Source: an uncultured bacterium (GTDB lineage Bacteria > Bacillota > Clostridia > Oscillospirales > Oscillospiraceae). Taken from it: DNA of 50,901 nucleotides. Below, piece by piece: positions 1 to 50,901 of this stretch. Made by a program: the position numbers and the translations under genes. The notes under the pieces were generated by a model, which saw only the letters and a program-made list of their open reading frames with translations, was not told where the DNA came from and made no database searches. The stretch covers positions 1 to 50,901 of the forward strand of contig CAMNQF010000025.1 of NCBI GenBank assembly GCA_946548895.1. Reading direction: 5' to 3'. Numbering within the stretch: position 1 is the first letter of the stretch; every line of letters starts with the position of its first letter.

Positions 1-1139
1 AGGGCCCCGGCTTCCCCTTCTTCCTGCCCAAGGGCATGGTGCTGAAAAACACCCTGATTGACTACTGGCGGCAGATCCACAAGAAGTACGGCTATGTGGA
101 GATCTCCACCCCCATCATGCTCAACCGGCAGCTGTGGGAGCGCTCCGGCCACTGGGACCACTACAAGAACAATATGTACACCACCGTCATCGACGACGTA
201 GACTTCGCCGTCAAGCCCATGAACTGCCCCGGCGGGATGCTGGTGTACGCCAGCGAGCCCCACTCCTACAAGGAGCTGCCCCTGCGGGTGGGCGAGCTGG
301 GCCTGGTCCACCGGCACGAGCTGTCCGGGGCCCTCCACGGCCTGTTCCGGGTGCGGTGCTTCACCCAGGACGATGCCCACGTGTTCATGACCCGGGACCA
401 GATGAAGGACGTGATTCAGGAGACGGTGCGGCTGTTTGACGAGGTGTACTCCACCTTCGGCCTGAGCTACACCATCGAGCTGTCCACCATGCCGGAGGAC
501 CACATCGGCACCGTGGACCAGTGGGAGCGCAACCAGGACATTCTGAAGGACGCCATCACCGGCATGGGCAAGGAGTTCGTCATCAACGAGGGGGACGGCG
601 CGTTCTATGGGCCCAAGCTGGACTTCCATCTGGCCGACTCCCTGGGCCGGACGTGGCAGTGCGGCACCATCCAGCTGGACAGCCAGCTCCCCGAGCGGTT
701 CGAGCTGGAGTACACCGGCGAGGACGGCCAGAAGCACCGCCCCGTCATGATCCACCGGGTGGTGCTGGGCTCCATCGAGCGGTTCATCGGCGTCATCACC
801 GAGCACTTCGCGGGGGCGTTCCCGGCGTGGCTGGCCCCGGTGCAGGTGAAGGTGCTGCCCGTCACCGACCGGGCGGAGGGCTACGCCGCCCAGGTGTCCG
901 CCAGGCTGGAGGAGCTGGGCTTCCGCACCGAGGTAGACCAGCGCAATGAGAAGATCGGCAAGAAAATCCGGGAGGCCACCCTGGAGAAGGTGCCCTATAT
1001 GCTGGTGGTGGGCGACCGGGACATGGAGAACGGCACCGTCTCCCCCCGCCGCCGCACCGGCGAGGACCTGGGGGCCATGAGCCTGGACCAGTTCGCCGCC
1101 CTGCTGGGGGACGAGGTCAAGAGCAAGGCCATCAAATAA
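1..1139 (+). CDS. thrS: Threonyl-tRNA synthetase, 3' part
   Basis: Charges tRNA-Thr with threonine in the cytoplasm. The gene enters from the left edge: the reading frame is open back to base 3 and reads GPGFPFFLPKG, the class II motif 1 region, just before an internal Met at 36, so that Met is not the start. Visible class II core: MNCPGGM (zinc cysteine), the HRHELSGALHGLFRVRCF motif 2 block, DDAHVF (zinc histidine), and the motif 3 block MIHRVVLGSIERF. After these comes the anticodon-binding domain ending near EVKSKAIK. The N-terminal TGS and editing domains lie outside the window. A strong hairpin terminator follows directly. A tRNA-Thr gene at the other end of the window is coincidental. 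Confidence 0.97.
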   Translation, partial: GPGFPFFLPKGMVLKNTLIDYWRQIHKKYGYVEISTPIMLNRQLWERSGHWDHYKNNMYTTVIDDVDFAVKPMNCPGGMLVYASEPHSYKELPLRVGELGLVHRHELSGALHGLFRVRCFTQDDAHVFMTRDQMKDVIQETVRLFDEVYSTFGLSYTIELSTMPEDHIGTVDQWERNQDILKDAITGMGKEFVINEGDGAFYGPKLDFHLADSLGRTWQCGTIQLDSQLPERFELEYTGEDGQKHRPVMIHRVVLGSIERFIGVITEHFAGAFPAWLAPVQVKVLPVTDRAEGYAAQVSARLEELGFRTEVDQRNEKIGKKIREATLEKVPYMLVVGDRDMENGTVSPRRRTGEDLGAMSLDQFAALLGDEVKSKAIK

Positions 1140-1145
1140 CCGAAA

Positions 1146-1182
1146 GACCGGCGGACGCTCCCGTGTCCGCCGGTCCTGTTTT
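1146..1182. terminator. Bidirectional terminator between thrS and the CBS membrane protein gene
   Basis: Perfect 11-bp stem GACCGGCGGAC (1146-1156) / GTCCGCCGGTC (1165-1175) followed by TGTTTTA on the plus strand. It lies between two convergent genes, so it can serve both. Confidence 0.85.
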
Positions 1183-2437
1183 ATTCCTCTTCCTCCGCGC
1201 GGGGAAGGACGACCACCTTGATCTCCAGCACCCGGTGGTGCTCCGCCCGGGTGACGGTGACGTCCAGGTCCTGCCACACGAAGTGGTCCCCCACCTCGGG
1301 CACCCGGCCCAGCTGCTCCAGCACCCAGCCGGACACAGTGGCCGCGTCGCACTCCCCGGTCACCTGGAACAGGTCGTACATATCGTCCAAATCGGCGGAG
1401 CAGGCGATGCGGTAGCTGCCGTCGGGCTGCTTGCGGAACTGCTCCACCACCTCGTCGTGCTCGTCCCAGATTTCGCCCACCAGCTCCTCCACAATGTCCT
1501 CCATGGTGAGGATACCCTCGGTGCCGCCGTACTCGTCCACCACCACCGCCATCTGGGTTTTGGTGCGCTGGAACTGGCGCATGAGGTCGTCGATCTTGGT
1601 GCCGGAGGTGATATGGAGCACCGGCCGCACCAGGGGGGACAGCTGGTCCCGGCCGTGGTAGCGGGCGGAGAACAGGTCCTTCTGGTGGATCACCCCCACG
1701 ATGTCGTCCACGCTCTCATGGTACACCGGCAGGCGGGAATAGCCCTCGGCGGCGAACACCGCCGCAACGTCGCTGAGGGTGGCGGTATCCTCCACCGCCA
1801 CCACATCCACCCGGGGGGTGAGGATGTCCCCGGCCTCCAGATCGTCGAAGCGGATGGCGGAGCGGATCAGCTGGCTCTCCTCCCGGTCCAGGCCGCCCTG
1901 GTCCTCCGCCTCCTCCACCATGGTCACCAGCTCCTCGTCGGTGATGCCCTCGTCCTCCGCCCTGTGGAACAGCCTGGTGAGCAGCTTCTTCCACAGGCCG
2001 AACAGGAAGTTCAGCGGGGTGAGGAGCCACATGAACAGCCGCAGCAGGGGGGCGGAGAACATGGCGAAGGCCTCGGGGGACTCCTTGGCCAGGCTCTTGG
2101 GGGAGACCTCGCCGAAGATGAGCACCACCACGGTGAGGACGATGGTGGACACCGCCGGGCCGTTCACCTCGTCGATCAGCTTGATGAACAGCAGGGTGGA
2201 CAGGGTGGCGGCCACGTTGTTGACGATGTTGTTGCCGATGAGGATGGTGGACAGCAGCCTGTCGTAGTCCTCGGCCAGGGCCAGGGTCTTTTCCGCCTTT
2301 TTGTCGCCGGCCTCGGCGCGGCTCTTCAAGCGGATGCGGTTGAGGGACGTGAAGGCCGTCTCGGTGGCGGAGAAATATCCCGACATGACCACCATCAGCA
2401 CCACCACGGCCAGCAGTATCATACTATCTGGGTCCAT
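1181..2437 (-). CDS. CNNM/CorC-family membrane protein with CBS pair
   Basis: Predicted Mg2+/Co2+ efflux or 'hemolysin C'-family membrane protein of 418 aa. Domain order: an N-terminal DUF21/CNNM transmembrane domain (about residues 5-185) with the typical motifs YFSATETAF and [10 protein letters not shown]; a CBS pair (about 205-325) with [13 protein letters not shown] and the [11 protein letters not shown] linker into the second CBS; and a C-terminal CorC_HlyC domain (about 340-415). Length is normal for the family. The ATG at 2437 has AGGAG 13 nt upstream, which is long; a second in-frame ATG (MILLAVVV) lies 15 nt inside. It appears to be a single-gene unit. The transported ion cannot be read from sequence. 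Confidence 0.9.
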
Positions 2438-2653
2438 ATGGACAAATCAACTCCTACAATAAGTAAAGATTTACCCCCGCGGGGGCAGTGTCAACATATA
2501 TACCATACTTTTGGGGAAAAAGCAAGAGGGAGGCGGAACCTTCCGGGGAACAGTTGAATCACGCCGCCATCGCAGCCCTGTCCTATTTCGCGGACAGCCG
2601 GGCGGGGCCGTCCAGGAATCCAATCCGGCGGTGATCCCGCGGGTGGAGGCGAT
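2438..2653. other. Intergenic region between YfhO-like and CNNM-like genes
   Basis: No gene seen. It holds a minus-strand TTGACA (about 2487-2492) whose spacer contains the palindrome CCCCCGCGGGGG, a likely but imperfect promoter for the CNNM-like gene. Confidence 0.4.
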
Positions 2654-4984
2654 TCAGCCGCTGGCCGGCGAGCGGTGGCCGCCGTCCCGGCGGCGCGCCA
2701 GCATCGCCGCCGCCAGCCCCGCCAGGGACAGCGCCCCCAGCGCCAGCCCCGGGACCAGGCCCGGGGCGGTATAGCGCAGCTCCACCGTGTGGGGCCCGGC
2801 GGGCAGGTTCAGGGCCAGGAACGTGCCGTCCAGCCAAGCCGACAGCTCCGCCTGCCCGCCGTCCACCCGGGCGGTCCAGCCGCTTTCGGCGGGGATGGTG
2901 GTAAGCAGGGGGCGCCCGTCCCCTTGAACGGCCAGCTCCACCCGGCCGTTTTTCCCCACCGACAGGATGTCCGTATTGTCCAGCCGCTCCGCGGCGGCAT
3001 GGAGGGCGTCCATATCCAGCTCCCACAACCCCCCGGACCAGCGGTCCGCGCCCCGGACCGCCACCGTGCAGGTCTGGCTGGGCGCGGGCGTGCCCAGGTA
3101 GTGGACGCAGGCGGTCTCGTCCCGCCCCAGGGACAGCAGATGCTCCCCGTCCACCAGCACCTCCTCCAGGCGGGTGTCGGACAGGTCGGCGTACACGGGC
3201 CGGCCCGTGCCGGTAAAGGTGAGAACCGTTTCCCCCTCCCGGCTGCCCGAGTCGGCGGGCAGAGGGGTAAACAGGGCCGCCTCCTCTCCCAGCAGGGCGG
3301 AGAACAGGCTGTTCTGCCGCGCAAAGGGGGTGTCCCCGTCCAGCACCGCCCTCGCCTCCCCCAGGAAGGCCAGGGGCAGCGCGTCCGGGTTTTTCCACAG
3401 GGTGAGCCCGCCCGCCCGCTCCACGGGTTCGTACCCGGAGGGCATTCCGCCCCTGGCTGCGACATACTCGATCCCCAGCAGGGCGTCGGTTGCAGGGGTG
3501 GAGCCGTAATAGGCGCACCACATCCACGCCTGGGCAAAGCCCAGCTTTTTCAGCAGGCGGTTCACCTGGCCGTTGTACAGGCTGCTGTAGTGGGTGATGC
3601 CGGGGTAGCCGAAGGACAGCGGGCTGTTGAGCCCCCGGTCCTCCGCCGCCCCCATGCGGTAAAAGCCGCCCCCGGCGTCCTCCTCCGCCGCCTGGGCCAG
3701 CCGCTCGTTGGCGGCGTAGTAGTTTTGGTACCGGGCATAGGATTCGGAGCCGTACTGCCCCGCCAGCCCGCCCAGAACGGCCCAGGCGTTTCCGCCCAGC
3801 TCCAGCAGGGTGAACGCCGCCACCGCCGCCGCCGCTCCCCGGACCCACCGGGCGTGCTTGGCCGCCTCCAGCAGGGGGCCCAGGCTCTGGACGGCCAGAT
3901 ACAGCAGGAAGAAGGAGAACACAAAGGAGTAGCGGAAGGGGAACCAGTTGGGCCGCTGGAACAGGTGCCACGCCTTGTCCAGGGGGGACAGGAGGATGGA
4001 CAGGACCAGCGCCGCCAGCGCTCCCGCGTTGGCCAGCCTGTCCCGCGGAGGGACCGCCCGCAGGAAGAAGTACGCCGCCGCCAAAATCACCGCCGCCGTG
4101 CCGCAGAACACGTAGGGCGGGGCCCCGTAGCCGATGGAGCCGTACCGCCCCGGCAGCAGCTGCGCCAGCAGGGTCAGGGGATGGCAGGCCAGCAGGCCGT
4201 CGTAGTCCACATTAGCGCCGCCGAACTTCCCGCCGAACATGGCCAGAAAGGTGGGCACCCACATCCAGGCGGTCAGCCCCAGGGCGCAGGCCGCCCCGCC
4301 GAAGAATCGGCCCAGCACCCGCGCCAGCTCCCGCCGGGCGGGCCGGAGGGCGGTGAGCCGGGCGCACAGGTACAGGGCGCAGAAGGCCCCCGCCATATAG
4401 GAGATGTACCAGGTGGAGAAAAAGCACACCGTCAGGGCGGCGATGAAGGGCCCCGCCCCCCGGCCCGCCAGGATGCGCTCCACCGCCAGCAGGATGAGGG
4501 GCAGCCAGATCACCCCATCCAGCCACATGACGCAGATGGCGTAGATCATGTTGTAGGACATGAGGGCGTAGCACACCGCGCAGAACAGCGCCGCCCCGTC
4601 CCGGCCGGGGAAGCGGCGCCGGGCAAAAACGGCGAAGGCCAGCCCCGCCAGCCCGATCTTCCCCGTGATGAGGAACAGCAGCGCCACCGGCATGGCCTCG
4701 TTGGGGGCCAGCAGGGTGAGGAGGGACAGGGGGCTGGAGACATAGTAGGAGAACACCCCGATGTAGGACGTGCCCAGGGCCTTGGACCAGGAGAAAAACA
4801 GGTCCCCGTGCTTCAGGGCGCAGAAAAACTCCACATACTGGCTGGACATATCGGAGATGAGCACCGTTCTGTCCCCCCAGGGGGCCATGCCCAGGGACGC
4901 CCATACCGCCAGCATCACCAGCACCGGCACGGCAAAGGCCAGGGCGTATACCGCCGCCCCGGCCCGATCAAGGCTCTTTTTCAT
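2654..4984 (-). CDS. YfhO-family multi-pass membrane glycosyltransferase
   Basis: 776-aa protein starting MKKSLDRAG, with many hydrophobic segments over the first ~460 residues (GT-C-like topology) and a large C-terminal extracytoplasmic part ending in one more transmembrane helix and an Arg-rich tail. The motif ISDMSSQYVEFFCALKHG near the first loop is typical of YfhO proteins. In Bacillus and Listeria, YfhO-type proteins transfer sugars from an undecaprenyl carrier to lipoteichoic acid outside the membrane. The upstream GT2 gene overlaps this one by 17 bp, matching the CsbB-YfhO pairing. The ATG at 4984 has GGGAGGGG upstream; longer in-frame extensions read only the shadow of the GT gene. 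The acceptor substrate is inferred. Confidence 0.85.
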   Translation of the reverse strand: MKKSLDRAGAAVYALAFAVPVLVMLAVWASLGMAPWGDRTVLISDMSSQYVEFFCALKHGDLFFSWSKALGTSYIGVFSYYVSSPLSLLTLLAPNEAMPVALLFLITGKIGLAGLAFAVFARRRFPGRDGAALFCAVCYALMSYNMIYAICVMWLDGVIWLPLILLAVERILAGRGAGPFIAALTVCFFSTWYISYMAGAFCALYLCARLTALRPARRELARVLGRFFGGAACALGLTAWMWVPTFLAMFGGKFGGANVDYDGLLACHPLTLLAQLLPGRYGSIGYGAPPYVFCGTAAVILAAAYFFLRAVPPRDRLANAGALAALVLSILLSPLDKAWHLFQRPNWFPFRYSFVFSFFLLYLAVQSLGPLLEAAKHARWVRGAAAAVAAFTLLELGGNAWAVLGGLAGQYGSESYARYQNYYAANERLAQAAEEDAGGGFYRMGAAEDRGLNSPLSFGYPGITHYSSLYNGQVNRLLKKLGFAQAWMWCAYYGSTPATDALLGIEYVAARGGMPSGYEPVERAGGLTLWKNPDALPLAFLGEARAVLDGDTPFARQNSLFSALLGEEAALFTPLPADSGSREGETVLTFTGTGRPVYADLSDTRLEEVLVDGEHLLSLGRDETACVHYLGTPAPSQTCTVAVRGADRWSGGLWELDMDALHAAAERLDNTDILSVGKNGRVELAVQGDGRPLLTTIPAESGWTARVDGGQAELSAWLDGTFLALNLPAGPHTVELRYTAPGLVPGLALGALSLAGLAAAMLARRRDGGHRSPASG

Positions 4985-5918
4985 CTTGATCCCCTCCCTG
5001 CTCCCGCAGGATGTAAATGGGCCGCCGCTTGACCTCCAGGTAGGTCTTGGCCAGGTACTGCCCCAGTATGCCCATGCAGAACAGCTGGATGCCCGCGATG
5101 AACAGGATGATGCACACCAGGGAGGGCCACCCGAAGGCGCTGCCCCCCCACACCAGCTGGCGGACGATGACGAAAATGATGGCAAAGAAGGACACCGCGC
5201 ACAGCGCCAGCCCCAGCACCGACGCGATGGCCAGCGGCGCGGTGGAAAAGGCGATGATGCCGTCCAGGGCGTAGACCAGCAGCTTGAAGAAGGACCACTT
5301 GCTCTCCCCGGCGGACCGCTCGGCGTTCACCGTCTCCACCCATTTGGTGCGGAAGCCCACCCAGGAGAAGATCCCCTTGGAGAAGCGGTTGTACTCCGGC
5401 AGGCGGAGGATGGCGTCCACCACCTGGCGGCTCATCAGGCGGTAGTCCCGGGCCCCGTCCACAATCTCCGTTTTGCTCATCCGGTTGATGATTTTGTAGA
5501 ACTGCCGGGCGAACCAGGAGCGGATGGGGGGCTCCCCCCTGCGGTCCACACGGCGGACGGCGGCGCAGTCCCACTGGCCGCTCCGCACCAGCGCCAGCAG
5601 CTCTGGCAGCAGCTCCGGCGGGTCCTGGAGGTCGGCGTCCATCACCGCCGCCCAGTCTCCCCGGGCGTGCTCCAATCCGGCCAGCATGGCGGCCTCCTTG
5701 CCGAAGTTCCGGGAGAAGGACAGCCAGCGCACCCCCGGATGGCCCGCCGCCAGCCCGCGCAGCAGCTCCAGCGTGCGGTCGGTGGAGCCGTCGTCCACAA
5801 AGATGTACTCCACGTCCACGCCGTCCAGCCCCGCGCACACCGCGGCGGTCCTGGCGTAGAACAGCTCCACGGCGGCCTCCTCATTGTAACAGGGGACGAT
5901 AAGGCTCAAAAGCGCCAT
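4968..5918 (-). CDS. GT2 lipid-carrier glycosyltransferase (CsbB/GtrB-like)
   Basis: 316-aa family 2 glycosyltransferase that probably loads a sugar onto undecaprenyl phosphate on the cytoplasmic face for use by the downstream YfhO-like protein. Seen: MALLSLIVPCYNEE start, nucleotide-sugar motif FVDDGSTDRT, the catalytic DADLQDPPE motif, and two C-terminal membrane helices followed by GILGQYLAKTYLEVKRRP, characteristic of the DPM1/GtrB group. The ATG at 5918 has GGGGAGG at good distance; an upstream in-frame start would add a weakly supported 14 residues. It is first in a two-gene operon. The sugar is unknown. Confidence 0.88.
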   Translation of the reverse strand: MALLSLIVPCYNEEAAVELFYARTAAVCAGLDGVDVEYIFVDDGSTDRTLELLRGLAAGHPGVRWLSFSRNFGKEAAMLAGLEHARGDWAAVMDADLQDPPELLPELLALVRSGQWDCAAVRRVDRRGEPPIRSWFARQFYKIINRMSKTEIVDGARDYRLMSRQVVDAILRLPEYNRFSKGIFSWVGFRTKWVETVNAERSAGESKWSFFKLLVYALDGIIAFSTAPLAIASVLGLALCAVSFFAIIFVIVRQLVWGGSAFGWPSLVCIILFIAGIQLFCMGILGQYLAKTYLEVKRRPIYILREQGGDQDEKEP

Positions 5919-6003
5919 CCCGATCCTCCCCTTTCCTAGAAGTATTGTCGCGGGAAACATTTTACCACAGGCCGCTTACCCTGTCAAACGGCGGGCGGGG
6001 AAA

Positions 6004-6029
6004 CGGCCGGAGCCTGACGGCTCCGGCCG
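6004..6029 (-). terminator. Terminator after rubredoxin
   Basis: Perfect 11-bp stem (CGGCCGGAGCC / GGCTCCGGCCG) with a TGAC loop, just downstream of the rubredoxin stop. The minus-strand T tract is only three bases, so termination may be partial. Confidence 0.6.
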
Positions 6030-6035
6030 CGCCCC

Positions 6036-6200
6036 TCACATGGGGGAAAAGGCGTCCTTGCCCAGCAGGCACACCGGGCACACCCAGTCGTCGGGGATGT
6101 CCTCGAAGGGGGTGCCGGGAGCGATGCCGCCGTCCGGGTCGCCCAGCTCCGGGTCGTAGACCCAGCCGCACACGCACAAGTATTTGTCCATTTTGCCCAT
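6036..6200 (-). CDS. Rubredoxin with shortened first Cys motif
   Basis: 54-aa one-iron electron carrier, typical of anaerobe redox and oxidative-stress pathways. Read directly: [17 protein letters not shown], then [11 protein letters not shown], then DDWVCPVC and GKDAF, which is the whole rubredoxin fold. The first iron-binding pair is C9-x-C11 rather than the usual C-x-x-C; the second is C41-x-x-C44. The residue after C44 is Leu, where Gly is usual. The ATG at 6200 has AAAGGAG nine bases upstream; the ATG at 6191 is an alternative. It stands alone, with no oxidoreductase gene adjacent. Whether the CxC pair still binds iron normally is unknown. Confidence 0.9.
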
Positions 6201-6268
6201 TTGACCTCACTCCTTTTTTAGAGGATGGCCAAAGTATGCCCCAATCTCCGCCGCTTCACACGAAAAAA

Positions 6269-6309
6269 ACGCCGTCCTGCTTTTTCCACGCATAGGACCG
6301 GCGTTTTTT
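6269..6309. terminator. Hairpin between divergent rubredoxin and dacF-like genes
   Basis: ACGCCGTCCT and AGGACCGGCGT pair with one bulge, flanked by A7 on the left and T7 on the right, so it looks like a bidirectional intrinsic terminator. It sits between two divergent genes, so its natural job would be insulation, or attenuation of dacF from a far upstream promoter. Confidence 0.5.
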
Positions 6310-6353
6310 TCACATCCTTCCCACAGAAGTCAAATGGAAAAGAGGTTCACGCC

Positions 6354-7493
6354 ATGAAACGATTGACCGCCTTGGGGCTGGCCCTGGCCGTCCTGTGCCT
6401 GCTCACCGCCCCGGCTTACGCCCTCCCGGCGGAGGTGTCCGCCCCCTCCGCCATTCTGATGGAAAAGACCACCGGCAGGGTTCTGTGTGAGCAGAACGCC
6501 GACGCCCAGTACGAGCCCGCCTCTGTCACCAAGGTGATGACCCTGCTGCTGGTGATGGAGGCCATTGACGGCGGCCGGCTGGACTGGGACGACGTCGTCA
6601 CCGCCTCCCCCCACGCCATTTCCATGGGCGGGTCCCAGATCTGGCTGAAGGAAAACGAGCAGATGACCGTCCGGGACATGGTGAAGGCGGTGACGGTGGT
6701 GTCCGCCAACGACTGCGCCGTGGCCCTGGCGGAGCACCTGGCGGGCAGCGAGACCGCCTTTGTGGACCGGATGAACGAGCGGGCCAGGGAGCTGGGCATG
6801 GAGCGCACCAACTTTGTAAACTGCACCGGCCTGCCCGCGCCGGGGCACCTGACCTGCGCCTATGACATCGCGCTGATGAGCCGGGAGCTGATCCTGAACC
6901 ACCCGTCCATCCGGGAGTACACCACCATCTGGATGGACACCCTGCGGGACGGCACCTTTCAGCTGTCCAACACCAACCGGCTGATTTTCTACTATGAGGG
7001 GGCCACCGGCCTGAAAACCGGCTTCACCGACACGGCGCTGTACTGCCTGTCCGCCACGGCGGAGCGGGACGGCATGGAGCTCATCGCGGTGGTGATGCAC
7101 GCCCCCACCTCCAACGACCGCTTCGACAGCTGCAAGGCCCTGCTGAACTACGGCTTCGCCAACTACGCCCTCACGCCGGTGTACCCCGGCGAGGCCATCC
7201 CCCCGGTGGAAGTGCTGCTGGGCGTCCAGGACACCGTACAGCCCGTCACCGCCCGGGAGTGCTCCATCCTGCTGGAAAAGAGCAAAACGGGGACCGTAAC
7301 CACCCAGCTGGAGCTGGCCTCCCAGGTGGAGGCCCCGGTGGAGCCGGGGCAGAAGCTGGGCGAGCTGCGGGTGCTGGTGGACGGGGAGCAGGTGGACGCC
7401 ATCGACCTGGTGGCCGCCCAGGAGGTGCCCCGGCTGTCCGTGGGCGGCATCTTCAAGCGGTTCCTGAACACTCTGTTCTTGCAGGGGGACTGA
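6354..7493 (+). CDS. D-alanyl-D-alanine carboxypeptidase (DacF/PBP5-type)
   Basis: 379-aa low-molecular-weight penicillin-binding protein that trims the terminal D-Ala from peptidoglycan stem peptides outside the membrane. Seen: signal peptide (residues 1-23, cleaving after AYA), SxxK motif S57-VTK60, SxN motif S117-A-N119, KTG at 221-223, then a beta-rich PBP5 C-terminal domain (about 290-360) and an amphipathic tail ending FLNTLFLQGD that would anchor it to the membrane. The ATG at 6354 was chosen because the signal peptide starts there, with AGAGG upstream. A family A repeat starts right after the stop. Confidence 0.93.
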   Translation: MKRLTALGLALAVLCLLTAPAYALPAEVSAPSAILMEKTTGRVLCEQNADAQYEPASVTKVMTLLLVMEAIDGGRLDWDDVVTASPHAISMGGSQIWLKENEQMTVRDMVKAVTVVSANDCAVALAEHLAGSETAFVDRMNERARELGMERTNFVNCTGLPAPGHLTCAYDIALMSRELILNHPSIREYTTIWMDTLRDGTFQLSNTNRLIFYYEGATGLKTGFTDTALYCLSATAERDGMELIAVVMHAPTSNDRFDSCKALLNYGFANYALTPVYPGEAIPPVEVLLGVQDTVQPVTARECSILLEKSKTGTVTTQLELASQVEAPVEPGQKLGELRVLVDGEQVDAIDLVAAQEVPRLSVGGIFKRFLNTLFLQGD

Positions 7494-7770
7494 TCCCCCG
7501 CACCCCCGCCGGGGGACGGACGCCGGCGGGGTACTTTCTCTCCTGTGAGAGAAAGTACCCAAAGAGCACACTTAAGGGGGAAAATCTGGTTCCCTGCGGC
7601 CCAGAGGGCGGGCCGTGGTCACAGGATTTTCCCCCTTAAGAATCCCCATTACGGGGGACGCCCTATACAGAAACAATCATCAATTTTTCCGGCGCGAGGG
7701 GCCTTCGATTGGTATCCCCCTTATTGGTGCTGCCGCCTGTGCCTGGGCATTGAAAGCAGGTGAGGTCCAT
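7494..7770 (+). repeat. Intergenic repeat family A, copy 1
   Basis: Begins right after the dacF-like stop. It holds three hairpins in order: GTACTTTCTCTC/GAGAGAAAGTAC (7531-7558), a 16-bp stem CTTAAGGGGGAAAATC/GATTTTCCCCCTTAAG (7571-7586 with 7625-7640), and CCCC-ATTAC-GGGG (7644-7656). A GCTGCCGCCTGTG tail shared with the other copies follows. Relatives lie at 24640-24831, 31650-31960 and 32930-33265. No coding potential is credible. Confidence 0.85.
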
Positions 7771-7856
7771 ATACCGCGCCTTCGTCCAAGGCTCGCTCAT
7801 TCCGCTGTGCCTCCTCTCCCCACAAAGCCAAAGAACGGCTTCGCGGGGCCCCAAGG
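7771..7856 (+). repeat. Intergenic repeat family C, copy 1
   Basis: Shares GCCTCCTCTCCCCACAAAGC, then CAAAG(A/G)ACGGCTT and GCGGGG-CCCCAAG, with 44870-45005. It fills the gap up to the end of murC. The core CACAAAGCC...GGCTT.GCGGG can fold as a hairpin. Confidence 0.75.
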
Positions 7857-9233
7857 TCATTCTTTTACCAAAGCTTCTCCAGCCAGATAGATATCCCCCG
7901 CGCCCACGGTGAGAATCAGGTCCCCCGGCTGGGCCAGGCGCTTGAGCTTGGCCGTCACATCCTCCAGGGTGGGGCAGAACACGCTGCCCGGGATTTTCGC
8001 CGCCAGGTCGGCGGAAGAAATCCCGATGTCGTTGTCCTCCCGGGCGGCGAAGATCTCCGCCAGCAGGGTGACGGCGGGCCGCTGGAGCACCTTCACAAAG
8101 TCGTCAAACAGCTCGTGGGTCCGGGAGTAGGTGTGGGGCTGGAAGGCGCAGATCACCCGCTTGAAGTCCAGCGCCGCCGCCGTGTCGAACAGCGCCGCCA
8201 GCTCGCCGGGGTGGTGGGCGTAGTCGTCGCACACCTCCGCGCCGTTGTACATCCCCTTGTACTCGAACCGGCGGCCGGGAAGCCGGAAGTCCCGCATCCC
8301 GTCCTCCACCGCCTTTCCCGGCACCCCCAGGGCGATGGCGGCGGCGGCCGCCGCGATGGCGTTTTTCACGTTGTGCACTCCCGGCACCGACAGGTCCAGG
8401 TGGGCGTACTTCTCCCCTTTGTACATCACGTCGAAGGAACCGAAGCCGTGGTCCATGGACAGGTTTTGGGCGTGGACGTCCCCCTTCTCAATGCCGAAGG
8501 TCATGACGGGCCGGGTCTCCCCCCGCAGGGTGAACATGGTGTTCTCGTCCTCGCAGTTGGCCACAATGAGGCCGTTTTCCGGCACCTTGTCCGCAAAGGC
8601 CCGGAAGGACCGCTCCACGTCGTCCAGGTCCTGGAAGAAGTCCAGGTGGTCGGCCTCCACGTTCAAAATCACCGCCACCGTCGGGAAGAAAGACAAAAAG
8701 GAATTGCAGTATTCACAGGACTCCAGAATGATAGTGTCCCCGTGGCCCACCCGGTGGCCCGCCTCCAGCAGGGGCAGAGTGCCGCCGATCATGACGGTGG
8801 GGTCCCGCCTTGCCGCCATGAAGATGTGGGTGCACATGGAGGTGGTGGTGGTTTTGCCGTGGGTGCCCGAGATGCACAGGGCGTTTTGGTAGTCCCGCAT
8901 GATGGCCCCCCAGGCCTGGGCCCGCTCGAACACGGGGATGCCGGCGCCGAGGGCGGCGGCAATCTCGGGGTTGCCGTCGTGGACGGCGGCGGTGCGCACA
9001 ATGCAGTCCGCCCCCTCCACGCTCCCGGGCAGGTGGCCGATGACCACCGGGATGCCCAGCTGCCGCAGGTGGAGCACGGTGGCGCTCTCCCGCTGGTCGG
9101 AGCCGGTGACCTTCACCCCCGCCCCGTGGAGCACCTCCGCCAGGGACGCCATGGATACCCCGCCGATGCCCACCAGATGGGCCCGCTTCCCGGGCTGTAA
9201 ATAGTCGCGGATATTCTTCGTCTCCATACTCAT
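7857..9233 (-). CDS. murC: UDP-N-acetylmuramate--L-alanine ligase
   Basis: Cytoplasmic Mur ligase that adds L-Ala to UDP-MurNAc, the first step of the stem peptide. 458 aa, normal length. Seen: N-terminal Rossmann domain HLVGIGGVSM, ATP-binding loop G-T-H-G-K-T-T-T-T near residue 123, the central-domain stretch ILNVEADHLDFF, and the C-terminal domain with DDYAHHPGE and FQPHTYSRT, which identify MurC rather than other Mur ligases. Two in-frame ATGs lie at 9233 and 9227; the weak GGGG upstream suits 9227 better. It has its own promoter (9283-9311) and repeats A and C on its 3' side. Confidence 0.96.
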   Translation of the reverse strand: MSMETKNIRDYLQPGKRAHLVGIGGVSMASLAEVLHGAGVKVTGSDQRESATVLHLRQLGIPVVIGHLPGSVEGADCIVRTAAVHDGNPEIAAALGAGIPVFERAQAWGAIMRDYQNALCISGTHGKTTTTSMCTHIFMAARRDPTVMIGGTLPLLEAGHRVGHGDTIILESCEYCNSFLSFFPTVAVILNVEADHLDFFQDLDDVERSFRAFADKVPENGLIVANCEDENTMFTLRGETRPVMTFGIEKGDVHAQNLSMDHGFGSFDVMYKGEKYAHLDLSVPGVHNVKNAIAAAAAAIALGVPGKAVEDGMRDFRLPGRRFEYKGMYNGAEVCDDYAHHPGELAALFDTAAALDFKRVICAFQPHTYSRTHELFDDFVKVLQRPAVTLLAEIFAAREDNDIGISSADLAAKIPGSVFCPTLEDVTAKLKRLAQPGDLILTVGAGDIYLAGEALVKE

Positions 9234-9282
9234 TACCCCATATTTTCAGCGTCGCGGCGCATTTTCATATTTTTAGCAATTC

Positions 9283-9311
9283 ATTATATAATGCCCCGCG
9301 GGAAAATGCAA
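9283..9311 (-). promoter_or_regulatory. murC promoter
   Basis: On the minus strand, TTGCAT (9306-9311), 17 nt, TATAAT (9283-9288), about 50 nt before the murC start. Confidence 0.8.
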
Positions 9312-9401
9312 CCTATAAAATCAGTATAAGCATGGGGATGGCAGTTTAGACGGGGCGGACGGGCCGTAGACGCGAAAAATTTGCGCCGCCGCGCAAAACG
9401 G

Positions 9402-9427
9402 CAGCCCGGTGGTTTCCCACCGGGCTG
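9402..9427 (-). terminator. Terminator after the HAAS/DUF4097 gene
   Basis: Perfect 11-bp stem CAGCCCGGTGG/CCACCGGGCTG with a four-base loop. On the minus strand CCGTTTTG follows, directly after the upstream gene's stop. Confidence 0.8.
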
Positions 9428-9433
9428 TCTCTG

Positions 9434-10591
9434 TTACCATCTGTCATCCTGGAAATACAGGTTGATATCGCCCATGCCGCTCTCGGCCTCCAGCTCATAG
9501 GAGCCGTCCCCCTTGCGCTGGGCCTTGGTCCCCCGGTCGTCCCCGTTGACGGTCACGGCCCCCATGCCGGTCTTGGCCGTGTAGTCCCAGTTCTTTTCCT
9601 GGAAGTCTATGCTGGCCTCCACATTGCCCATGCCGGTCTTGAGGTCGAACTTGGCGCCGGCGAACACCTCGTCCACACCAAGGGTCACGTCGCCCATGCC
9701 GCTCTCCAGGTCCACCTCGTCATAGGCGCGGATATTGTAGCACTCCACGTCGCCCAGCCCCGTCTCGGCTGTCACCTGTTCCGACACATACAGGCTGCTG
9801 AGAAACACATCCCCCAGGCCGGTCTTAGCCTTGATCTTATTCGCCATCACACCCGTCTCGGGCACGGTGATGATCACATCCATGGCGCTGGCATTGACAC
9901 CGAACATATTTTTAAAGTCGTCCCAGCTGTTGATCTGCACGTGTCCGGCAGAGCCGCCGTCCCGGATCTTGAGCACGCCGTCCTTGACCTCCCACTTCAG
10001 GCTGTAGCCGCCCAGGGTGGCGTCGGAGCTGATGGACAGGGTGTAGTCGTCGCCGCCTGTCACCGTCACGTTGGCGATGCTCACGTCCACGTCGATCTCG
10101 ACGAAGGGATCCAGATAACCGTCCTCCATGGTCCAGAAGCCGGCGCCGTCGTCCTCCATATAAACCGTATCCTCGGTGGCCGTGCCGAATTGGGCCTTCT
10201 CTACCTCTTCCACCACCGCCGTCTGCTCCCCGGCGATGAAGGAGGCTACATTCCGGCCGAACCAGCTGCCGATGCGCATGGCCGACATAACCACCGAGCC
10301 CACAATGAACACCAGCACCGCCGCCGCGCCCAGCAGAATCCACGGCCATTTTTTCTTCTTAGGCGGCGTCCAGCTGTCCGCCTGCTGCTGGGTGACAAAT
10401 CCGCCCTCCACCGCCAGGCGGCAGGACAGGGCCCAGGGGTCGCCCAGCTCGGCCACCACCTGGGCTTCCCGCTCCGGCCCGGCCTCCTCGAAGTATTCCG
10501 CGTAGTAGCGCAGGATATCCTGGCGCTCCCGCTCGGGCACCCAGCGGGCCAGCCCCTCCGCCAGTTCAGCCAAATAGGTAAGTTTGTCCAT
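9434..10591 (-). CDS. HAAS (DUF1700) / DUF4097 membrane protein
   Basis: 385-aa single-pass membrane protein. Residues 1-65 form the alpha-helical HAAS/DUF1700 domain (LTYLAELAEGL...ILRYYAEYFEEA). A membrane helix follows near residues 85-105 (WPWILLGAAAVLVFIVGSVV). From about 160 on there is a DUF4097 beta-helix-like domain built of repeated (S/T)G(M/L)GDV or GMGNV turns, at least six visible. Such proteins are partners of PadR regulators in Firmicutes and are thought to sense envelope state. The start overlaps the PadR gene by 26 bp, so the two are co-translated. Molecular function is unknown. Confidence 0.85.
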   Translation of the reverse strand: MDKLTYLAELAEGLARWVPERERQDILRYYAEYFEEAGPEREAQVVAELGDPWALSCRLAVEGGFVTQQQADSWTPPKKKKWPWILLGAAAVLVFIVGSVVMSAMRIGSWFGRNVASFIAGEQTAVVEEVEKAQFGTATEDTVYMEDDGAGFWTMEDGYLDPFVEIDVDVSIANVTVTGGDDYTLSISSDATLGGYSLKWEVKDGVLKIRDGGSAGHVQINSWDDFKNMFGVNASAMDVIITVPETGVMANKIKAKTGLGDVFLSSLYVSEQVTAETGLGDVECYNIRAYDEVDLESGMGDVTLGVDEVFAGAKFDLKTGMGNVEASIDFQEKNWDYTAKTGMGAVTVNGDDRGTKAQRKGDGSYELEAESGMGDINLYFQDDRW

Positions 10592-10904
10592 CTTGCTCGT
10601 CCTCCTTCAAAAGCTCCTCCACGCCGTCCCGGAACCGCTTCCACTCCTCCCGCCGCCGCTCCAGCTGGGTGCGGCCCACGGGGGTGATGGCGTAATAGCG
10701 GCGGTTGCGGCCCTGGTAGGGCCGGTCGTACACCTTCAGCAGCCCGTCCCGCTGGAGCCGCCGGAGCACCGGGTACAGGGTGGACTCCGAGATATCCAGC
10801 CGGGCCTTCACCTGCTGGGTGAGGATGTAGCCGTAGGCGTCCCCCCGGGACAGCACCGCCAGCACACACCCGTCCAGCAGCTGCGGGCCGATTGCGAAAG
10901 CCAT
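10566..10904 (-). CDS. PadR-family transcriptional regulator
   Basis: 112-aa winged-helix regulator. It has the PadR signature (AYGYILTQQVKARLDISESTLYPVLRRLQRDGLL), then the wing RRYYAITPVG and a C-terminal helix for dimerisation. The ATG at 10904 has GGAGGGGG just upstream; the longer in-frame extension reads low-complexity sequence. It overlaps the HAAS/DUF4097 gene, and its promoter carries a palindrome that could be its own operator, so autoregulation is likely. Confidence 0.9.
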   Translation of the reverse strand: MAFAIGPQLLDGCVLAVLSRGDAYGYILTQQVKARLDISESTLYPVLRRLQRDGLLKVYDRPYQGRNRRYYAITPVGRTQLERRREEWKRFRDGVEELLKEDEQDGQTYLFG

Positions 10905-11016
10905 AAGGCCCCCTCCTTTCGCCGCCGCGGGTGCGGCCTCCCGCGGCGTCTCTTCCCACGCGGCCCGCACATCCGGCCCGCGTGGGCGTCCCATTCATGA
11001 GTTTTGCTTTACGAGC

Positions 11017-11049
11017 AATATTATATATTGTATAATATTATCTTGTCAA
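11017..11049 (-). promoter_or_regulatory. PadR operon promoter with AT-rich palindrome
   Basis: On the minus strand, TTGACA (11044-11049), 18 nt, TATAAT (11020-11025). A perfect inverted repeat AATATTATA-N5-TATAATATT (11017-11039) covers the spacer and -10 box. A dimer bound there would block polymerase; PadR is the obvious candidate. The leader to the PadR start is about 110 nt. Confidence 0.75.
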
Positions 11050-11091
11050 TATACCTTGGGCCGCTTTTACAAATTCTTAAAGAATCGAAAA

Positions 11092-11115
11092 GAGCGCCCC
11101 CAAAAGGGGGCGCTC
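11092..11115 (-). terminator. Terminator downstream of mreB
   Basis: Perfect 10-bp stem GAGCGCCCCC/GGGGGCGCTC with an AAAA loop. The minus-strand reading continues TTTT. It lies 300 nt past the mreB stop, after a family B repeat. Confidence 0.75.
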
Positions 11116-11419
11116 CGCGCTGCTCACGACGGCTCCGCGCTTCTGCGCTGTCACGCTCCGCCTGTTCGCGACGCGCGGCTTCGCTTCGTCTCAAGCAAAA
11201 TCCGGCCCCGCTCTGCGGGCCCTGGGCTTTTGCTTTCGCTCCGCTCCATCCGCGCTGCTCGCGACGGCTCCGCGCTTCTGTGCTGTCACGCTGCGAAGCG
11301 GTCAGGGCGCTCGGTCGCTTTCCCTCCGTCTCAGGCAAAATACAGATTTGCTCCGCAAATCTTGGTTTTTTGCCTTCGCTTCGGTCCAAGCTCCCTCGCT
11401 GCCCGCTTCTCCTCGCTTC
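11116..11419 (-). repeat. Intergenic repeat family B, copy 1 (tandem double unit)
   Basis: Starts at the mreB stop codon (TGAGAAGCGAGGAGAAGCGG read on the minus strand). It contains two tandem units, each with the CGCGGAGC...GTGACAGC block and a hairpin closed by GCAAAA/TTTTGC: 11195-11233 and 11335-11373. The inner stems of the two hairpins differ in sequence but both pair. Confidence 0.8.
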
Positions 11420-12442
11420 TCAATTCATCTGCTGCCTTCTGCCGATATTCATGGTGCCGTCCTGCATATTGTCGATGGTATCCAGACTCCGGCCGGTGCC
11501 GTGGGCCACGCAGGAGATGGCGTCGTCGGCCACGTAGGTCTCGATACCGGTGTGGGACTCGATCAGCTTGTCAAAGCCCCAGACCAGCGACCCGCCACCG
11601 GTCATGATGATACCGTTGCTGGAGATATCGGCCACCAGCTCGGGGGGAGTGCGCTCCAGCACGCCGTGGATGGCCTCCAGGATGCGGGAGCAGGGCTCCT
11701 CAAACGCCTCGATCATCTCGCCGGAGGTGACGGAGAACACCCGGGGCAGGCCGGTCATGAGGCAGCGGCCCTTGACCTCCATGGAGATCTCCTCCGGCCG
11801 GGGGAACACGCAGCCGATGGTCATTTTCAGCTCCTCCGCGGTGCGGTCGCCGATGAGCACGTTGTGCCGCTTGCGGATGTACTTCACCACCGCCTCGCTG
11901 AAGGCGTCGCCCGCCACCTTGATGGAGGCGGACTCCACGATGCCGGACAGGGAGATGACGGCGATATCGGCGGTGCCGCCGCCGATGTCCACCACCATGT
12001 GGCCGTCGGGCTGGGTGATGTCCACCCCGGCGCCGATGGCGGCGGCCAGGGGCTCCTCAATGAGGTATACCCGCCGGGCGCCCGCCTGGATGCCCGCGTC
12101 GATAACGGCGCGCTCCTCCACCTCGGTGATGCCGGAGGGCACGCAGATCACCACCCTGGGCTTGAACAGGTGGACGGGGGCCACCTTGCGGATGAACTCC
12201 CGGAGCATCCGCTCGGTCATGTCGTAGTCGGAGATGACGCCGTCCCGCAGGGGGCGGATGGCCACGATATTGCCCGGGGTTTTGCCCAGCATCTGCTGGG
12301 CCTCGGTGCCCACCTTCAGCAGCTTGCCGGTATTTTTATCCAGCGCCACCACGGAGGGCTCCCGCAGGACGATTCCCTTGTCCTTAATATAAACCAGCAC
12401 GCTGGCGGTACCCAGATCAATGCCGATATCTCTAGCAAACAT
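11420..12442 (-). CDS. mreB: Rod shape-determining actin MreB
   Basis: 340-aa bacterial actin that forms membrane-associated filaments guiding lateral wall synthesis. Seen: phosphate 1 loop DIGIDLGTASVLVY, phosphate 2 VVDIGGGTADIAVIS, the adenosine motif GIIMTGGGSLVWG, and PSVVALD. The ATG at 12442 was chosen because AGGAG lies eight bases upstream; the in-frame GTG at 12451 would overlap that ribosome site. No mreC or mreD follows, so this is a stand-alone MreB/Mbl-type gene. It has its own promoter at 12563-12591. Confidence 0.96.
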   Translation of the reverse strand: MFARDIGIDLGTASVLVYIKDKGIVLREPSVVALDKNTGKLLKVGTEAQQMLGKTPGNIVAIRPLRDGVISDYDMTERMLREFIRKVAPVHLFKPRVVICVPSGITEVEERAVIDAGIQAGARRVYLIEEPLAAAIGAGVDITQPDGHMVVDIGGGTADIAVISLSGIVESASIKVAGDAFSEAVVKYIRKRHNVLIGDRTAEELKMTIGCVFPRPEEISMEVKGRCLMTGLPRVFSVTSGEMIEAFEEPCSRILEAIHGVLERTPPELVADISSNGIIMTGGGSLVWGFDKLIESHTGIETYVADDAISCVAHGTGRSLDTIDNMQDGTMNIGRRQQMN

Positions 12443-12562
12443 AGCATTCACTCCTGTATTGGCCCCGCACGAGCCCCATCTGTGGAGCAGTCTGCCCCAA
12501 AAGCGCCCCGCGTAGTCATATCTAAAATACCCACTGGGGGGTATATCGCTGCACTCATGTCA

Positions 12563-12591
12563 ATCATACTAGACAATCCGTGATTTTGCAA
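12563..12591 (-). promoter_or_regulatory. mreB promoter
   Basis: On the minus strand, TTGCAA (12586-12591), 17 nt, TATGAT (12563-12568). The leader to mreB is about 115 nt and includes the near-palindrome CCCCCCAGTGGG. Confidence 0.75.
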
Positions 12592-12714
12592 GCTTTTTTC
12601 CCCAATGTACTCCTTAATTTTTCATAAGGAAAGCTCCGCTTTTTCGTCGGAATGCCCGCCGCGGCCGTCCGCGCCGCCGGATATCCCACAAATCAGCACT
12701 GCAAAACCAATCCC

Positions 12715-13022
12715 AACAACACTTAGCCCCCAGCCGTCCTACATTCGCGGCTGGGGGCTTACTTCTGGGTTTGATTGTCCAAGGGCTGTTACCTTCGCTT
12801 TCTTCCGGGCTCTTCCCGGATGTGCTTGCGTTGGGGGTCCGCTTGAAACGTTTGTCTCTCAGTTTCCTCAAACAATGGTGGGCTTCAGACTTTATCTGGC
12901 TTCCGTCGCTTTAAAAAGCGTGTTTGGAACGATTCGAGTATTCGTTTCACTTTGCGTTTCCCAATCGCAGAAAGTAGTTGGTGCGGTCTTATTAGTACAT
13001 TGGACTCACCTTTTCCTTTCTG
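12715..13022 (-). ncRNA. Candidate structured non-coding RNA upstream of mreB
   Basis: A very strong promoter (13028-13056) points into about 300 nt with no credible reading frame: every frame is stopped early, and the first start, GTG/ATG after AAAGGAAAAGG, meets tandem TAA codons within six codons. The region is richer in A+T and purines than its neighbours. It contains serial hairpins: CGCTTT-TT-AAAGCG, CAGA-TAAAG-TCTG, GTTTG...CAAAC around GAGGAAACTGAGAGA, TCCGGG-AAGA-GCCCGGA, and a 12-bp closing stem (12725-12736 with 12748-12759). The last stem lacks a clear U run. I do not recognise RNase P, tmRNA, SRP or 6S signatures. It could also be a long leader or a small-peptide mRNA. Confidence 0.45.
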
Positions 13023-13027
13023 TCTGT

Positions 13028-13056
13028 ATTGTACTATATAGGTTTGGGTTTGTCAA
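13028..13056 (-). promoter_or_regulatory. Consensus promoter of the candidate ncRNA
   Basis: Minus strand: TTGACA (13051-13056), exactly 17 nt, TACAAT (13028-13033), among the best promoters in the window. It lies just past the terminator of the phage operon. Confidence 0.8.
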
Positions 13057-13074
13057 CAGTTTTTTGTGAGATTT

Positions 13075-13115
13075 TTAAAAAAATTTTAGCCGGCCCCGCC
13101 TGATGCGGGGCCGGC
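13075..13115 (-). terminator. Terminator of the phage-like operon
   Basis: Perfect 11-bp GC-rich stem (13089-13099 with 13105-13115), then TAAAATTTTTTT on the minus strand. It is a canonical intrinsic terminator right after the last phage gene. Confidence 0.9.
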
Positions 13116-13123
13116 CGGGCCGG

Positions 13124-13717
13124 TCAGCCCTCGTCCTCAAAGCCGTCGTTCTCGATGGCCACGCCGTACCAGCTCAACCCTGTGGAGGCGGCGTCCCCCC
13201 AGGTGGGGTGGCGCTGGGCCACCATGCCCCAGGTGTTGTACCAGAACACATAGGTCACGTCCACGTGGCTGGGCAGTATGTCCTCAATGATGAGGCGGAG
13301 CCTGTCAAATCCCTCGGGGATGCCCGCCACATCGGGGAAATACACCTTCACGTATCCCGGCTGGCTCCCTTCCTCCGCCCGGGCGTTAAGGCCGCACCCC
13401 CGCAGGGTGTCGTTGATGGCGGAGGTGGTGAAGCTGTCCCCGTTGATGCGCAGCAGGGCGGCCAGGGCGGCCCGCCGCTGCCTCACCGTCTCGCACACCG
13501 GGCGGTAGGGCAGCAGCGCCTCCACCCGCTCCAGGCCGAAGTCCTCCGCCGTGACCAAGTTCATCTCCCGGGCGGTGTGGTCCAGCTCTTCCGCCGCCCC
13601 GTCCAGCTTCGCGCCATAGGCGGCCAGCTCCCCCCGGTTGACCGCGCCGGGCCGCAGGTCATAGGCCCCCAGCGGCTGGAGCAGGGAGACCAGGTAGTCC
13701 TCAAATTTCGGCGTCAC
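13124..13717 (-). CDS. Phage baseplate protein, gpI/YmfQ-like
   Basis: 197-aa protein resembling YmfQ/XkdU-type proteins (P2 gpI equivalents), which finish the baseplate wedge in contractile tails. Seen: the short N-terminal LVSLLQPLGAYDL, a helical middle with ERVEALLPYRPV and RRAALAALLRI, and the C-terminal DILPSHVDVTYVFW. It uses a GTG start overlapping the baseplate J stop (GTGA). It is the last gene of the operon; the tail-fibre gene normally found after gpI is absent. Confidence 0.8.
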   Translation of the reverse strand: MTPKFEDYLVSLLQPLGAYDLRPGAVNRGELAAYGAKLDGAAEELDHTAREMNLVTAEDFGLERVEALLPYRPVCETVRQRRAALAALLRINGDSFTTSAINDTLRGCGLNARAEEGSQPGYVKVYFPDVAGIPEGFDRLRLIIEDILPSHVDVTYVFWYNTWGMVAQRHPTWGDAASTGLSWYGVAIENDGFEDEG

Positions 13718-14808
13718 GCGCTCTCACCGCCGCTTTCCTCGGTCTGGGCGGGGACCCCGCCGTCCGCAATGACCAGCTCTCCCAGCACAGGCAAGGTCAC
13801 GCTGTCCAGGGGCAGGTCGGCCTCCGGGGCGGTGAGGCGGCAGTTGGCCACCCCGTCCACGGCGTAGATCAGCGACACCAGCTGGGCCCTTGGGAGGGGC
13901 TGGCCCAGCCGCTCCCCGTTGAACCAATCCTCCAGCCGGTCCCGCACGGCCCCGGCCACTTCGGCAAACTCCCGGCCCTCCTCCGCCCACAGCTGGACGG
14001 ACACGTTCACCGTCTGGGCCGTGGGCTTCAGCACCTTCACGTCGCACGCGATCTCCCGCACCCCGTCGAAGTAGTCCTGAAGCTCGTCAATCAGCTCCTC
14101 GCCGGGCACGCCGCCGGGGGCGGCGGGCACAATGTCCACCGTGCCCACTCCCCGGTTCCGGGGGAGCACTGTCACCGCCGCCACGCCGTTGAAGGACATG
14201 GCGGCCTGGCGGTAGAAGGCGGTGTTGGCGCCGTTGGCCAGCCGCCGGAAGGTAGCCAGCACCCGCGCCCGCAGGGCCTCGTCCTCCTCCTGGTCCTGCC
14301 CATTGGACAGGGGCTCCGGGTTGGCGCAGGCCACAATGCCCGTAGGGGGCAGGGCCATGTACACAATGGCGCCCTGGCCCACATTGCCCGCCGTTCCGGC
14401 CTCCGCCGCCGTCACAGGCAGCTCGCAGTACGGCTGGCCCGCCGGCACCACCCCGGCCGTATCGGTGAGGAACCGCACGCCTCCCGCGGTCATGCACACT
14501 GTCCCGGCGGGTACCTCGGTGTCGGTCTCCCGGGCCTCGTCCACATAAAACCGCACCGTCCCCACGGCGGGGACCGCCTTATGCCGGGACACGCCCCGCA
14601 GGGCGGCGTGCTTGTCCAAGTCCTCCCCCTGGGCCGTCTGGGGGAAGCACTGCCGCCGGGTCCACTCCGCCTGTACATACAGGCTGTACATCTGGGCGGC
14701 CACGGCATAGAACCGCACGGCCAGTTCGCTGCTGCCGCCGGCGGTCTGGCCCGTCCGGGCCTGAAAGTCCGAGGCCAGCCCCTGGTAAATTTCCTCCAAC
14801 GTAATCAA
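13714..14808 (-). CDS. Baseplate J-family protein (XkdT-like)
   Basis: 364-aa baseplate wedge protein of a contractile tail. Seen: N-terminal ITLEEIYQGLASDF, the typical GEDLDKHAALRGVSR stretch, AEAGTAGNVGQGAI, and the DEALRARVLATFRRLANGANTAFYRQ block that marks baseplate J/gp47-like proteins. The only sensible start is TTG at 14808, with GGAGGG seven bases upstream; the more 5' frame is a shadow of the preceding gene. Four-base overlap with the gpI-like gene. Confidence 0.9.
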   Translation of the reverse strand: MITLEEIYQGLASDFQARTGQTAGGSSELAVRFYAVAAQMYSLYVQAEWTRRQCFPQTAQGEDLDKHAALRGVSRHKAVPAVGTVRFYVDEARETDTEVPAGTVCMTAGGVRFLTDTAGVVPAGQPYCELPVTAAEAGTAGNVGQGAIVYMALPPTGIVACANPEPLSNGQDQEEDEALRARVLATFRRLANGANTAFYRQAAMSFNGVAAVTVLPRNRGVGTVDIVPAAPGGVPGEELIDELQDYFDGVREIACDVKVLKPTAQTVNVSVQLWAEEGREFAEVAGAVRDRLEDWFNGERLGQPLPRAQLVSLIYAVDGVANCRLTAPEADLPLDSVTLPVLGELVIADGGVPAQTEESGGESA

Positions 14809-14812
14809 ACTC

Positions 14813-15163
14813 TCATCCCTCCAACTGCACTGCCACCGGCAGCCGCGCCTCCTGCCACAGCAGCTCCACCGACACGGCCAGCACATCCCGTTCCCGCCGC
14901 ACCGCCGCGCCGGCCACTGTCACGCCGTCCAGGCCGGTCAGCGCCTCCACGGCGAATTGGCGGGCCAGGGCGTCCCAGGCGGAGGGCTTCTCCCGCCGGA
15001 GCTGGTAGATCCGGCTGCCCAGCTCCGGCAGGAAGGGGAAGCTCCCGCGCCGGGCGGTGAGGCGGAACAGGGCCTCGTTCACCAGGGCCTCTCCGTCCCG
15101 CACCACCGCCACGCCGCCGTTGCCGTCGGCCGTGTAATCCCTGTCTTTCAACAGCAGGCTCAT
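14813..15163 (-). CDS. Baseplate gp25/gpW-like protein (XkdS-like)
   Basis: 116-aa protein fitting the gp25-like lysozyme-fold (catalytically inactive) wedge family: DGNGGVAVVRDGEALVNEALFRLTARRGSFPFLPELGSRIY, where the conserved motif precedes a helix-strand C-terminus. The ATG at 15163 follows GGAGGG. Tightly spaced between the spike gene and baseplate J, as in P2, Mu and PBSX. Confidence 0.85.
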   Translation of the reverse strand: MSLLLKDRDYTADGNGGVAVVRDGEALVNEALFRLTARRGSFPFLPELGSRIYQLRREKPSAWDALARQFAVEALTGLDGVTVAGAAVRRERDVLAVSVELLWQEARLPVAVQLEG

Positions 15164-15181
15164 CTCAGTCCCTCCGTTTCT

Positions 15182-15604
15182 CTAACCCAGCCCCGCCAGG
15201 ATGGCGATCACAATCCTGGCGATCATATCCTCCAGCTTCTCGCCCCGGATATAGACCTCGCCCTTCAGGTTGATTTTGGGCGCTTCCAGGATGATTCCCG
15301 TCCCGCCCTGGATGTTCACCGCCGTACCCCCGGCGGTCAGCCGTTTGGCGCTGATGTCCACCTGGTCGGGCACGCTGCCGTCCTGGCGCAGGCCCACCAC
15401 GCAGGGGGTCTCCCCCTTACCCTGGATGACCAGCACCCGCTGGCCCACCTTGGGGGTCCAGCGGTAGCCCGCGGGCCCGTACAGCTGGAGGCCCCGCCGT
15501 TCACAGTCCAACATTACCGCCAGCTCGCCGCCGCTCATGGTGACGATGCCGGTCTGACCCTCTCCCGGGTCGGCGGGCTGTTTCTGCTGTCCGCTCAACC
15601 ACAT
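15182..15604 (-). CDS. Phage baseplate spike, gpV-like
   Basis: 140-aa protein with an N-terminal OB-like fold (GIVTMSGGELAVMLDCERRG, PKVGQRVLVIQGKGETPCVVGL), then short beta repeats (GGTAVNIQGGTGIILEAPKINLKG) as in the central spike of contractile tails. It ends in a hydrophobic helix (MIARIVIAILAGLG) rather than an iron-binding tip motif HxH, which I do not see. ATG at 15604 with AGGAGG. A family B repeat separates it from the hub gene. Confidence 0.8.
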   Translation of the reverse strand: MWLSGQQKQPADPGEGQTGIVTMSGGELAVMLDCERRGLQLYGPAGYRWTPKVGQRVLVIQGKGETPCVVGLRQDGSVPDQVDISAKRLTAGGTAVNIQGGTGIILEAPKINLKGEVYIRGEKLEDMIARIVIAILAGLG

Positions 15605-15611
15605 GATCGTA

Positions 15612-15702
15612 TCCTCCTATTGCCGCGTTCCGCGCTGCTCGCCACGGCTCCGCGCTTCCCTCTTGTCACGCTTCGCCTGCTCGCCACGGCTCCGCGCTTC
15701 TC
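15612..15702 (-). repeat. Intergenic repeat family B, copy 2 (short form, inside phage operon)
   Basis: Directly after the stop of the hub gene: TGAGAGAAGCGCGGAGCCGTGG (minus strand), then two copies of GAAGCGCGGAGCCGTGGCGAGC. The GCAAAA hairpin of longer copies is missing. Confidence 0.75.
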
Positions 15703-16656
15703 TCAAATCATCGCGTCCCTCTCGCCCAGCACCAGGGTGGTGGACAGCCCCTCGCCGCCGCAGGACACTTCGGTCTGGGCCGCCCGGTACACTCCATTTG
15801 CCCCGCAGTCTTTCAGCTCCACCGAAACCAGCTGGCCCGGCCAGGCCAAAAACGCCCCGGCGATGGTGGCGCGCATCCGCACCCGGCCGGACCGGGCCGC
15901 CTTCAGCTGGTATCCGGCGGTATAGCGCATGGCGGCGGTGCCTGTGGTGTTGGGCACGGTAACCACCCGCCGGGCGCAGCCGCCCTGGGCCAGGAAATCC
16001 GGGTCGGACACCCACTGGGTCCCCAGGGCGGTCCGCCGCCGCACGGCCACCTGACTGAGCACCCCGTGGCGCTCCTCCCGGTACTCCCAGCCGGTCACGG
16101 GGTCCCCCTCCCGGATGCGCAAAACCTCCCCGTCCCCGTGGGGGGCCAGCACCAGCCGTCCCTCCCGGTCGAACCGGGGGACCACGCCGCCGTAGTAGCA
16201 GGCGTACCGCCGCACCACGCTCCACTCGCTCTCCCCGCTGGACACGTTGAAGCCATCCACGGCGGGCAGGGCAGCGCCGCCCACCGCCTCCACGCCGTAG
16301 GGGGCCACATGGTTGGCGATAATGTCCGCCCGGGTGGCCCGCTGATACTCGGCGGGCATGGCCTCGTTGTCCAGCAGCAGGGCGGCCATCCCCCGGCCGG
16401 CCAGCTCCAGATACAGCCCGTCCTTTCCGCACCGCACGGCGTACTCGTCCACCACGCCGGTGAACACCCGCTCCCCCTCCCACTCGGCGAAAAAGCGGCA
16501 GGCGGCGGACAGCAGCGTCTCCTGTCCCCGCTCCCACAGGCACCGCAGGAAAAAGCTGTCGCAGGGGGTATCCGTGCCGTAGCAGAACCGCCAGCTGACG
16601 GCGGTGGGCAGGGTTAAAATACCGCCTCCGCCCAGCTTCACCCAACATTTTATCAT
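15703..16656 (-). CDS. Phage tail hub protein (XkdQ/gpD-like)
   Basis: 317-aa protein of the hub ring between tail tube and spike. Seen: N-terminal WRFCYGTDTPCDSFFLRCLW and GERVFTGVVDEYAV, typical of XkdQ/gp27-like proteins; ADIIANHVAPYGVEAV and SSGESEWSVVRRYACYYGGVVPRFDREGRL in the middle; C-terminal GRVRMRATIAGAFLAWPGQLVSVEL. The ATG at 16656 overlaps the stop of the LysM gene by four bases. Confidence 0.85.
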   Translation of the reverse strand: MIKCWVKLGGGGILTLPTAVSWRFCYGTDTPCDSFFLRCLWERGQETLLSAACRFFAEWEGERVFTGVVDEYAVRCGKDGLYLELAGRGMAALLLDNEAMPAEYQRATRADIIANHVAPYGVEAVGGAALPAVDGFNVSSGESEWSVVRRYACYYGGVVPRFDREGRLVLAPHGDGEVLRIREGDPVTGWEYREERHGVLSQVAVRRRTALGTQWVSDPDFLAQGGCARRVVTVPNTTGTAAMRYTAGYQLKAARSGRVRMRATIAGAFLAWPGQLVSVELKDCGANGVYRAAQTEVSCGGEGLSTTLVLGERDAMI

Positions 16657-17228
16657 TTGATTCTCACCCTCTGTCCCGCGTAGATGAGATTGGGATTTCG
16701 GATGGACGGGTTGAGCTCTATGATTCGGTTGAGCTCCACGCCATACCGCCGTGCCAGCTCCCACAGGGTATCCCCCCGGGTCACGGTGTGCCACTGGGCG
16801 TCTTCCTCCCCGGCCTCCTGGGGGGGAGCGCCGCCGGAGTTCAAGGGCCGGGCCGCCAGTTTGGTGTCTCCCGCGCCGTCCACCACCTCCCAAAACTCAA
16901 AGGAGTAGGCCACATAGTCCCGCCTGGGCTCCTGCCGCAGCTCCAGGGAGGCGAACCAGGCCGTGGTGGTCATCCACACCGGGTGGACCAGCACGCCGGG
17001 CGTCTCCTCGTAGAACACGGAAGCCAGCTCTTTGAAGGTGTCGTAGGCGTGTTCGCCCACAAACTCCCCCTCTCCCCGGAGCACCCGCCGGGTCTGTCCC
17101 AAGCTTTGGAGGTGGTAGCGGCCGAAGGGGATCTTCTGCACCGCGATTTTTCGGTCGTAGGCAATGGAATACACCCTGGGGTTGTGGGGCCACACAAAGC
17201 TTTTGAACCGCATAGGCGTAAGGATCAT
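16653..17228 (-). CDS. LysM-containing phage tail protein (XkdP-like)
   Basis: 191-aa protein. Residues 1-115 form an XkdP-type domain (SFVWPHNPRVYSIAYDRKIA...LGQTRRVLRGEGEFVGEHAYDTFKEL). A linker follows, then a LysM domain (about 145-190: HTVTRGDTLWELARRYGVELNRIIELNPSIRNPNLIYAGQRVRI) that would bind peptidoglycan. In PBSX this gene lies between the tape measure and hub, as here. The ATG at 17228 has GAGGGGAG ten bases upstream. Confidence 0.85.
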   Translation of the reverse strand: MILTPMRFKSFVWPHNPRVYSIAYDRKIAVQKIPFGRYHLQSLGQTRRVLRGEGEFVGEHAYDTFKELASVFYEETPGVLVHPVWMTTTAWFASLELRQEPRRDYVAYSFEFWEVVDGAGDTKLAARPLNSGGAPPQEAGEEDAQWHTVTRGDTLWELARRYGVELNRIIELNPSIRNPNLIYAGQRVRIK

Positions 17229-17244
17229 GTTTCCGTCACTCCCC

Positions 17245-17811
17245 TCAATAAATAGACATACCGCCGTCGTATCTCCTGCTGTCCCGCCGGACGGCCCGGT
17301 CCAGCTCGTCCACGGCCAGGGCGGCGGACCGCCCCGGTTCCTCCGCGGGCGGGATTCGCCCCGCCTGTTCCACGGGCAGGGCCAGGGCCGCCGCCGGGCT
17401 GGCGGCCTGGGCGGTCCGGCGGTACAGCTCCTCCAGCCCGCTTCCGGCCTCCTGGCGGGGAATCTCCGGGCCGCCGCCGTCCCGGCCCGCTGTCTCCAGC
17501 CGCCCGGCGGCCTCCGCCGCGGGGCGCGGGGCCAGGATGGCCCCTTCCAGCTCCTCCGCCAGCACCCGCCGCTCCAAAGCGCCGCCCCGCGGGGCGGCGG
17601 CAGCCTCCCTCGCCGCCCCGGGCCACAACTCCGGCCCTGGCGGGGGGCTTTGGCGGTCCCCAACTTCCGGCTCCGGCGGGTCCCGCTCCTCTCCGGCTTC
17701 CGGGGCGGCGCGGGCGGAGGGCTTGGCCCACTGGATCTCCAGCCCGTCCTCCCGCTCCTCCTCGTCCTCGGCCTCCATCAGGGCCAGCAACTCCTCCAGC
17801 CGGTCAACCAC
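17245..17811 (-). CDS. Unknown acidic/Ala-Pro-rich phage protein in tape-measure position
   Basis: 188-aa protein, not recognised. It starts MVDRLEELLALMEAEDEEEREDG, continues as low-complexity Ala/Pro/Glu/Arg-rich sequence, and ends LAVDELDRAVRRDSRRYDGG. It occupies the slot between the frameshifted tail chaperone and the LysM protein, where contractile-tail clusters normally encode a tape measure of many hundreds of residues. No long coiled coil or membrane segments are visible. The start is GTG at 17811, overlapping the frameshift product's stop by eight bases. The frame is biased to composition that long shadows also show, but no other frame fills the gap. Confidence 0.65.
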   Translation of the reverse strand: MVDRLEELLALMEAEDEEEREDGLEIQWAKPSARAAPEAGEERDPPEPEVGDRQSPPPGPELWPGAAREAAAAPRGGALERRVLAEELEGAILAPRPAAEAAGRLETAGRDGGGPEIPRQEAGSGLEELYRRTAQAASPAAALALPVEQAGRIPPAEEPGRSAALAVDELDRAVRRDSRRYDGGMSIY

Positions 17812-18426
17812 CGCCGCCGCCCCCCTTCAGCTCCTGGTACCGGACCCAGTCGAACCCGGCGTTGACGGACCAGCTCTCCCGGGGCGCGCCGCACACGGGG
17901 CAGGGCTCGGCCTCCGCCCTCTGGCGGCAGCCGGGGCACAGCCTCGCCAGCTCCTCCTCCTGATCCAGCGCCAGGTTGAGGGCGCACCACAGGTAATCCC
18001 GGTCGGTCATGCGTTTCGCCCGCTCCTCGGTGGGCAGAGCGCCGAACAGGCGGAGCACGCGCCACTGAAGGCGCTCATAATGCGCGTGCTCCAGGCTTTT
18101 TTTCGCCGGGCGGTCTCCTCTGCCCCGTCCAGTGGGGAGGGGTTGCAATCCCGGTTAAACGCCGCCCAGGCGTCGGCCAGGCGGGCGATATCCTCCACCC
18201 GCAGGGCGTCCAAAACCGCCTCCCCGCCGTCAAAAACGGGTTTTCCATGCCGTTCCAGCGCCCGGGCGACCAGGCAGGCGTTGCGGCACAGGGCCCGTTC
18301 CCTGCCCTCCTTGGCCAGGGCGTCCCCCTCCCGGCGGGCCTCCAGCACCTCCCGGGCGGACAGCAGCCGCAGCGCGCCCTCTCTCACCTTCACCCGGTCC
18401 GGCCCGTCCCAAAATTCGTTCCCCAT
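17804..18426 (-). CDS. Tail assembly chaperone, -1 frameshift product
   Basis: Predicted 207-aa long form made when ribosomes slip back one base at A7 (18097-18103). Residues 1-110 are shared with the short form. The next 97 come from the -1 frame (SLEHAHYERLQWRVLRLFGALP...), including YLWCALNLALDQEEELARLC and a CPGC...CPVC zinc-ribbon-like pair, ending in a Gly run. In the zero frame the site is CGA AAA AAA GCC, an A-AAA-AAA slippery heptamer. Long and short chaperone forms from slippage are the rule in tailed phages (lambda gpG/gpGT). The start of the -1 frame has no ribosome site of its own. Confidence 0.75.
18007..18426 (-). CDS. Tail assembly chaperone, short form (XkdN-like)
   Basis: 139-aa zero-frame product. 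Its N-terminal EFWDGPDRVKVREGALRLLSAREVLEARREGDALAKEG and ALCRNACLVARAL match the position and style of XkdN-type chaperones, which are needed to build the tail but are absent from the particle. The ATG at 18426 overlaps the tube gene's stop as TGATG; a GTG one codon earlier is possible. After the slippery site the zero frame runs only 29 codons. Confidence 0.75.
   Translation of the reverse strand: MGNEFWDGPDRVKVREGALRLLSAREVLEARREGDALAKEGRERALCRNACLVARALERHGKPVFDGGEAVLDALRVEDIARLADAWAAFNRDCNPSPLDGAEETARRKKAWSTRIMSAFSGACSACSALCPPRSGRNA
18097..18103 (-). promoter_or_regulatory. Programmed -1 frameshift (slippery) site
   Basis: Seven consecutive A on the minus strand, in frame as CGA-AAA-AAA-GCC. 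This is the same type as the E. coli dnaX slippery site. Slippage joins the short chaperone to the -1 frame ending at 17804. Confidence 0.75.
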
Positions 18427-18839
18427 CACACCGCCGTCTCCATCCGGCGGCCTGCCACCAGGGTGAGCTTTTCCACCACCATTTGGCCCAGCTGGGCGTC
18501 CTCCTCAATGCCGCTCCACTGGCAGTCGGAATAGATCACCTTGCGGTCCGGCTTGCAGATGACCAGGGAGAAATTTTTCATGCTGTAGAAGTCCAGCCCG
18601 TCGGCAATGGCCTGGTCGGTGGCGTACAGCCTGGTAAGCTGGATGACGTAGCTCTGGGGTCCCTGGACGGTGGCCACCGGCTCCTCCTCGCCGAAGGCCT
18701 CCACGGAATAGGAGCTCCGAGCGGTTTTGCAGTTGTAGCTCTGCACCACGGCCACCTTCTGGCCGTCCAGCTCCAGCCAGATATCGGAACTGGTGGGGAA
18801 GCCCGCCGCGCTGAGTCCGGCGTTAAAGTTTGCGCTCAT
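18426..18839 (-). CDS. Phage tail tube protein (XkdM-like)
   Basis: 137-aa inner-tube subunit. Seen: SADIWLEL-like beta strand DIWLELDGQKVAVVQSYNCKTARSSYSVEAFGEEEPVATVQGPQSYVIQLTRLY, the hallmark of XkdM-like tubes, then SLVICKPDRKVIYSDCQWSGIEEDAQLGQMVVEKLTLVAGRR. The ATG at 18839 follows AAGGAGG. Separated from the sheath gene by a family B repeat. Confidence 0.9.
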   Translation of the reverse strand: MSANFNAGLSAAGFPTSSDIWLELDGQKVAVVQSYNCKTARSSYSVEAFGEEEPVATVQGPQSYVIQLTRLYATDQAIADGLDFYSMKNFSLVICKPDRKVIYSDCQWSGIEEDAQLGQMVVEKLTLVAGRRMETAV

Positions 18840-18854
18840 TGTAGTTCCTCCTTG

Positions 18855-18989
18855 TATCCTGTATTCACGTCTCGCCTGCTCGCGACGCGCGGCTTCCCTC
18901 CGACTCAGGCAAAACCCAGTCCCGCTACGCGGGCCTTGGGCTTTTGCCTTCGCTTTGGTCCATCCGCGCTGCTCGCGACGGCTCGAACG
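18855..18989 (-). repeat. Intergenic repeat family B, copy 3 (inside phage operon)
   Basis: Begins within a few bases of the sheath stop codon and runs to just before the tube ribosome site. It includes the GCAAAA/TTTTGC hairpin at 18909-18947 with inner stem CCCAGTCCCGC/GCGGGCCTTGGG. Confidence 0.8.
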
Positions 18990-20024
18990 CTATACTGTAA
19001 TATGGGCGGACAGCCAGATCTGGTTGAGCCCGTGGGCCACGGTGAAGGCGAACTCCACCAGGCAGACGGTGGGGTCTGCGTCCAGGGCGGACACAGTCAC
19101 GTCCTCATAGCTGTCGATGATCTCCCGGCTGACCCGTTTTTCCAGCTCCATCACCGTGAGGGAGCGGATGGCGCCCCGGCTCTGGGCGGTGTTTTTGGCC
19201 CGGCTGAACCTGGCCCGCAGGGCGTTGCGGATGCCGGGGATCACCTCGTCCACCACCAGGATGGTGGTGAGCTCCCGCCAGGTGGCGTCCACCGCGCCGC
19301 CGGTTTTGGTCCGGGTGGTGATGCCGCGCACCACGTAACACGCCCCGGCCAGGGTCTCCAGGGGGGTCACGCCCCCCTGGACCAGCAGGTCGATGTCGCC
19401 GTCGGAGTAATTGCGCTCCAGTTCGCCCAGCCCGTAGAGCTGGGCACCCCCCAGGGGCAGGGCGGGGTCGGTCCCGCCGGCAATGGCCCCTGCCACGGCG
19501 GCGGCGCACAGGGCCCCGCCGGAGCTGCCCCCGGCGCCGGGTGCGGTGAGCACCACCCGCTCGCAGTTGAGCTGCCCGGCCCGCTGGACCAGCTGCTCCA
19601 CGGTCTCGTCCTGGGCGCCGCCCACCACGGCGATGCGCTCCCGCCGGGCGGCGGAGCATTCCTGCACCATGGCCTTCAGGGCCTGCTGTACGGACAGCGT
19701 ACTGCTGTCGCACACCACCACGCTCACGTTGTCCAGCGCCGCCACGGTGGCGAGCGCGGCCGTATAGTCCTGTCCGGCGGGCACGCCGTACACCACTCCC
19801 GCGCCGTTGCGGATGGCCAGCTGGGCCATGCGGCTGAGCAGGCAGTCGCCCACATCCGCCGCCGCCCGGCTGTAGCTGGTCCACTGATAACTCTTTTTTC
19901 CATCCGCGCCGTCCATGGCGGCGATCACCGCCACGCTGCCGCCTCCCGCGGCGGCGGCGGTGAGGCCGGACGCCTCGTAGGAGGAATACACCCCCGGTCG
20001 TTCATGCTTGGTTCCTGCGCTCAT
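18990..20024 (-). CDS. Contractile tail sheath protein (XkdK-like)
   Basis: 344-aa sheath subunit, which identifies the tail as contractile. Seen: N-terminal ERPGVYSSYEASG, the region SRAAADVGDCLLSRMAQLAIRNGAGVVYGVPA with the cofactor-like beta fold, and a C-terminal domain with VVRGITTRTK, WRELTTILVVDEV and the final strand CLVEFAFTVAHGLNQIWLSAHITV, which interlocks neighbouring subunits in this family. It is shorter than the PBSX sheath. ATG at 20024 with GAGGGAGG; overlaps the upstream gene by four bases. Confidence 0.9.
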   Translation of the reverse strand: MSAGTKHERPGVYSSYEASGLTAAAAGGGSVAVIAAMDGADGKKSYQWTSYSRAAADVGDCLLSRMAQLAIRNGAGVVYGVPAGQDYTAALATVAALDNVSVVVCDSSTLSVQQALKAMVQECSAARRERIAVVGGAQDETVEQLVQRAGQLNCERVVLTAPGAGGSSGGALCAAAVAGAIAGGTDPALPLGGAQLYGLGELERNYSDGDIDLLVQGGVTPLETLAGACYVVRGITTRTKTGGAVDATWRELTTILVVDEVIPGIRNALRARFSRAKNTAQSRGAIRSLTVMELEKRVSREIIDSYEDVTVSALDADPTVCLVEFAFTVAHGLNQIWLSAHITV

Positions 20025-20524
20025 GTTATCCTCCCTCTCACTTCAAATTCCGCGAAGGTCCCGGCCTCCCCGTCCGTCCGGGCGACGAGCCAGGCCCTGC
20101 ACCGGCAGCTCACGGTCTGGCGGTACAGTCCCTCCTTTTCCAGGAACTCCACCCGGCCCGCCTGAACCTCCAGGACGGGCAGCCCTGCCGCGCCCTGGCA
20201 CAGCAGGGCCTCCGCGGCGGTCTCCGCCGCCCGCTGGCAGGCGTCCCCGCCCCCGTCCCTGGGGGCGAAGATGTCCAGCGTCAGGGTGAGTTCCGCCTCC
20301 CTGCCGTAAGTCTCCCGTTCCCGCCCGGTCTCCGGGTCCTTCCAAACGCCCAGGTAATCCTTAAACCCGCCGGGGGCGCACGTCATGCCGCTGAGGGACA
20401 CCGCCGCCGCGGCCTCCCGCCAGCGGCGGGCCGGGGCGCAGTCCATAGCGGCCACGGCGCTGAGGCCGTTTTGGCGCAGCTGATCCGCCAGCCGCTCCCG
20501 CAGGGCGTTCAGCGCCCCGCTCAC
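20021..20524 (-). CDS. Phage tail terminator-like protein
   Basis: 167-aa protein directly before the sheath, the usual place of the tail terminator/completion protein (XkdJ or gpU-like). Seen: N-terminal SGALNALRERLADQLRQNGLSAVAAMD, a strand-rich middle (ELTLTLDIFAPRDGG), and a helix (CQRAAETAAEALL) followed by VEFLEKEGLYRQTVSCRCRAWLVART. The GTG at 20524 overlaps the upstream stop (GTGA). Function is assigned mainly by position. Confidence 0.6.
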   Translation of the reverse strand: MSGALNALRERLADQLRQNGLSAVAAMDCAPARRWREAAAAVSLSGMTCAPGGFKDYLGVWKDPETGRERETYGREAELTLTLDIFAPRDGGGDACQRAAETAAEALLCQGAAGLPVLEVQAGRVEFLEKEGLYRQTVSCRCRAWLVARTDGEAGTFAEFEVRGRIT

Positions 20525-20856
20525 GGCGCGTTCTCCGGGCAGGGCCGCAGGGCCAGCCACAGGTGGGTGACCTGCCCGCCCACCCAGATGGGCCGCACAG
20601 TCATCACCTCATACCGCTCTCCGCCCCACTCCAGCCAGCCGCCGGGCCCGGTCTTGTCCAGGGGGAGGCCGGGCTCGGCCAGCCCCAGGAACCGGTCCTG
20701 GGAAAAACTGCCCAGCGCCCCGGCGGTGTACTGCCAGTCCGCCTTGGTCATGGGCTGCACGATGGCCATGCCCCGGCCGGCCTCGGCACCGTCCTCTTTC
20801 CGGCACACCATCTCCTGCCCGTAGGCCTTGATGACCCACTCAAACGCCTCGATCAA
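20521..20856 (-). CDS. Phage head-tail connector (stopper)-like protein
   Basis: 111-aa protein between the adaptor and tail terminator genes. Beta-rich: WQYTAGALGSFSQDRFLGLAEPGLPLDKTGPGGWLEWGGERYEVMTVRPIWVGGQVTHLWLALRP, like small stopper proteins (SPP1 gp16 or XkdI-like). It overlaps both neighbours by four bases. Assignment rests on fold impression and synteny. Confidence 0.6.
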   Translation of the reverse strand: MIEAFEWVIKAYGQEMVCRKEDGAEAGRGMAIVQPMTKADWQYTAGALGSFSQDRFLGLAEPGLPLDKTGPGGWLEWGGERYEVMTVRPIWVGGQVTHLWLALRPCPENAP

Positions 20857-21209
20857 CCGCTCACCCCCTGAAACACAAACGAGTTATCCCGCAGATAGGG
20901 CCTCATCAGCTCCATGGCCTGGCGGGACAGTTTTTCCGCGCCGTCCCCGCTTCCCGGCTCCCGGCGGACAGAGATATCCCCCGCCGACAGGGCCGTGACG
21001 CCCTCCAGGCCCTGGCCGCCCCGCAGCCAGTCCATGGCCAGCCACGCCGCCGCCAGGGGGTATGCCCCCTGGCAGTCCCCGGGGGCCAGGCCGTCCTTCA
21101 GCTTTTGGTCCAGCATCCGGCAGGCGGCGGCGCACACCGCCTCCAGCAGGGCCTCGCTCTGTCCCGCGCCGCCCAGCGCCTGGACCAGCTCCATCACCTG
21201 TTCCAGCAT
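20853..21209 (-). CDS. Phage head-tail adaptor-like protein
   Basis: 118-aa mostly helical protein (LLEAVCAAACRMLDQKLKDGLAPGDC, YPLAAAWLAMDWLRGGQG), then GDISVRREPGSGDGAEKLSRQAMELMRPYLRDNSFVFQGV. This is the pattern of gp6/gp15-like adaptors that sit under the portal. ATG at 21209 with AGGAGGG. It follows the protease gene by ten bases. Confidence 0.65.
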   Translation of the reverse strand: MLEQVMELVQALGGAGQSEALLEAVCAAACRMLDQKLKDGLAPGDCQGAYPLAAAWLAMDWLRGGQGLEGVTALSAGDISVRREPGSGDGAEKLSRQAMELMRPYLRDNSFVFQGVSG

Positions 21210-21219
21210 ATCCGCCCTC

Positions 21220-22092
21220 CTAGATCAGGAAGGCCCCGTGGTTGGCTTCCCTGGGGGGCTCGTCCTGTTCATAGTTCAGCTGAACGCCGGGGGTCAGCAG
21301 GCGGTCCGCCTTGTCCCGGTACAGTTTGATGAGCCCCAGCAGCTCCTCCTCCTCCAGCCGGCCCGCCACCCTTTCCAGCAGGGCGCGGTCCGCGGACCGC
21401 TCGGCGATGCCGGCCAGGCACACCAGCTCCCGCCGCAGGCTTTTGAGGTACTTCCGGCCCAGCCGGGCCTCGTCCGCCAGCCGCCCAGCGCTCTTGACCA
21501 CGCCGGACCTGCGCTGGGCGGGCACGGCCACAAAGGACCACTCGTACACGTCGGAGGCCCCGGTGAGCACACCGCAGCACAGCTGGCCGCCGTATTCCTC
21601 CCCCTTCTCGTGGGCGCAGGACCCCAGCGGCTGGCCGCAGACGGAGCACAGCACCTGGTCCACGGCGCAGCCCACGCTGACCTCCCGCTTGATACCGCCG
21701 TCGATCTCGGCGATGAGGGCGGCGTTTTCGGGGGTGCGCATCATGTAGGCCCAGCCTTTGAGCCAGCGGCAGGGCCGCCCGTCCCGGGTGAGGGAGCCGT
21801 CTCCGCCCACCACCTGGGTACGGTAAATGCGGGCGGCCTGTCCTTTGGCGGACCACTGGTGGTCGAACACGCCGGACACCCCCACGAACAGGGGGGCCAG
21901 CTGGTCCAGCGTGCCGTCGTCGAACCGCTCGAAATCCCGGTCAATGTCGTTGTCGCACAGGCGGAGGGCAAAGGTGTACACCTCGTCCGCCCCCAGCTCC
22001 CGCCGGGCCAGGGCGTTGATGAGGGCCAGCTCCTCCCCGCCGGGGGTTCCGATGCCTTTGACCCGCGCGTCCTTATTGATTTCCATGTTCAT
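21220..22092 (-). CDS. Phage prohead protease-like protein (XkdF-like)
   Basis: 290-aa protein fitting XkdF/U35-like prohead proteases that mature capsids. Seen: VYTFALRLCDNDIDRDFERFDDGTLDQLAPLF (first strands), GVFDHQWSAKGQAARIYRT (candidate catalytic His), EIDGGIKREVSVGCAV (candidate Ser), a CSVCGQPLGSCAH insert with three cysteines and a histidine that may bind zinc, and YEWSFVAVPAQRRSGV. A helical C-terminus (about 190-290) could act as scaffold. It overlaps the portal gene by 20 bp. ATG at 22092 with GGAGGAGA. Confidence 0.7.
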   Translation of the reverse strand: MNMEINKDARVKGIGTPGGEELALINALARRELGADEVYTFALRLCDNDIDRDFERFDDGTLDQLAPLFVGVSGVFDHQWSAKGQAARIYRTQVVGGDGSLTRDGRPCRWLKGWAYMMRTPENAALIAEIDGGIKREVSVGCAVDQVLCSVCGQPLGSCAHEKGEEYGGQLCCGVLTGASDVYEWSFVAVPAQRRSGVVKSAGRLADEARLGRKYLKSLRRELVCLAGIAERSADRALLERVAGRLEEEELLGLIKLYRDKADRLLTPGVQLNYEQDEPPREANHGAFLI

Positions 22093-23221
22093 TCTCCTCC
22101 TCCATGGCCCTGGCCTGGGCCCGGTACAGCGCCGCCCTGGCCTCCGACTCCTCGTCCTGAAGGTTCACGTCCAGCCAATCCACGGTTACCCGGCTGTCGA
22201 AGCCCCTCAGCCGCAGCCACAGCTCGCACACCCGCTCCACCACCGGCTCCAGGCTCCGCCGGATGGCGGAAATTTCGCTGGTCATGATGTCGGCCTGCTG
22301 GCTGCTCATCCGCTCGGTGGACGACCAGCTCAGGCCCAGCAGGAAGGGGGGGATGCCAGTCTTGGCCACCAGCTGCTCCAGGATCTGCCGGACGGGCACC
22401 TCGCTGTCCAGGATCTGGTTGTCCGCGCCGATGGTGCGGATCTCCACATCCCCGGCGGCCACGAAATCCCGGACGGCGCCGTCCCGGCCGGCCTGCATGG
22501 CGGCGGACCACTCCCGCGCCACCTGGGCGCACCGCTCCTGGGGGTCGCCGCCGTCTCCGTCCCGGCAAACCACGGCGAAGCGCACGTTGCCCATCCGCTC
22601 CCAGTTTTTTCCGACTGCCTGGAAGATTTTCACGAAAATTTCCGCCAGGAAGGGCATGGACCGCAGCATGGACACCCCATAGGGGGCGCAGGTCTCCGGC
22701 TGGAAGGGGGTGAACAGCAGCAGCTCCTGGCGGGGCAGCTCCCGCACCGCGCCGCCGCTGTCCCGGGCGCACAGGGTGAAGTCCAGGGGGCTGGCCCCCT
22801 CTTTGATCTCCACCCGGCTCACGTCGGCGCACAGCAGGGCGGCGATGTCCCGGCCGTCCCGGGTGGGGACGATCTCGCCCACCGCCCGGCCGCACACCAG
22901 CATGGAGTCCAGGTACTGGTCCAGGAAGGCCTGAACGCCCCGCTGCCCCCGCCCCACGGGGACGGTGCGGAGGAAGCGGTCCAGCTCCTCCTGGGCGTCC
23001 CGGTCCCGGCAGGCGACCTTCAGCCCGCCGCACAGCCGCACCAGTTTACAGATAGCGGCGTCCACTACGGGCACGGCCTCCCGGACGGCCCGGTAGAGGG
23101 CGGTTTCCCCGTTGTGGAGGGGCACGTACCCGTCCATCTGGACGAAGGGGTGCCGCCCCTCATCCCGGAGCTGGGCGGCGGCCGCCGCCCGCCCCGTTTT
23201 TTTCCGCTTGTCCCCGATCAT
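22073..23221 (-). CDS. Phage portal protein
   Basis: 382-aa portal subunit, the ring through which DNA enters the capsid. Seen: N-terminal ALYRAVREAVPVVDAAICKLVRLCGGLKV, then LLFTPFQPETCAPYGVSMLRSMPFLAEIF (the usual P-Y-G-S motif), LEQLVAKTGIPPFLLGLSWSSTERMSSQQADIMTSEI and a C-terminal helical wing. TGATG overlap with the capsid stop. It lies after, not before, the capsid gene. Confidence 0.88.
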   Translation of the reverse strand: MIGDKRKKTGRAAAAAQLRDEGRHPFVQMDGYVPLHNGETALYRAVREAVPVVDAAICKLVRLCGGLKVACRDRDAQEELDRFLRTVPVGRGQRGVQAFLDQYLDSMLVCGRAVGEIVPTRDGRDIAALLCADVSRVEIKEGASPLDFTLCARDSGGAVRELPRQELLLFTPFQPETCAPYGVSMLRSMPFLAEIFVKIFQAVGKNWERMGNVRFAVVCRDGDGGDPQERCAQVAREWSAAMQAGRDGAVRDFVAAGDVEIRTIGADNQILDSEVPVRQILEQLVAKTGIPPFLLGLSWSSTERMSSQQADIMTSEISAIRRSLEPVVERVCELWLRLRGFDSRVTVDWLDVNLQDEESEARAALYRAQARAMEEENEHGNQ

Positions 23222-24231
23222 CAGACGGAGAGTACCCGGCTGGCGTCCTCAAAGATTTTGGCGTAGCCGGAGATGGTGGTGATGGCGGCCCGCTCCAGCT
23301 GGCGGTCGATGATCTTGTCGTACTCCACCATCACGTCGCCGGCCTTGACCATCTCCAGGGCGTAGTTTTTGTCCAGGCCGAGGATTTTGCCGGCGGGCAC
23401 GGCGGAGGAGCGCAGCACCTTGGCGCCCATGGGGGTGATGAGCCTGCCGGTGCCGTGGAAATCCAGGCCGGCCATGGCGTCCTGCATCTGGCTGAGGCCC
23501 AGCAGCTTGGGCATGGTGTCGGTGCCCACCAACAGGGTGTTGAGCTGGTAGGGCTCGAAGCTGTTCCAGAAGGCCAGCAGGTCGCTGTAGGCCAGCGTTC
23601 CGGCGGTTTTCACGCTGGTGCTCTTGGCGGCGTTGCCGTTGCCGTCGCCGTTGATGATGACGTCGATGGCGTCCTCCAGGTGCATCCGGCCGATCTGGGC
23701 GCCGATCTGCCGCAGGGTGACGGAGAACAGGTCCAGCTTCTGGAACCGAATGGCCTCGTAGGAGGCCACCAGCATCCGGCCCCGCTTGTGGAGCTTCACC
23801 AGGCTGTCCCTGGTGCGCACGGTGGTCTGGGGGATGGCGGCGCCCTCGGCCACCTGCTTGAGCTTCTTCTCATCCTCGGGCACGGAGGTGATGGAGCGGT
23901 AATCCATCCCCTGGATGAGGGTTTCGGTGGCGGTGATGTCGGGGAGGATGTTGGCCTCCTCCATGCCCACCTTCACGGCCCGGGCGATGTACTCGGGGAA
24001 GAGCACCGCCGACTGGGAGGTGGAGAAAAACTTATCCACCAGGTCGGAGCCCGCGCCCTTCACCCGGATGTCGAAGCGCTTCAGCTGCCGCTGATAGGCG
24101 TCCAGCCCCTCCAGGGCGGTGCCGCGGTACTGCTCGCTGGGGTCCAGCTTTTCCAGAACCTGGGTGAAGGACTTGCCGGCCTCGTGGTACATCCCTTTTT
24201 CCAGCTTGACGTTGTCGAATCTCTGCGCCAT
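23221..24231 (-). CDS. Major capsid protein (HK97-fold)
   Basis: 336-aa shell protein. Seen: helical N-terminus with FTQVLEKLDPSEQYRGTALEGLDAYQRQLKRFDI, PEYIARAVKVGMEEANILPDITATETLIQGMDYRSI, the region AEGAAIPQTTVRTRDSLVKLHKRGRMLVASYEAIRF (E-loop/P-domain-like), MHLEDAIDVIINGDG, and the A-domain MGAKVLRSSAVPAGKILGLDKNYALEM. This layout resembles XkdG-type capsids. ATG at 24231 with a good AGGAGG site. Confidence 0.88.
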   Translation of the reverse strand: MAQRFDNVKLEKGMYHEAGKSFTQVLEKLDPSEQYRGTALEGLDAYQRQLKRFDIRVKGAGSDLVDKFFSTSQSAVLFPEYIARAVKVGMEEANILPDITATETLIQGMDYRSITSVPEDEKKLKQVAEGAAIPQTTVRTRDSLVKLHKRGRMLVASYEAIRFQKLDLFSVTLRQIGAQIGRMHLEDAIDVIINGDGNGNAAKSTSVKTAGTLAYSDLLAFWNSFEPYQLNTLLVGTDTMPKLLGLSQMQDAMAGLDFHGTGRLITPMGAKVLRSSAVPAGKILGLDKNYALEMVKAGDVMVEYDKIIDRQLERAAITTISGYAKIFEDASRVLSV

Positions 24232-24252
24232 ATTCCCTCTCCTCCTTCTCTT

Positions 24253-24606
24253 TTACAGCTTGATGACGGCGGTTTTGGCCGTGGTGTCCACCGCCAGCAC
24301 CAGGCACTGGAGCCCGCCGGTGGTGACGGTTTTGACGCCGCCCTCGCCGTCGCAGGCCAGGGCCTTCCAGCCCACGGCCGGGGCGGTGCCGCTGTAGCCC
24401 ACCGTGGCCACGCCGCCGATCTGGACCGCCGCCGCGCCGCCCCGCACGCCGCCCAGCACCACGCCGCAGGGCAGGGCGTCGGCGGCGCCCTTGCTCACGG
24501 TGCCGTTTTTGGTGAGGGCCACCGCCATGCCGGGCTGCACCTCGCCCTCCACCTGGAAGGTGGCGGCCGTCTGGCCCACGCCCTCGAAACAGATGTCCAT
24601 GTTCAT
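24253..24606 (-). CDS. Phage head decoration-like protein
   Basis: 117-aa beta-rich protein (TFQVEGEVQPGMAVALTKNGTVSKGAADALPCGVVLGGVRGGAAAVQIGGVATVGYSG), as in DUF2190-type capsid decoration proteins. It lies just upstream of the capsid gene, which supports this. ATG at 24606 with AGAGGAGA. Confidence 0.7.
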   Translation of the reverse strand: MNMDICFEGVGQTAATFQVEGEVQPGMAVALTKNGTVSKGAADALPCGVVLGGVRGGAAAVQIGGVATVGYSGTAPAVGWKALACDGEGGVKTVTTGGLQCLVLAVDTTAKTAVIKL

Positions 24607-24639
24607 TCTCCTCTCATTGATAAGGTATCTATGGAAACC

Positions 24640-24831
24640 CCCTGTTCAGGGGTATTCCCCCACACTCCCCCTGCCGGGGGCGTTACTTTCTGCTCGTGCA
24701 GAAAGTAACCAAAGACACGCTGCCCTCTATTTGTGCTGCCGCTTGTGTCTGGTCCTTGCGGCTGTATGCGGTCCGCGCCCCGCGCCTGAGCTTGCGCACC
24801 GTCCGCGCCGGGGCCGGAGTGCCCGCGCTCC
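24640..24831 (+). repeat. Intergenic repeat family A, copy 3 (short, inside phage operon)
   Basis: Contains CCCCCTGCCGGGGG and the first hairpin GTTACTTTCTGC-TCGT-GCAGAAAGTAAC (24682-24709), then CCAAAGACACGC and the GCTGCCGCTTGTGTC tail. The second and third hairpins of full copies are missing. It fills the only sizeable gap between terL and the head genes and is oriented against them. Confidence 0.8.
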
Positions 24832-26067
24832 CTAAAACGCCTGCCGCTCCACAAACCGGGCGGTATACCCATTTCCGCCATCCAGCGCCATCACGAAATA
24901 GCGGATATCGTCCATGGCGTGGTCGTGCTCCTTCCGCACCCGGTCCATGGCCCGGTCGTCCTCCCAGCGGTACAGCTCAAACTCCCGGGCCGCCGCCCCG
25001 CACTCCCGGCAGATGACGATTTTCCCGGATTTCAGCGCCTCCGCCGTCCGGCGGATGCCCTCCAGCACCCGGTTGTCCGCCTTGCGGACGGTCCAGCCCG
25101 CCCGGCGCAGCGCCTCAATAAAGCTGGCCGCCGACGGGTCCACAATAACCGTCTCAATCTCCCGCCCCGCCGCCAGACAGTCCAGCTCCCGGACATACTC
25201 CCCGTCGGTTTTCTGCCGTCCCTGGGCCCGTGCGTCGTAGTAGTATTCGCGGACCCTGTACCACACCCCGTCCAGCTCGCCCCACAGGCCGAAGGAGGCG
25301 GGGTTCCGGGTTCCGTAGTCGCAGGAAACCCGCCACCGGCGGAAGGGCCCTTCCGGGGCCGCGGGCATCTGGTCCCGGCGGAAGAAGTCGTACACCAGCC
25401 CTTCGGCGGCGGTCCACTCGCCCAGCACATACCGCCGGTAGAAGGTTCCCTGGAACAACCTCGCATACCGCGCCCTGGTCTGGGGGGACAGCCTGGGGTT
25501 GTCCTCCATGGTAAAGCGCAGGTACAGCGCTCGTTTCTCCTCCGCTTTTTGGATCCACTCCCGATAGAACCAGTGCTCCGAACCGGCGGGGTTGCAGGAG
25601 AACCAAAGCTTTCCGCCCTCCACAGAGCATCGGGCGGCGGCCTGCTCCACGAAGGAGCGCGGCATGAGCGCGGCCTCGTCCAGCAGCACCCCCGCCAGGG
25701 TAGCCCCCTGGATAGCGGCGGCGCTGCCCTCGTCCCGCCCGCCGTAGAGGTAGAATCGGTTTTCCCGGCCCCCGCCCCGGAGGGCCACCTCATTGCGGCT
25801 GACCTTTTCCTCCCATTGGAAGCCCAGCCCTTCCAGCACGGGGCGGGCCTGGGCCAGGAGGTTCCGCCGCACGCCGTTGACGGACCCGGCGCACAGGCCG
25901 AAGCGCTGCCGGTGGAAGCGGGCCATAGCCCACAGGAGGAAGGAGAGGGTGAGGGCGAAGGTTTTGCCCGACCGCACCGCGCCGTCGCAGATGACGGCGT
26001 CATAGCGCTCCTCCCTCCACCAGTCCAGGACCTGGCGCTGTTTGGGGGAAAAGCGGAGCTCTTTCAC
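24832..26067 (-). CDS. Phage terminase large subunit (PBSX/XtmB type)
   Basis: 411-aa packaging motor. Seen: ATPase Walker A G-A-V-R-S-G-K-T (residues 29-36), Walker B VLLDEAAL with D130-E131, the coupling motif FSCNP, and a C-terminal nuclease domain with VSCDYGTRNPASFGLWG (first acidic residue), TVIVDPSAASFIEAL (second) and DHAMDDIRYFVMAL (third). All catalytic positions appear kept. The start overlaps the small subunit stop by four bases. Confidence 0.92.
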   Translation of the reverse strand: MKELRFSPKQRQVLDWWREERYDAVICDGAVRSGKTFALTLSFLLWAMARFHRQRFGLCAGSVNGVRRNLLAQARPVLEGLGFQWEEKVSRNEVALRGGGRENRFYLYGGRDEGSAAAIQGATLAGVLLDEAALMPRSFVEQAAARCSVEGGKLWFSCNPAGSEHWFYREWIQKAEEKRALYLRFTMEDNPRLSPQTRARYARLFQGTFYRRYVLGEWTAAEGLVYDFFRRDQMPAAPEGPFRRWRVSCDYGTRNPASFGLWGELDGVWYRVREYYYDARAQGRQKTDGEYVRELDCLAAGREIETVIVDPSAASFIEALRRAGWTVRKADNRVLEGIRRTAEALKSGKIVICRECGAAAREFELYRWEDDRAMDRVRKEHDHAMDDIRYFVMALDGGNGYTARFVERQAF

Positions 26068-26384
26068 GCCTCACCGCCGCCTGTCTCCCGTCCCAGGCCG
26101 TTCAGGAAGTCCTCCAGCGCTCCGTCCCGCCGCTCCTCCATCAGTTCCCGGAGCATAGCCAGCACCCGCAGCTTGTCCACAAATTTGACCTCGAAGGCGC
26201 CGTTGGCGTTTCGCTTCAGCTCGGCCACCCCGGCGAGGTCCAGCCTGTCCACCTGCCCGGCATCCTCCGGCCCCAGCAGGGACAGCTTCACCACGTCGTT
26301 GCTCTTCCATCGGATCAGCTTGCGCAGATAAGCCGTCAGCTGCCGGCGGATTTTCTGCTCCTCGGTTTTTTCCTGCGTCTCCAT
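26064..26384 (-). CDS. Phage terminase small subunit-like protein, short
   Basis: 106-aa protein opening the phage operon. The C-terminal part, DRLDLAGVAELKRNANGAFEVKFVDKLRVLAMLRELM, matches the tail of Terminase_2/XtmA proteins. The helix-turn-helix DNA-recognition domain that normally precedes it (about 60-80 residues) is absent. Start ATG at 26384 with GGAGG eight bases before; the upstream in-frame extension is composed of the terminator region and is not credible. Loss of the DNA-binding part suggests loss of specific pac/cos recognition. Confidence 0.7.
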   Translation of the reverse strand: METQEKTEEQKIRRQLTAYLRKLIRWKSNDVVKLSLLGPEDAGQVDRLDLAGVAELKRNANGAFEVKFVDKLRVLAMLRELMEERRDGALEDFLNGLGRETGGGEA

Positions 26385-26452
26385 TCCAAACCTCCTCACG
26401 GTCCGCCGCCGAAACACCCGTTTTGTTGCCTGTCCCGGTGCAAGGCGCAAAA

Positions 26453-26483
26453 AAATCCCGAAGCAATTTCTGCTTCGGGATTT
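26453..26483 (-). terminator. rlmH terminator
   Basis: Perfect 13-bp stem (26453-26465 with 26471-26483). On the minus strand it is followed by TTTTTTT. It separates the rlmH operon from the phage operon, so the latter needs its own start, but I see no good promoter in the 70 nt between. Confidence 0.9.
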
Positions 26484-26489
26484 CGGCGC

Positions 26490-26534
26490 CGCCCGCGGCG
26501 GCTTCATGCTTCTTGCTGTCACGCTCCGCGCTTT
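26490..26534 (-). repeat. Repeat family B fragment (copy 5)
   Basis: AAGCGCGGAGCGTGACAGC, the B-family block, directly follows the rlmH stop codon. Confidence 0.55.
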
Positions 26535-27017
26535 TTATTTATGATACTCCGACCCCTCCCGGATTTTAAACGCCCGGTAGATCTGTTCCAGCAGCATCAC
26601 CCGGGCAAGGTGATGGGGGAAGGTCATGGGGGACATGGACAGCCGGACCGCGGCCATGGCCTTAACGTCCGGGTGCAGCCCGTAGGACCCGCCGATGACA
26701 AACACCAGGTTTTTGTCGGCGCTCTGCTCCCAGGCGGCGATCATCCGGGCCAGTTCCTCGCTGGACCGCATCCTCCCCTCGACGCACAGGGCGGCCACCC
26801 TGGAGCCGGGGGGGATTTTTGCCCGGATGGCCTCCCCCTCCTTTTCCAGTGCGTTCTGGATTTCCGCCGGGGCGGGGTTTTTGGGCAGCTTCTGCTCTGG
26901 CAGCTCAACGATGTTCAGCCTGCAATAGCCGCCCAGCCGCTTGGCGTATTCCGCCGCGGCCTCCTGATAGAATTTTTCCTTCAGTTTACCCACACAGATC
27001 ACGGAAATGCCCGCCAT
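26535..27017 (-). CDS. rlmH: 23S rRNA (pseudouridine1915-N3)-methyltransferase
   Basis: 160-aa SPOUT methyltransferase that methylates pseudouridine 1915 in helix 69 of 23S rRNA. Full length. Seen: ISVICVGKLKEKFYQEAAAEYAKRL at the N-terminus, LCVEGRMRSSEELARMI, and the trefoil-knot SAM pocket FVIGGSYGLHPDV followed by RLSMSPMTFPHHLARVMLLEQIYRAFKI. Ends in the usual YHK. Confidence 0.97.
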   Translation of the reverse strand: MAGISVICVGKLKEKFYQEAAAEYAKRLGGYCRLNIVELPEQKLPKNPAPAEIQNALEKEGEAIRAKIPPGSRVAALCVEGRMRSSEELARMIAAWEQSADKNLVFVIGGSYGLHPDVKAMAAVRLSMSPMTFPHHLARVMLLEQIYRAFKIREGSEYHK

Positions 27018-27065
27018 TTCAGACCCTCCCAGAGGATTTTTGCGCCTTTCCGGCGCCGTCCCGCG

Positions 27066-27851
27066 CTATACCTCGAACCAATCGGTGGCCTCGCTGCGGG
27101 GCGCGGCGGCCAGCTCCACGTCGCCCTCCCGCAGCCCCAGGCCGGCCAGGGCCTTCCGGGCGGCCTCCAGGGCAAGGCGGGGCCGGTTGTTCTCCTGGGA
27201 GAGGTGGGCCAGCACCACCCTGCGTGTCCCCTGGGCCCCGGCCCAGGCGGCCAGCTCCCCGCCCATCTCATTGGACAGGTGCCCCCGGTCCCCACGGATC
27301 CGGTTTTGGAGGTGGATGGGATAGGGCCCGGTGCGCAGCATCTCCGGGTCATAGTTGAACTCGCCGATGAGGGTATGGGCGCCCCGCAACTCCTCCAGGG
27401 CCTGTGGGGGAATCACTCCGGTGTCGGTACAAAGTACCAGTTTTTGCTTCCCGTCGCTCACCGAGAATCCGACGGGGCGGGCACAGTCGTGGCTGGTGGG
27501 GAAGGTGCCGATCTCCAGCCCTTGAATCGCGAACCGCTGGCCGGGCTCGAACACCCGGAAGCGCTCCACCAGGCCGCTCCACCGGCCGCACAGCTGGACG
27601 GCGGTGCCCTCGGCTGTGTAAAGGGGTGCGGCCGTCTGCCTGCACAGCACGGGCAGGGCGGCCACGTGGTCGGTATGCTCATGGGTGATGAGCACGCCGG
27701 AGATGTGCCGCAGCTCCAGCCCCAGGTCCTTCAGCCCCTGGGCGATGCGGCGGGTGGAGATGCCCGCGTCGATGAGGATATGTACCCGCCCGTCGCTGAC
27801 CACGGCGCAGTTTCCCGACGATCCGCTGGCCAGGGTGGCCGCTCTCAGCAT
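27066..27851 (-). CDS. MBL-fold metallohydrolase (WalJ/YycJ-like)
   Basis: 261-aa metallo-beta-lactamase fold protein, similar to YycJ/WalJ, a predicted nuclease-like enzyme linked to cell-wall/division control in Firmicutes. Seen: ATLASGSSGNCAVV start, LIDAGIS, metal-binding HEHTDH, the FPTSHDCARPVGF histidine, LCTDTGV aspartate and the HLSQENN C-terminal histidine. The ATG at 27851 has GGGGAG upstream. Often next to rlmH in this phylum, as here. Confidence 0.9.
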   Translation of the reverse strand: MLRAATLASGSSGNCAVVSDGRVHILIDAGISTRRIAQGLKDLGLELRHISGVLITHEHTDHVAALPVLCRQTAAPLYTAEGTAVQLCGRWSGLVERFRVFEPGQRFAIQGLEIGTFPTSHDCARPVGFSVSDGKQKLVLCTDTGVIPPQALEELRGAHTLIGEFNYDPEMLRTGPYPIHLQNRIRGDRGHLSNEMGGELAAWAGAQGTRRVVLAHLSQENNRPRLALEAARKALAGLGLREGDVELAAAPRSEATDWFEV

Positions 27852-27962
27852 AAAAACTCCCCTTTCTGGCAAGACGGCGCCACCGTGCGCCCCTGCGCTT
27901 CTCCGCCCGCGAAGCCAAAAGGCGGCCCTGTCACGCGCGGTTTTTCCGTTATTTCACAAATG

Positions 27963-27991
27963 TGCCGGAAAGGGAGCGCCCCTTTCCGGCA
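27963..27991 (-). terminator. Hairpin after murA
   Basis: TGCCGGAAAGGG/CCCTTTCCGGCA stem, 60 nt past murA. It lacks a long T run, so it may be only a weak terminator. The rest of the 27852-28054 gap holds short GC-rich palindromes and no gene. Confidence 0.5.
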
Positions 27992-28054
27992 GAATTCCTA
28001 TATATGAAGCCGCACCGCCGCTCATGGCGGCTCCGCGCCAGCCCATTCGCGCCG

Positions 28055-29353
28055 TCAACTGACGGCCGAGACCTTTCCCTGCTCCGGATCGGGCACCTCC
28101 ACCACCCGGATGTCCGCGCCGACGCGGGACAGCTTGCCGATGATGTCCTCGTAGCCCCGCTCGATGTGCTTCACGTTGGTGATCTCGCTGGTGCCCTGGG
28201 CGGCCAGGCCGGCAATAATCATAGCGGCGCCGGCCCGCAGGTCGCAGGCCTCCATCGGGGCGCCGGTGAGCTTCTCCACGCCCTCAATAATGGCAATTTT
28301 GCCATCCACCTGGATTTTGGCCCCCAGGCGGCGGAACTCCTCGGTATAGCGGTAGCGGTTGTCCCACACGCCCTCGGTGATGACGCTGGTGCCCCGGGCC
28401 AGGCAGAGCACGGCGGCGATCTGGGGGTGCATATCGGTGGGAAACCCGGGGTAAAACATAGTCTTGATGTTGGTGCGCTGGAGGGGGCCATGGCGGCGGA
28501 CGATGACGCTGTCCCCCTGCTCCTCCACCTCGGCGCCCATCTCCACCAGCTTGGCGGTGATGCACTCCAGGTGTTTGGGGATGACGTTGCAAACCCGCAC
28601 CTCGCCCCCGGCGGCGGCGACGGCGGCCATATAGGTGCCCGCCTCGATCTGGTCGGGGATAATGGAGTACTCCCCGCCCCGGAGCTTGTCCACGCCCCGG
28701 ATTTTGATGACGTCGGTGCCCGCGCCGGTGATCTCGGCCCCCATAGAGTTGAGGAAATTGGCCAGATCCACGATATGGGGCTCTTTGGCGGTATTTTCAA
28801 TGACGGTGGTGCCTTTGGCCAGCACGGCGGCCAGCATCAGGTTCATGGTGGCGCCCACGCTGGCCACGTCCAGGTAGATCTGGCTGCCCTTCATGCGGCC
28901 CGCCCTGGCGGCGGCGCACATATAGCCCTTTTCCACGACCACGTCCGCCCCCAGGGCGGTGAGGCCTTTGATGTGCTGGTCGATGGGGCGGCTGCCGAAG
29001 TCGCACCCGCCGGGCAGGGGCACCTCGGCCTTGCCGAAGCGGCCCAGCATGGCCCCCAGCAGGTAGTAACTGGCCCGGAGCTTCCGCCCCGCGTCATAGG
29101 GCACTGTCATGCACCGGGCCCCGGTGCAGTCCACCTCCACGGTGGTGCGGTTGAGCATACGCACGCTGGCGCCCAGGTCGCGCAGGATATTCAAGAGCAG
29201 GTCCACATCGCTGATGGCGGGAATATTTTCAATCCGGCAGGGTCCTTCCACCAACAGGGCGGCGGGGATGATGCCCACGGCGGCGTTTTTCGCGCCGCTG
29301 ATCTCGACCTTGCCATACAGCGGACGCCCGCCGTGAATTAAATACTTTTTCAA
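28055..29353 (-). CDS. murA: UDP-N-acetylglucosamine 1-carboxyvinyltransferase
   Basis: First committed step of peptidoglycan synthesis, adding enolpyruvate to UDP-GlcNAc. 432 aa, full length. Seen: KVEISGAKNAAVGIIPAALL (K22-N23-type substrate residues), VDCTGARCMTVPYD, MLGRFGKAEVPLPGGCDFGSRPID, where the C in GGCDFG is the fosfomycin-reactive cysteine, and FPTDMHPQIAAVL. TTG start at 29353, with AGAGGTG six bases upstream; homology begins there (LKKYLIHGG). Open sequence 5' of it is leader. Confidence 0.96.
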   Translation of the reverse strand: MKKYLIHGGRPLYGKVEISGAKNAAVGIIPAALLVEGPCRIENIPAISDVDLLLNILRDLGASVRMLNRTTVEVDCTGARCMTVPYDAGRKLRASYYLLGAMLGRFGKAEVPLPGGCDFGSRPIDQHIKGLTALGADVVVEKGYMCAAARAGRMKGSQIYLDVASVGATMNLMLAAVLAKGTTVIENTAKEPHIVDLANFLNSMGAEITGAGTDVIKIRGVDKLRGGEYSIIPDQIEAGTYMAAVAAAGGEVRVCNVIPKHLECITAKLVEMGAEVEEQGDSVIVRRHGPLQRTNIKTMFYPGFPTDMHPQIAAVLCLARGTSVITEGVWDNRYRYTEEFRRLGAKIQVDGKIAIIEGVEKLTGAPMEACDLRAGAAMIIAGLAAQGTSEITNVKHIERGYEDIIGKLSRVGADIRVVEVPDPEQGKVSAVS

Positions 29354-29480
29354 ATCAGCACCTCTGACTCCCGGCAATACCGGTTTGATCGCATGAAAGA
29401 GGGACAGCGCCCTCTGTTTTATCAATTCAGCGCGGGCCGGCTCGACCGGGCAAGCCCGGGAGCACATTTCCCAACGCATT

Positions 29481-29509
29481 ATTATAGCACCGAAGGTAAG
29501 TAAAGGCAA
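29481..29509 (-). promoter_or_regulatory. murA promoter
   Basis: Minus strand: TTGCCT (29504-29509), 17 nt, TATAAT (29481-29486). Leader of about 120 nt. Confidence 0.75.
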
Positions 29510-29620
29510 CCAAAACTTTCATCTTTCCCAACTGTCCCCGTCATTTCTCCCAACCAGCCATATTTTGCCCCCCGCGGGGCCAGATATTCCGGGAAAATTG
29601 TGAATTTTCTGCGATACCCC

Positions 29621-29649
29621 TTGCAAAATCCAAACGGCTGTATTATAGT
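29621..29649 (+). promoter_or_regulatory. htpG promoter
   Basis: TTGCAA (29621-29626), 17 nt, TATAGT (29644-29649), a vegetative SigA-type promoter. The transcription start would fall at the edge of the CIRCE element. Confidence 0.8.
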
Positions 29650-29653
29650 ACGG

Positions 29654-29680
29654 TTAGCACTCGATTCACAAGAGTGCTAA
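29654..29680 (+). promoter_or_regulatory. CIRCE operator (HrcA binding site)
   Basis: TTAGCACTC-N9-GAGTGCTAA, a perfect match to the CIRCE consensus, spanning the transcription start and leader of htpG. HrcA would repress htpG at normal temperature and release it under heat or misfolding stress. Confidence 0.95.
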
Positions 29681-29723
29681 CCTATCGTTTTCAAAAAAAT
29701 TTATGATACGAGGTGCGCGAACC

Positions 29724-31640
29724 ATGGCAAAGAAGCAGTTCAAAGCGGAATCCAAGCGTCTGATGGACCTGATGATCAACTCCATCTACACCCACAAGGA
29801 GATTTTCCTCCGGGAGATCATCTCCAACGCCAGCGACGCCATCGACAAGCTGGCCTACCTCTCCCTCACCGACGACACGGTGAAGGTAAAGCGGTCCGAC
29901 CTGCGCATCACGGTGGTGCCGGACAAGGAGGCCCGGACGCTGACGGTGTCGGACAACGGCGTGGGCATGACGGCGGAGGAGCTGGAGCAGAACCTGGGCA
30001 CCATTGCCCGCAGCGGCTCCCTGCAATTCAAGCGGGACATGGAGCAGAAGGATGACGCCGCCGACATCATCGGCCAGTTCGGGGTGGGGTTCTACTCCGC
30101 CTTCATGGTGGCGGACGAGGTGACGGTGGTCACCCGCCGCCACGGGGAGGAAGCGGCCCACTGCTGGAAGTCCTCCGGGGCGGACGGCTACACCGTGACG
30201 GAGTGCGGGAAGGAGGAACCCGGCACCGATGTCATCATGCACATCAAGGCGGACACGGAGGACGAGCATTACAGCGAGTACCTGGAAACCAACCGGCTCC
30301 AGTCCCTGATTAAGAAGTACTCCGACTATATCCGCCACCCCATCCGCATGGAGGTGGAGGATTACCGGGAGAAGGAGAAGCCCGCCGACGCAGGGGAGGA
30401 CTACAAGCCGGAGTGGGAGACGGTGGTGGAGGAAAAGACCATCAATTCCATGGTCCCCCTGTGGCAGCGGCCCCGGTCCAAGGTGAAGCAGGAGGAGTAC
30501 GACGGCTTCTACCGGGAGAAGTTTGGCGACTGGCAGCCCCCCCTGGCCACCATCACCACCTCCTCGGAGGGCACCGTGACCTTCAAGGCCCTGCTGTTCG
30601 TCCCCTCCAGCACCCCCTATGACTTTTACACCCGGGAGTACGAGAAGGGGCTTCAGCTCTACTCCTCCGGGGTGCTCATCATGGACAAGTGCGCCGACCT
30701 GCTGCCCGACTGCTTCCGCTTTGTGAAGGGCGTGGTGGACTCCCCCGACTTCTCGCTGAACATCTCCCGGGAGATGCTCCAGCACGACCGCCAGCTGAAG
30801 ATCATCGCCTCCGCCCTGGAGAAGAAGATCAAGAACGAGCTGGTCAAGCTGATGAAGGACGACCGGGAGAAGTACGAGAAATTCTGGTCCGCCTTCGGCC
30901 GCCAGCTGAAGTACAGCGTGGTGGACAACTACGGCGCGAAGAAAGAGCTCTTGCAGGACCTGCTGCTGTTCACCACCTCCAAGGAGGGCAAGCTGGCCTC
31001 CCTGGCGGAGTACGTGGAGCGGATGGCCGAGGGGCAGGAGTTCGTCTACTACGTCTGCGCGGACACCAAGGAGCAGGCCGCCCGGCTGCCCCAGGTGGAG
31101 CGCGTGGCCGATAAGGGCTGGGAGATTCTCTACCTGACGGAAGAGGTGGACGAGTTCGTGATGCAGGCCCTGGGTGAGGTATCGGGCAAGAAGCTGAAGT
31201 CGGTGTCCGACCCGGACGCCCTGCCGGAGACCGATGAGGAGAAGGCGGAGCAGGAGAAGCAAGCGGAGGAGAGCAAGCCGGTGCTGGACTTCGTGAAGGA
31301 GACCCTGGGGGATCGGATCAAGGAGGCCCGCGTCTCCAAGATTCTCAAGACGGCCCCGGTGTGCATGACGGCGGACGGCCCCATGTCGCTGGAGATGGAA
31401 AAGTATTTCGCCAAAATGGAGGGGGCCTCCCCCATGGGCGCCATGAAGGCGGAGCGGGTACTGGAGCTGAACCCGTCCAGCGCCGCCTTTGGGGCGCTGA
31501 AATCCGCCCTGGACGGGGGCGACCGGGAGAAAGCCGCCAAATACGCGCAGGTGCTGTACCATCAGGCGCTGCTCATCGCGGGCCTGCCCATTGAGGACCC
31601 GGCTGCCTATACGGAGCTGGTGTGCTCCCTGATGGGCTGA
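29724..31640 (+). CDS. htpG: Molecular chaperone HtpG (Hsp90)
   Basis: 638-aa cytosolic Hsp90 chaperone, full length. Seen: N-terminal GHKL ATPase with IISNASDAIDKL, LTVSDNGVGMT and GQFGVGFYSAFMVADEV; the middle domain with SSGVLIMDKCADLLPDCFRFVKGVVDS and LNISREMLQHDRQLKII (catalytic Arg); and the C-terminal dimerisation domain ending AYTELVCSLMG. The ATG at 29724 has GAGGTG eight bases upstream. Single gene, controlled by a CIRCE operator. Confidence 0.97.
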   Translation: MAKKQFKAESKRLMDLMINSIYTHKEIFLREIISNASDAIDKLAYLSLTDDTVKVKRSDLRITVVPDKEARTLTVSDNGVGMTAEELEQNLGTIARSGSLQFKRDMEQKDDAADIIGQFGVGFYSAFMVADEVTVVTRRHGEEAAHCWKSSGADGYTVTECGKEEPGTDVIMHIKADTEDEHYSEYLETNRLQSLIKKYSDYIRHPIRMEVEDYREKEKPADAGEDYKPEWETVVEEKTINSMVPLWQRPRSKVKQEEYDGFYREKFGDWQPPLATITTSSEGTVTFKALLFVPSSTPYDFYTREYEKGLQLYSSGVLIMDKCADLLPDCFRFVKGVVDSPDFSLNISREMLQHDRQLKIIASALEKKIKNELVKLMKDDREKYEKFWSAFGRQLKYSVVDNYGAKKELLQDLLLFTTSKEGKLASLAEYVERMAEGQEFVYYVCADTKEQAARLPQVERVADKGWEILYLTEEVDEFVMQALGEVSGKKLKSVSDPDALPETDEEKAEQEKQAEESKPVLDFVKETLGDRIKEARVSKILKTAPVCMTADGPMSLEMEKYFAKMEGASPMGAMKAERVLELNPSSAAFGALKSALDGGDREKAAKYAQVLYHQALLIAGLPIEDPAAYTELVCSLMG

Positions 31641-31649
31641 TCCCCGCCG

Positions 31650-31960
31650 GGGCCGCGCCCCGCACTCCTGGCAGGGGGGCGCCCTGCCGGGGGCGGTACT
31701 TTCTGCTCGTGCAGAAAGTACCCAAAGACACGCTTAGGGGGGAAAATCCGAACCGTTCGGCCCTTCGGACCTCACTTTAGGATTTTCCCCCCTAAGAACC
31801 CCCGTTACGGGGGACGCCCGATACGCAGGGCGGTGCCGGCCCTTCCGGCGCGTGGTTCTTACGGCGCGGGCAGCCCCTATTAGCGCTGCCGCCCGTACCC
31901 AAATACAGAAAACAGAGTACGGCCCACGGGCCGCGCCTAAGGGGCGCACCGTTCGGGCCG
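31650..31960 (+). repeat. Intergenic repeat family A, copy 2 (full)
   Basis: Follows the htpG stop. Hairpins: GGTACTTTCTGC-TCGT-GCAGAAAGTACC (31695-31722); a 17-bp stem CTTAGGGGGGAAAATCC/GGATTTTCCCCCCTAAG (31733-31749 with 31780-31796); CCCCCGTTACGGGGG just after; then the CCCTTCCGGCGCG and GCGCTGCCGCCCGT tail and a GGCCC...GGGCC end. In inverted orientation to copy 4. Confidence 0.88.
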
Positions 31961-31968
31961 TACTTCTT

Positions 31969-32118
31969 TCATGCTCCGCTGATGTAAAGCTCCTCCGTCT
32001 CCTGCTGGGCCCGCACCAACAGCGCCCGGGCCCGTGCCGTCTCTTTCCCATCCAGCAGCTCGATCGCCTTCGTCACCGCCCGGAACAGCGTCAAATACAT
32101 TTCTTGATAATCCGCCAT
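31969..32118 (-). CDS. Small conserved-looking protein, 49 aa
   Basis: Read directly: MADYQEMYLTLFRAVTKAIE, then LLDGKETARARALLVRAQQE and TEELYISGA. It is amphipathic and helical throughout and resembles short proteins seen near phage and mobile-element genes in Firmicutes whose C-terminus is EELYI; function unknown. The ATG at 32118 has TGAGGTG upstream and a near-perfect promoter (32137-32165), which supports that it is real. It is divergent from the ribbon-helix-helix gene across an AT-rich operator region. Confidence 0.75.
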   Translation of the reverse strand: MADYQEMYLTLFRAVTKAIELLDGKETARARALLVRAQQETEELYISGA

Positions 32119-32136
32119 ATTTTTCACCTCAGATAG

Positions 32137-32166
32137 ATTATAATACACATATATTGTAATTACAAT
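32137..32166 (-). promoter_or_regulatory. Promoter and palindromic operator of the 49-aa gene
   Basis: Minus strand: TTGTAA (32160-32165), 17 nt, TATAAT (32137-32142). A perfect 14-bp palindrome ATTGTAATTACAAT (32153-32166) covers the -35 box. It is a likely operator for one of the small regulators next door. Confidence 0.7.
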
Positions 32167-32247
32167 TTATTTATCATTTAAAAACTGTTTAATTTTATCT
32201 TATAAATACCACAGAAAACAAGTTAGAATTCTGTTGGGGTGATTCAT

Positions 32248-32430
32248 ATGCCGTTTGGGCCGAATAATATTCAGCGGAAAGGCGAAGCCGCTTATAAAAC
32301 GATATATCTGCGCCAGCGTACCATCGACAAAATCGAACAGCTGGCGGCGGAAAATGAAACCAGCTTTAACGCAATCGTAGTGAGCATGATTGAACAGTGC
32401 CTAAAGGACTACGATGAAACGAAGGAATAA
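32248..32430 (+). CDS. Small ribbon-helix-helix-like protein
   Basis: 60-aa protein (MPFGPNNIQRKGEAAYKTIYL..., then RQRTIDKIEQLAAENETSFNAIVVSMIEQCL). The strand KTIYLR, helix TIDKIEQLAAEN, turn TSFN and helix AIVVSMIEQCL form an Arc/MetJ-type DNA-binding fold. The ATG at 32248 (GGGGTG upstream) is preferred over an ATG three codons earlier. Probably a regulator; target unknown. A broken tandem copy follows 24 bp downstream. Confidence 0.75.
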   Translation: MPFGPNNIQRKGEAAYKTIYLRQRTIDKIEQLAAENETSFNAIVVSMIEQCLKDYDETKE

Positions 32431-32454
32431 GCCCTCCTCATTGAGGTGAATCGA

Positions 32455-32636
32455 ATGCCGTTTCAGCAAAAAAAGACGCGGAACAAAGTAGAAGCCGCCT
32501 ATAAAAGCATTTACCTGCGCAAACCGTCATTGACGAGCTCAACGCCCTCGCGGCAAAACACAGCACCAGTTTTAACAATATTGTTGCTACCATGATTGGC
32601 CAGTGCCTGGAGCAGATTCATAACGAAGAATCCTGA
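32455..32636 (+). pseudogene. Frameshifted paralogue of the ribbon-helix-helix gene
   Basis: Starts MPFQQKKTRNKVEAAYKSIYLR in the original frame, then one base is missing near 32520-32522. Continuing in the next frame restores TVIDELNALAAKHSTSFNNI and VATMIGQCLEQIHNEES with a stop at 32636. The two halves align end to end with the intact gene upstream, so this is a tandem duplicate inactivated by a single-base deletion. As read, translation ends about 47 codons in. Most other codons are intact, so the break looks recent, or is a sequencing error. Confidence 0.8.
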
Positions 32637-32658
32637 TAACGAATTCTGTGGTGATGTT

Positions 32659-32895
32659 ATGCAAAAACTGCGGCCTGATTTGGATATTGGGCACAACATC
32701 GGCGCTCTGCGCAGGGCCGCCGGATTGACCCAGGAGCAGACTGTTGCAAAAATGCAGCTCATGGGTCTTGAGATATCCAAAAGCACCTACGCCAAACTTG
32801 AAACCAACCGCATGAATATCAAGGTGAGTGAGTTGGTGGCGTTGAAACAGATTTTTGCAACGGATTTTAACGCATTTTTTCAGCACTTGGTATAG
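32659..32895 (+). CDS. XRE-family small regulator
   Basis: 78-aa Cro/C1-type helix-turn-helix protein: LDIGHNIGALRRAAGLTQEQTVAKMQLMGLEISKSTYAKLETNRMNIKVSELVALKQIF, covering the five-helix HTH_3 fold with the recognition helix ISKSTYAKLE. The ATG at 32659 has GGTGATG upstream; homology starts a few residues later. A strong terminator follows directly. Probably regulates the island's promoters. Confidence 0.85.
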   Translation: MQKLRPDLDIGHNIGALRRAAGLTQEQTVAKMQLMGLEISKSTYAKLETNRMNIKVSELVALKQIFATDFNAFFQHLV

Positions 32896-32899
32896 CGCT

Positions 32900-32926
32900 T
32901 CCCCCGCTTGACGGCGGGGGATTTTT
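32900..32926 (+). terminator. Terminator after XRE regulator
   Basis: 8-bp stem TCCCCCGC/GCGGGGGA with a six-base loop, then TTTTT. Confidence 0.85.
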
Positions 32927-32929
32927 GCG

Positions 32930-33265
32930 CTTCGGATTACGCGGTGCGCAGAGTCAGGCGCGGTCCGTGGGCCCCGCGCCGCTCCGTGCCCGGACACAGG
33001 CGGCAGCGCAAATAGGGGCCCCCGCGTCCAGCGCCCGCGCGCCGGAAGGGCCGCGTCCGCTTTGCGTATCGGGCGTCCCCCGTAACGGGGGTTCTCAGGG
33101 GGGGAGCCGCCTGTGAGCGAGAGCGCGCCCCTGGCGCTCGAAGCCGAACCGGCGGCTTTCCCCCTGAGCGTGTCTTTGGTTCCTTTCTGCACGAGCAGAA
33201 AGGAACGCCCTGGCGGAGCGGCTTGCCCCGGCAGAAAGCCCCAAAAGCTTCGGGGCATTCTCCGA
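32930..33265 (-). repeat. Intergenic repeat family A, copy 4 (full, inverted)
   Basis: Reverse orientation to copy 2. Hairpins GTTCCTTTCTGC-ACGA-GCAGAAAGGAAC (33179-33206) and an 18-bp stem (33094-33111 with 33151-33168) reading CTCAGG...CCTGAG, plus CCCCCGTTACGGGGG. Stem sequences differ from copies 1 and 2 but remain paired. Confidence 0.88.
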
Positions 33266-33286
33266 TTATTCGGCAACAAAACGGGC

Positions 33287-33315
33287 TTGTATTTTTCCTT
33301 AAAATAGAATACAAT
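33287..33315 (+). promoter_or_regulatory. Promoter of the asp23-like/fakA operon
   Basis: TTGTAT (33287-33292), 17 nt, TACAAT (33310-33315), about 55 nt before the first start codon. Confidence 0.7.
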
Positions 33316-33372
33316 ATGGGGAGCGAATGAAATAGAAGGCAGCCCTCTTGTTGTGAAGAAAGGAAGGTTCCC

Positions 33373-33723
33373 ATGAAAATACAGACTGAAAAGGGTCTCG
33401 TCCGGCTCACCAGCGACGTGTACTCCAACCTGACGGGCGCGGTGGCCACCAGCTGCTACGGGGTAAAGGGCATGGCGTTCCGCTCCAAGACGGACGGCCT
33501 GGTGCACCTGCTCCGGCGGGAGTCCATGTCCAAGGGCGTGAAGATCGTGTATAACGGCGACCAGTCCATCACCATCTACCTCCACATCATTGTGGACAAC
33601 GGGGTGAACCTGCTGGCCGTGGGCGAATCCATCCAGAACGAAGTGAAGTACAACGTCCACCGCCTCACTGGGGTGGAGGTGCGCAGCGTCAACGTCTGCG
33701 TCGATTCCATGGTGATCGGCTGA
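33373..33723 (+). CDS. Asp23/Gls24 family protein (YloU-like)
   Basis: 116-aa cytoplasmic Asp23-family protein. Seen: GLVRLTSDVYSNLTGAVATSCYGVKGM, then GVKIVYNGDQSITIYLHIIVDNGVNLLAVGESIQNEVKYNVHRLTGVEVRSVNVCVDSMVI, the full DUF322 domain. It precedes fakA by 34 bp, matching the conserved yloU-yloV pair, and probably shares its operon. The family is linked to envelope or alkaline stress; exact role unknown. Confidence 0.92.
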   Translation: MKIQTEKGLVRLTSDVYSNLTGAVATSCYGVKGMAFRSKTDGLVHLLRRESMSKGVKIVYNGDQSITIYLHIIVDNGVNLLAVGESIQNEVKYNVHRLTGVEVRSVNVCVDSMVIG

Positions 33724-33757
33724 GGCCGTGTGACCAGACAGAAAGGATTATCCGACT

Positions 33758-35434
33758 ATGGTAGATATCATTGACGGCGCGCTGTTCCAGCGCATGGTGA
33801 TCCACGGCTCCGCCTCCATCAACGCCCAGAAGCAGGCCATCAACGATCTGAACGTATTTCCCGTGCCCGACGGAGACACCGGCACCAATATGTCCCTGAC
33901 CATCGGCACTGCCGCCGCCGAGGCGAAGAAGAAGCCCGCCGGCTCCATCGGCAAGGCGGCGTCCATCAACGCCTCCGCCCTGCTCCGGGGGGCCCGGGGG
34001 AACTCCGGCGTGATTTTGTCCCTGCTGTTCCGTGGGGTGTCCAAGGGCCTGAAGGAGAAGGACCAGGCGGACGGCGCCGCCTTCGCCGCCGCCCTGAACG
34101 AGGGCGTGTCCGCCGCCTACAAGGCGGTGATGAAGCCCGCCGAGGGCACCATCCTGACGGTATCCCGGCTGGCCGCGGCCAAGGGCGTGGAGACGGCCCA
34201 GGCCCACAACAGCGTGGAGGCGGTGCTGGAGGCCGCCATCGCGGAGGGGCAGACCGCCCTGGCCGACACGGTGAACCAGAACCCGGTGCTGAAGAAGGCG
34301 GGGGTGGTGGACGCGGGCGGCAAGGGCTTCCTGACCATCCTCCAGGGGATGCTGGACGAGCTGCGGGGCCTGCCGGTCCCGGAGGAAGAGGACGACGGCC
34401 TTCCCGTGAAGGAGTCCGCCGACTTCGCCGCCCTCGGCGAGGAGGACATCACCTTCACCTTCGACACGGTGTTCATCGTCCGCAAGACCAGCAATCAGTC
34501 CATCGAGCCCTTCCGCTCCTACCTGAACAGCATCGGCGACAGCCTGGTGATCGGCGAGGACGACGAGGCGTTCAAGGTCCACGTCCACACCGACACGCCG
34601 GGCGCGGCCCTCAGCGAGGCCCAGAAGTACGGCACCCTGGAGCTGGCCAAGATTGAGAATATGCGCACCCAGGCCGAGGAGCTGGCGGCGGGCAAGCAGG
34701 CCCAGAGCACCGACGACCTGGAGCAGGTAGAGGCGGAGCTGGAGGCCCGGGAGGACGCCGTGGCCGCCCCGGAGAAGAAATACGGCGTGGTGGCCGTCAG
34801 CGCCGGGGAGGGCATGGCCAGCGTGTTCCGGGACCTGGGGGTGGACGGCGTCATCTCCGGCGGCCAGACCATGAACCCCTCCACCGAGGACATCTGCCGG
34901 GAGATCGCCCGCACTCCCGCCGAGGTGGTGTTCGTGCTGCCCAACAACAAGAATATCATCATGGCGGCCCAGCAGTGCCAGGGCCTCATCGAGGGCAAAG
35001 AGGTGGTGGTGGTGCCCACCCGCACCGTGCCCCAGGGCATCTCGGCCATGCTGGTGCTGGACCCGGAGGCGGACACCGAGAGCAACGCCGCCGCCATGGA
35101 GGAGGCCCGGAAGAACGTGCGCACCTCCGAGATCACCTACGCCGCCCGGGACTCCGATTTCGACGGTTTCGACATCCACGAGGGGGACTACATGGCCCTG
35201 GCGGAGGGCCAGCTGTTCGGCACCGACCGGGCCATCGGCTCCCTGCTGGAGCGGCTGGCCCAGGCGGACAGCCAGCAGAGCGCCGAGTTCATCAGCATCT
35301 TCTACGGCGAGGACGTGACGGAGGAGCAGGCCAATGAAGCGCTGGCCATCTTCCAGCGGGAGTGCCCCAACGCGGAGATCACCCTGCTGTCCGGCGGCCA
35401 GCCCGTCTACTACTATATGATCTCCGCCGAATAA
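33758..35434 (+). CDS. DAK2-domain fatty acid kinase subunit FakA (YloV-like)
   Basis: 558-aa ATP-binding subunit that phosphorylates fatty acids held by a DegV/FakB protein, feeding exogenous fatty acids into phospholipid. Seen: N-terminal DhaL/DAK2 domain with NVFPVPDGDTGTNMSLT (Mg-ATP aspartates) and LLRGARGNSGVILS; the middle domain FDTVFIVRKTSNQSIEPFRSYLNSIGDSLVIGEDDEAFKVHVHTDTPG; and a C-terminal domain with FRDLGVDGVISGGQTMNPS and VFVLPNNKNIIMAA. Length is normal. FakB is not in this window. Confidence 0.93.
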   Translation: MVDIIDGALFQRMVIHGSASINAQKQAINDLNVFPVPDGDTGTNMSLTIGTAAAEAKKKPAGSIGKAASINASALLRGARGNSGVILSLLFRGVSKGLKEKDQADGAAFAAALNEGVSAAYKAVMKPAEGTILTVSRLAAAKGVETAQAHNSVEAVLEAAIAEGQTALADTVNQNPVLKKAGVVDAGGKGFLTILQGMLDELRGLPVPEEEDDGLPVKESADFAALGEEDITFTFDTVFIVRKTSNQSIEPFRSYLNSIGDSLVIGEDDEAFKVHVHTDTPGAALSEAQKYGTLELAKIENMRTQAEELAAGKQAQSTDDLEQVEAELEAREDAVAAPEKKYGVVAVSAGEGMASVFRDLGVDGVISGGQTMNPSTEDICREIARTPAEVVFVLPNNKNIIMAAQQCQGLIEGKEVVVVPTRTVPQGISAMLVLDPEADTESNAAAMEEARKNVRTSEITYAARDSDFDGFDIHEGDYMALAEGQLFGTDRAIGSLLERLAQADSQQSAEFISIFYGEDVTEEQANEALAIFQRECPNAEITLLSGGQPVYYYMISAE

Positions 35435-35448
35435 GCCAGTTACCCAGC

Positions 35449-35477
35449 CGCCCGGAGCGTTGCTCCGGGCGCTTTTT
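35449..35477 (+). terminator. Terminator after fakA
   Basis: 10-bp stem CGCCCGGAGC/GCTCCGGGCG with GTT loop, then CTTTTT. Confidence 0.9.
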
Positions 35478-35541
35478 ATTTCTTCTGTTTGCGGGGAACT
35501 CCTCAGACCCTGCACAAAATAAATTTCAGAAAAATGTAAAA

Positions 35542-35575
35542 CACGCTTGACATGAAATGTAAAGCGTGCTATACT
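35542..35575 (+). promoter_or_regulatory. XRE operon promoter with inverted repeat
   Basis: TTGACA (35547-35552), 17 nt, TATACT (35570-35575). CACGCTT (35542-35548) and AAGCGTG (35562-35568) form an inverted repeat over the -35 and spacer. A second AAGCTTGACAT motif follows at about 35591. Suggests autoregulation. Confidence 0.75.
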
Positions 35576-35616
35576 CTGAATTGTAAAGCAAGCTTGACAT
35601 CGCAAGGAGGGATGAC

Positions 35617-35820
35617 ATGGAAAACCGCATCGCCGCCCTGCGGAAGGAGCGGCGGATCTCCCAGGCGGAGCTGGCGGAGGCGGTGGCCGTCACCCGGCAG
35701 ACCATCATCTCGCTGGAAAACGGGCGGTACAACGCCTCGCTCCTGCTGGCCCACAAGATCGCCAAATACTTTGAGACCACCATTGAGGACATTTTTCTGT
35801 TTGAGGAGGAAGAATCATGA
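35617..35820 (+). CDS. XRE-family regulator (YgzD-type)
   Basis: 67-aa helix-turn-helix protein: MENRIAALRKERRISQAELA, then EAVAVTRQTIISLENGRYNASLLLAHKIAKYFETTIEDIF. This is the short Cro-like type that usually precedes small membrane proteins in Firmicutes. Ribosome site AGGAGG. Overlaps the next gene by four bases. Confidence 0.92.
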   Translation: MENRIAALRKERRISQAELAEAVAVTRQTIISLENGRYNASLLLAHKIAKYFETTIEDIFLFEEEES

Positions 35821-36071
35821 AGCGCAATTGTAATTTCAACATGAACCCCGCCTTTGCCGCGGGACTGGTGCTGATATGGGTGGGTGTGTTCGTCCAGAAC
35901 GTGCTGGAAGTCCAGGGGACGGCGCTGAACCTGACCCACCTGGCCTGCGGCGCGGGGATCGGGTTGGCCTTTGTGGGCCTGCTGGTCGGCTCCCCCAAGA
36001 CCCGGCCCCTGTTCGACAAGTTCCACGCCTTCAAGCTGCGCCTGCTGGGCCGGGAGGACACGCCATGCTGA
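35817..36071 (+). CDS. Small membrane protein of XRE operon
   Basis: 84 aa with two hydrophobic segments (about 13-30 and 38-58: AAGLVLIWVGVFVQNVL; THLACGAGIGLAFVGLLVG) and a basic C-terminus. Not recognised. Co-translated with the regulator (ATGA overlap) and followed by another membrane protein, so it is probably part of the same regulated unit. Confidence 0.75.
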   Translation: MKRNCNFNMNPAFAAGLVLIWVGVFVQNVLEVQGTALNLTHLACGAGIGLAFVGLLVGSPKTRPLFDKFHAFKLRLLGREDTPC

Positions 36072-36526
36072 TGAGGGTATTCGACACGTCAGACTACGAC
36101 CGTTCCCTGCGCCGCCGCCGTCTGGTGGCCTTCGGCCTGCTGGCGGTGGGGATCACGGGCATTCTGTGCTACCTGTTCCTCATCAAAGGCAGCGATGTGC
36201 TGCCCGACTTCGCCCGGGGCTTCTACCTGGGCGGGGCCAGCGGCATCTGCATCGGGGCGGTGTTCCTGCTGGTGCGGGTGACCTATCTGCTGTCCAACCG
36301 GTCGGCCCAAAAAAAGGCCAAAATCAAGGAGCAGGACGAGCGTGAAAAAACCATCGTCAACCAGGCGTTCCAGTTCGCCGGGATGTTCACCTTCTTCGCC
36401 TGCGCAGCCTCCCTGTTCGTGCTGGTGGCGGTGAGCATGGCGGCGGCCCTGGCGGTGCTGTGCGTGGTGGCGGTGTACGCCATCGTGTGGCTCATCGCCA
36501 GCCTCTACCTGTCCAAGAAGCTGTGA
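36065..36526 (+). CDS. Multi-pass membrane protein of XRE operon
   Basis: 153 aa with four predicted helices: residues about 22-42, 50-75, 100-120 and 122-147. Between helices 2 and 3 is a charged loop QKKAKIKEQDEREKTIVNQAF, like the DUF2178-type proteins often found behind XRE regulators. The ATG at 36065 has GGGAGG seven bases upstream; a second ATG at 36071 is possible. Overlaps its neighbours on both sides. Function unknown. Confidence 0.75.
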   Translation: MLMRVFDTSDYDRSLRRRRLVAFGLLAVGITGILCYLFLIKGSDVLPDFARGFYLGGASGICIGAVFLLVRVTYLLSNRSAQKKAKIKEQDEREKTIVNQAFQFAGMFTFFACAASLFVLVAVSMAAALAVLCVVAVYAIVWLIASLYLSKKL

Positions 36527-37431
36527 GCGCCCGGTATCTGACGCTGAACATCACCTCAGACCTGGCGGGGCAGGAAGTCAACACCCTTCTGCGCCGCACC
36601 CTGGGGCTGTCGGGCACGGTGCTGCGGCGGGTGAAGTGGCTGGAGGACGGCATCACCCTGGACGGGGTCCGGGTAAACGTTCGGGTGCGGGTGAAGGAGG
36701 GCCAGACCCTGGCCGTCCGCGTGACTGCGCCGGGTGAATTCTCCGGGGCGGCGCCCTCCCCCGGCCCCTTGGACATCGTGTACGAGGACCCGGACCTCAT
36801 TGTGCTCAACAAGGCCCCCGGGGTGCTGGTCCACCCCGGCCACGGCCATTTTGACGATACGCTGGGTAATTTTTTGATGCATCATTACAAAATGGCCGGA
36901 GATGAGGCCGGCTTCCACCCGGTCCACCGGCTGGACAAGGGCACTTCGGGGCTGATTGTCATAGCCAAGCATCCCCACGCCCAGGAGAAGCTGAAAAATC
37001 AGCTCCACACCGGGGCCTTCCGGCGGGTGTACCTGGCGGTGTGCGACGGGACGCCGCCCCAGCCCAGCGGCACGGTGGACGCCCCCATCGGCCCGGCGGA
37101 GGGCTCCCTCGTGGCCCGAGCGGTCCGGCCGGACGGCAGGCCCGCCCGGACCCATTACCGGGTGCTGCAAACGCTCGGCCCTCGCGCTCTGGTGGAGCTG
37201 GAGCTGGAGACGGGCCGCACCCATCAGATCCGGGTCCACATGGCCCACCTGGGCTGTCCCCTCACCGGGGACTTTCTGTACGGCGCGGAGGACCGGACCT
37301 TGATTGCCCGCCCTGCCCTCCATTCGGCGCGGCTGGAGCTGGCCCATCCCATCACCGGGGAGCGGCTCCGTTTTGCCGCCCCCCTGCCCGCCGACATGGC
37401 GGCGCTGATTCCAGAGGAGGATATTTCATGA
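36523..37431 (+). CDS. RluA/RluD-family pseudouridine synthase
   Basis: 302-aa RNA pseudouridine synthase. N-terminal S4-like RNA-binding region (LRRTLGLSGTVLRRVKWLEDGITLDGVRV), then the catalytic domain with VLNKAPGVLVHPG, HRLDKGTSG (135-143, catalytic Asp138) and ETGRTHQIRVHMAHLGCPLTGDFLYG. The GTG at 36523 overlaps the upstream stop. Target RNA not determinable; the RluD branch modifies 23S rRNA. Confidence 0.92.
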   Translation: MSARYLTLNITSDLAGQEVNTLLRRTLGLSGTVLRRVKWLEDGITLDGVRVNVRVRVKEGQTLAVRVTAPGEFSGAAPSPGPLDIVYEDPDLIVLNKAPGVLVHPGHGHFDDTLGNFLMHHYKMAGDEAGFHPVHRLDKGTSGLIVIAKHPHAQEKLKNQLHTGAFRRVYLAVCDGTPPQPSGTVDAPIGPAEGSLVARAVRPDGRPARTHYRVLQTLGPRALVELELETGRTHQIRVHMAHLGCPLTGDFLYGAEDRTLIARPALHSARLELAHPITGERLRFAAPLPADMAALIPEEDIS

Positions 37432-37604
37432 AAAAATTACGGACTGTGAGCGCCGCGGCCTTGGGCCTGTCGGTGATTCTGTGGACGGCGGGGCGGATCT
37501 TTTTCACCCTGCCGGACTGGGCCGTGCGGGCAAACGGCGCGGTCATGCTGACCGCCATGGCGCTGCTGGCGTTTTCCAGCGTCCGGGTTCTTAAAAATTC
37601 ATAA
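37428..37604 (+). CDS. Small two-helix membrane protein
   Basis: 58 aa: MKKLRTVSAAALGLSVILWT, then AGRIFF, a short loop LPDWAVRA, and NGAVMLTAMALLAFSSVRVL. Two membrane segments. ATGA overlap with the pseudouridine synthase. Unknown function. Confidence 0.65.
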   Translation: MKKLRTVSAAALGLSVILWTAGRIFFTLPDWAVRANGAVMLTAMALLAFSSVRVLKNS

Positions 37605-37621
37605 AAAAGGCCGGAGCCCTG

Positions 37622-37650
37622 TTGACAGCGCCACGCCGTGCGCCCATAAT
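37622..37650 (+). promoter_or_regulatory. Promoter of the DUF6440-like gene
   Basis: TTGACA (37622-37627), 17 nt, CATAAT (37645-37650), followed 35 nt later by the start codon. Confidence 0.75.
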
Positions 37651-37684
37651 AAGTTCAGCCACAACTGAGAAAGGAAAGATTTCC

Positions 37685-37867
37685 ATGGCGAAAAACGAAC
37701 GCTTTGAGATCATCCACCAGGAGGGAAACGGCCTGACCAAGCCCCAGTGCATGGTGCTGATGGATACCGCCACCGGGGTGCAGTACCTGTATGTCGCCTC
37801 CGGCTACGGCGGCGGGCTGTGCCCCCTGGTGGACAAGGACGGCAAGTCTCTGACCTGGAATACCTGA
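37685..37867 (+). CDS. DUF6440-like small protein
   Basis: 60 aa: RFEIIHQEGNGLTKPQCMVLM, then DTATGVQYLYVASGYGGGLCPLVDKDGKSL. This layout (RFEII, DxxTGVxYL, GGLxPLxDxDGKP) is that of the DUF6440 family of small cytoplasmic proteins of unknown function. Start at 37685 with GGAAAG upstream. A family B repeat starts at its stop codon. Confidence 0.8.
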   Translation: MAKNERFEIIHQEGNGLTKPQCMVLMDTATGVQYLYVASGYGGGLCPLVDKDGKSLTWNT

Positions 37868-38045
37868 GAAGCGCGGAGAAGCGGACAGCGAGGCCGCTTG
37901 GAGCGAAGCGAAAGCAAAAGCCCAAGGCCCGCAGCGCGGGACTGGGCTTTGCTTGAGTCGCAGCGAAAGCGGCCGAGCGTCCTGGCCGCTTCGCAGCGTG
38001 ACAGCAGAGAAGCGCGGAGAAGCGGGCAGCGAGGGCGCAGCGGCT
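37868..38045 (+). repeat. Intergenic repeat family B, copy 4
   Basis: Begins at the stop codon (TGAGAAGCGCGGAGAAGCGG). Holds the hairpin 37914-37952 (GCAAAAGCCCA...TGGGCTTTGC with inner GGCCCGC/GCGGGAC pairing) and the GCAGCGTGACAGC block. Confidence 0.82.
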
Positions 38046-38059
38046 CATAACACGAAAGG

Positions 38060-38086
38060 GTTCGGGAGAAAGCTCCCGAACTTTTT
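38060..38086 (+). terminator. Terminator after DUF6440-like gene
   Basis: 9-bp stem GTTCGGGAG/CTCCCGAAC with AAAG loop, then TTTTT. Placed after the B repeat. Confidence 0.85.
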
Positions 38087-38157
38087 CTTTCCCCCTGTGA
38101 CATTCCGCGAGAAACCGCGTCCTTATGGGTGAAGGGACCTTCAAGGAGTGATGAACC

Positions 38158-38718
38158 ATGGACGACAACGCGATCATTGAGCTGTTTTTCGCCCGGGACG
38201 AGGGGGCGGTGGAGGCCGCCCAGCGGGAGTACGGCGCCTACTGCGCCTCCATTGCCCACAACATTCTGGGCGACCGGGGGGCGGCGGAGGAGTGCGTCAA
38301 CGATGCATGGCTGAAGTGCTGGCAGGCCATCCCGCCCCAGCGGCCCCGGTCGTTGAAGAGCTTCGCGGGGCGGATCGTGCGCAACCTGGCGTTGAGCGCC
38401 TGCCGCGCCCGGACCGCCCAGAAGCGGGGCGGCGGTCAGGTCTGGCTGGCCCTGGACGAGCTGGACGAGGTGGTGTCCGGCGGCGAGACGCCGGAGGACG
38501 CGCTGGACCGGGCGGCCTTCCGGGCGGCGCTGGACGGCTTTTTGGCGGGCCTGGAGCCCCGGAACCGGAACCTGTTCCTGCGCCGGTACTGGTACCTGGA
38601 CAGCGTGGAGGCGCTGGCCCGCCGCTTCGCCATGAGCCAAACCCAGGTGACCACCACGCTCCACCGCCTGCGGGGAAAGCTGCGCGTCCACTTGCAACAG
38701 GAGGGATTTGAACTGTGA
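38158..38718 (+). CDS. RNA polymerase sigma factor, sigma-70 family (ECF-like)
   Basis: 186 aa. Region 2: AHNILGDRGAAEECVNDAWLKCWQAIPPQRPRSLKSFAGRIVRNLALSACR. Region 4: LEPRNRNLFLRRYWYLDSVEALARRFAMSQTQVTTTLHRLRGKLRVHL with the helix-turn-helix. No region 1 or 3. The next gene overlaps by four bases and encodes a membrane protein, the usual place of an anti-sigma partner. Target promoters unknown. Confidence 0.9.
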   Translation: MDDNAIIELFFARDEGAVEAAQREYGAYCASIAHNILGDRGAAEECVNDAWLKCWQAIPPQRPRSLKSFAGRIVRNLALSACRARTAQKRGGGQVWLALDELDEVVSGGETPEDALDRAAFRAALDGFLAGLEPRNRNLFLRRYWYLDSVEALARRFAMSQTQVTTTLHRLRGKLRVHLQQEGFEL

Positions 38719-39800
38719 AAAACCATGAGCTTTTGGACCTGCTGGGCGAGGCCAGCGAGGACTACGTCCGGGCGGCGGGAGAAAACGTGGCCCGCCCGAA
38801 ATTCCGCTGGAAAACCATCGCGGCCTGCGCGGCCTGCGCGGCGCTGGTGCTGGGCGCGTCCCTGCTCCCCAGCCTGACCATGGAGGGACCCGCCCCCAAG
38901 AGCACCCAGGACCCGGTCGGCACGCTGGTCCACCAGCCCGGCCTCCATGACTACGCCCTGTTTGAGGAGGGCCGCTCCATCATGACCACCGAGGGGGATG
39001 CGAAAGTCCCGGCGGGGGGCGGCGGCATCGACGTGCCGGGGCGGGACGCCCCCATGCCCGACCCGGACTTCGTCCAGCCCCCCTGGGGGGACGCCCCCGA
39101 CGAACTGGTGCGCGCCCCTGCCCTGTCCACGGAGGAGGCCTCCGCCCAGTATGACCGCCTCCTCCAGCGGATGGGGGGCGTGGGGGGGCGGGAGCCCGAC
39201 ACATACCCGGACTGGTTCGGCGGGGCGTGGCTGGACAGCGACTGGCCGGACAACGTATCCCGGCTGACGGTGGCCATTGTGGACGGCTTCCACACCCCCG
39301 CCCTGGAGGAGGATGTCAAGAACTGGTGCGGCGGCACGGGGGACGTGCTGTTCACCGGGGCGAAGTACTCCCAAAACTACCTGAACGGCCTGATGGACGG
39401 GATCTCCCGGATCTTTGAGGAGCAGAACGTTCGTATCTCCTCGGTCTACGGCGTGTATGTAATGGACAACTACCTGGGGCTGGACTTTTTCGGCGCTGTT
39501 CCAACGGACGAAACCCTGGCCGCCCTGGCGGAGCTGGACCCGGAGGGGGACGCCATCCGCGTCCAGGTATTCCATAGCGGAAGCATCCAGCTCACCGAGG
39601 AATCGGTGAAGGGTCCCGCCCCCGTTGACCCGGAGACTCATCCCACCCCGGTGGACGGCGATGCGCCGGACGCCCGCGTGTCCGCCCCCGTTCCCGGCGG
39701 CACGGTTATCCCCGGCGGGGCCAGGCCCGCGGAGGACCTGCCCCAGGCCGGGGAGGAGGGCCGGCCGGCCCATTACGGCCTGCTCCCCCCGGACGAATAA
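38715..39800 (+). CDS. Membrane-anchored putative anti-sigma partner
   Basis: 361 aa: short cytoplasmic N-terminus (MKNHELLDLLGEASEDYVRAAGENVARPKFRWK), one membrane helix (about 36-52, IAACAACAALVLGASLLPSL), then a long extracytoplasmic Pro/Asp/Gly-rich domain. The ED-rich N-terminus fits the anti-sigma style seen behind such sigma genes in Clostridia, but no zinc motif (HxxxCxxC) is present. Co-translated with the sigma factor. Role in signalling is inferred from position only. Confidence 0.65.
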   Translation: MKNHELLDLLGEASEDYVRAAGENVARPKFRWKTIAACAACAALVLGASLLPSLTMEGPAPKSTQDPVGTLVHQPGLHDYALFEEGRSIMTTEGDAKVPAGGGGIDVPGRDAPMPDPDFVQPPWGDAPDELVRAPALSTEEASAQYDRLLQRMGGVGGREPDTYPDWFGGAWLDSDWPDNVSRLTVAIVDGFHTPALEEDVKNWCGGTGDVLFTGAKYSQNYLNGLMDGISRIFEEQNVRISSVYGVYVMDNYLGLDFFGAVPTDETLAALAELDPEGDAIRVQVFHSGSIQLTEESVKGPAPVDPETHPTPVDGDAPDARVSAPVPGGTVIPGGARPAEDLPQAGEEGRPAHYGLLPPDE

Positions 39801-39886
39801 GGGCCGGTACGCGCAAAACAGCGGGCGGCGGGGCGTTTCCCGCCACGGTTCGCGAAATTTTCCTTCCCTTTTCCGGGAGGATCGGG

Positions 39887-39927
39887 TATAATACTGCCGG
39901 ACGGGCCCAGCCCGCCCGGCAGTATTA
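39887..39927 (+). promoter_or_regulatory. Promoter -10 with long palindromic hairpin at the rhomboid gene
   Basis: TATAAT (39887-39892) merges into a near-perfect palindrome: TAATACTGCCGG (39889-39900) pairs with CCGGCAGTATTA (39916-39927), and CGGG/CCCG extend it inward. No clear -35. It could be an operator covering the start site or a hairpin at the 5' end of the mRNA. Confidence 0.6.
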
Positions 39928-39943
39928 CGTTGAGGTGATCCCT

Positions 39944-40528
39944 ATGGCCCAGTCCAACAACCGCCCCACCATGAAGATCTCCTATAACGCCCCCGTGACC
40001 CTCACCTTCGCCCTGCTGTCCCTCATCGCCCTGGCGTCCAATTACCTCACCGGCGGCTGGACCAACGCCCACCTGTTCTCCGTCTACCAGTGCTCCCTGG
40101 CGGACCCCTTGGCCTGGTTCCGCTTCTTTGGCCACGCGCTGGGCCACAGCGGCTACGCCCACTACATCGGCAATATGGTGCTGATCCTGGTGCTGGGCCC
40201 CAACCTGGAGGACCGCTTCGGCAGCTGGAACGTGCTGTGGGCCATTTTGTTCACCGCGCTGGTGTCCGGGCTGGTGCAGTTCATCTTCTTTCCCGGCACC
40301 GCCCTGCTGGGGGCGTCGGGCATCGTGTTCATGATGATCCTGCTGTCCTCCTTCGGCGGGGTGCGCAACGGCGCCATCCCCACCACCCTGATCCTGGTGG
40401 CGGTGTTCTACCTGGGCGGCGAGCTGTGGGACGCCATCTTCGTGGACGACAACGTCTCCCAGCTCACCCACATCATCGGCGGGCTGTGCGGCACAATTTT
40501 GGGGTTTGCCCTGTCGGGCAGGCGGTAG
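39944..40528 (+). CDS. Rhomboid-family intramembrane serine protease
   Basis: 194-aa six-helix membrane protease. Catalytic Ser125 in LLGASGIVFM and His176 in THIIGGLCG form the dyad; FGHALGHSGYAHYIGNM carries the conserved HxxxxHxxxN-like oxyanion region. ATG at 39944 with GAGGTG. Substrates unknown. A terminator follows. Confidence 0.9.
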   Translation: MAQSNNRPTMKISYNAPVTLTFALLSLIALASNYLTGGWTNAHLFSVYQCSLADPLAWFRFFGHALGHSGYAHYIGNMVLILVLGPNLEDRFGSWNVLWAILFTALVSGLVQFIFFPGTALLGASGIVFMMILLSSFGGVRNGAIPTTLILVAVFYLGGELWDAIFVDDNVSQLTHIIGGLCGTILGFALSGRR

Positions 40529-40533
40529 AGCCC

Positions 40534-40564
40534 CGCCCCCTCCCTCCCGGGAGGGGGCGTTTTT
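40534..40564 (+). terminator. Terminator after rhomboid gene
   Basis: 11-bp stem CGCCCCCTCCC/GGGAGGGGGCG with TCCC loop, then TTTTT. Confidence 0.92.
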
Positions 40565-40602
40565 GTTCCTGTAAACAATATATGAATTACATATTATTTC
40601 AC

Positions 40603-40631
40603 TTGACAGGTGAGATAGCCGGGGCTAATAT
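40603..40631 (+). promoter_or_regulatory. marR-ABC operon promoter
   Basis: TTGACA (40603-40608), 17 nt, TAATAT (40626-40631). TCAC and GTGA flank the -35 box (TTCACTTGACAGGTGAG), a small inverted repeat that could be a MarR site. Confidence 0.7.
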
Positions 40632-40661
40632 ATGTGAAGCAAATATATCGGAGGTGATCGC

Positions 40662-41120
40662 GTGAACGGGGACGAGCGAATCTCCATCCTCGCCGTATTC
40701 CAAACGCTAAAGGCCAAGACAGCCCGCCTGGTGGAACCCATCGTCCAGGCGGAGGGGCTGACCGCTTTACAGGCCCGCGTGCTGCTCCAATTGTCGTACC
40801 ACGACGCAACCGTGGGCGACATCAGCGAGATAACCTGCATGGGGCAGGCCAACGCCTCCTCCCTGTGCAAGAAGCTGGAGCGGGAGGGCCTTCTCACCCG
40901 CCGCCGCAGCTGCCCTGACCGGCGGGTGGTCACCCTCTCCCTGACCCCCGGCGGCCGGGAGGCCGTCACCCGCCTCCAGCGGCGGCTGGACCGCTACCTC
41001 GCGCTGGTCAACACCCGGCCCAAGGAGCATCGGGAGGCGCTGATCTGCGGGCTGCGGGCGGTTGAAGAAATGCTGGACTACCTATTTGAACAAACCAAAG
41101 GAGACCAAAGCCCATGTTAA
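40662..41120 (+). CDS. MarR-family regulator
   Basis: 152-aa winged-helix repressor: LTALQARVLLQLSYHDATVGDISEITCMGQANASSLCKKLEREGLLTRRRSCPDRRVVTLSLTPGG, with recognition helix and wing (PDRR). GTG start with GGAGGTG. It overlaps the ABC gene by seven bases, so it probably controls that exporter and itself. Confidence 0.92.
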   Translation: MNGDERISILAVFQTLKAKTARLVEPIVQAEGLTALQARVLLQLSYHDATVGDISEITCMGQANASSLCKKLEREGLLTRRRSCPDRRVVTLSLTPGGREAVTRLQRRLDRYLALVNTRPKEHREALICGLRAVEEMLDYLFEQTKGDQSPC

Positions 41121-44100
41121 AGCTATCCAACATCACCAAGCAGTACACCCTGGGGGGCAACACCATCGACGCCCTGCGGGGCATCGACCTGGAGTTCCGG
41201 GAAAACGAGTTCGTGTCCATCCTGGGCCCCTCCGGCTGCGGCAAGACCACCACCTTAAACATCATCGGCGGGCTGGACCGCTACACCAGCGGCGACCTCA
41301 TCATCAACGGCCGCTCCACCAAGGATTACAAGGACGCCGACTGGGACGCCTACCGCAACCACTCCATCGGCTTCGTGTTCCAGAGCTACAACCTGATCCC
41401 CCACCAGTCGGTGCTGGCCAATGTGGAGCTGGCCCTGACCCTGGCGGGGGTGTCCAAGAAGGAGCGCCGCCGCCGGGCGGTGGACGCCCTGGAGCGGGTG
41501 GGGCTGGGGGACCAGCTGAACAAGGTGCCGTCCCAGATGTCCGGCGGGCAGATGCAGCGGGTGGCCATCGCCCGCGCCCTCATCAACGACCCGGACATCC
41601 TGCTGGCCGACGAGCCCACCGGGGCGCTGGACTCGGAGACCAGCGTGCAGGTGATGGAGCTTTTAAAAGAGGTGGCCCGGGACCGGCTGGTCATCATGGT
41701 CACCCACAACCCGGAGCTGGCCCAGCAGTACTCCACCCGCATCGTCACCCTGAAGGACGGCCGGGTCACCAGCGACTCCAACCCCTACCGCGCAGAGGAG
41801 CAGGCCCCCGTCCTCACCGGGAAGCGGGCCAGGGCGGACAAAAAGCCCTCCATGTCCTTCCTCACCGCCCTGTCCCTGTCCCTCACCAACCTGCGCACCA
41901 AAATGGGCCGGACGGTGCTCACCGCCTTCGCCGGGTCCATCGGCATCATCGGCATCGCCCTGATCCTGGCCCTGTCCACCGGCATCAACGACTATATCAA
42001 CCGGGTGCAGGAGGACACCTTGTCCAGCTATCCCCTGACCATCCAGGCGGAGAGCACCGACATGACCGCCATGATGGCCTCCCTCATGGGGGCCCGTCGG
42101 GAGCAGATCACCGGCGGGGCGGCGGAGGGCCAGGACCCGGACCGGGTGTACGCCTCCACCGTCATGTACGACATGATGGACTCCATGCTCAACGCCGAGG
42201 TGGAGACCAACAACCTGGAGGCCTTTAAAACGTACCTGGACAACGGGGGCGGCGGCATCAAGGACATGGCCAATATCCATTACAGCTATGACTTTGACTT
42301 CGACATCTACACCCAGGACGAGAACGGGGACATCATCAAGTGCGACGTGATGACCCTGATGCAGGACGCCATGTCCGCCATGTACGGCGGGGACTACTCC
42401 TCCTACTTTGAGCAGATGGGCTCCATGTACTCCGCCATGGACGTGTGGGAGGAGCTGCTGCCCGGGGAAGACGGGGAGCTGATCGCCCCCCAGGTGGTCA
42501 GCCAGTACGAGCTGCTGTATGGCAGCTGGCCCCGGAACCACGACGAGGTGATCCTGTTCGTAGACGGGAACAACGAGATCTCCGACCTGATGCTGTACGC
42601 TCTGGGCCTCATGCCCCATGACGACATGGAGGAGGCCATGGTGTCCATGTCCAAGGGGGAGTCGGTGGACGCCCCGGAGATGAGCTGGTCCTATGAGGAG
42701 CTGTGCCGGCTGGGCTTCAAGCTGATCCTCCCGGCGGAGTACTACCAGCACGACCCGGCCACAGGCACCTACACCGATATGTCCCAGACCGAGACGGGGA
42801 TGGACTTCCTCTATAACAGCGACAGCACCGGCGTGCCCCTGAAGGTGGTGGGCGTCGCCCGGCCGCTGGAGGGCGGAAACGGGATGCTGTCCGGCGGCAT
42901 CGGCTACACCAGCGCCCTCACCCGGTTCGCTATTGAGTCCACCGACGGCACCGAGATTTTGAAAACCCAGCTGGCCGGCCCGGACACCGACGTGATCAGC
43001 GGCCTGCCCTTCCCCAAGGACACCGACGTGGAGCCCACCGAGGAGGAGAAGGTGTCCGCCATCACCGAACACCTGTCCGCCCTGTCCGCGCAGGAGAAGG
43101 CCGCGGCCTATGTGGACGTGATGGGCCAGCCCTCCCAGGAATATGTGGACACGGTGGTGTCCCAGCAGATGGAGGGCATGACCCGGGAATCCATTGAAGA
43201 GATGATCGTCCAGCAGTACGCGGGAGAGATGGGGGTGGACGGGGATACCGTCCGGGGGTACATCGCCGACATGAGCGACGAGGACCTGTTCTCCCGCATG
43301 GAGGAGGGCGTGGCCCAGAGCGTGCGGGAGCAGTACGCCGCCGGGGTGGAGGCCCGTCTGGGGGCCTTGTCCGCCGACCAGCTGGCGTCCATGCTGGACG
43401 CGGTGCTGGAGCAGGGCGCCGTCTCTGGGGAGGAGACCCCGGCGGAGCCGGATCCCGCCCTGCCCGCCGGGATGGACCCCTCCATGGCCGCCGGAATGGG
43501 CGGGGACGTGGCCGGCATGGGCGGAAACCCCGCCATGGCCGCGCCCAGCCCCCTGACCCCGGAGCAGTTTGTCTACCTCTATGACCACTATATGCCCCCC
43601 ACCCGGTCCTCCTCCACCTACGAGGACAACCTGGACCTGCTGGGCTACACCCGGCTGGAGTCCCCCTCCGCCATCAGCATCTACGCCACCACCTTCGCCC
43701 AGAAGGACCAGATCGCCAGCTTGATCCAGGACTACAACGACGGCGTGGCCGATGAGGAGGACGAGATCACCTACACCGACTACGTGGCCCTGCTCATGAG
43801 CTCCATCACCGGCATCATCAGCGGGATCAGCTACCTGCTCATCGCATTCGTGTCCATCTCGCTGGTGGTGTCTTCCATCATGATCGGCATCATCACCAAC
43901 ATCTCCGTGCTGGAGCGCACCAAAGAGATCGGCATACTCCGGGCGGTGGGCGCCTCCAAGCGGGACGTGTCCCGGGTGTTCAACGCCGAGACGCTGATCG
44001 TAGGCCTGGCGGCGGGCGTCCTGGGCATTCTGGTCAGCGTGGCGGCCACCTTCCCCATCAACGCCGTCATCCACGAGCTGACGGGGCTGGACGACCTCAC

Positions 44101-44230
44101 CGCCGTGCTGCCCCCTGTGGCTGGGGCCATTCTGGTGGCCATCAGCGTGGTGCTCACCGTGTTCGCCGGGCTGATCCCCTCCCGGGGCGCGGCCAAGAAG
44201 GACCCGGTGGAGGCGTTGAGAAGCGAATAA
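41114..44230 (+). CDS. ABC exporter, ATPase-permease fusion (MacB/FtsX type)
   Basis: 1038-aa fusion. Residues 1-225: ATPase with Walker A G-P-S-G-C-G-K-T, signature SGGQMQRVAIARAL, Walker B ILLADEPTG, and D-loop. First membrane helix near 275-300 (LTAFAGSIGIIGIALILALS). A roughly 600-residue extracytoplasmic domain follows, unusually large for MacB. Three C-terminal FtsX helices come next, with the typical ERTKEIGILRAVGASKRDV coupling motif. A Gly/Met-rich linker (GMDPSMAAGMGGDVAGMGGN) lies before the last helices. Probably exports a drug, peptide or lipid under MarR control; substrate unknown. Confidence 0.9.
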   Translation: MLKLSNITKQYTLGGNTIDALRGIDLEFRENEFVSILGPSGCGKTTTLNIIGGLDRYTSGDLIINGRSTKDYKDADWDAYRNHSIGFVFQSYNLIPHQSVLANVELALTLAGVSKKERRRRAVDALERVGLGDQLNKVPSQMSGGQMQRVAIARALINDPDILLADEPTGALDSETSVQVMELLKEVARDRLVIMVTHNPELAQQYSTRIVTLKDGRVTSDSNPYRAEEQAPVLTGKRARADKKPSMSFLTALSLSLTNLRTKMGRTVLTAFAGSIGIIGIALILALSTGINDYINRVQEDTLSSYPLTIQAESTDMTAMMASLMGARREQITGGAAEGQDPDRVYASTVMYDMMDSMLNAEVETNNLEAFKTYLDNGGGGIKDMANIHYSYDFDFDIYTQDENGDIIKCDVMTLMQDAMSAMYGGDYSSYFEQMGSMYSAMDVWEELLPGEDGELIAPQVVSQYELLYGSWPRNHDEVILFVDGNNEISDLMLYALGLMPHDDMEEAMVSMSKGESVDAPEMSWSYEELCRLGFKLILPAEYYQHDPATGTYTDMSQTETGMDFLYNSDSTGVPLKVVGVARPLEGGNGMLSGGIGYTSALTRFAIESTDGTEILKTQLAGPDTDVISGLPFPKDTDVEPTEEEKVSAITEHLSALSAQEKAAAYVDVMGQPSQEYVDTVVSQQMEGMTRESIEEMIVQQYAGEMGVDGDTVRGYIADMSDEDLFSRMEEGVAQSVREQYAAGVEARLGALSADQLASMLDAVLEQGAVSGEETPAEPDPALPAGMDPSMAAGMGGDVAGMGGNPAMAAPSPLTPEQFVYLYDHYMPPTRSSSTYEDNLDLLGYTRLESPSAISIYATTFAQKDQIASLIQDYNDGVADEEDEITYTDYVALLMSSITGIISGISYLLIAFVSISLVVSSIMIGIITNISVLERTKEIGILRAVGASKRDVSRVFNAETLIVGLAAGVLGILVSVAATFPINAVIHELTGLDDLTAVLPPVAGAILVAISVVLTVFAGLIPSRGAAKKDPVEALRSE

Positions 44231-44245
44231 GCGCCGGTACCCTGC

Positions 44246-44363
44246 GGGAGGGGAGGGACCCCTTCTTTTGAGGGACGATTCGAACAGGACGCGCAGAAAG
44301 AATTCAGTTTCTGCCCGGCCCGGTCTGAACTGTCCCCCAAAAGAAGGGGTCCCTCCCCTCCCC
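44246..44363. repeat. Long inverted repeat after the ABC exporter
   Basis: About 118 nt whose ends pair over some 31 bp with one mismatch: GGGAGGGGAGGGACCCCTTC at 44246 pairs with its complement ending at 44362, continuing as TTTTG.GGGAC/GTCCC.CAAAA. Inside, GCAGAAA/TTTCTGC forms a smaller stem. It has no T run, so it is not a classical terminator; it may be a small MITE-like element or a strong mRNA end structure. Confidence 0.75.
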
Positions 44364-44393
44364 GCCGTCAACGCCGGCCGCCGCCCTTCCCCC

Positions 44394-44421
44394 TTGCAAT
44401 TCCCCGCCATTGTGATATAAT
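44394..44421 (+). promoter_or_regulatory. Promoter of mrnC operon
   Basis: TTGCAA (44394-44399), 16 nt, TATAAT (44416-44421), 34 nt before the mrnC start. Confidence 0.75.
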
Positions 44422-44454
44422 CTCAGGGATATTTCCGAGATTGGAGAATTTCCC

Positions 44455-44868
44455 ATGGATTACTTTCACCTGTCCGCCGGACAGGACACAATGGAGCACA
44501 TCAGCGCCCTGGGGCTGGCCCACCTGGGGGACGGGGTGTATGAGCTGATGGTGCGCTCCTGGCTGTGCCTCCACGGCAAGGCCACCAACGCGGGGCTGCA
44601 CAGGGCGGCGGTCAAATACGTGGCCGCCTCCGCCCAGGCCAGGCTGGCCCACGCCATCCTGCCCCTGCTCACCGGGGAGGAGCAGGCCGTCTACCGCCGG
44701 GGGCGGAACAGCCATACCGCGGCCGTCCCCAAGGGAGCCAGCGTGGGGGAGTACCACGCCGCCACGGCGCTGGAGTCCCTGTTCGGCTGGCTGTACCTGC
44801 AAGGCAGGACAGACCGGCTCAACCAGCTGTTTGACGCCATGATGGAGGAGGCCGCCCATGCCTTTTGA
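44455..44868 (+). CDS. mrnC: Mini-ribonuclease III
   Basis: 137-aa RNase III catalytic domain without the double-strand-binding domain, which trims 23S rRNA precursors in Firmicutes. Seen: ALGLAHLGDGVYELMVRSWL with catalytic-region Asp26, then YRRGRNSHTAAVPKGASVGEYHAATALESLFGWLYLQGR, the Mini-III signature with the second acidic cluster. Its stop lies in the sequence CATGCCTTTTGAC, which recurs at the start of the next gene. Confidence 0.93.
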   Translation: MDYFHLSAGQDTMEHISALGLAHLGDGVYELMVRSWLCLHGKATNAGLHRAAVKYVAASAQARLAHAILPLLTGEEQAVYRRGRNSHTAAVPKGASVGEYHAATALESLFGWLYLQGRTDRLNQLFDAMMEEAAHAF

Positions 44869-44869
44869 C
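44856..44869 (+). repeat. 14-bp direct repeat, left copy
   Basis: CCATGCCTTTTGAC, identical to 45006-45019. The two copies flank the family C element, like a target-site duplication. This copy contains the mrnC stop codon. Confidence 0.85.
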
Positions 44870-45005
44870 TCGTCGGCGCAAAGTCCGCTCTACTCGGAAC
44901 GGCCTTGCGGCCATTCCTTGTGCCGCTCCCTTGCGCCTCCTCTCCCCACAAAGCCAAAGGACGGCTTTGCGGGGGCCCCAAGATTTGTTTGGGAGGAATT
45001 GTGAA
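44870..45005 (+). repeat. Intergenic repeat family C, copy 2
   Basis: 136 bp between the 14-bp direct repeats. It has the hairpins GGAACGGCC-TTGC-GGCCATTCC and CAAAGCC...GGCTTTG, the shared CTCCTCTCCCCACAAAGCC block, and ends GGGAGGAATTGTGAA, which provides the ribosome site of the following gene. Confidence 0.8.
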
Positions 45006-45019
45006 CCATGCCTTTTGAC
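45006..45019 (+). repeat. 14-bp direct repeat, right copy
   Basis: CCATGCCTTTTGAC, containing the ATG start of the RqcH gene. Matches 44856-44869. Confidence 0.85.
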
Positions 45020-46774
45020 GCTGTTTTTATGACTGCCTTGGCCGGGGAGCTGCGGGAAAAGCTGGTGGGCGGCAAGGTGGATAAGCTGTACCAGCCCGCT
45101 CGGGATGAGGCGGTGCTCCATATGCGGGCGGGGCGGGACAACGTGCGGCTGCTGCTGTCCGCCAGCCCCGCCCACCCCCGGGCCCAGCTGACCAAGACGC
45201 CCCGGGAGAACCCGGAGACGCCCCCCATGTTCTGTATGCTGCTGCGCAAGCACTTCACCGGGGCCAGGCTGCTGGAGCTTACCCAGCCCTCCATGGAGCG
45301 GCTGCTGGACTTCCGCTTCGAGACCCTGGACGAGCTGGGGGACCGGGTGGAGCGCCGGCTGGTGCTGGAGTGCATCGGCCGCAAGTCCAACCTCATCATG
45401 CTGGACGGGGCGGGGCGGGTCACGGACTGTATGCGCCGGGCGGACGGCGACCTGTCCGTGAAGCGCCCCGTGATGCCCGGGCTGTACTACCAGCCCCCCG
45501 AGCCCACCGGGCGGCTGGACCCCGCCGCCATGCCGCCGGAGGAGCTGCGGGCCTTCGTGCTGGCCGGCGCCCCGGAGGGGGACGGCCAGGACAAGTGGCT
45601 GCTGGACAGCTTCAACGGCCTGTCCCCCCTCATCGCCCGGGAGCTGGTGTTCCAGGGGGAGGGGACCAGGGACGGGCTGGCGGAACGCCTGGCCCGGCTG
45701 ATGGACCGGGTTCGGAACCAGGACTACACCCCCACCGTCCTGGTCCGGGACGGCAAGCCCATCGACTTCACCTTTATGCCGGTGCTTCAGTACGGCCCCA
45801 AGGTGGAGCTGAGGCGATATCCCACCTTTTCCGCGCTGCTGGACGACTTCTACGAGCAGAAGGAGGCTCAGGAGCGGGTGAAGCAGCGGGGTCAGGACTT
45901 CATCCGCTCCGTCACCCAGGCCCGGAACCGGACGGCGAAGAAAATCGCCAACCAGGAGGCCGACCTGGCCAAGACGGCGGACCGGGAGAAGCTGCGCCAG
46001 TACGGCGACATCATCACCACCAACTTCTACCAGATGCGCAAGGGCCAGGCCGTCCTCCGGGCCCAGAACTACTACGACCCGGAGGGCCGGGAGGCGGACA
46101 TTCCCCTGGACCCCCTGCTGACCCCCCAGCAGAACGCGGCGAAATACTACAAGGACTACAAAAAGGCCCAGAAGGCGGAGGAGATGCTGACCATCCAGCT
46201 GGAGAAGAACCGGGCGGAGCTGGACTACCTGGACAGCGTGCTGGAAATGATTACCCTGTCCGAGGGGGACCGGGACCTTCAGGAGATCCGCCAGGAGCTG
46301 ATGGACAACGGCTACCTGAAACAGCACAAAAAGAAGATGACCGCCAAGGGGAAGGTCAAAATCGTCCACGCCAAGCCCATGGAGTTCCGCTCGTCCGCGG
46401 GGCTCGCCATTCTGGTGGGCAAGAACAACACCCAGAACGACCGGCTCACCCTGAAGGACGCGGACAAGCGGGACCTGTGGCTCCACGCCCAGAAGCTCCA
46501 CGGCTCCCACGTCATCCTCAAGACCGGCGGCGCGGAGCCGGACGGGCGCTCTTTGACGGAGGCGGCCATGCTGGCGGCCTGGTTCTCCCAGGGGCGGGAA
46601 TCGGGCCAGGTGCCGGTGGACTACACCCCGGTGAAAGCGGTGAAAAAGCCCGCCGGGGCCAAACCCGGCTATGTGGTTTACAACACCTGCCGCACGGTGT
46701 ATGTCACCCCCAGCGAGGAACTGGTGCGTACGCTTCGGGGCGGAAAAAAGAGCGGGGGAGGAAACGCGTTATGA
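45008..46774 (+). CDS. rqcH: Rqc2-homologue RqcH (NFACT, FbpA-type)
   Basis: 588-aa NFACT protein that binds stalled 50S subunits and directs C-terminal alanine tailing of the trapped peptide. Seen: N-terminal NFACT-N (MPFDAVFMTALAGELREKLVGGKVDKLYQP, PMFCMLLRKHFTGARLLEL), coiled-coil middle (about 290-440), and the C-terminal NFACT-R domain (GLAILVGKNNTQNDRLTLKDADKRDLWLHAQKLHGSHVIL). The start is inside the right 14-bp repeat. In some pathogens the same family is called fibronectin-binding protein. Confidence 0.93.
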   Translation: MPFDAVFMTALAGELREKLVGGKVDKLYQPARDEAVLHMRAGRDNVRLLLSASPAHPRAQLTKTPRENPETPPMFCMLLRKHFTGARLLELTQPSMERLLDFRFETLDELGDRVERRLVLECIGRKSNLIMLDGAGRVTDCMRRADGDLSVKRPVMPGLYYQPPEPTGRLDPAAMPPEELRAFVLAGAPEGDGQDKWLLDSFNGLSPLIARELVFQGEGTRDGLAERLARLMDRVRNQDYTPTVLVRDGKPIDFTFMPVLQYGPKVELRRYPTFSALLDDFYEQKEAQERVKQRGQDFIRSVTQARNRTAKKIANQEADLAKTADREKLRQYGDIITTNFYQMRKGQAVLRAQNYYDPEGREADIPLDPLLTPQQNAAKYYKDYKKAQKAEEMLTIQLEKNRAELDYLDSVLEMITLSEGDRDLQEIRQELMDNGYLKQHKKKMTAKGKVKIVHAKPMEFRSSAGLAILVGKNNTQNDRLTLKDADKRDLWLHAQKLHGSHVILKTGGAEPDGRSLTEAAMLAAWFSQGRESGQVPVDYTPVKAVKKPAGAKPGYVVYNTCRTVYVTPSEELVRTLRGGKKSGGGNAL

Positions 46775-47250
46775 CCGAGGCCATGCCCAATGGAGAGCTG
46801 CGCCATCTTGCCGCCCAATTTATCGACCTGCGGATCCACTCCTGCGCCCAGGCCTGGCCCATCCTCGGCCGGGATGTGTCTATGCTGGATGAGGACGGCC
46901 CCGCCGGCTCCCTGCTGTACGCCTGCCGCACAGACGCCGCCATGGCCAACCCCATGGGCATCGTCCACGGCGGTGTCACCGCCTCCCTGGTGGACACCTG
47001 CATGGGGGTCACGTGCTCTTCCCAGTGCGGCAGGGTGGCCACCCCCACCGTCACCATGACGGTGAACTACGCCCGCCCCGTCCCCCTGGACGCGGTCATC
47101 CATGTGCGCGTTCACACGGTGCGCATTGGGACCACCTCGGCTCAAATGAGCGCGGAGGTGTTCCTGCCCGAAAAGGCGGACGAGCCGCTGGTCACAGCCA
47201 GCGGGGTATATGCCATCAGAAGAAGCGCGCCGCAGCCGGACAGGGCATAA
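46771..47250 (+). CDS. PaaI-family acyl-CoA thioesterase (hotdog fold)
   Basis: 159-aa hotdog protein. Seen: NPMGIVHGGVTASLVDTCMGVTCSSQ (the HGG motif with catalytic helix), TVTMTVNYARPVPLDAVIHVRVHTVRIGTTSAQMSAEVF, and a final strand VTASGVYAI. ATGA overlap with rqcH. Substrate unknown. Confidence 0.88.
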   Translation: MTEAMPNGELRHLAAQFIDLRIHSCAQAWPILGRDVSMLDEDGPAGSLLYACRTDAAMANPMGIVHGGVTASLVDTCMGVTCSSQCGRVATPTVTMTVNYARPVPLDAVIHVRVHTVRIGTTSAQMSAEVFLPEKADEPLVTASGVYAIRRSAPQPDRA

Positions 47251-47277
47251 AAGGCCGCACCCAAAGGGTGCGGCCTT
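47251..47277. terminator. Bidirectional terminator, thioesterase/pullulanase
   Basis: Perfect 12-bp stem AAGGCCGCACCC/GGGTGCGGCCTT with AAA loop between two convergent genes. T-rich ends on both strands. Confidence 0.88.
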
Positions 47278-47279
47278 TC

Positions 47280-49208
47280 CTATTTCATCAGCAGCATCCC
47301 GCTGCGGGGGGGCACCGTCACCCAGTTCCCGTGGGAGATGAGGGGCCGGTGCTGGTCGGCGTCCACGCCGTCGGCGCGGATGGTCCACCGCCCGGAGGGC
47401 AGCTGGATGGCATAGTCGTGGCCGGTGGCGTTGTACGCCACGAACAGCCGCTCCCCGCAGGGGCCGCCCTCCTCCACTTGGAAGGAAACCACCCCGTCCC
47501 GGTGAACGGTCCGCTCCACCAGCCGGTCCCCCGCCCCGGCGCTCTTGTCGCACAGCCCCGGCAGGGACTTGCGCAGGCGGATCAGCCGGCGGTAGTAATC
47601 GGTGAGTCCCCCGTAGGTCCACGCCCGGTGCCAGTCCAGCCGGTTCACCTCCGGGGCGGACTTGTAGCTGTTGTGGTCCCCCAGCTTGGTGCGGGCGAAC
47701 TCCTCCCCCGCCTGAAAGAACACGTTCCCCAGGCTGGTGAAGCAGATGAAAGCGGCCAGCTTGTTCTGGGCCAGCAGGTCCTCCCGGTGGTCCTGGTAGG
47801 ACACCACTCCCCCCGCTCCCGGGGAGCACAGGGCCAGCTTATCCCACAGGGTATAGTTATCGTGGACGGACACATAATTGATGATCTGGCCGCAGGTCCG
47901 GGGCCTGAAGTCCCCCTCGCCCCCGGTCCAGCCGGCGGCGGCGCACAGAATCGTCTCCCCCAGGCCCACCCCGCCGTTGACAAAACCGGGCTGCTCGGCG
48001 TGGAAGCAGTCCCCCTTGATCGCGTCCCGGCTGGTGTCGCAGAAAATAGCCACCCCAGGGTCCAGCCGGCCGATCTGGTCCTTCATGGCCGGGGCGGTCC
48101 CCGCCTCCATGGGGGAGTCCCCCGCCCGCCAGGGTTCGCCGTACACCAGCTTCTCCCCCGGCCCGAACAGGGAGTCCAGCGCCCGGCGGATGCGGTTCAT
48201 CAGCTCCACCGTCAGCAGGCCCATCAGGTCGAAACGGAATCCATCCACGTGATACTCCCGGGCCCAGTACAGCACCGAGTGGACGATATAGTTGTCCACC
48301 ATGGCCCGGCCCGCGGCGATGTCATTGCCGCAGCCCGATCCGTTGGACAGGGCGCCGTTCTGCCAGCGCCGGTAATAATACCCCGGCGCGGACCGCTCCA
48401 GCCAGGATTCGGCGCTGTGGGTATGGTTGTACACCACGTCCATCACCACCCGCATTCCGTTTCGGTGGAGGGCCTGGATCATCTCCTTGCACTCCCTGAT
48501 GCGGACCGCGCCGTCGGCGGGGTCGGTGGCGTAGCTGCCCTCGGGCACATTATAGTTCAGCGGGTCGTAGCCCCAGTTGAACTGCCCGTCTCCCCCGGCC
48601 TCGTCCACCGATCCGAAATCGAAGATGGGCAGCAGCTGGACGTGGGTGACCCCCAGGCTCCGCAGGTGCTCCATACAGACGGGGGGACGGCCCTCCTTGT
48701 CCCGCCAGGCAAAGGCCTTAAACTTTCCCCGGTACTCCTCCGGCACACCGCTGCCCGGGTCGTGGGAGAAATCCTTCACGTGGAGCTCGTAGATGATATT
48801 TTCCGGGGGGCGCGGCGGGGCGCAGTCCTCCGCGAACCCCTCCGGATCCGTCCTGTCCAGGTCCACCGCCATGCTCCGCGCCCCGTTGCAGCCGCAGGCG
48901 GCGGCATAGGGGTCGGCGGTGCGGGTGGTCCATCCGTTCACCGTCACCTCGTAATCGTAGTAGACTTTATGGAGGTTTCCCTCCACCCGGGCAACCCAAA
49001 CGCCCCGTTCCTCCGGCATCAGAAGCCGGCGCTCATAAGGCTCGGAAACGCCGTCCCGGTATAAAAACAGCTCCACCCGCTCCGCTTCCGGGCTCCACAG
49101 CTTAAACACGGACCGAACCGGGGTGCAGGTGCAGCCCAGGTCACAGCCGCCGTAAGCGTACCAGCGGTCAAACTCTTTGCTATAGCTCAGTCTCTTTACG
49201 TCGTCCAC
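47280..49208 (-). CDS. pulA: Type I pullulanase (GH13_14)
   Basis: 642-aa debranching enzyme that cuts alpha-1,6 bonds in pullulan, glycogen or starch fragments. Seen: N-terminal CBM48-like domain (FKLWSPEAERVELFLY), type I motif YNWGYDP as FNWGYDPLNYNVPEGSY, catalytic regions DVVYNH, DGFRFDLMG (nucleophile Asp), YGEPW (acid Glu) and SVHDNYTLWDK. No signal peptide, so it is intracellular. GTG start at 49208 with a weak ribosome site. Confidence 0.92.
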   Translation of the reverse strand: MDDVKRLSYSKEFDRWYAYGGCDLGCTCTPVRSVFKLWSPEAERVELFLYRDGVSEPYERRLLMPEERGVWVARVEGNLHKVYYDYEVTVNGWTTRTADPYAAACGCNGARSMAVDLDRTDPEGFAEDCAPPRPPENIIYELHVKDFSHDPGSGVPEEYRGKFKAFAWRDKEGRPPVCMEHLRSLGVTHVQLLPIFDFGSVDEAGGDGQFNWGYDPLNYNVPEGSYATDPADGAVRIRECKEMIQALHRNGMRVVMDVVYNHTHSAESWLERSAPGYYYRRWQNGALSNGSGCGNDIAAGRAMVDNYIVHSVLYWAREYHVDGFRFDLMGLLTVELMNRIRRALDSLFGPGEKLVYGEPWRAGDSPMEAGTAPAMKDQIGRLDPGVAIFCDTSRDAIKGDCFHAEQPGFVNGGVGLGETILCAAAGWTGGEGDFRPRTCGQIINYVSVHDNYTLWDKLALCSPGAGGVVSYQDHREDLLAQNKLAAFICFTSLGNVFFQAGEEFARTKLGDHNSYKSAPEVNRLDWHRAWTYGGLTDYYRRLIRLRKSLPGLCDKSAGAGDRLVERTVHRDGVVSFQVEEGGPCGERLFVAYNATGHDYAIQLPSGRWTIRADGVDADQHRPLISHGNWVTVPPRSGMLLMK

Positions 49209-49337
49209 ACAGTTTCACCGTCGCATACAGGATTACCGAACGATGCGGCGCAACAATTCGGCTTACATACTATATGTGTTTTCCTGTTGAATGTCAACTA
49301 AAAATGTTCAATTTTCCATATATTTCTCATTATCGCC

Positions 49338-49375
49338 AAAAACTCCTGGCTTGACGGGCCAAACCAGGAGTTTTT
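49338..49375. terminator. Terminator, alpha/beta hydrolase side
   Basis: 12-bp stem AAAAACTCCTGG/CCAGGAGTTTTT, effective in both directions. It ends the hydrolase transcript and insulates the pullulanase leader, an AT-rich 90 nt that has no gene. Confidence 0.85.
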
Positions 49376-49392
49376 TAATTTCCAGTTATATA

Positions 49393-50346
49393 CTAATTTT
49401 CTGATAAATAGTCCTGAAGGAACGTTTCCACCGCGGTCCAATAGAGGTTCTGGTCCGTTCCCACCGAACAGGCGTGGCCCGCCCCGGGCATCCACAGGAA
49501 ACTCTTGGGGCATTTAGCCGCCTGGTACAGCTTGCCCATCATAGAGGCGGGGACAAAATCGTCCTCCACGCCGTGGACAAACAAGGTGGGCGTCCTGGAC
49601 TGGGCCACGGCCTTGATGGGGGCGGCCTCCCGCAGGTCGAAGCGGGCCCGGCGCAGGGCGGTCCGGCGCAAGACGGCGAACAGCGGCCCCGCCGCCAGCG
49701 GCAGCCCGGCGGGCCGGTCCTCCCAGTGGCCGATGAGGTAGCGCATCTCCGCCTCGATGGAGGTATAGGAGCAGTCGGCCACGGCGGCCTTCACCTGCCG
49801 GGGCAGGGCCCCGCCGGTGGCCATCAGCACGCTGGCCGCGCCCATAGACACGCCGTGGAGCAAAATCTCCGCCTCCGGGTCCCGGCGGACGATGTAGTTG
49901 CACCAGCCCAGCAGGTCCAGCCGCTCGTCGTAGCCCCAGCCCACATAGTCGCCCTCGCTCTGGCCATGGCCCCTCTGGTCGGGCAGGAGCACGTGCCAGC
50001 CCCGCTCGTTGTAGTGCTTGGCAATGGCGCCCATGGACTCGTAGGTGTCATGGTAGCCATGGACGCACAGGGCCCAGCGGTGGCAGCCCTCCCGGCCGGG
50101 GGCCACCGCCGCCCACAGGATCAGCCCGTCCAGGGCCTGGATGGTGGCCTCCCGAAAGCCCTCCGCCCTGCGGGCCCACCGCCGCCCCTCCTCCTGGACG
50201 GGATTGGCGTCCGCCTCCTCCGGGTCCCGGACCAGGGGAATCATACACTTGCCGTACAGGTAATTGCCCAGGGCGGTCAGTCCGCCCGCCGCGCCGGCCC
50301 CGGCGGCGGCCAGCCCCAGCAGCCCAAAGGTGGTTTTCTTCTTCAT
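49393..50346 (-). CDS. Alpha/beta hydrolase (YqkD-like)
   Basis: 317-aa serine hydrolase with an N-terminal signal-anchor (about residues 7-28, GLLGLAAAGAGAAGGLTALG). Seen: oxyanion region LCVHGYHDTY, LLPDQRGHGQSEGDYVGWGY, nucleophile elbow G-V-S-M-G (Ser167), the FVHGVEDDFVP aspartate and MPGAGHACS histidine. Length and order match the YqkD/serine aminopeptidase S33 group. The hydrophobic N-terminus suggests a membrane-anchored enzyme; substrate unknown. Confidence 0.88.
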   Translation of the reverse strand: MKKKTTFGLLGLAAAGAGAAGGLTALGNYLYGKCMIPLVRDPEEADANPVQEEGRRWARRAEGFREATIQALDGLILWAAVAPGREGCHRWALCVHGYHDTYESMGAIAKHYNERGWHVLLPDQRGHGQSEGDYVGWGYDERLDLLGWCNYIVRRDPEAEILLHGVSMGAASVLMATGGALPRQVKAAVADCSYTSIEAEMRYLIGHWEDRPAGLPLAAGPLFAVLRRTALRRARFDLREAAPIKAVAQSRTPTLFVHGVEDDFVPASMMGKLYQAAKCPKSFLWMPGAGHACSVGTDQNLYWTAVETFLQDYLSEN

Positions 50347-50527
50347 AGCGGCCTCCCCGACTCGTTTTCCCCATCATACTCCCGGCGCTCCCGACCGTCA
50401 ACGGGGAACCTGTAAAACCTTTGTAAATTCGGGTCCGGCGGCCGCCCGCGTGCAACCCGGCTATCTGGAAGGTCCATTTTTCGGGTCTTTATGAAAAAAC
50501 TCGATGAAAAAAACTCTGCCGAACCGC
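50347..50527. other. Non-coding gap
   Basis: No gene seen. AT-richer than the flanks, with scattered runs of A. It leads into the LexA-like box and tRNA region; the hydrolase promoter must lie here, but I cannot pick one. Confidence 0.5.
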
Positions 50528-50556
50528 TTGACTTTCGGCGGAGCGCGTGGTATCTT
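50528..50556 (+). promoter_or_regulatory. Promoter upstream of a LexA-like box
   Basis: TTGACT (50528-50533), 17 nt, TATCTT (50551-50556), on the plus strand in the gap between the hydrolase gene and the tRNAs. No convincing gene follows in that direction. Confidence 0.55.
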
Positions 50557-50566
50557 AAGGAACGAA

Positions 50567-50584
50567 TTAGAACAGCTGTTCTAA
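50567..50584. promoter_or_regulatory. LexA/SOS-like palindrome
   Basis: Perfect palindrome TTAGAACAGCTGTTCTAA, with the Firmicutes LexA core GAAC-N4-GTTC. It lies just after a plus-strand -10 box, where a repressor would block transcription. Confidence 0.6.
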
Positions 50585-50703
50585 AATAGAAGGGAGGTTC
50601 GAGTAAGGAGTGGTTTTGTTATCCGCAGCGGCGCAGGCCCCGCCTTTTTTCGATTTAGCCATCGTCAGCGGCACAGGCAGGGAGCCGCAAGGAGGAGCAA
50701 TAG

Positions 50704-50739
50704 AAAACGAGCAACCCCTGACGGGGTCACTCATTTTCT
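50704..50739. terminator. Terminator after the tRNA cluster
   Basis: GAAAA.GAG..ACCCC-TGAC-GGGGT..CTC.TTTTC, an interrupted stem that reads T-rich on both strands. On the minus strand it lies directly after tRNA-Tyr. Confidence 0.7.
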
Positions 50740-50823
50740 GGTGGAGGAGGATGGATTCGAACCATCGAAGGCAAAGCCAGCAGATTTACAGTCTGTCCCC
50801 TTTGGCCACTTGGGTACTCCTCC
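50739..50823 (-). tRNA. tRNA-Tyr (GTA)
   Basis: Long-variable-arm tRNA with acceptor GGAGGAG/CTCCTCC, anticodon loop CTGTAAA (anticodon GTA), T-loop GGTTCGAATCC and encoded CCA. All stems pair. Confidence 0.95.
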
Positions 50824-50846
50824 GTATGCAATTGAGCGGAAGAAGG

Positions 50847-50901
50847 TGGAGCTGGTGGACGGATTCGAACCCCCGACCTGCTGATTACAAATCAGCTGCT
50901 C
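50847..50901 (-). tRNA. tRNA-Thr (TGT), 5' end cut by the window edge
   Basis: Anticodon stem CTGAT-TTGTA-ATCAG with anticodon TGT, T-arm GGTTCGAATCC, acceptor half CACCAGC, discriminator T and CCA. The D-arm end lies past 50901. Confidence 0.93.

Follow-up and report, generated by a model that had tools for sequence, protein, structure and literature searches.

The window analyzed here is a stretch of 50,901 nucleotides from an uncultured bacterium of the family Oscillospiraceae (Clostridia, Oscillospirales; contig CAMNQF010000025.1). On its minus strand, positions 13124-26384 hold a phage-derived operon that runs from terminase to gpI and includes contractile tail genes. A preliminary description had listed 17 contiguous genes, many of them overlapping by 4 bp. 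The contiguity was confirmed, but 19 genes were counted together with one probable -1 frameshift product, and 4-bp overlaps occur at six of the 18 gene junctions, with overlaps of 1-40 bp at four more, one of which depends on the start assumed for gpJ. None of the reading frames is broken, as had been stated. The operon does lie between rlmH and mreB with a terminator on either side; a consensus terminator scan listed the stem past gpI and did not list that on the rlmH side. The features are as follows.

26535..27017, minus strand: rlmH, host flank before the operon (PF02590, 2e-54)
26453..26483, minus strand: terminator between rlmH and terS, a perfect 13-bp stem followed by a T-run
26415..26443 (approximate bounds), minus strand: conserved leader motif TTGCACC..GGCAACAAA, upstream of terS
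26064..26384, minus strand: terS, small terminase comprising just the C-terminal part (106 aa); no DNA-binding (HTH) domain detected at the N-terminus
24832..26067, minus strand: terL, large terminase (PF03237, 8e-19; PF04466, 4e-7; phrog_2; alignment A4)
24253..24606, minus strand: capsid decoration/virion structural protein (phrog_4588, 3e-20)
23221..24231, minus strand: major capsid protein (PF25209, 1e-16; phrog_3922, 1e-111)
22073..23221, minus strand: portal protein (phrog_30703, 6e-163; PF04860, 2e-8, below cut-off)
21220..22092, minus strand: phrog_16951 protein, perhaps prohead protease (phrog_16951, 1e-102)
20853..21209, minus strand: probable neck (adaptor) protein, by position; same place in relatives, no family match
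20521..20856, minus strand: probable neck (stopper) protein, by position; same place in relatives, phrog_939 only at E 0.07
20021..20560, minus strand: probable tail terminator, by position (phrog_25177, 2e-25, no function given)
18990..20024, minus strand: contractile tail sheath (PF17482, 5e-12; PF04984, 5e-11; phrog_279, 3e-40)
18426..18839, minus strand: tail tube protein, assigned because it follows the sheath (phrog_27038, 3e-55, no function given)
18007..18429, minus strand: tail assembly chaperone G, assigned from its position; contains an A7 slippery run, no family match
17804..18148, minus strand: probable chaperone frameshift extension (T part), CxxC..CxxC motif
17245..17811, minus strand: tape-measure slot, filled by a short protein (188 aa) whose C-terminal motif RRDSRRYDGG is conserved
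16653..17228, minus strand: LysM tail protein, presumably XkdP-like (PF01476, 2e-15; PF07157, 3e-5)
15703..16656, minus strand: baseplate hub, gp44-like (PF22255, 7e-7; phrog_177, 1e-36)
15182..15604, minus strand: central spike-like protein (phrog_25991, 3e-13, no function given; PF21930, 6e-4, below cut-off)
14813..15163, minus strand: gp25/GP46-like baseplate wedge, sheath initiator (PF07409, 9e-4, below cut-off; phrog_975, 2e-4)
13714..14811, minus strand: baseplate J (PF04865, 5e-54); its start codon is uncertain and its 5' end probably overlaps the preceding gene
13124..13717, minus strand: gpI / Mu gp48-like baseplate protein (phrog_521, 3e-18; PF10076, 1e-4, below cut-off)
13088..13116, minus strand: terminator past gpI, a 12-bp stem followed by a T-run
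11420..12451, minus strand: mreB, host flank after the operon (PF06723, 3e-139)

The leader pattern was counted in 22/27, 14/39 and 8/19 cases against control means of 0.6, 0.8 and 1.7, counts that are only descriptive because the pattern was drawn up after the sequences had been seen; an earlier pattern gave 16/27 in the genus and 0/39 and 0/19 elsewhere. The SOS box GAACNNNNGTTC was not enriched (13 matches, with 15.3 expected).

The packaging genes are intact. In TerL, the Walker A (GAVRSGKT) and Walker B (LLDEA) motifs and three aspartates, D250, D310 and D386, which are presumed to belong to the nuclease, are invariant in 23 aligned sequences, and the earlier statement that the catalytic motifs are kept therefore holds. 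The terS reading frame and its upstream extension gave no Pfam match; its relatives in L072, L084, L295 and L308 match PF03592. Using an HTH model built from 13 sequences chosen by eye, which match it by construction because the model was made from them, the DNA-binding domain was found at 0/29 loci of the genus, at 17/87 loci overall and at 9/11 loci in f20, a family taken to be the Ruminococcaceae as it contains the genus matched by a Faecalibacterium probe. Since some relatives, including these nine, keep the domain, its loss is not universal. All known gene-transfer-agent (GTA) TerS proteins lack the N-terminal DNA-binding part according to the available text of a 2024 review (PMC11841831), with which the TerS of the window, as predicted, is consistent. 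The protein at 21220-22092 has an invariant H78, S139 and C/H cluster (alignment A7) and gave a good structure model (pLDDT 85); a fold search of the PDB found no match at E <= 0.001 and a sequence search none below E 0.2, and for this reason its label as a prohead protease stays a guess.

The A7 slippery run of chaperone G lies in the same place at all 24 genus loci listed and probably directs a -1 frameshift into the next reading frame. The preliminary description noted that no tape measure of normal size is present, which is correct; however, the slot is not empty, being occupied by the 188-aa frame with a conserved C-terminus (22 sequences of the genus aligned after exclusion of three that were partial). 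A frame was picked in this slot at 61/64 loci, in the wrong frame at some of them (e.g. L021, L062, L067, L073, L093 and L309). As modeled, the 188-aa protein is mostly disordered, at low confidence (mean pLDDT 56), which is unlike a rod-shaped tape measure and counts against the explanation preferred below. Sheath and tube were not found in several related lineages, with at least six changes of state on an 87-locus tree, parsimony counts that give no direction of change; because the states were scored by profile matches, a 'lost' tail gene may at times be a diverged one. The elements L302-L306 are reduced to head genes plus hub. Within the genus, 24 of 29 loci keep all 11 scored genes and the other five are cut by contig ends, three further loci lacking capsid or TerL on the contig having been skipped in the scoring.

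The absence of fibre and lysis genes claimed previously is true of the locus in the window, but not of some relatives, in which a small fibre-like gene or an endolysin follows gpI, two of them also with a holin; the endolysin adjoins the cluster in L072, L076, L096 and L098. Lysis genes elsewhere, inherited together with the cluster, had been named as evidence for an ordinary prophage. They were found beside the cluster in these relatives, and no conserved unlinked lysis or receptor-binding partner was found in the genus of the window. In a search for an unlinked lysis operon such as that of FpGTA II, the CHAP-type endolysin of L072 matched the genome of the window only weakly (E 7e-10 at best), and the holin/endolysin pair of G025 (L352) is patchy because it is matched in just 11/26 genus genomes (E <= 1e-10), with only a partial match in G000. 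A search for an unlinked fibre gene gave a weak match (G000:C48, E 5e-4).

As had been stated, no integrase or repressor is present: Pfam scans of 20 other genes of the window, a subset of the total, found no integrase, phage repressor or endolysin families, and neither integration nor replication genes accompany the cluster in the operon and these 20 flanking genes. A search for att sites gave no exact repeat of at least 16 bp shared by 26351-26700 and the other stretches covered, although a few 14-mers are present. The rlmH-mreB neighborhood proved to be conserved on one side only. At testable genus loci, mreB follows the operon in 20/21 and rlmH precedes it in 13/24; thus, the mreB side is stable and the rlmH side is rearranged in many. 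In four members without the element, the rlmH-mreB gap is 593-861 bp, an empty site.

With incomplete genomes included in all counts, the portal gene is present in 31/42 genomes of the genus and the capsid gene in 171/399 genomes of the family, each of the 171 having a single match, with no stops among the matches listed. Losses must be common, because 228 of the 399 family genomes, over half, are without the element. A patchy distribution joined with att sites had been proposed as a sign of a prophage; no att repeat was found in the stretches searched. In the order, the capsid gene occurs in 123/396 genomes and is restricted to three families (f1, the Oscillospiraceae in the family-level counts, 38/75; f19, 60/74; f20, 25/72; others none), that is 123/221 within the three, with two matches in 3/123 positives. 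Chance as the source of the operon is excluded by this conservation across the order. In the viral_contigs collection, 291 relatives are filed as phage contigs; the phages collection holds no isolated phage with a capsid above 28% identity to that of the window, and its five closer capsid records are unannotated faecal contigs. Five PHROG families (phrog_30703, 16951, 27038, 25177 and 25991) match operon proteins, and such proteins are therefore already in a phage database, where only 30703 (portal) has a function.

The distances between elements follow those between their hosts. Compared with the host protein NFACT, which, judged by comparing positions, is some 20 kb away from the element in G000, G396 and G643 and farther off or on another contig in the rest, the correlation was r = 0.906 across 29 genomes (0/5000 permutations) and r = 0.807 across 19 genomes when one member of the genus was kept. 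The element and host trees share 16/26 bipartitions, whereas shuffled labels gave 0.16 on average; the host tree lacks four element clades that have support of at least 95, and the f20 element L309 is placed outside its own family. Furthermore, the dN/dS ratio suggested previously as a check was computed for seven pairs, some of which share members, and no gene reached 1: it was 0.02-0.78 for element genes and 0.02-0.30 for the capsid. For mreB it was computed in four pairs, and in three of these mreB was under tighter constraint than most element genes. As judged from these sequences, the element is inherited vertically with its host across three families.

Several known systems can be set beside the element. 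PBSX of Bacillus subtilis is a chromosomal element with a contractile tail that packages host DNA, its LysM/hub gene order is similar to that of the window, and it carries lysis genes as well as a long tape measure. Compared by these general features, the two have the contractile tail in common, whereas the element has a 188-aa frame in the tape-measure slot and no lysis gene in the cluster. The genus presumed to be Faecalibacterium from a 16S probe, which matches 1/7 of its genomes, gave no TerL match in 7/7 genomes (E <= 0.1) and is not represented among the 123 capsid-positive genomes of the order. Because no capsid or TerL homologue was found there, identity with FpGTA was rejected and the element seems to be distinct, although the first-look filter may miss very diverged homologues. 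In the available text of the FpGTA report (PMC12946183, 2026), FpGTA I and II of Faecalibacterium have been shown to form particles of 40 nm that contain roughly 9 kb of DNA, and FpGTA is podovirus-like, with ten ORFs in 10.5 kb. As described there, it resembles the present element in being a host-encoded head and terminase operon of gut bacteria from the same order, with a TerS without an obvious DNA-binding domain and no replication genes (PMC12946183). The same text records GTA-like DNA packaging measured in Oscillospiraceae and an Oscillospiraceae MAG (Onthomonas) that was searched, with no operon reported for it (PMC12946183); as a sign that this element may package host DNA, these data are only suggestive. 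RcGTA of Rhodobacter capsulatus, compared by its description in the sections available, is likewise a host-encoded particle cluster with a short tape measure (113+83+20 residues), but it has a 49-nm sheathless tail and belongs to the Alphaproteobacteria (PMC7296036); its TerS also lacks a DNA-binding domain in the account available (PMC11841831).

The element is probably a domesticated, vertically inherited particle of the GTA type, derived from a phage and provided with a very short contractile tail. It shares with GTAs a chromosomal phage-derived cluster, vertical inheritance, intact and constrained structural and packaging genes, the absence of integration and replication genes from the operon and the 20 flanking genes scanned, and a TerS without a DNA-binding domain. 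The host role proposed in the preliminary description is supported by the stable mreB side, dN/dS below 1, the agreement of trees and distances and the single capsid match per genome. In such a particle, TerL and TerS would package the host chromosome into a small capsid without sequence preference, and the neck proteins would join a stub tail; the 188-residue protein encoded between the chaperone and LysM genes may determine the length of this tail or put a limit on it. Hub, spike and wedge would form the baseplate, the particles would leave through lysis of some cells by enzymes encoded elsewhere, and contraction of the sheath would push the tube and the DNA into a relative.

A PBSX-like particle, in which host DNA is packaged but not delivered and the short contractile tail kills relatives, is unlikely. 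The contractile tail encoded by the host would suit it; however, terminase, portal and capsid are constrained and are retained by those relatives that have neither sheath nor tube, which is the reverse of what a tailocin would show, and the long tape measure of PBSX has no counterpart here. On the missing TerS DNA-binding domain, the GTA-like reading appears to be favored over the PBSX-like one. The available FpGTA text leaves the same alternative open for FpGTA (PMC12946183).

It is improbable that the capsid is kept for another use, for example as a compartment, empty or filled with DNA, that lysis would release, with a vestigial tail. The repeated changes in sheath and tube and the reduction of L302-L306 fit this reading, but the full set of scored genes at every genus locus not cut by a contig end and the dN/dS values below 1 of the tail genes do not. 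Even though sheath, tube, hub, spike-like and wedge genes are present, a contractile device for protein injection that has lost DNA packaging is very improbable given the invariant TerL motifs and a cluster that contains no cargo-like protein gene. An ordinary or decaying prophage, or repeated infection by one phage group, can be dismissed as highly improbable despite the many family genomes without the element, the variable left flank within the genus and the relatives filed as phage contigs, because the capsid match is single and free of stops among the matches listed, integrase is absent from the 20 flanking genes, no att repeat was found, the element and host trees are congruent, the genes are under purifying selection and the phages collection holds no isolated phage above 28% capsid identity; integrase, repressor, att sites and host-independent inheritance, the features of a temperate prophage, were not found for the element.

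With regard to origin, a GTA-type element ancestral in the order can be proposed tentatively, at slightly less than even chances for its three parts taken jointly. The element would predate the split of the Oscillospiraceae, the Ruminococcaceae and the third family and in its earliest form would have combined a DNA-specific TerS with a contractile tail; domestication would have followed along parallel lines, on which the DNA-recognition domain disappeared repeatedly and the tail was, also repeatedly, cut short or lost altogether; and the element would account for the packaged DNA of GTA type that has been measured in the Oscillospiraceae and, among the Ruminococcaceae, in members outside Faecalibacterium. 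As the operon is present in 123/221 sampled genomes of three gut-rich families, gene exchange by such an agent could be tested in cultured strains, and the capsid and portal proteins are markers that can be sought in published virome and proteome data. In addition, comparison of these elements offers a natural series for the steps of phage domestication, in which DNA recognition is lost, the tape measure is short and the sheath is lost.

The phage-derived operon of the window comprises 19 genes between rlmH and mreB, several of which are named on position or on matches below the cut-off:

26384 down to 13124, minus strand: terS, terL (small and large terminase), decoration protein, major capsid, portal, phrog_16951 protein; three neck-sized proteins, sheath, tube, tail chaperone, a 188-aa protein in the tape-measure slot; LysM protein, hub, spike-like protein, gp25-like wedge, baseplate J, gpI
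Operon neighbours: Mur ligase, mreB, rlmH, metallo-beta-lactamase-fold protein, HSP90 gene, and an EPSP-synthase-family gene (murA by resemblance)
12500-13090: AT-richer stretch in the operon-mreB interval, containing a 12-bp inverted repeat at 12725-12759; no Rfam match
24681-24710, 31694-31723 and 33178-33207: 30-bp hairpin GGTTACTTTCTGCACGAGCAGAAAGTAACG, recurring with paired changes
38158-39800: ECF sigma factor, followed by a protein of 361 aa with no Pfam match

Overlaps of 4 bp occur at six of the 18 gene junctions, and an A7 slippery run in the chaperone gene, at the identical place in all 24 genus loci listed, probably leads into a second reading frame by a -1 shift. A perfect hairpin with a T-run separates terS from rlmH, and a second such structure closes the operon ahead of mreB, which has its own promoter-like site. 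In the stretch from the rlmH terminator to terS, TTGCACC and, after a spacer, GGCAACAAA are common to many loci of the genus. Several other members of the family have a dyad of the type GTTGCACG-N-CGTGCAAC with T residues behind it; this leader may be an operator or attenuator. The gene transfer agent (GTA) of Caulobacter is reportedly controlled by activation and antitermination. The GGTTACTTTCTGCACGAGCAGAAAGTAACG hairpin, one copy of which lies inside a gap of the operon, looks like a dispersed REP-type element, and the genes at 38158-39800 are a possible anti-sigma pair. Elsewhere in this genome (L353, G000:C90), ligase, racemase-like, carboxypeptidase-like and two-component genes resemble, by eye, a van-type cluster.

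Within the genus, the portal was found in 31 of 42 genomes, with full-length matches outside the window's genome at 73-92% identity. All 11 scored genes were present in 24 of the 29 loci with capsid and TerL, the other five being cut by contig ends; three further loci, with capsid or TerL missing from the contig, were unscored. Leaving out loci that were too short (three for mreB, four for rlmH), mreB lies within 0.6-1.5 kb after gpI in 20 of the 21 loci where it is visible, and rlmH within 0.8 kb ahead of terS in 13 of 24; the left flank has been rearranged, since other genes precede terS in the remaining 11. By eye, housekeeping-like genes precede the operon where rlmH is absent in L035-L038 (helicase-like) and L023 (enolase-like). 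In element-less loci, rlmH and mreB are separated by 593-861 bp (L345, L346, L348, L349) or by a 2.5-kb gap filled by a transporter-like gene (L344); mreB was not seen in element-less L347. These loci are not a single outgroup in the flank tree, where L344 joins the carriers L039 and L041 (support 47) and L344-L346, L348 and L349 nest with the same carriers (support 92), which suggests that element-less members of the genus arose by loss. One genome of the genus has a second, diverged terS-terL-portal piece at 35-61% identity (L049, G034:C123:1-5727), either a duplicate or a contaminant, this genome having 7% contamination.

Beyond the genus, the family gave capsid-profile matches in 171 of 399 genomes and 35 of 72 genera, with one match per positive genome and no stops among the matches listed. 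In the order sample, 123 of 396 genomes were positive, in three families only: Oscillospiraceae (f1; 38/75), f19 (60/74) and f20, taken as Ruminococcaceae (25/72). Two matches occurred in three of the 123, two of them partial. The class sample gave ten positives in 293, of which three, scoring much more weakly, belong to other orders. The best 80 of 579 confirmed matches name several carriers, among them Oscillibacter valericigenes Sjm18-20, Flavonifractor, Pseudoflavonifractor, Intestinimonas and Dysosmobacter. At 39 loci from other genera of the family, neither rlmH nor mreB lay within the fetched stretch, and the gene order was mostly portal, phrog_16951, decoration, capsid, versus decoration, capsid, portal, phrog_16951 in the window.

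Four element proteins were compared with the separate host protein NFACT in 29 genomes (NFACT was recovered in 29 of 30; G138 was dropped); the distance from NFACT to the element is ~20 kb in three genomes, including the window's, and greater in the others. The distances were correlated at r = 0.906, a value reached by none of 5000 permutations, at r = 0.893 within the family and at r = 0.807 with a single genus member. The two trees share 16 of 26 bipartitions, against a mean of 0.16 and a maximum of 3 when labels are shuffled. The host tree lacks four element clades that have support of at least 95, which points to a few transfers or tree errors. The element proteins are slightly less diverged than NFACT (mean distance 0.413 versus 0.479). 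In an 87-locus element tree, the genus and two families are monophyletic, and f20 is broken by L309 (G556:C64), an f20 element placed outside its own family, possibly through transfer between families.

Across seven pairs, some with common members, the Nei-Gojobori method gave dN/dS values under 1 for all element genes computed; only this direction is claimed because high GC biases the method. Ranges were 0.02-0.30 for the capsid, 0.08-0.32 for TerL, 0.10-0.24 for the portal, 0.14-0.48 for the sheath and 0.45-0.68 for the tape-measure-slot protein, with a peak of 0.78 in the decoration protein; of the four pairs computed for mreB, three gave it a lower value than most element genes.

A tail predicted to be short and a reduced TerS are read as traces of domestication. 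Of 64 loci that have the sheath, tube and LysM genes, 61 also have an open reading frame in the tape-measure slot (median 192 aa, some picks being in the wrong frame), and the motif RRDSRRYDGG ends all 22 aligned proteins of the genus. At 1.5 Å per residue, a 188-residue protein would reach 28 nm at most, a ceiling and no measurement because the predicted model is mostly disordered. The Rhodobacter capsulatus GTA is described as having a tape measure of 113+83+20 residues and a 49 nm tail (PMC7296036). In several lineages neither sheath nor tube was found (at least six changes on the tree); there, baseplate genes remain (L290, L292, L296, L299, L300) or the hub alone (L302-L306). By eye, an ECF-sigma-like gene and a 646-aa protein directly follow the reduced f20 element of L302, ~3.3-5.8 kb past the capsid start.

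Terminase_2 was matched by TerS of relatives L072, L084, L295 and L308; the window TerS and its upstream extension gave no family match at all. According to a 2024 review, the DNA-binding domain is missing from every known GTA TerS (PMC11841831). With a helix-turn-helix model, the TerS domain was found in 0/29 genus, 6/39 other family, 2/8 f19 and 9/11 f20 loci, requiring at least eight changes on the tree. A small fibre-like gene directly follows gpI in 8 of 19 f19 and f20 loci, and an endolysin does so in four family loci, two also with a holin; neither gene follows gpI in the window. A holin-like and endolysin-like pair lies amid host genes at L352 5258-6219 (G025).

In genus g138, which we take to be Faecalibacterium from a probe matching one of its seven genomes (G700), TerL had no match in any of the seven and none appeared among the capsid matches; the element therefore seems distinct from FpGTA, the Faecalibacterium GTA. 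In its accessible text, the FpGTA study finds that agent in Faecalibacterium, measures GTA-like packaging in Ruminococcaceae, Oscillospiraceae and Christensenellaceae, and reports no operon from a searched Oscillospiraceae MAG (PMC12946183). Judged by titles and abstract starts, no other paper on such an element in these families was found, preprints and most subscription journals lying outside the search. Among isolated phages in the phage collection, capsid identity does not exceed 28%. TerL reaches 48.6% identity with Lactobacillus-type phages, which makes an ordinary tailed phage the probable ancestor.

As a gene set, the operon consists of ordinary phage genes. What is unusual is that an operon with a stub contractile tail is ancient, single-copy and under selection, and has spread by descent across three families. 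The best inference is that it acts as a gene transfer agent.
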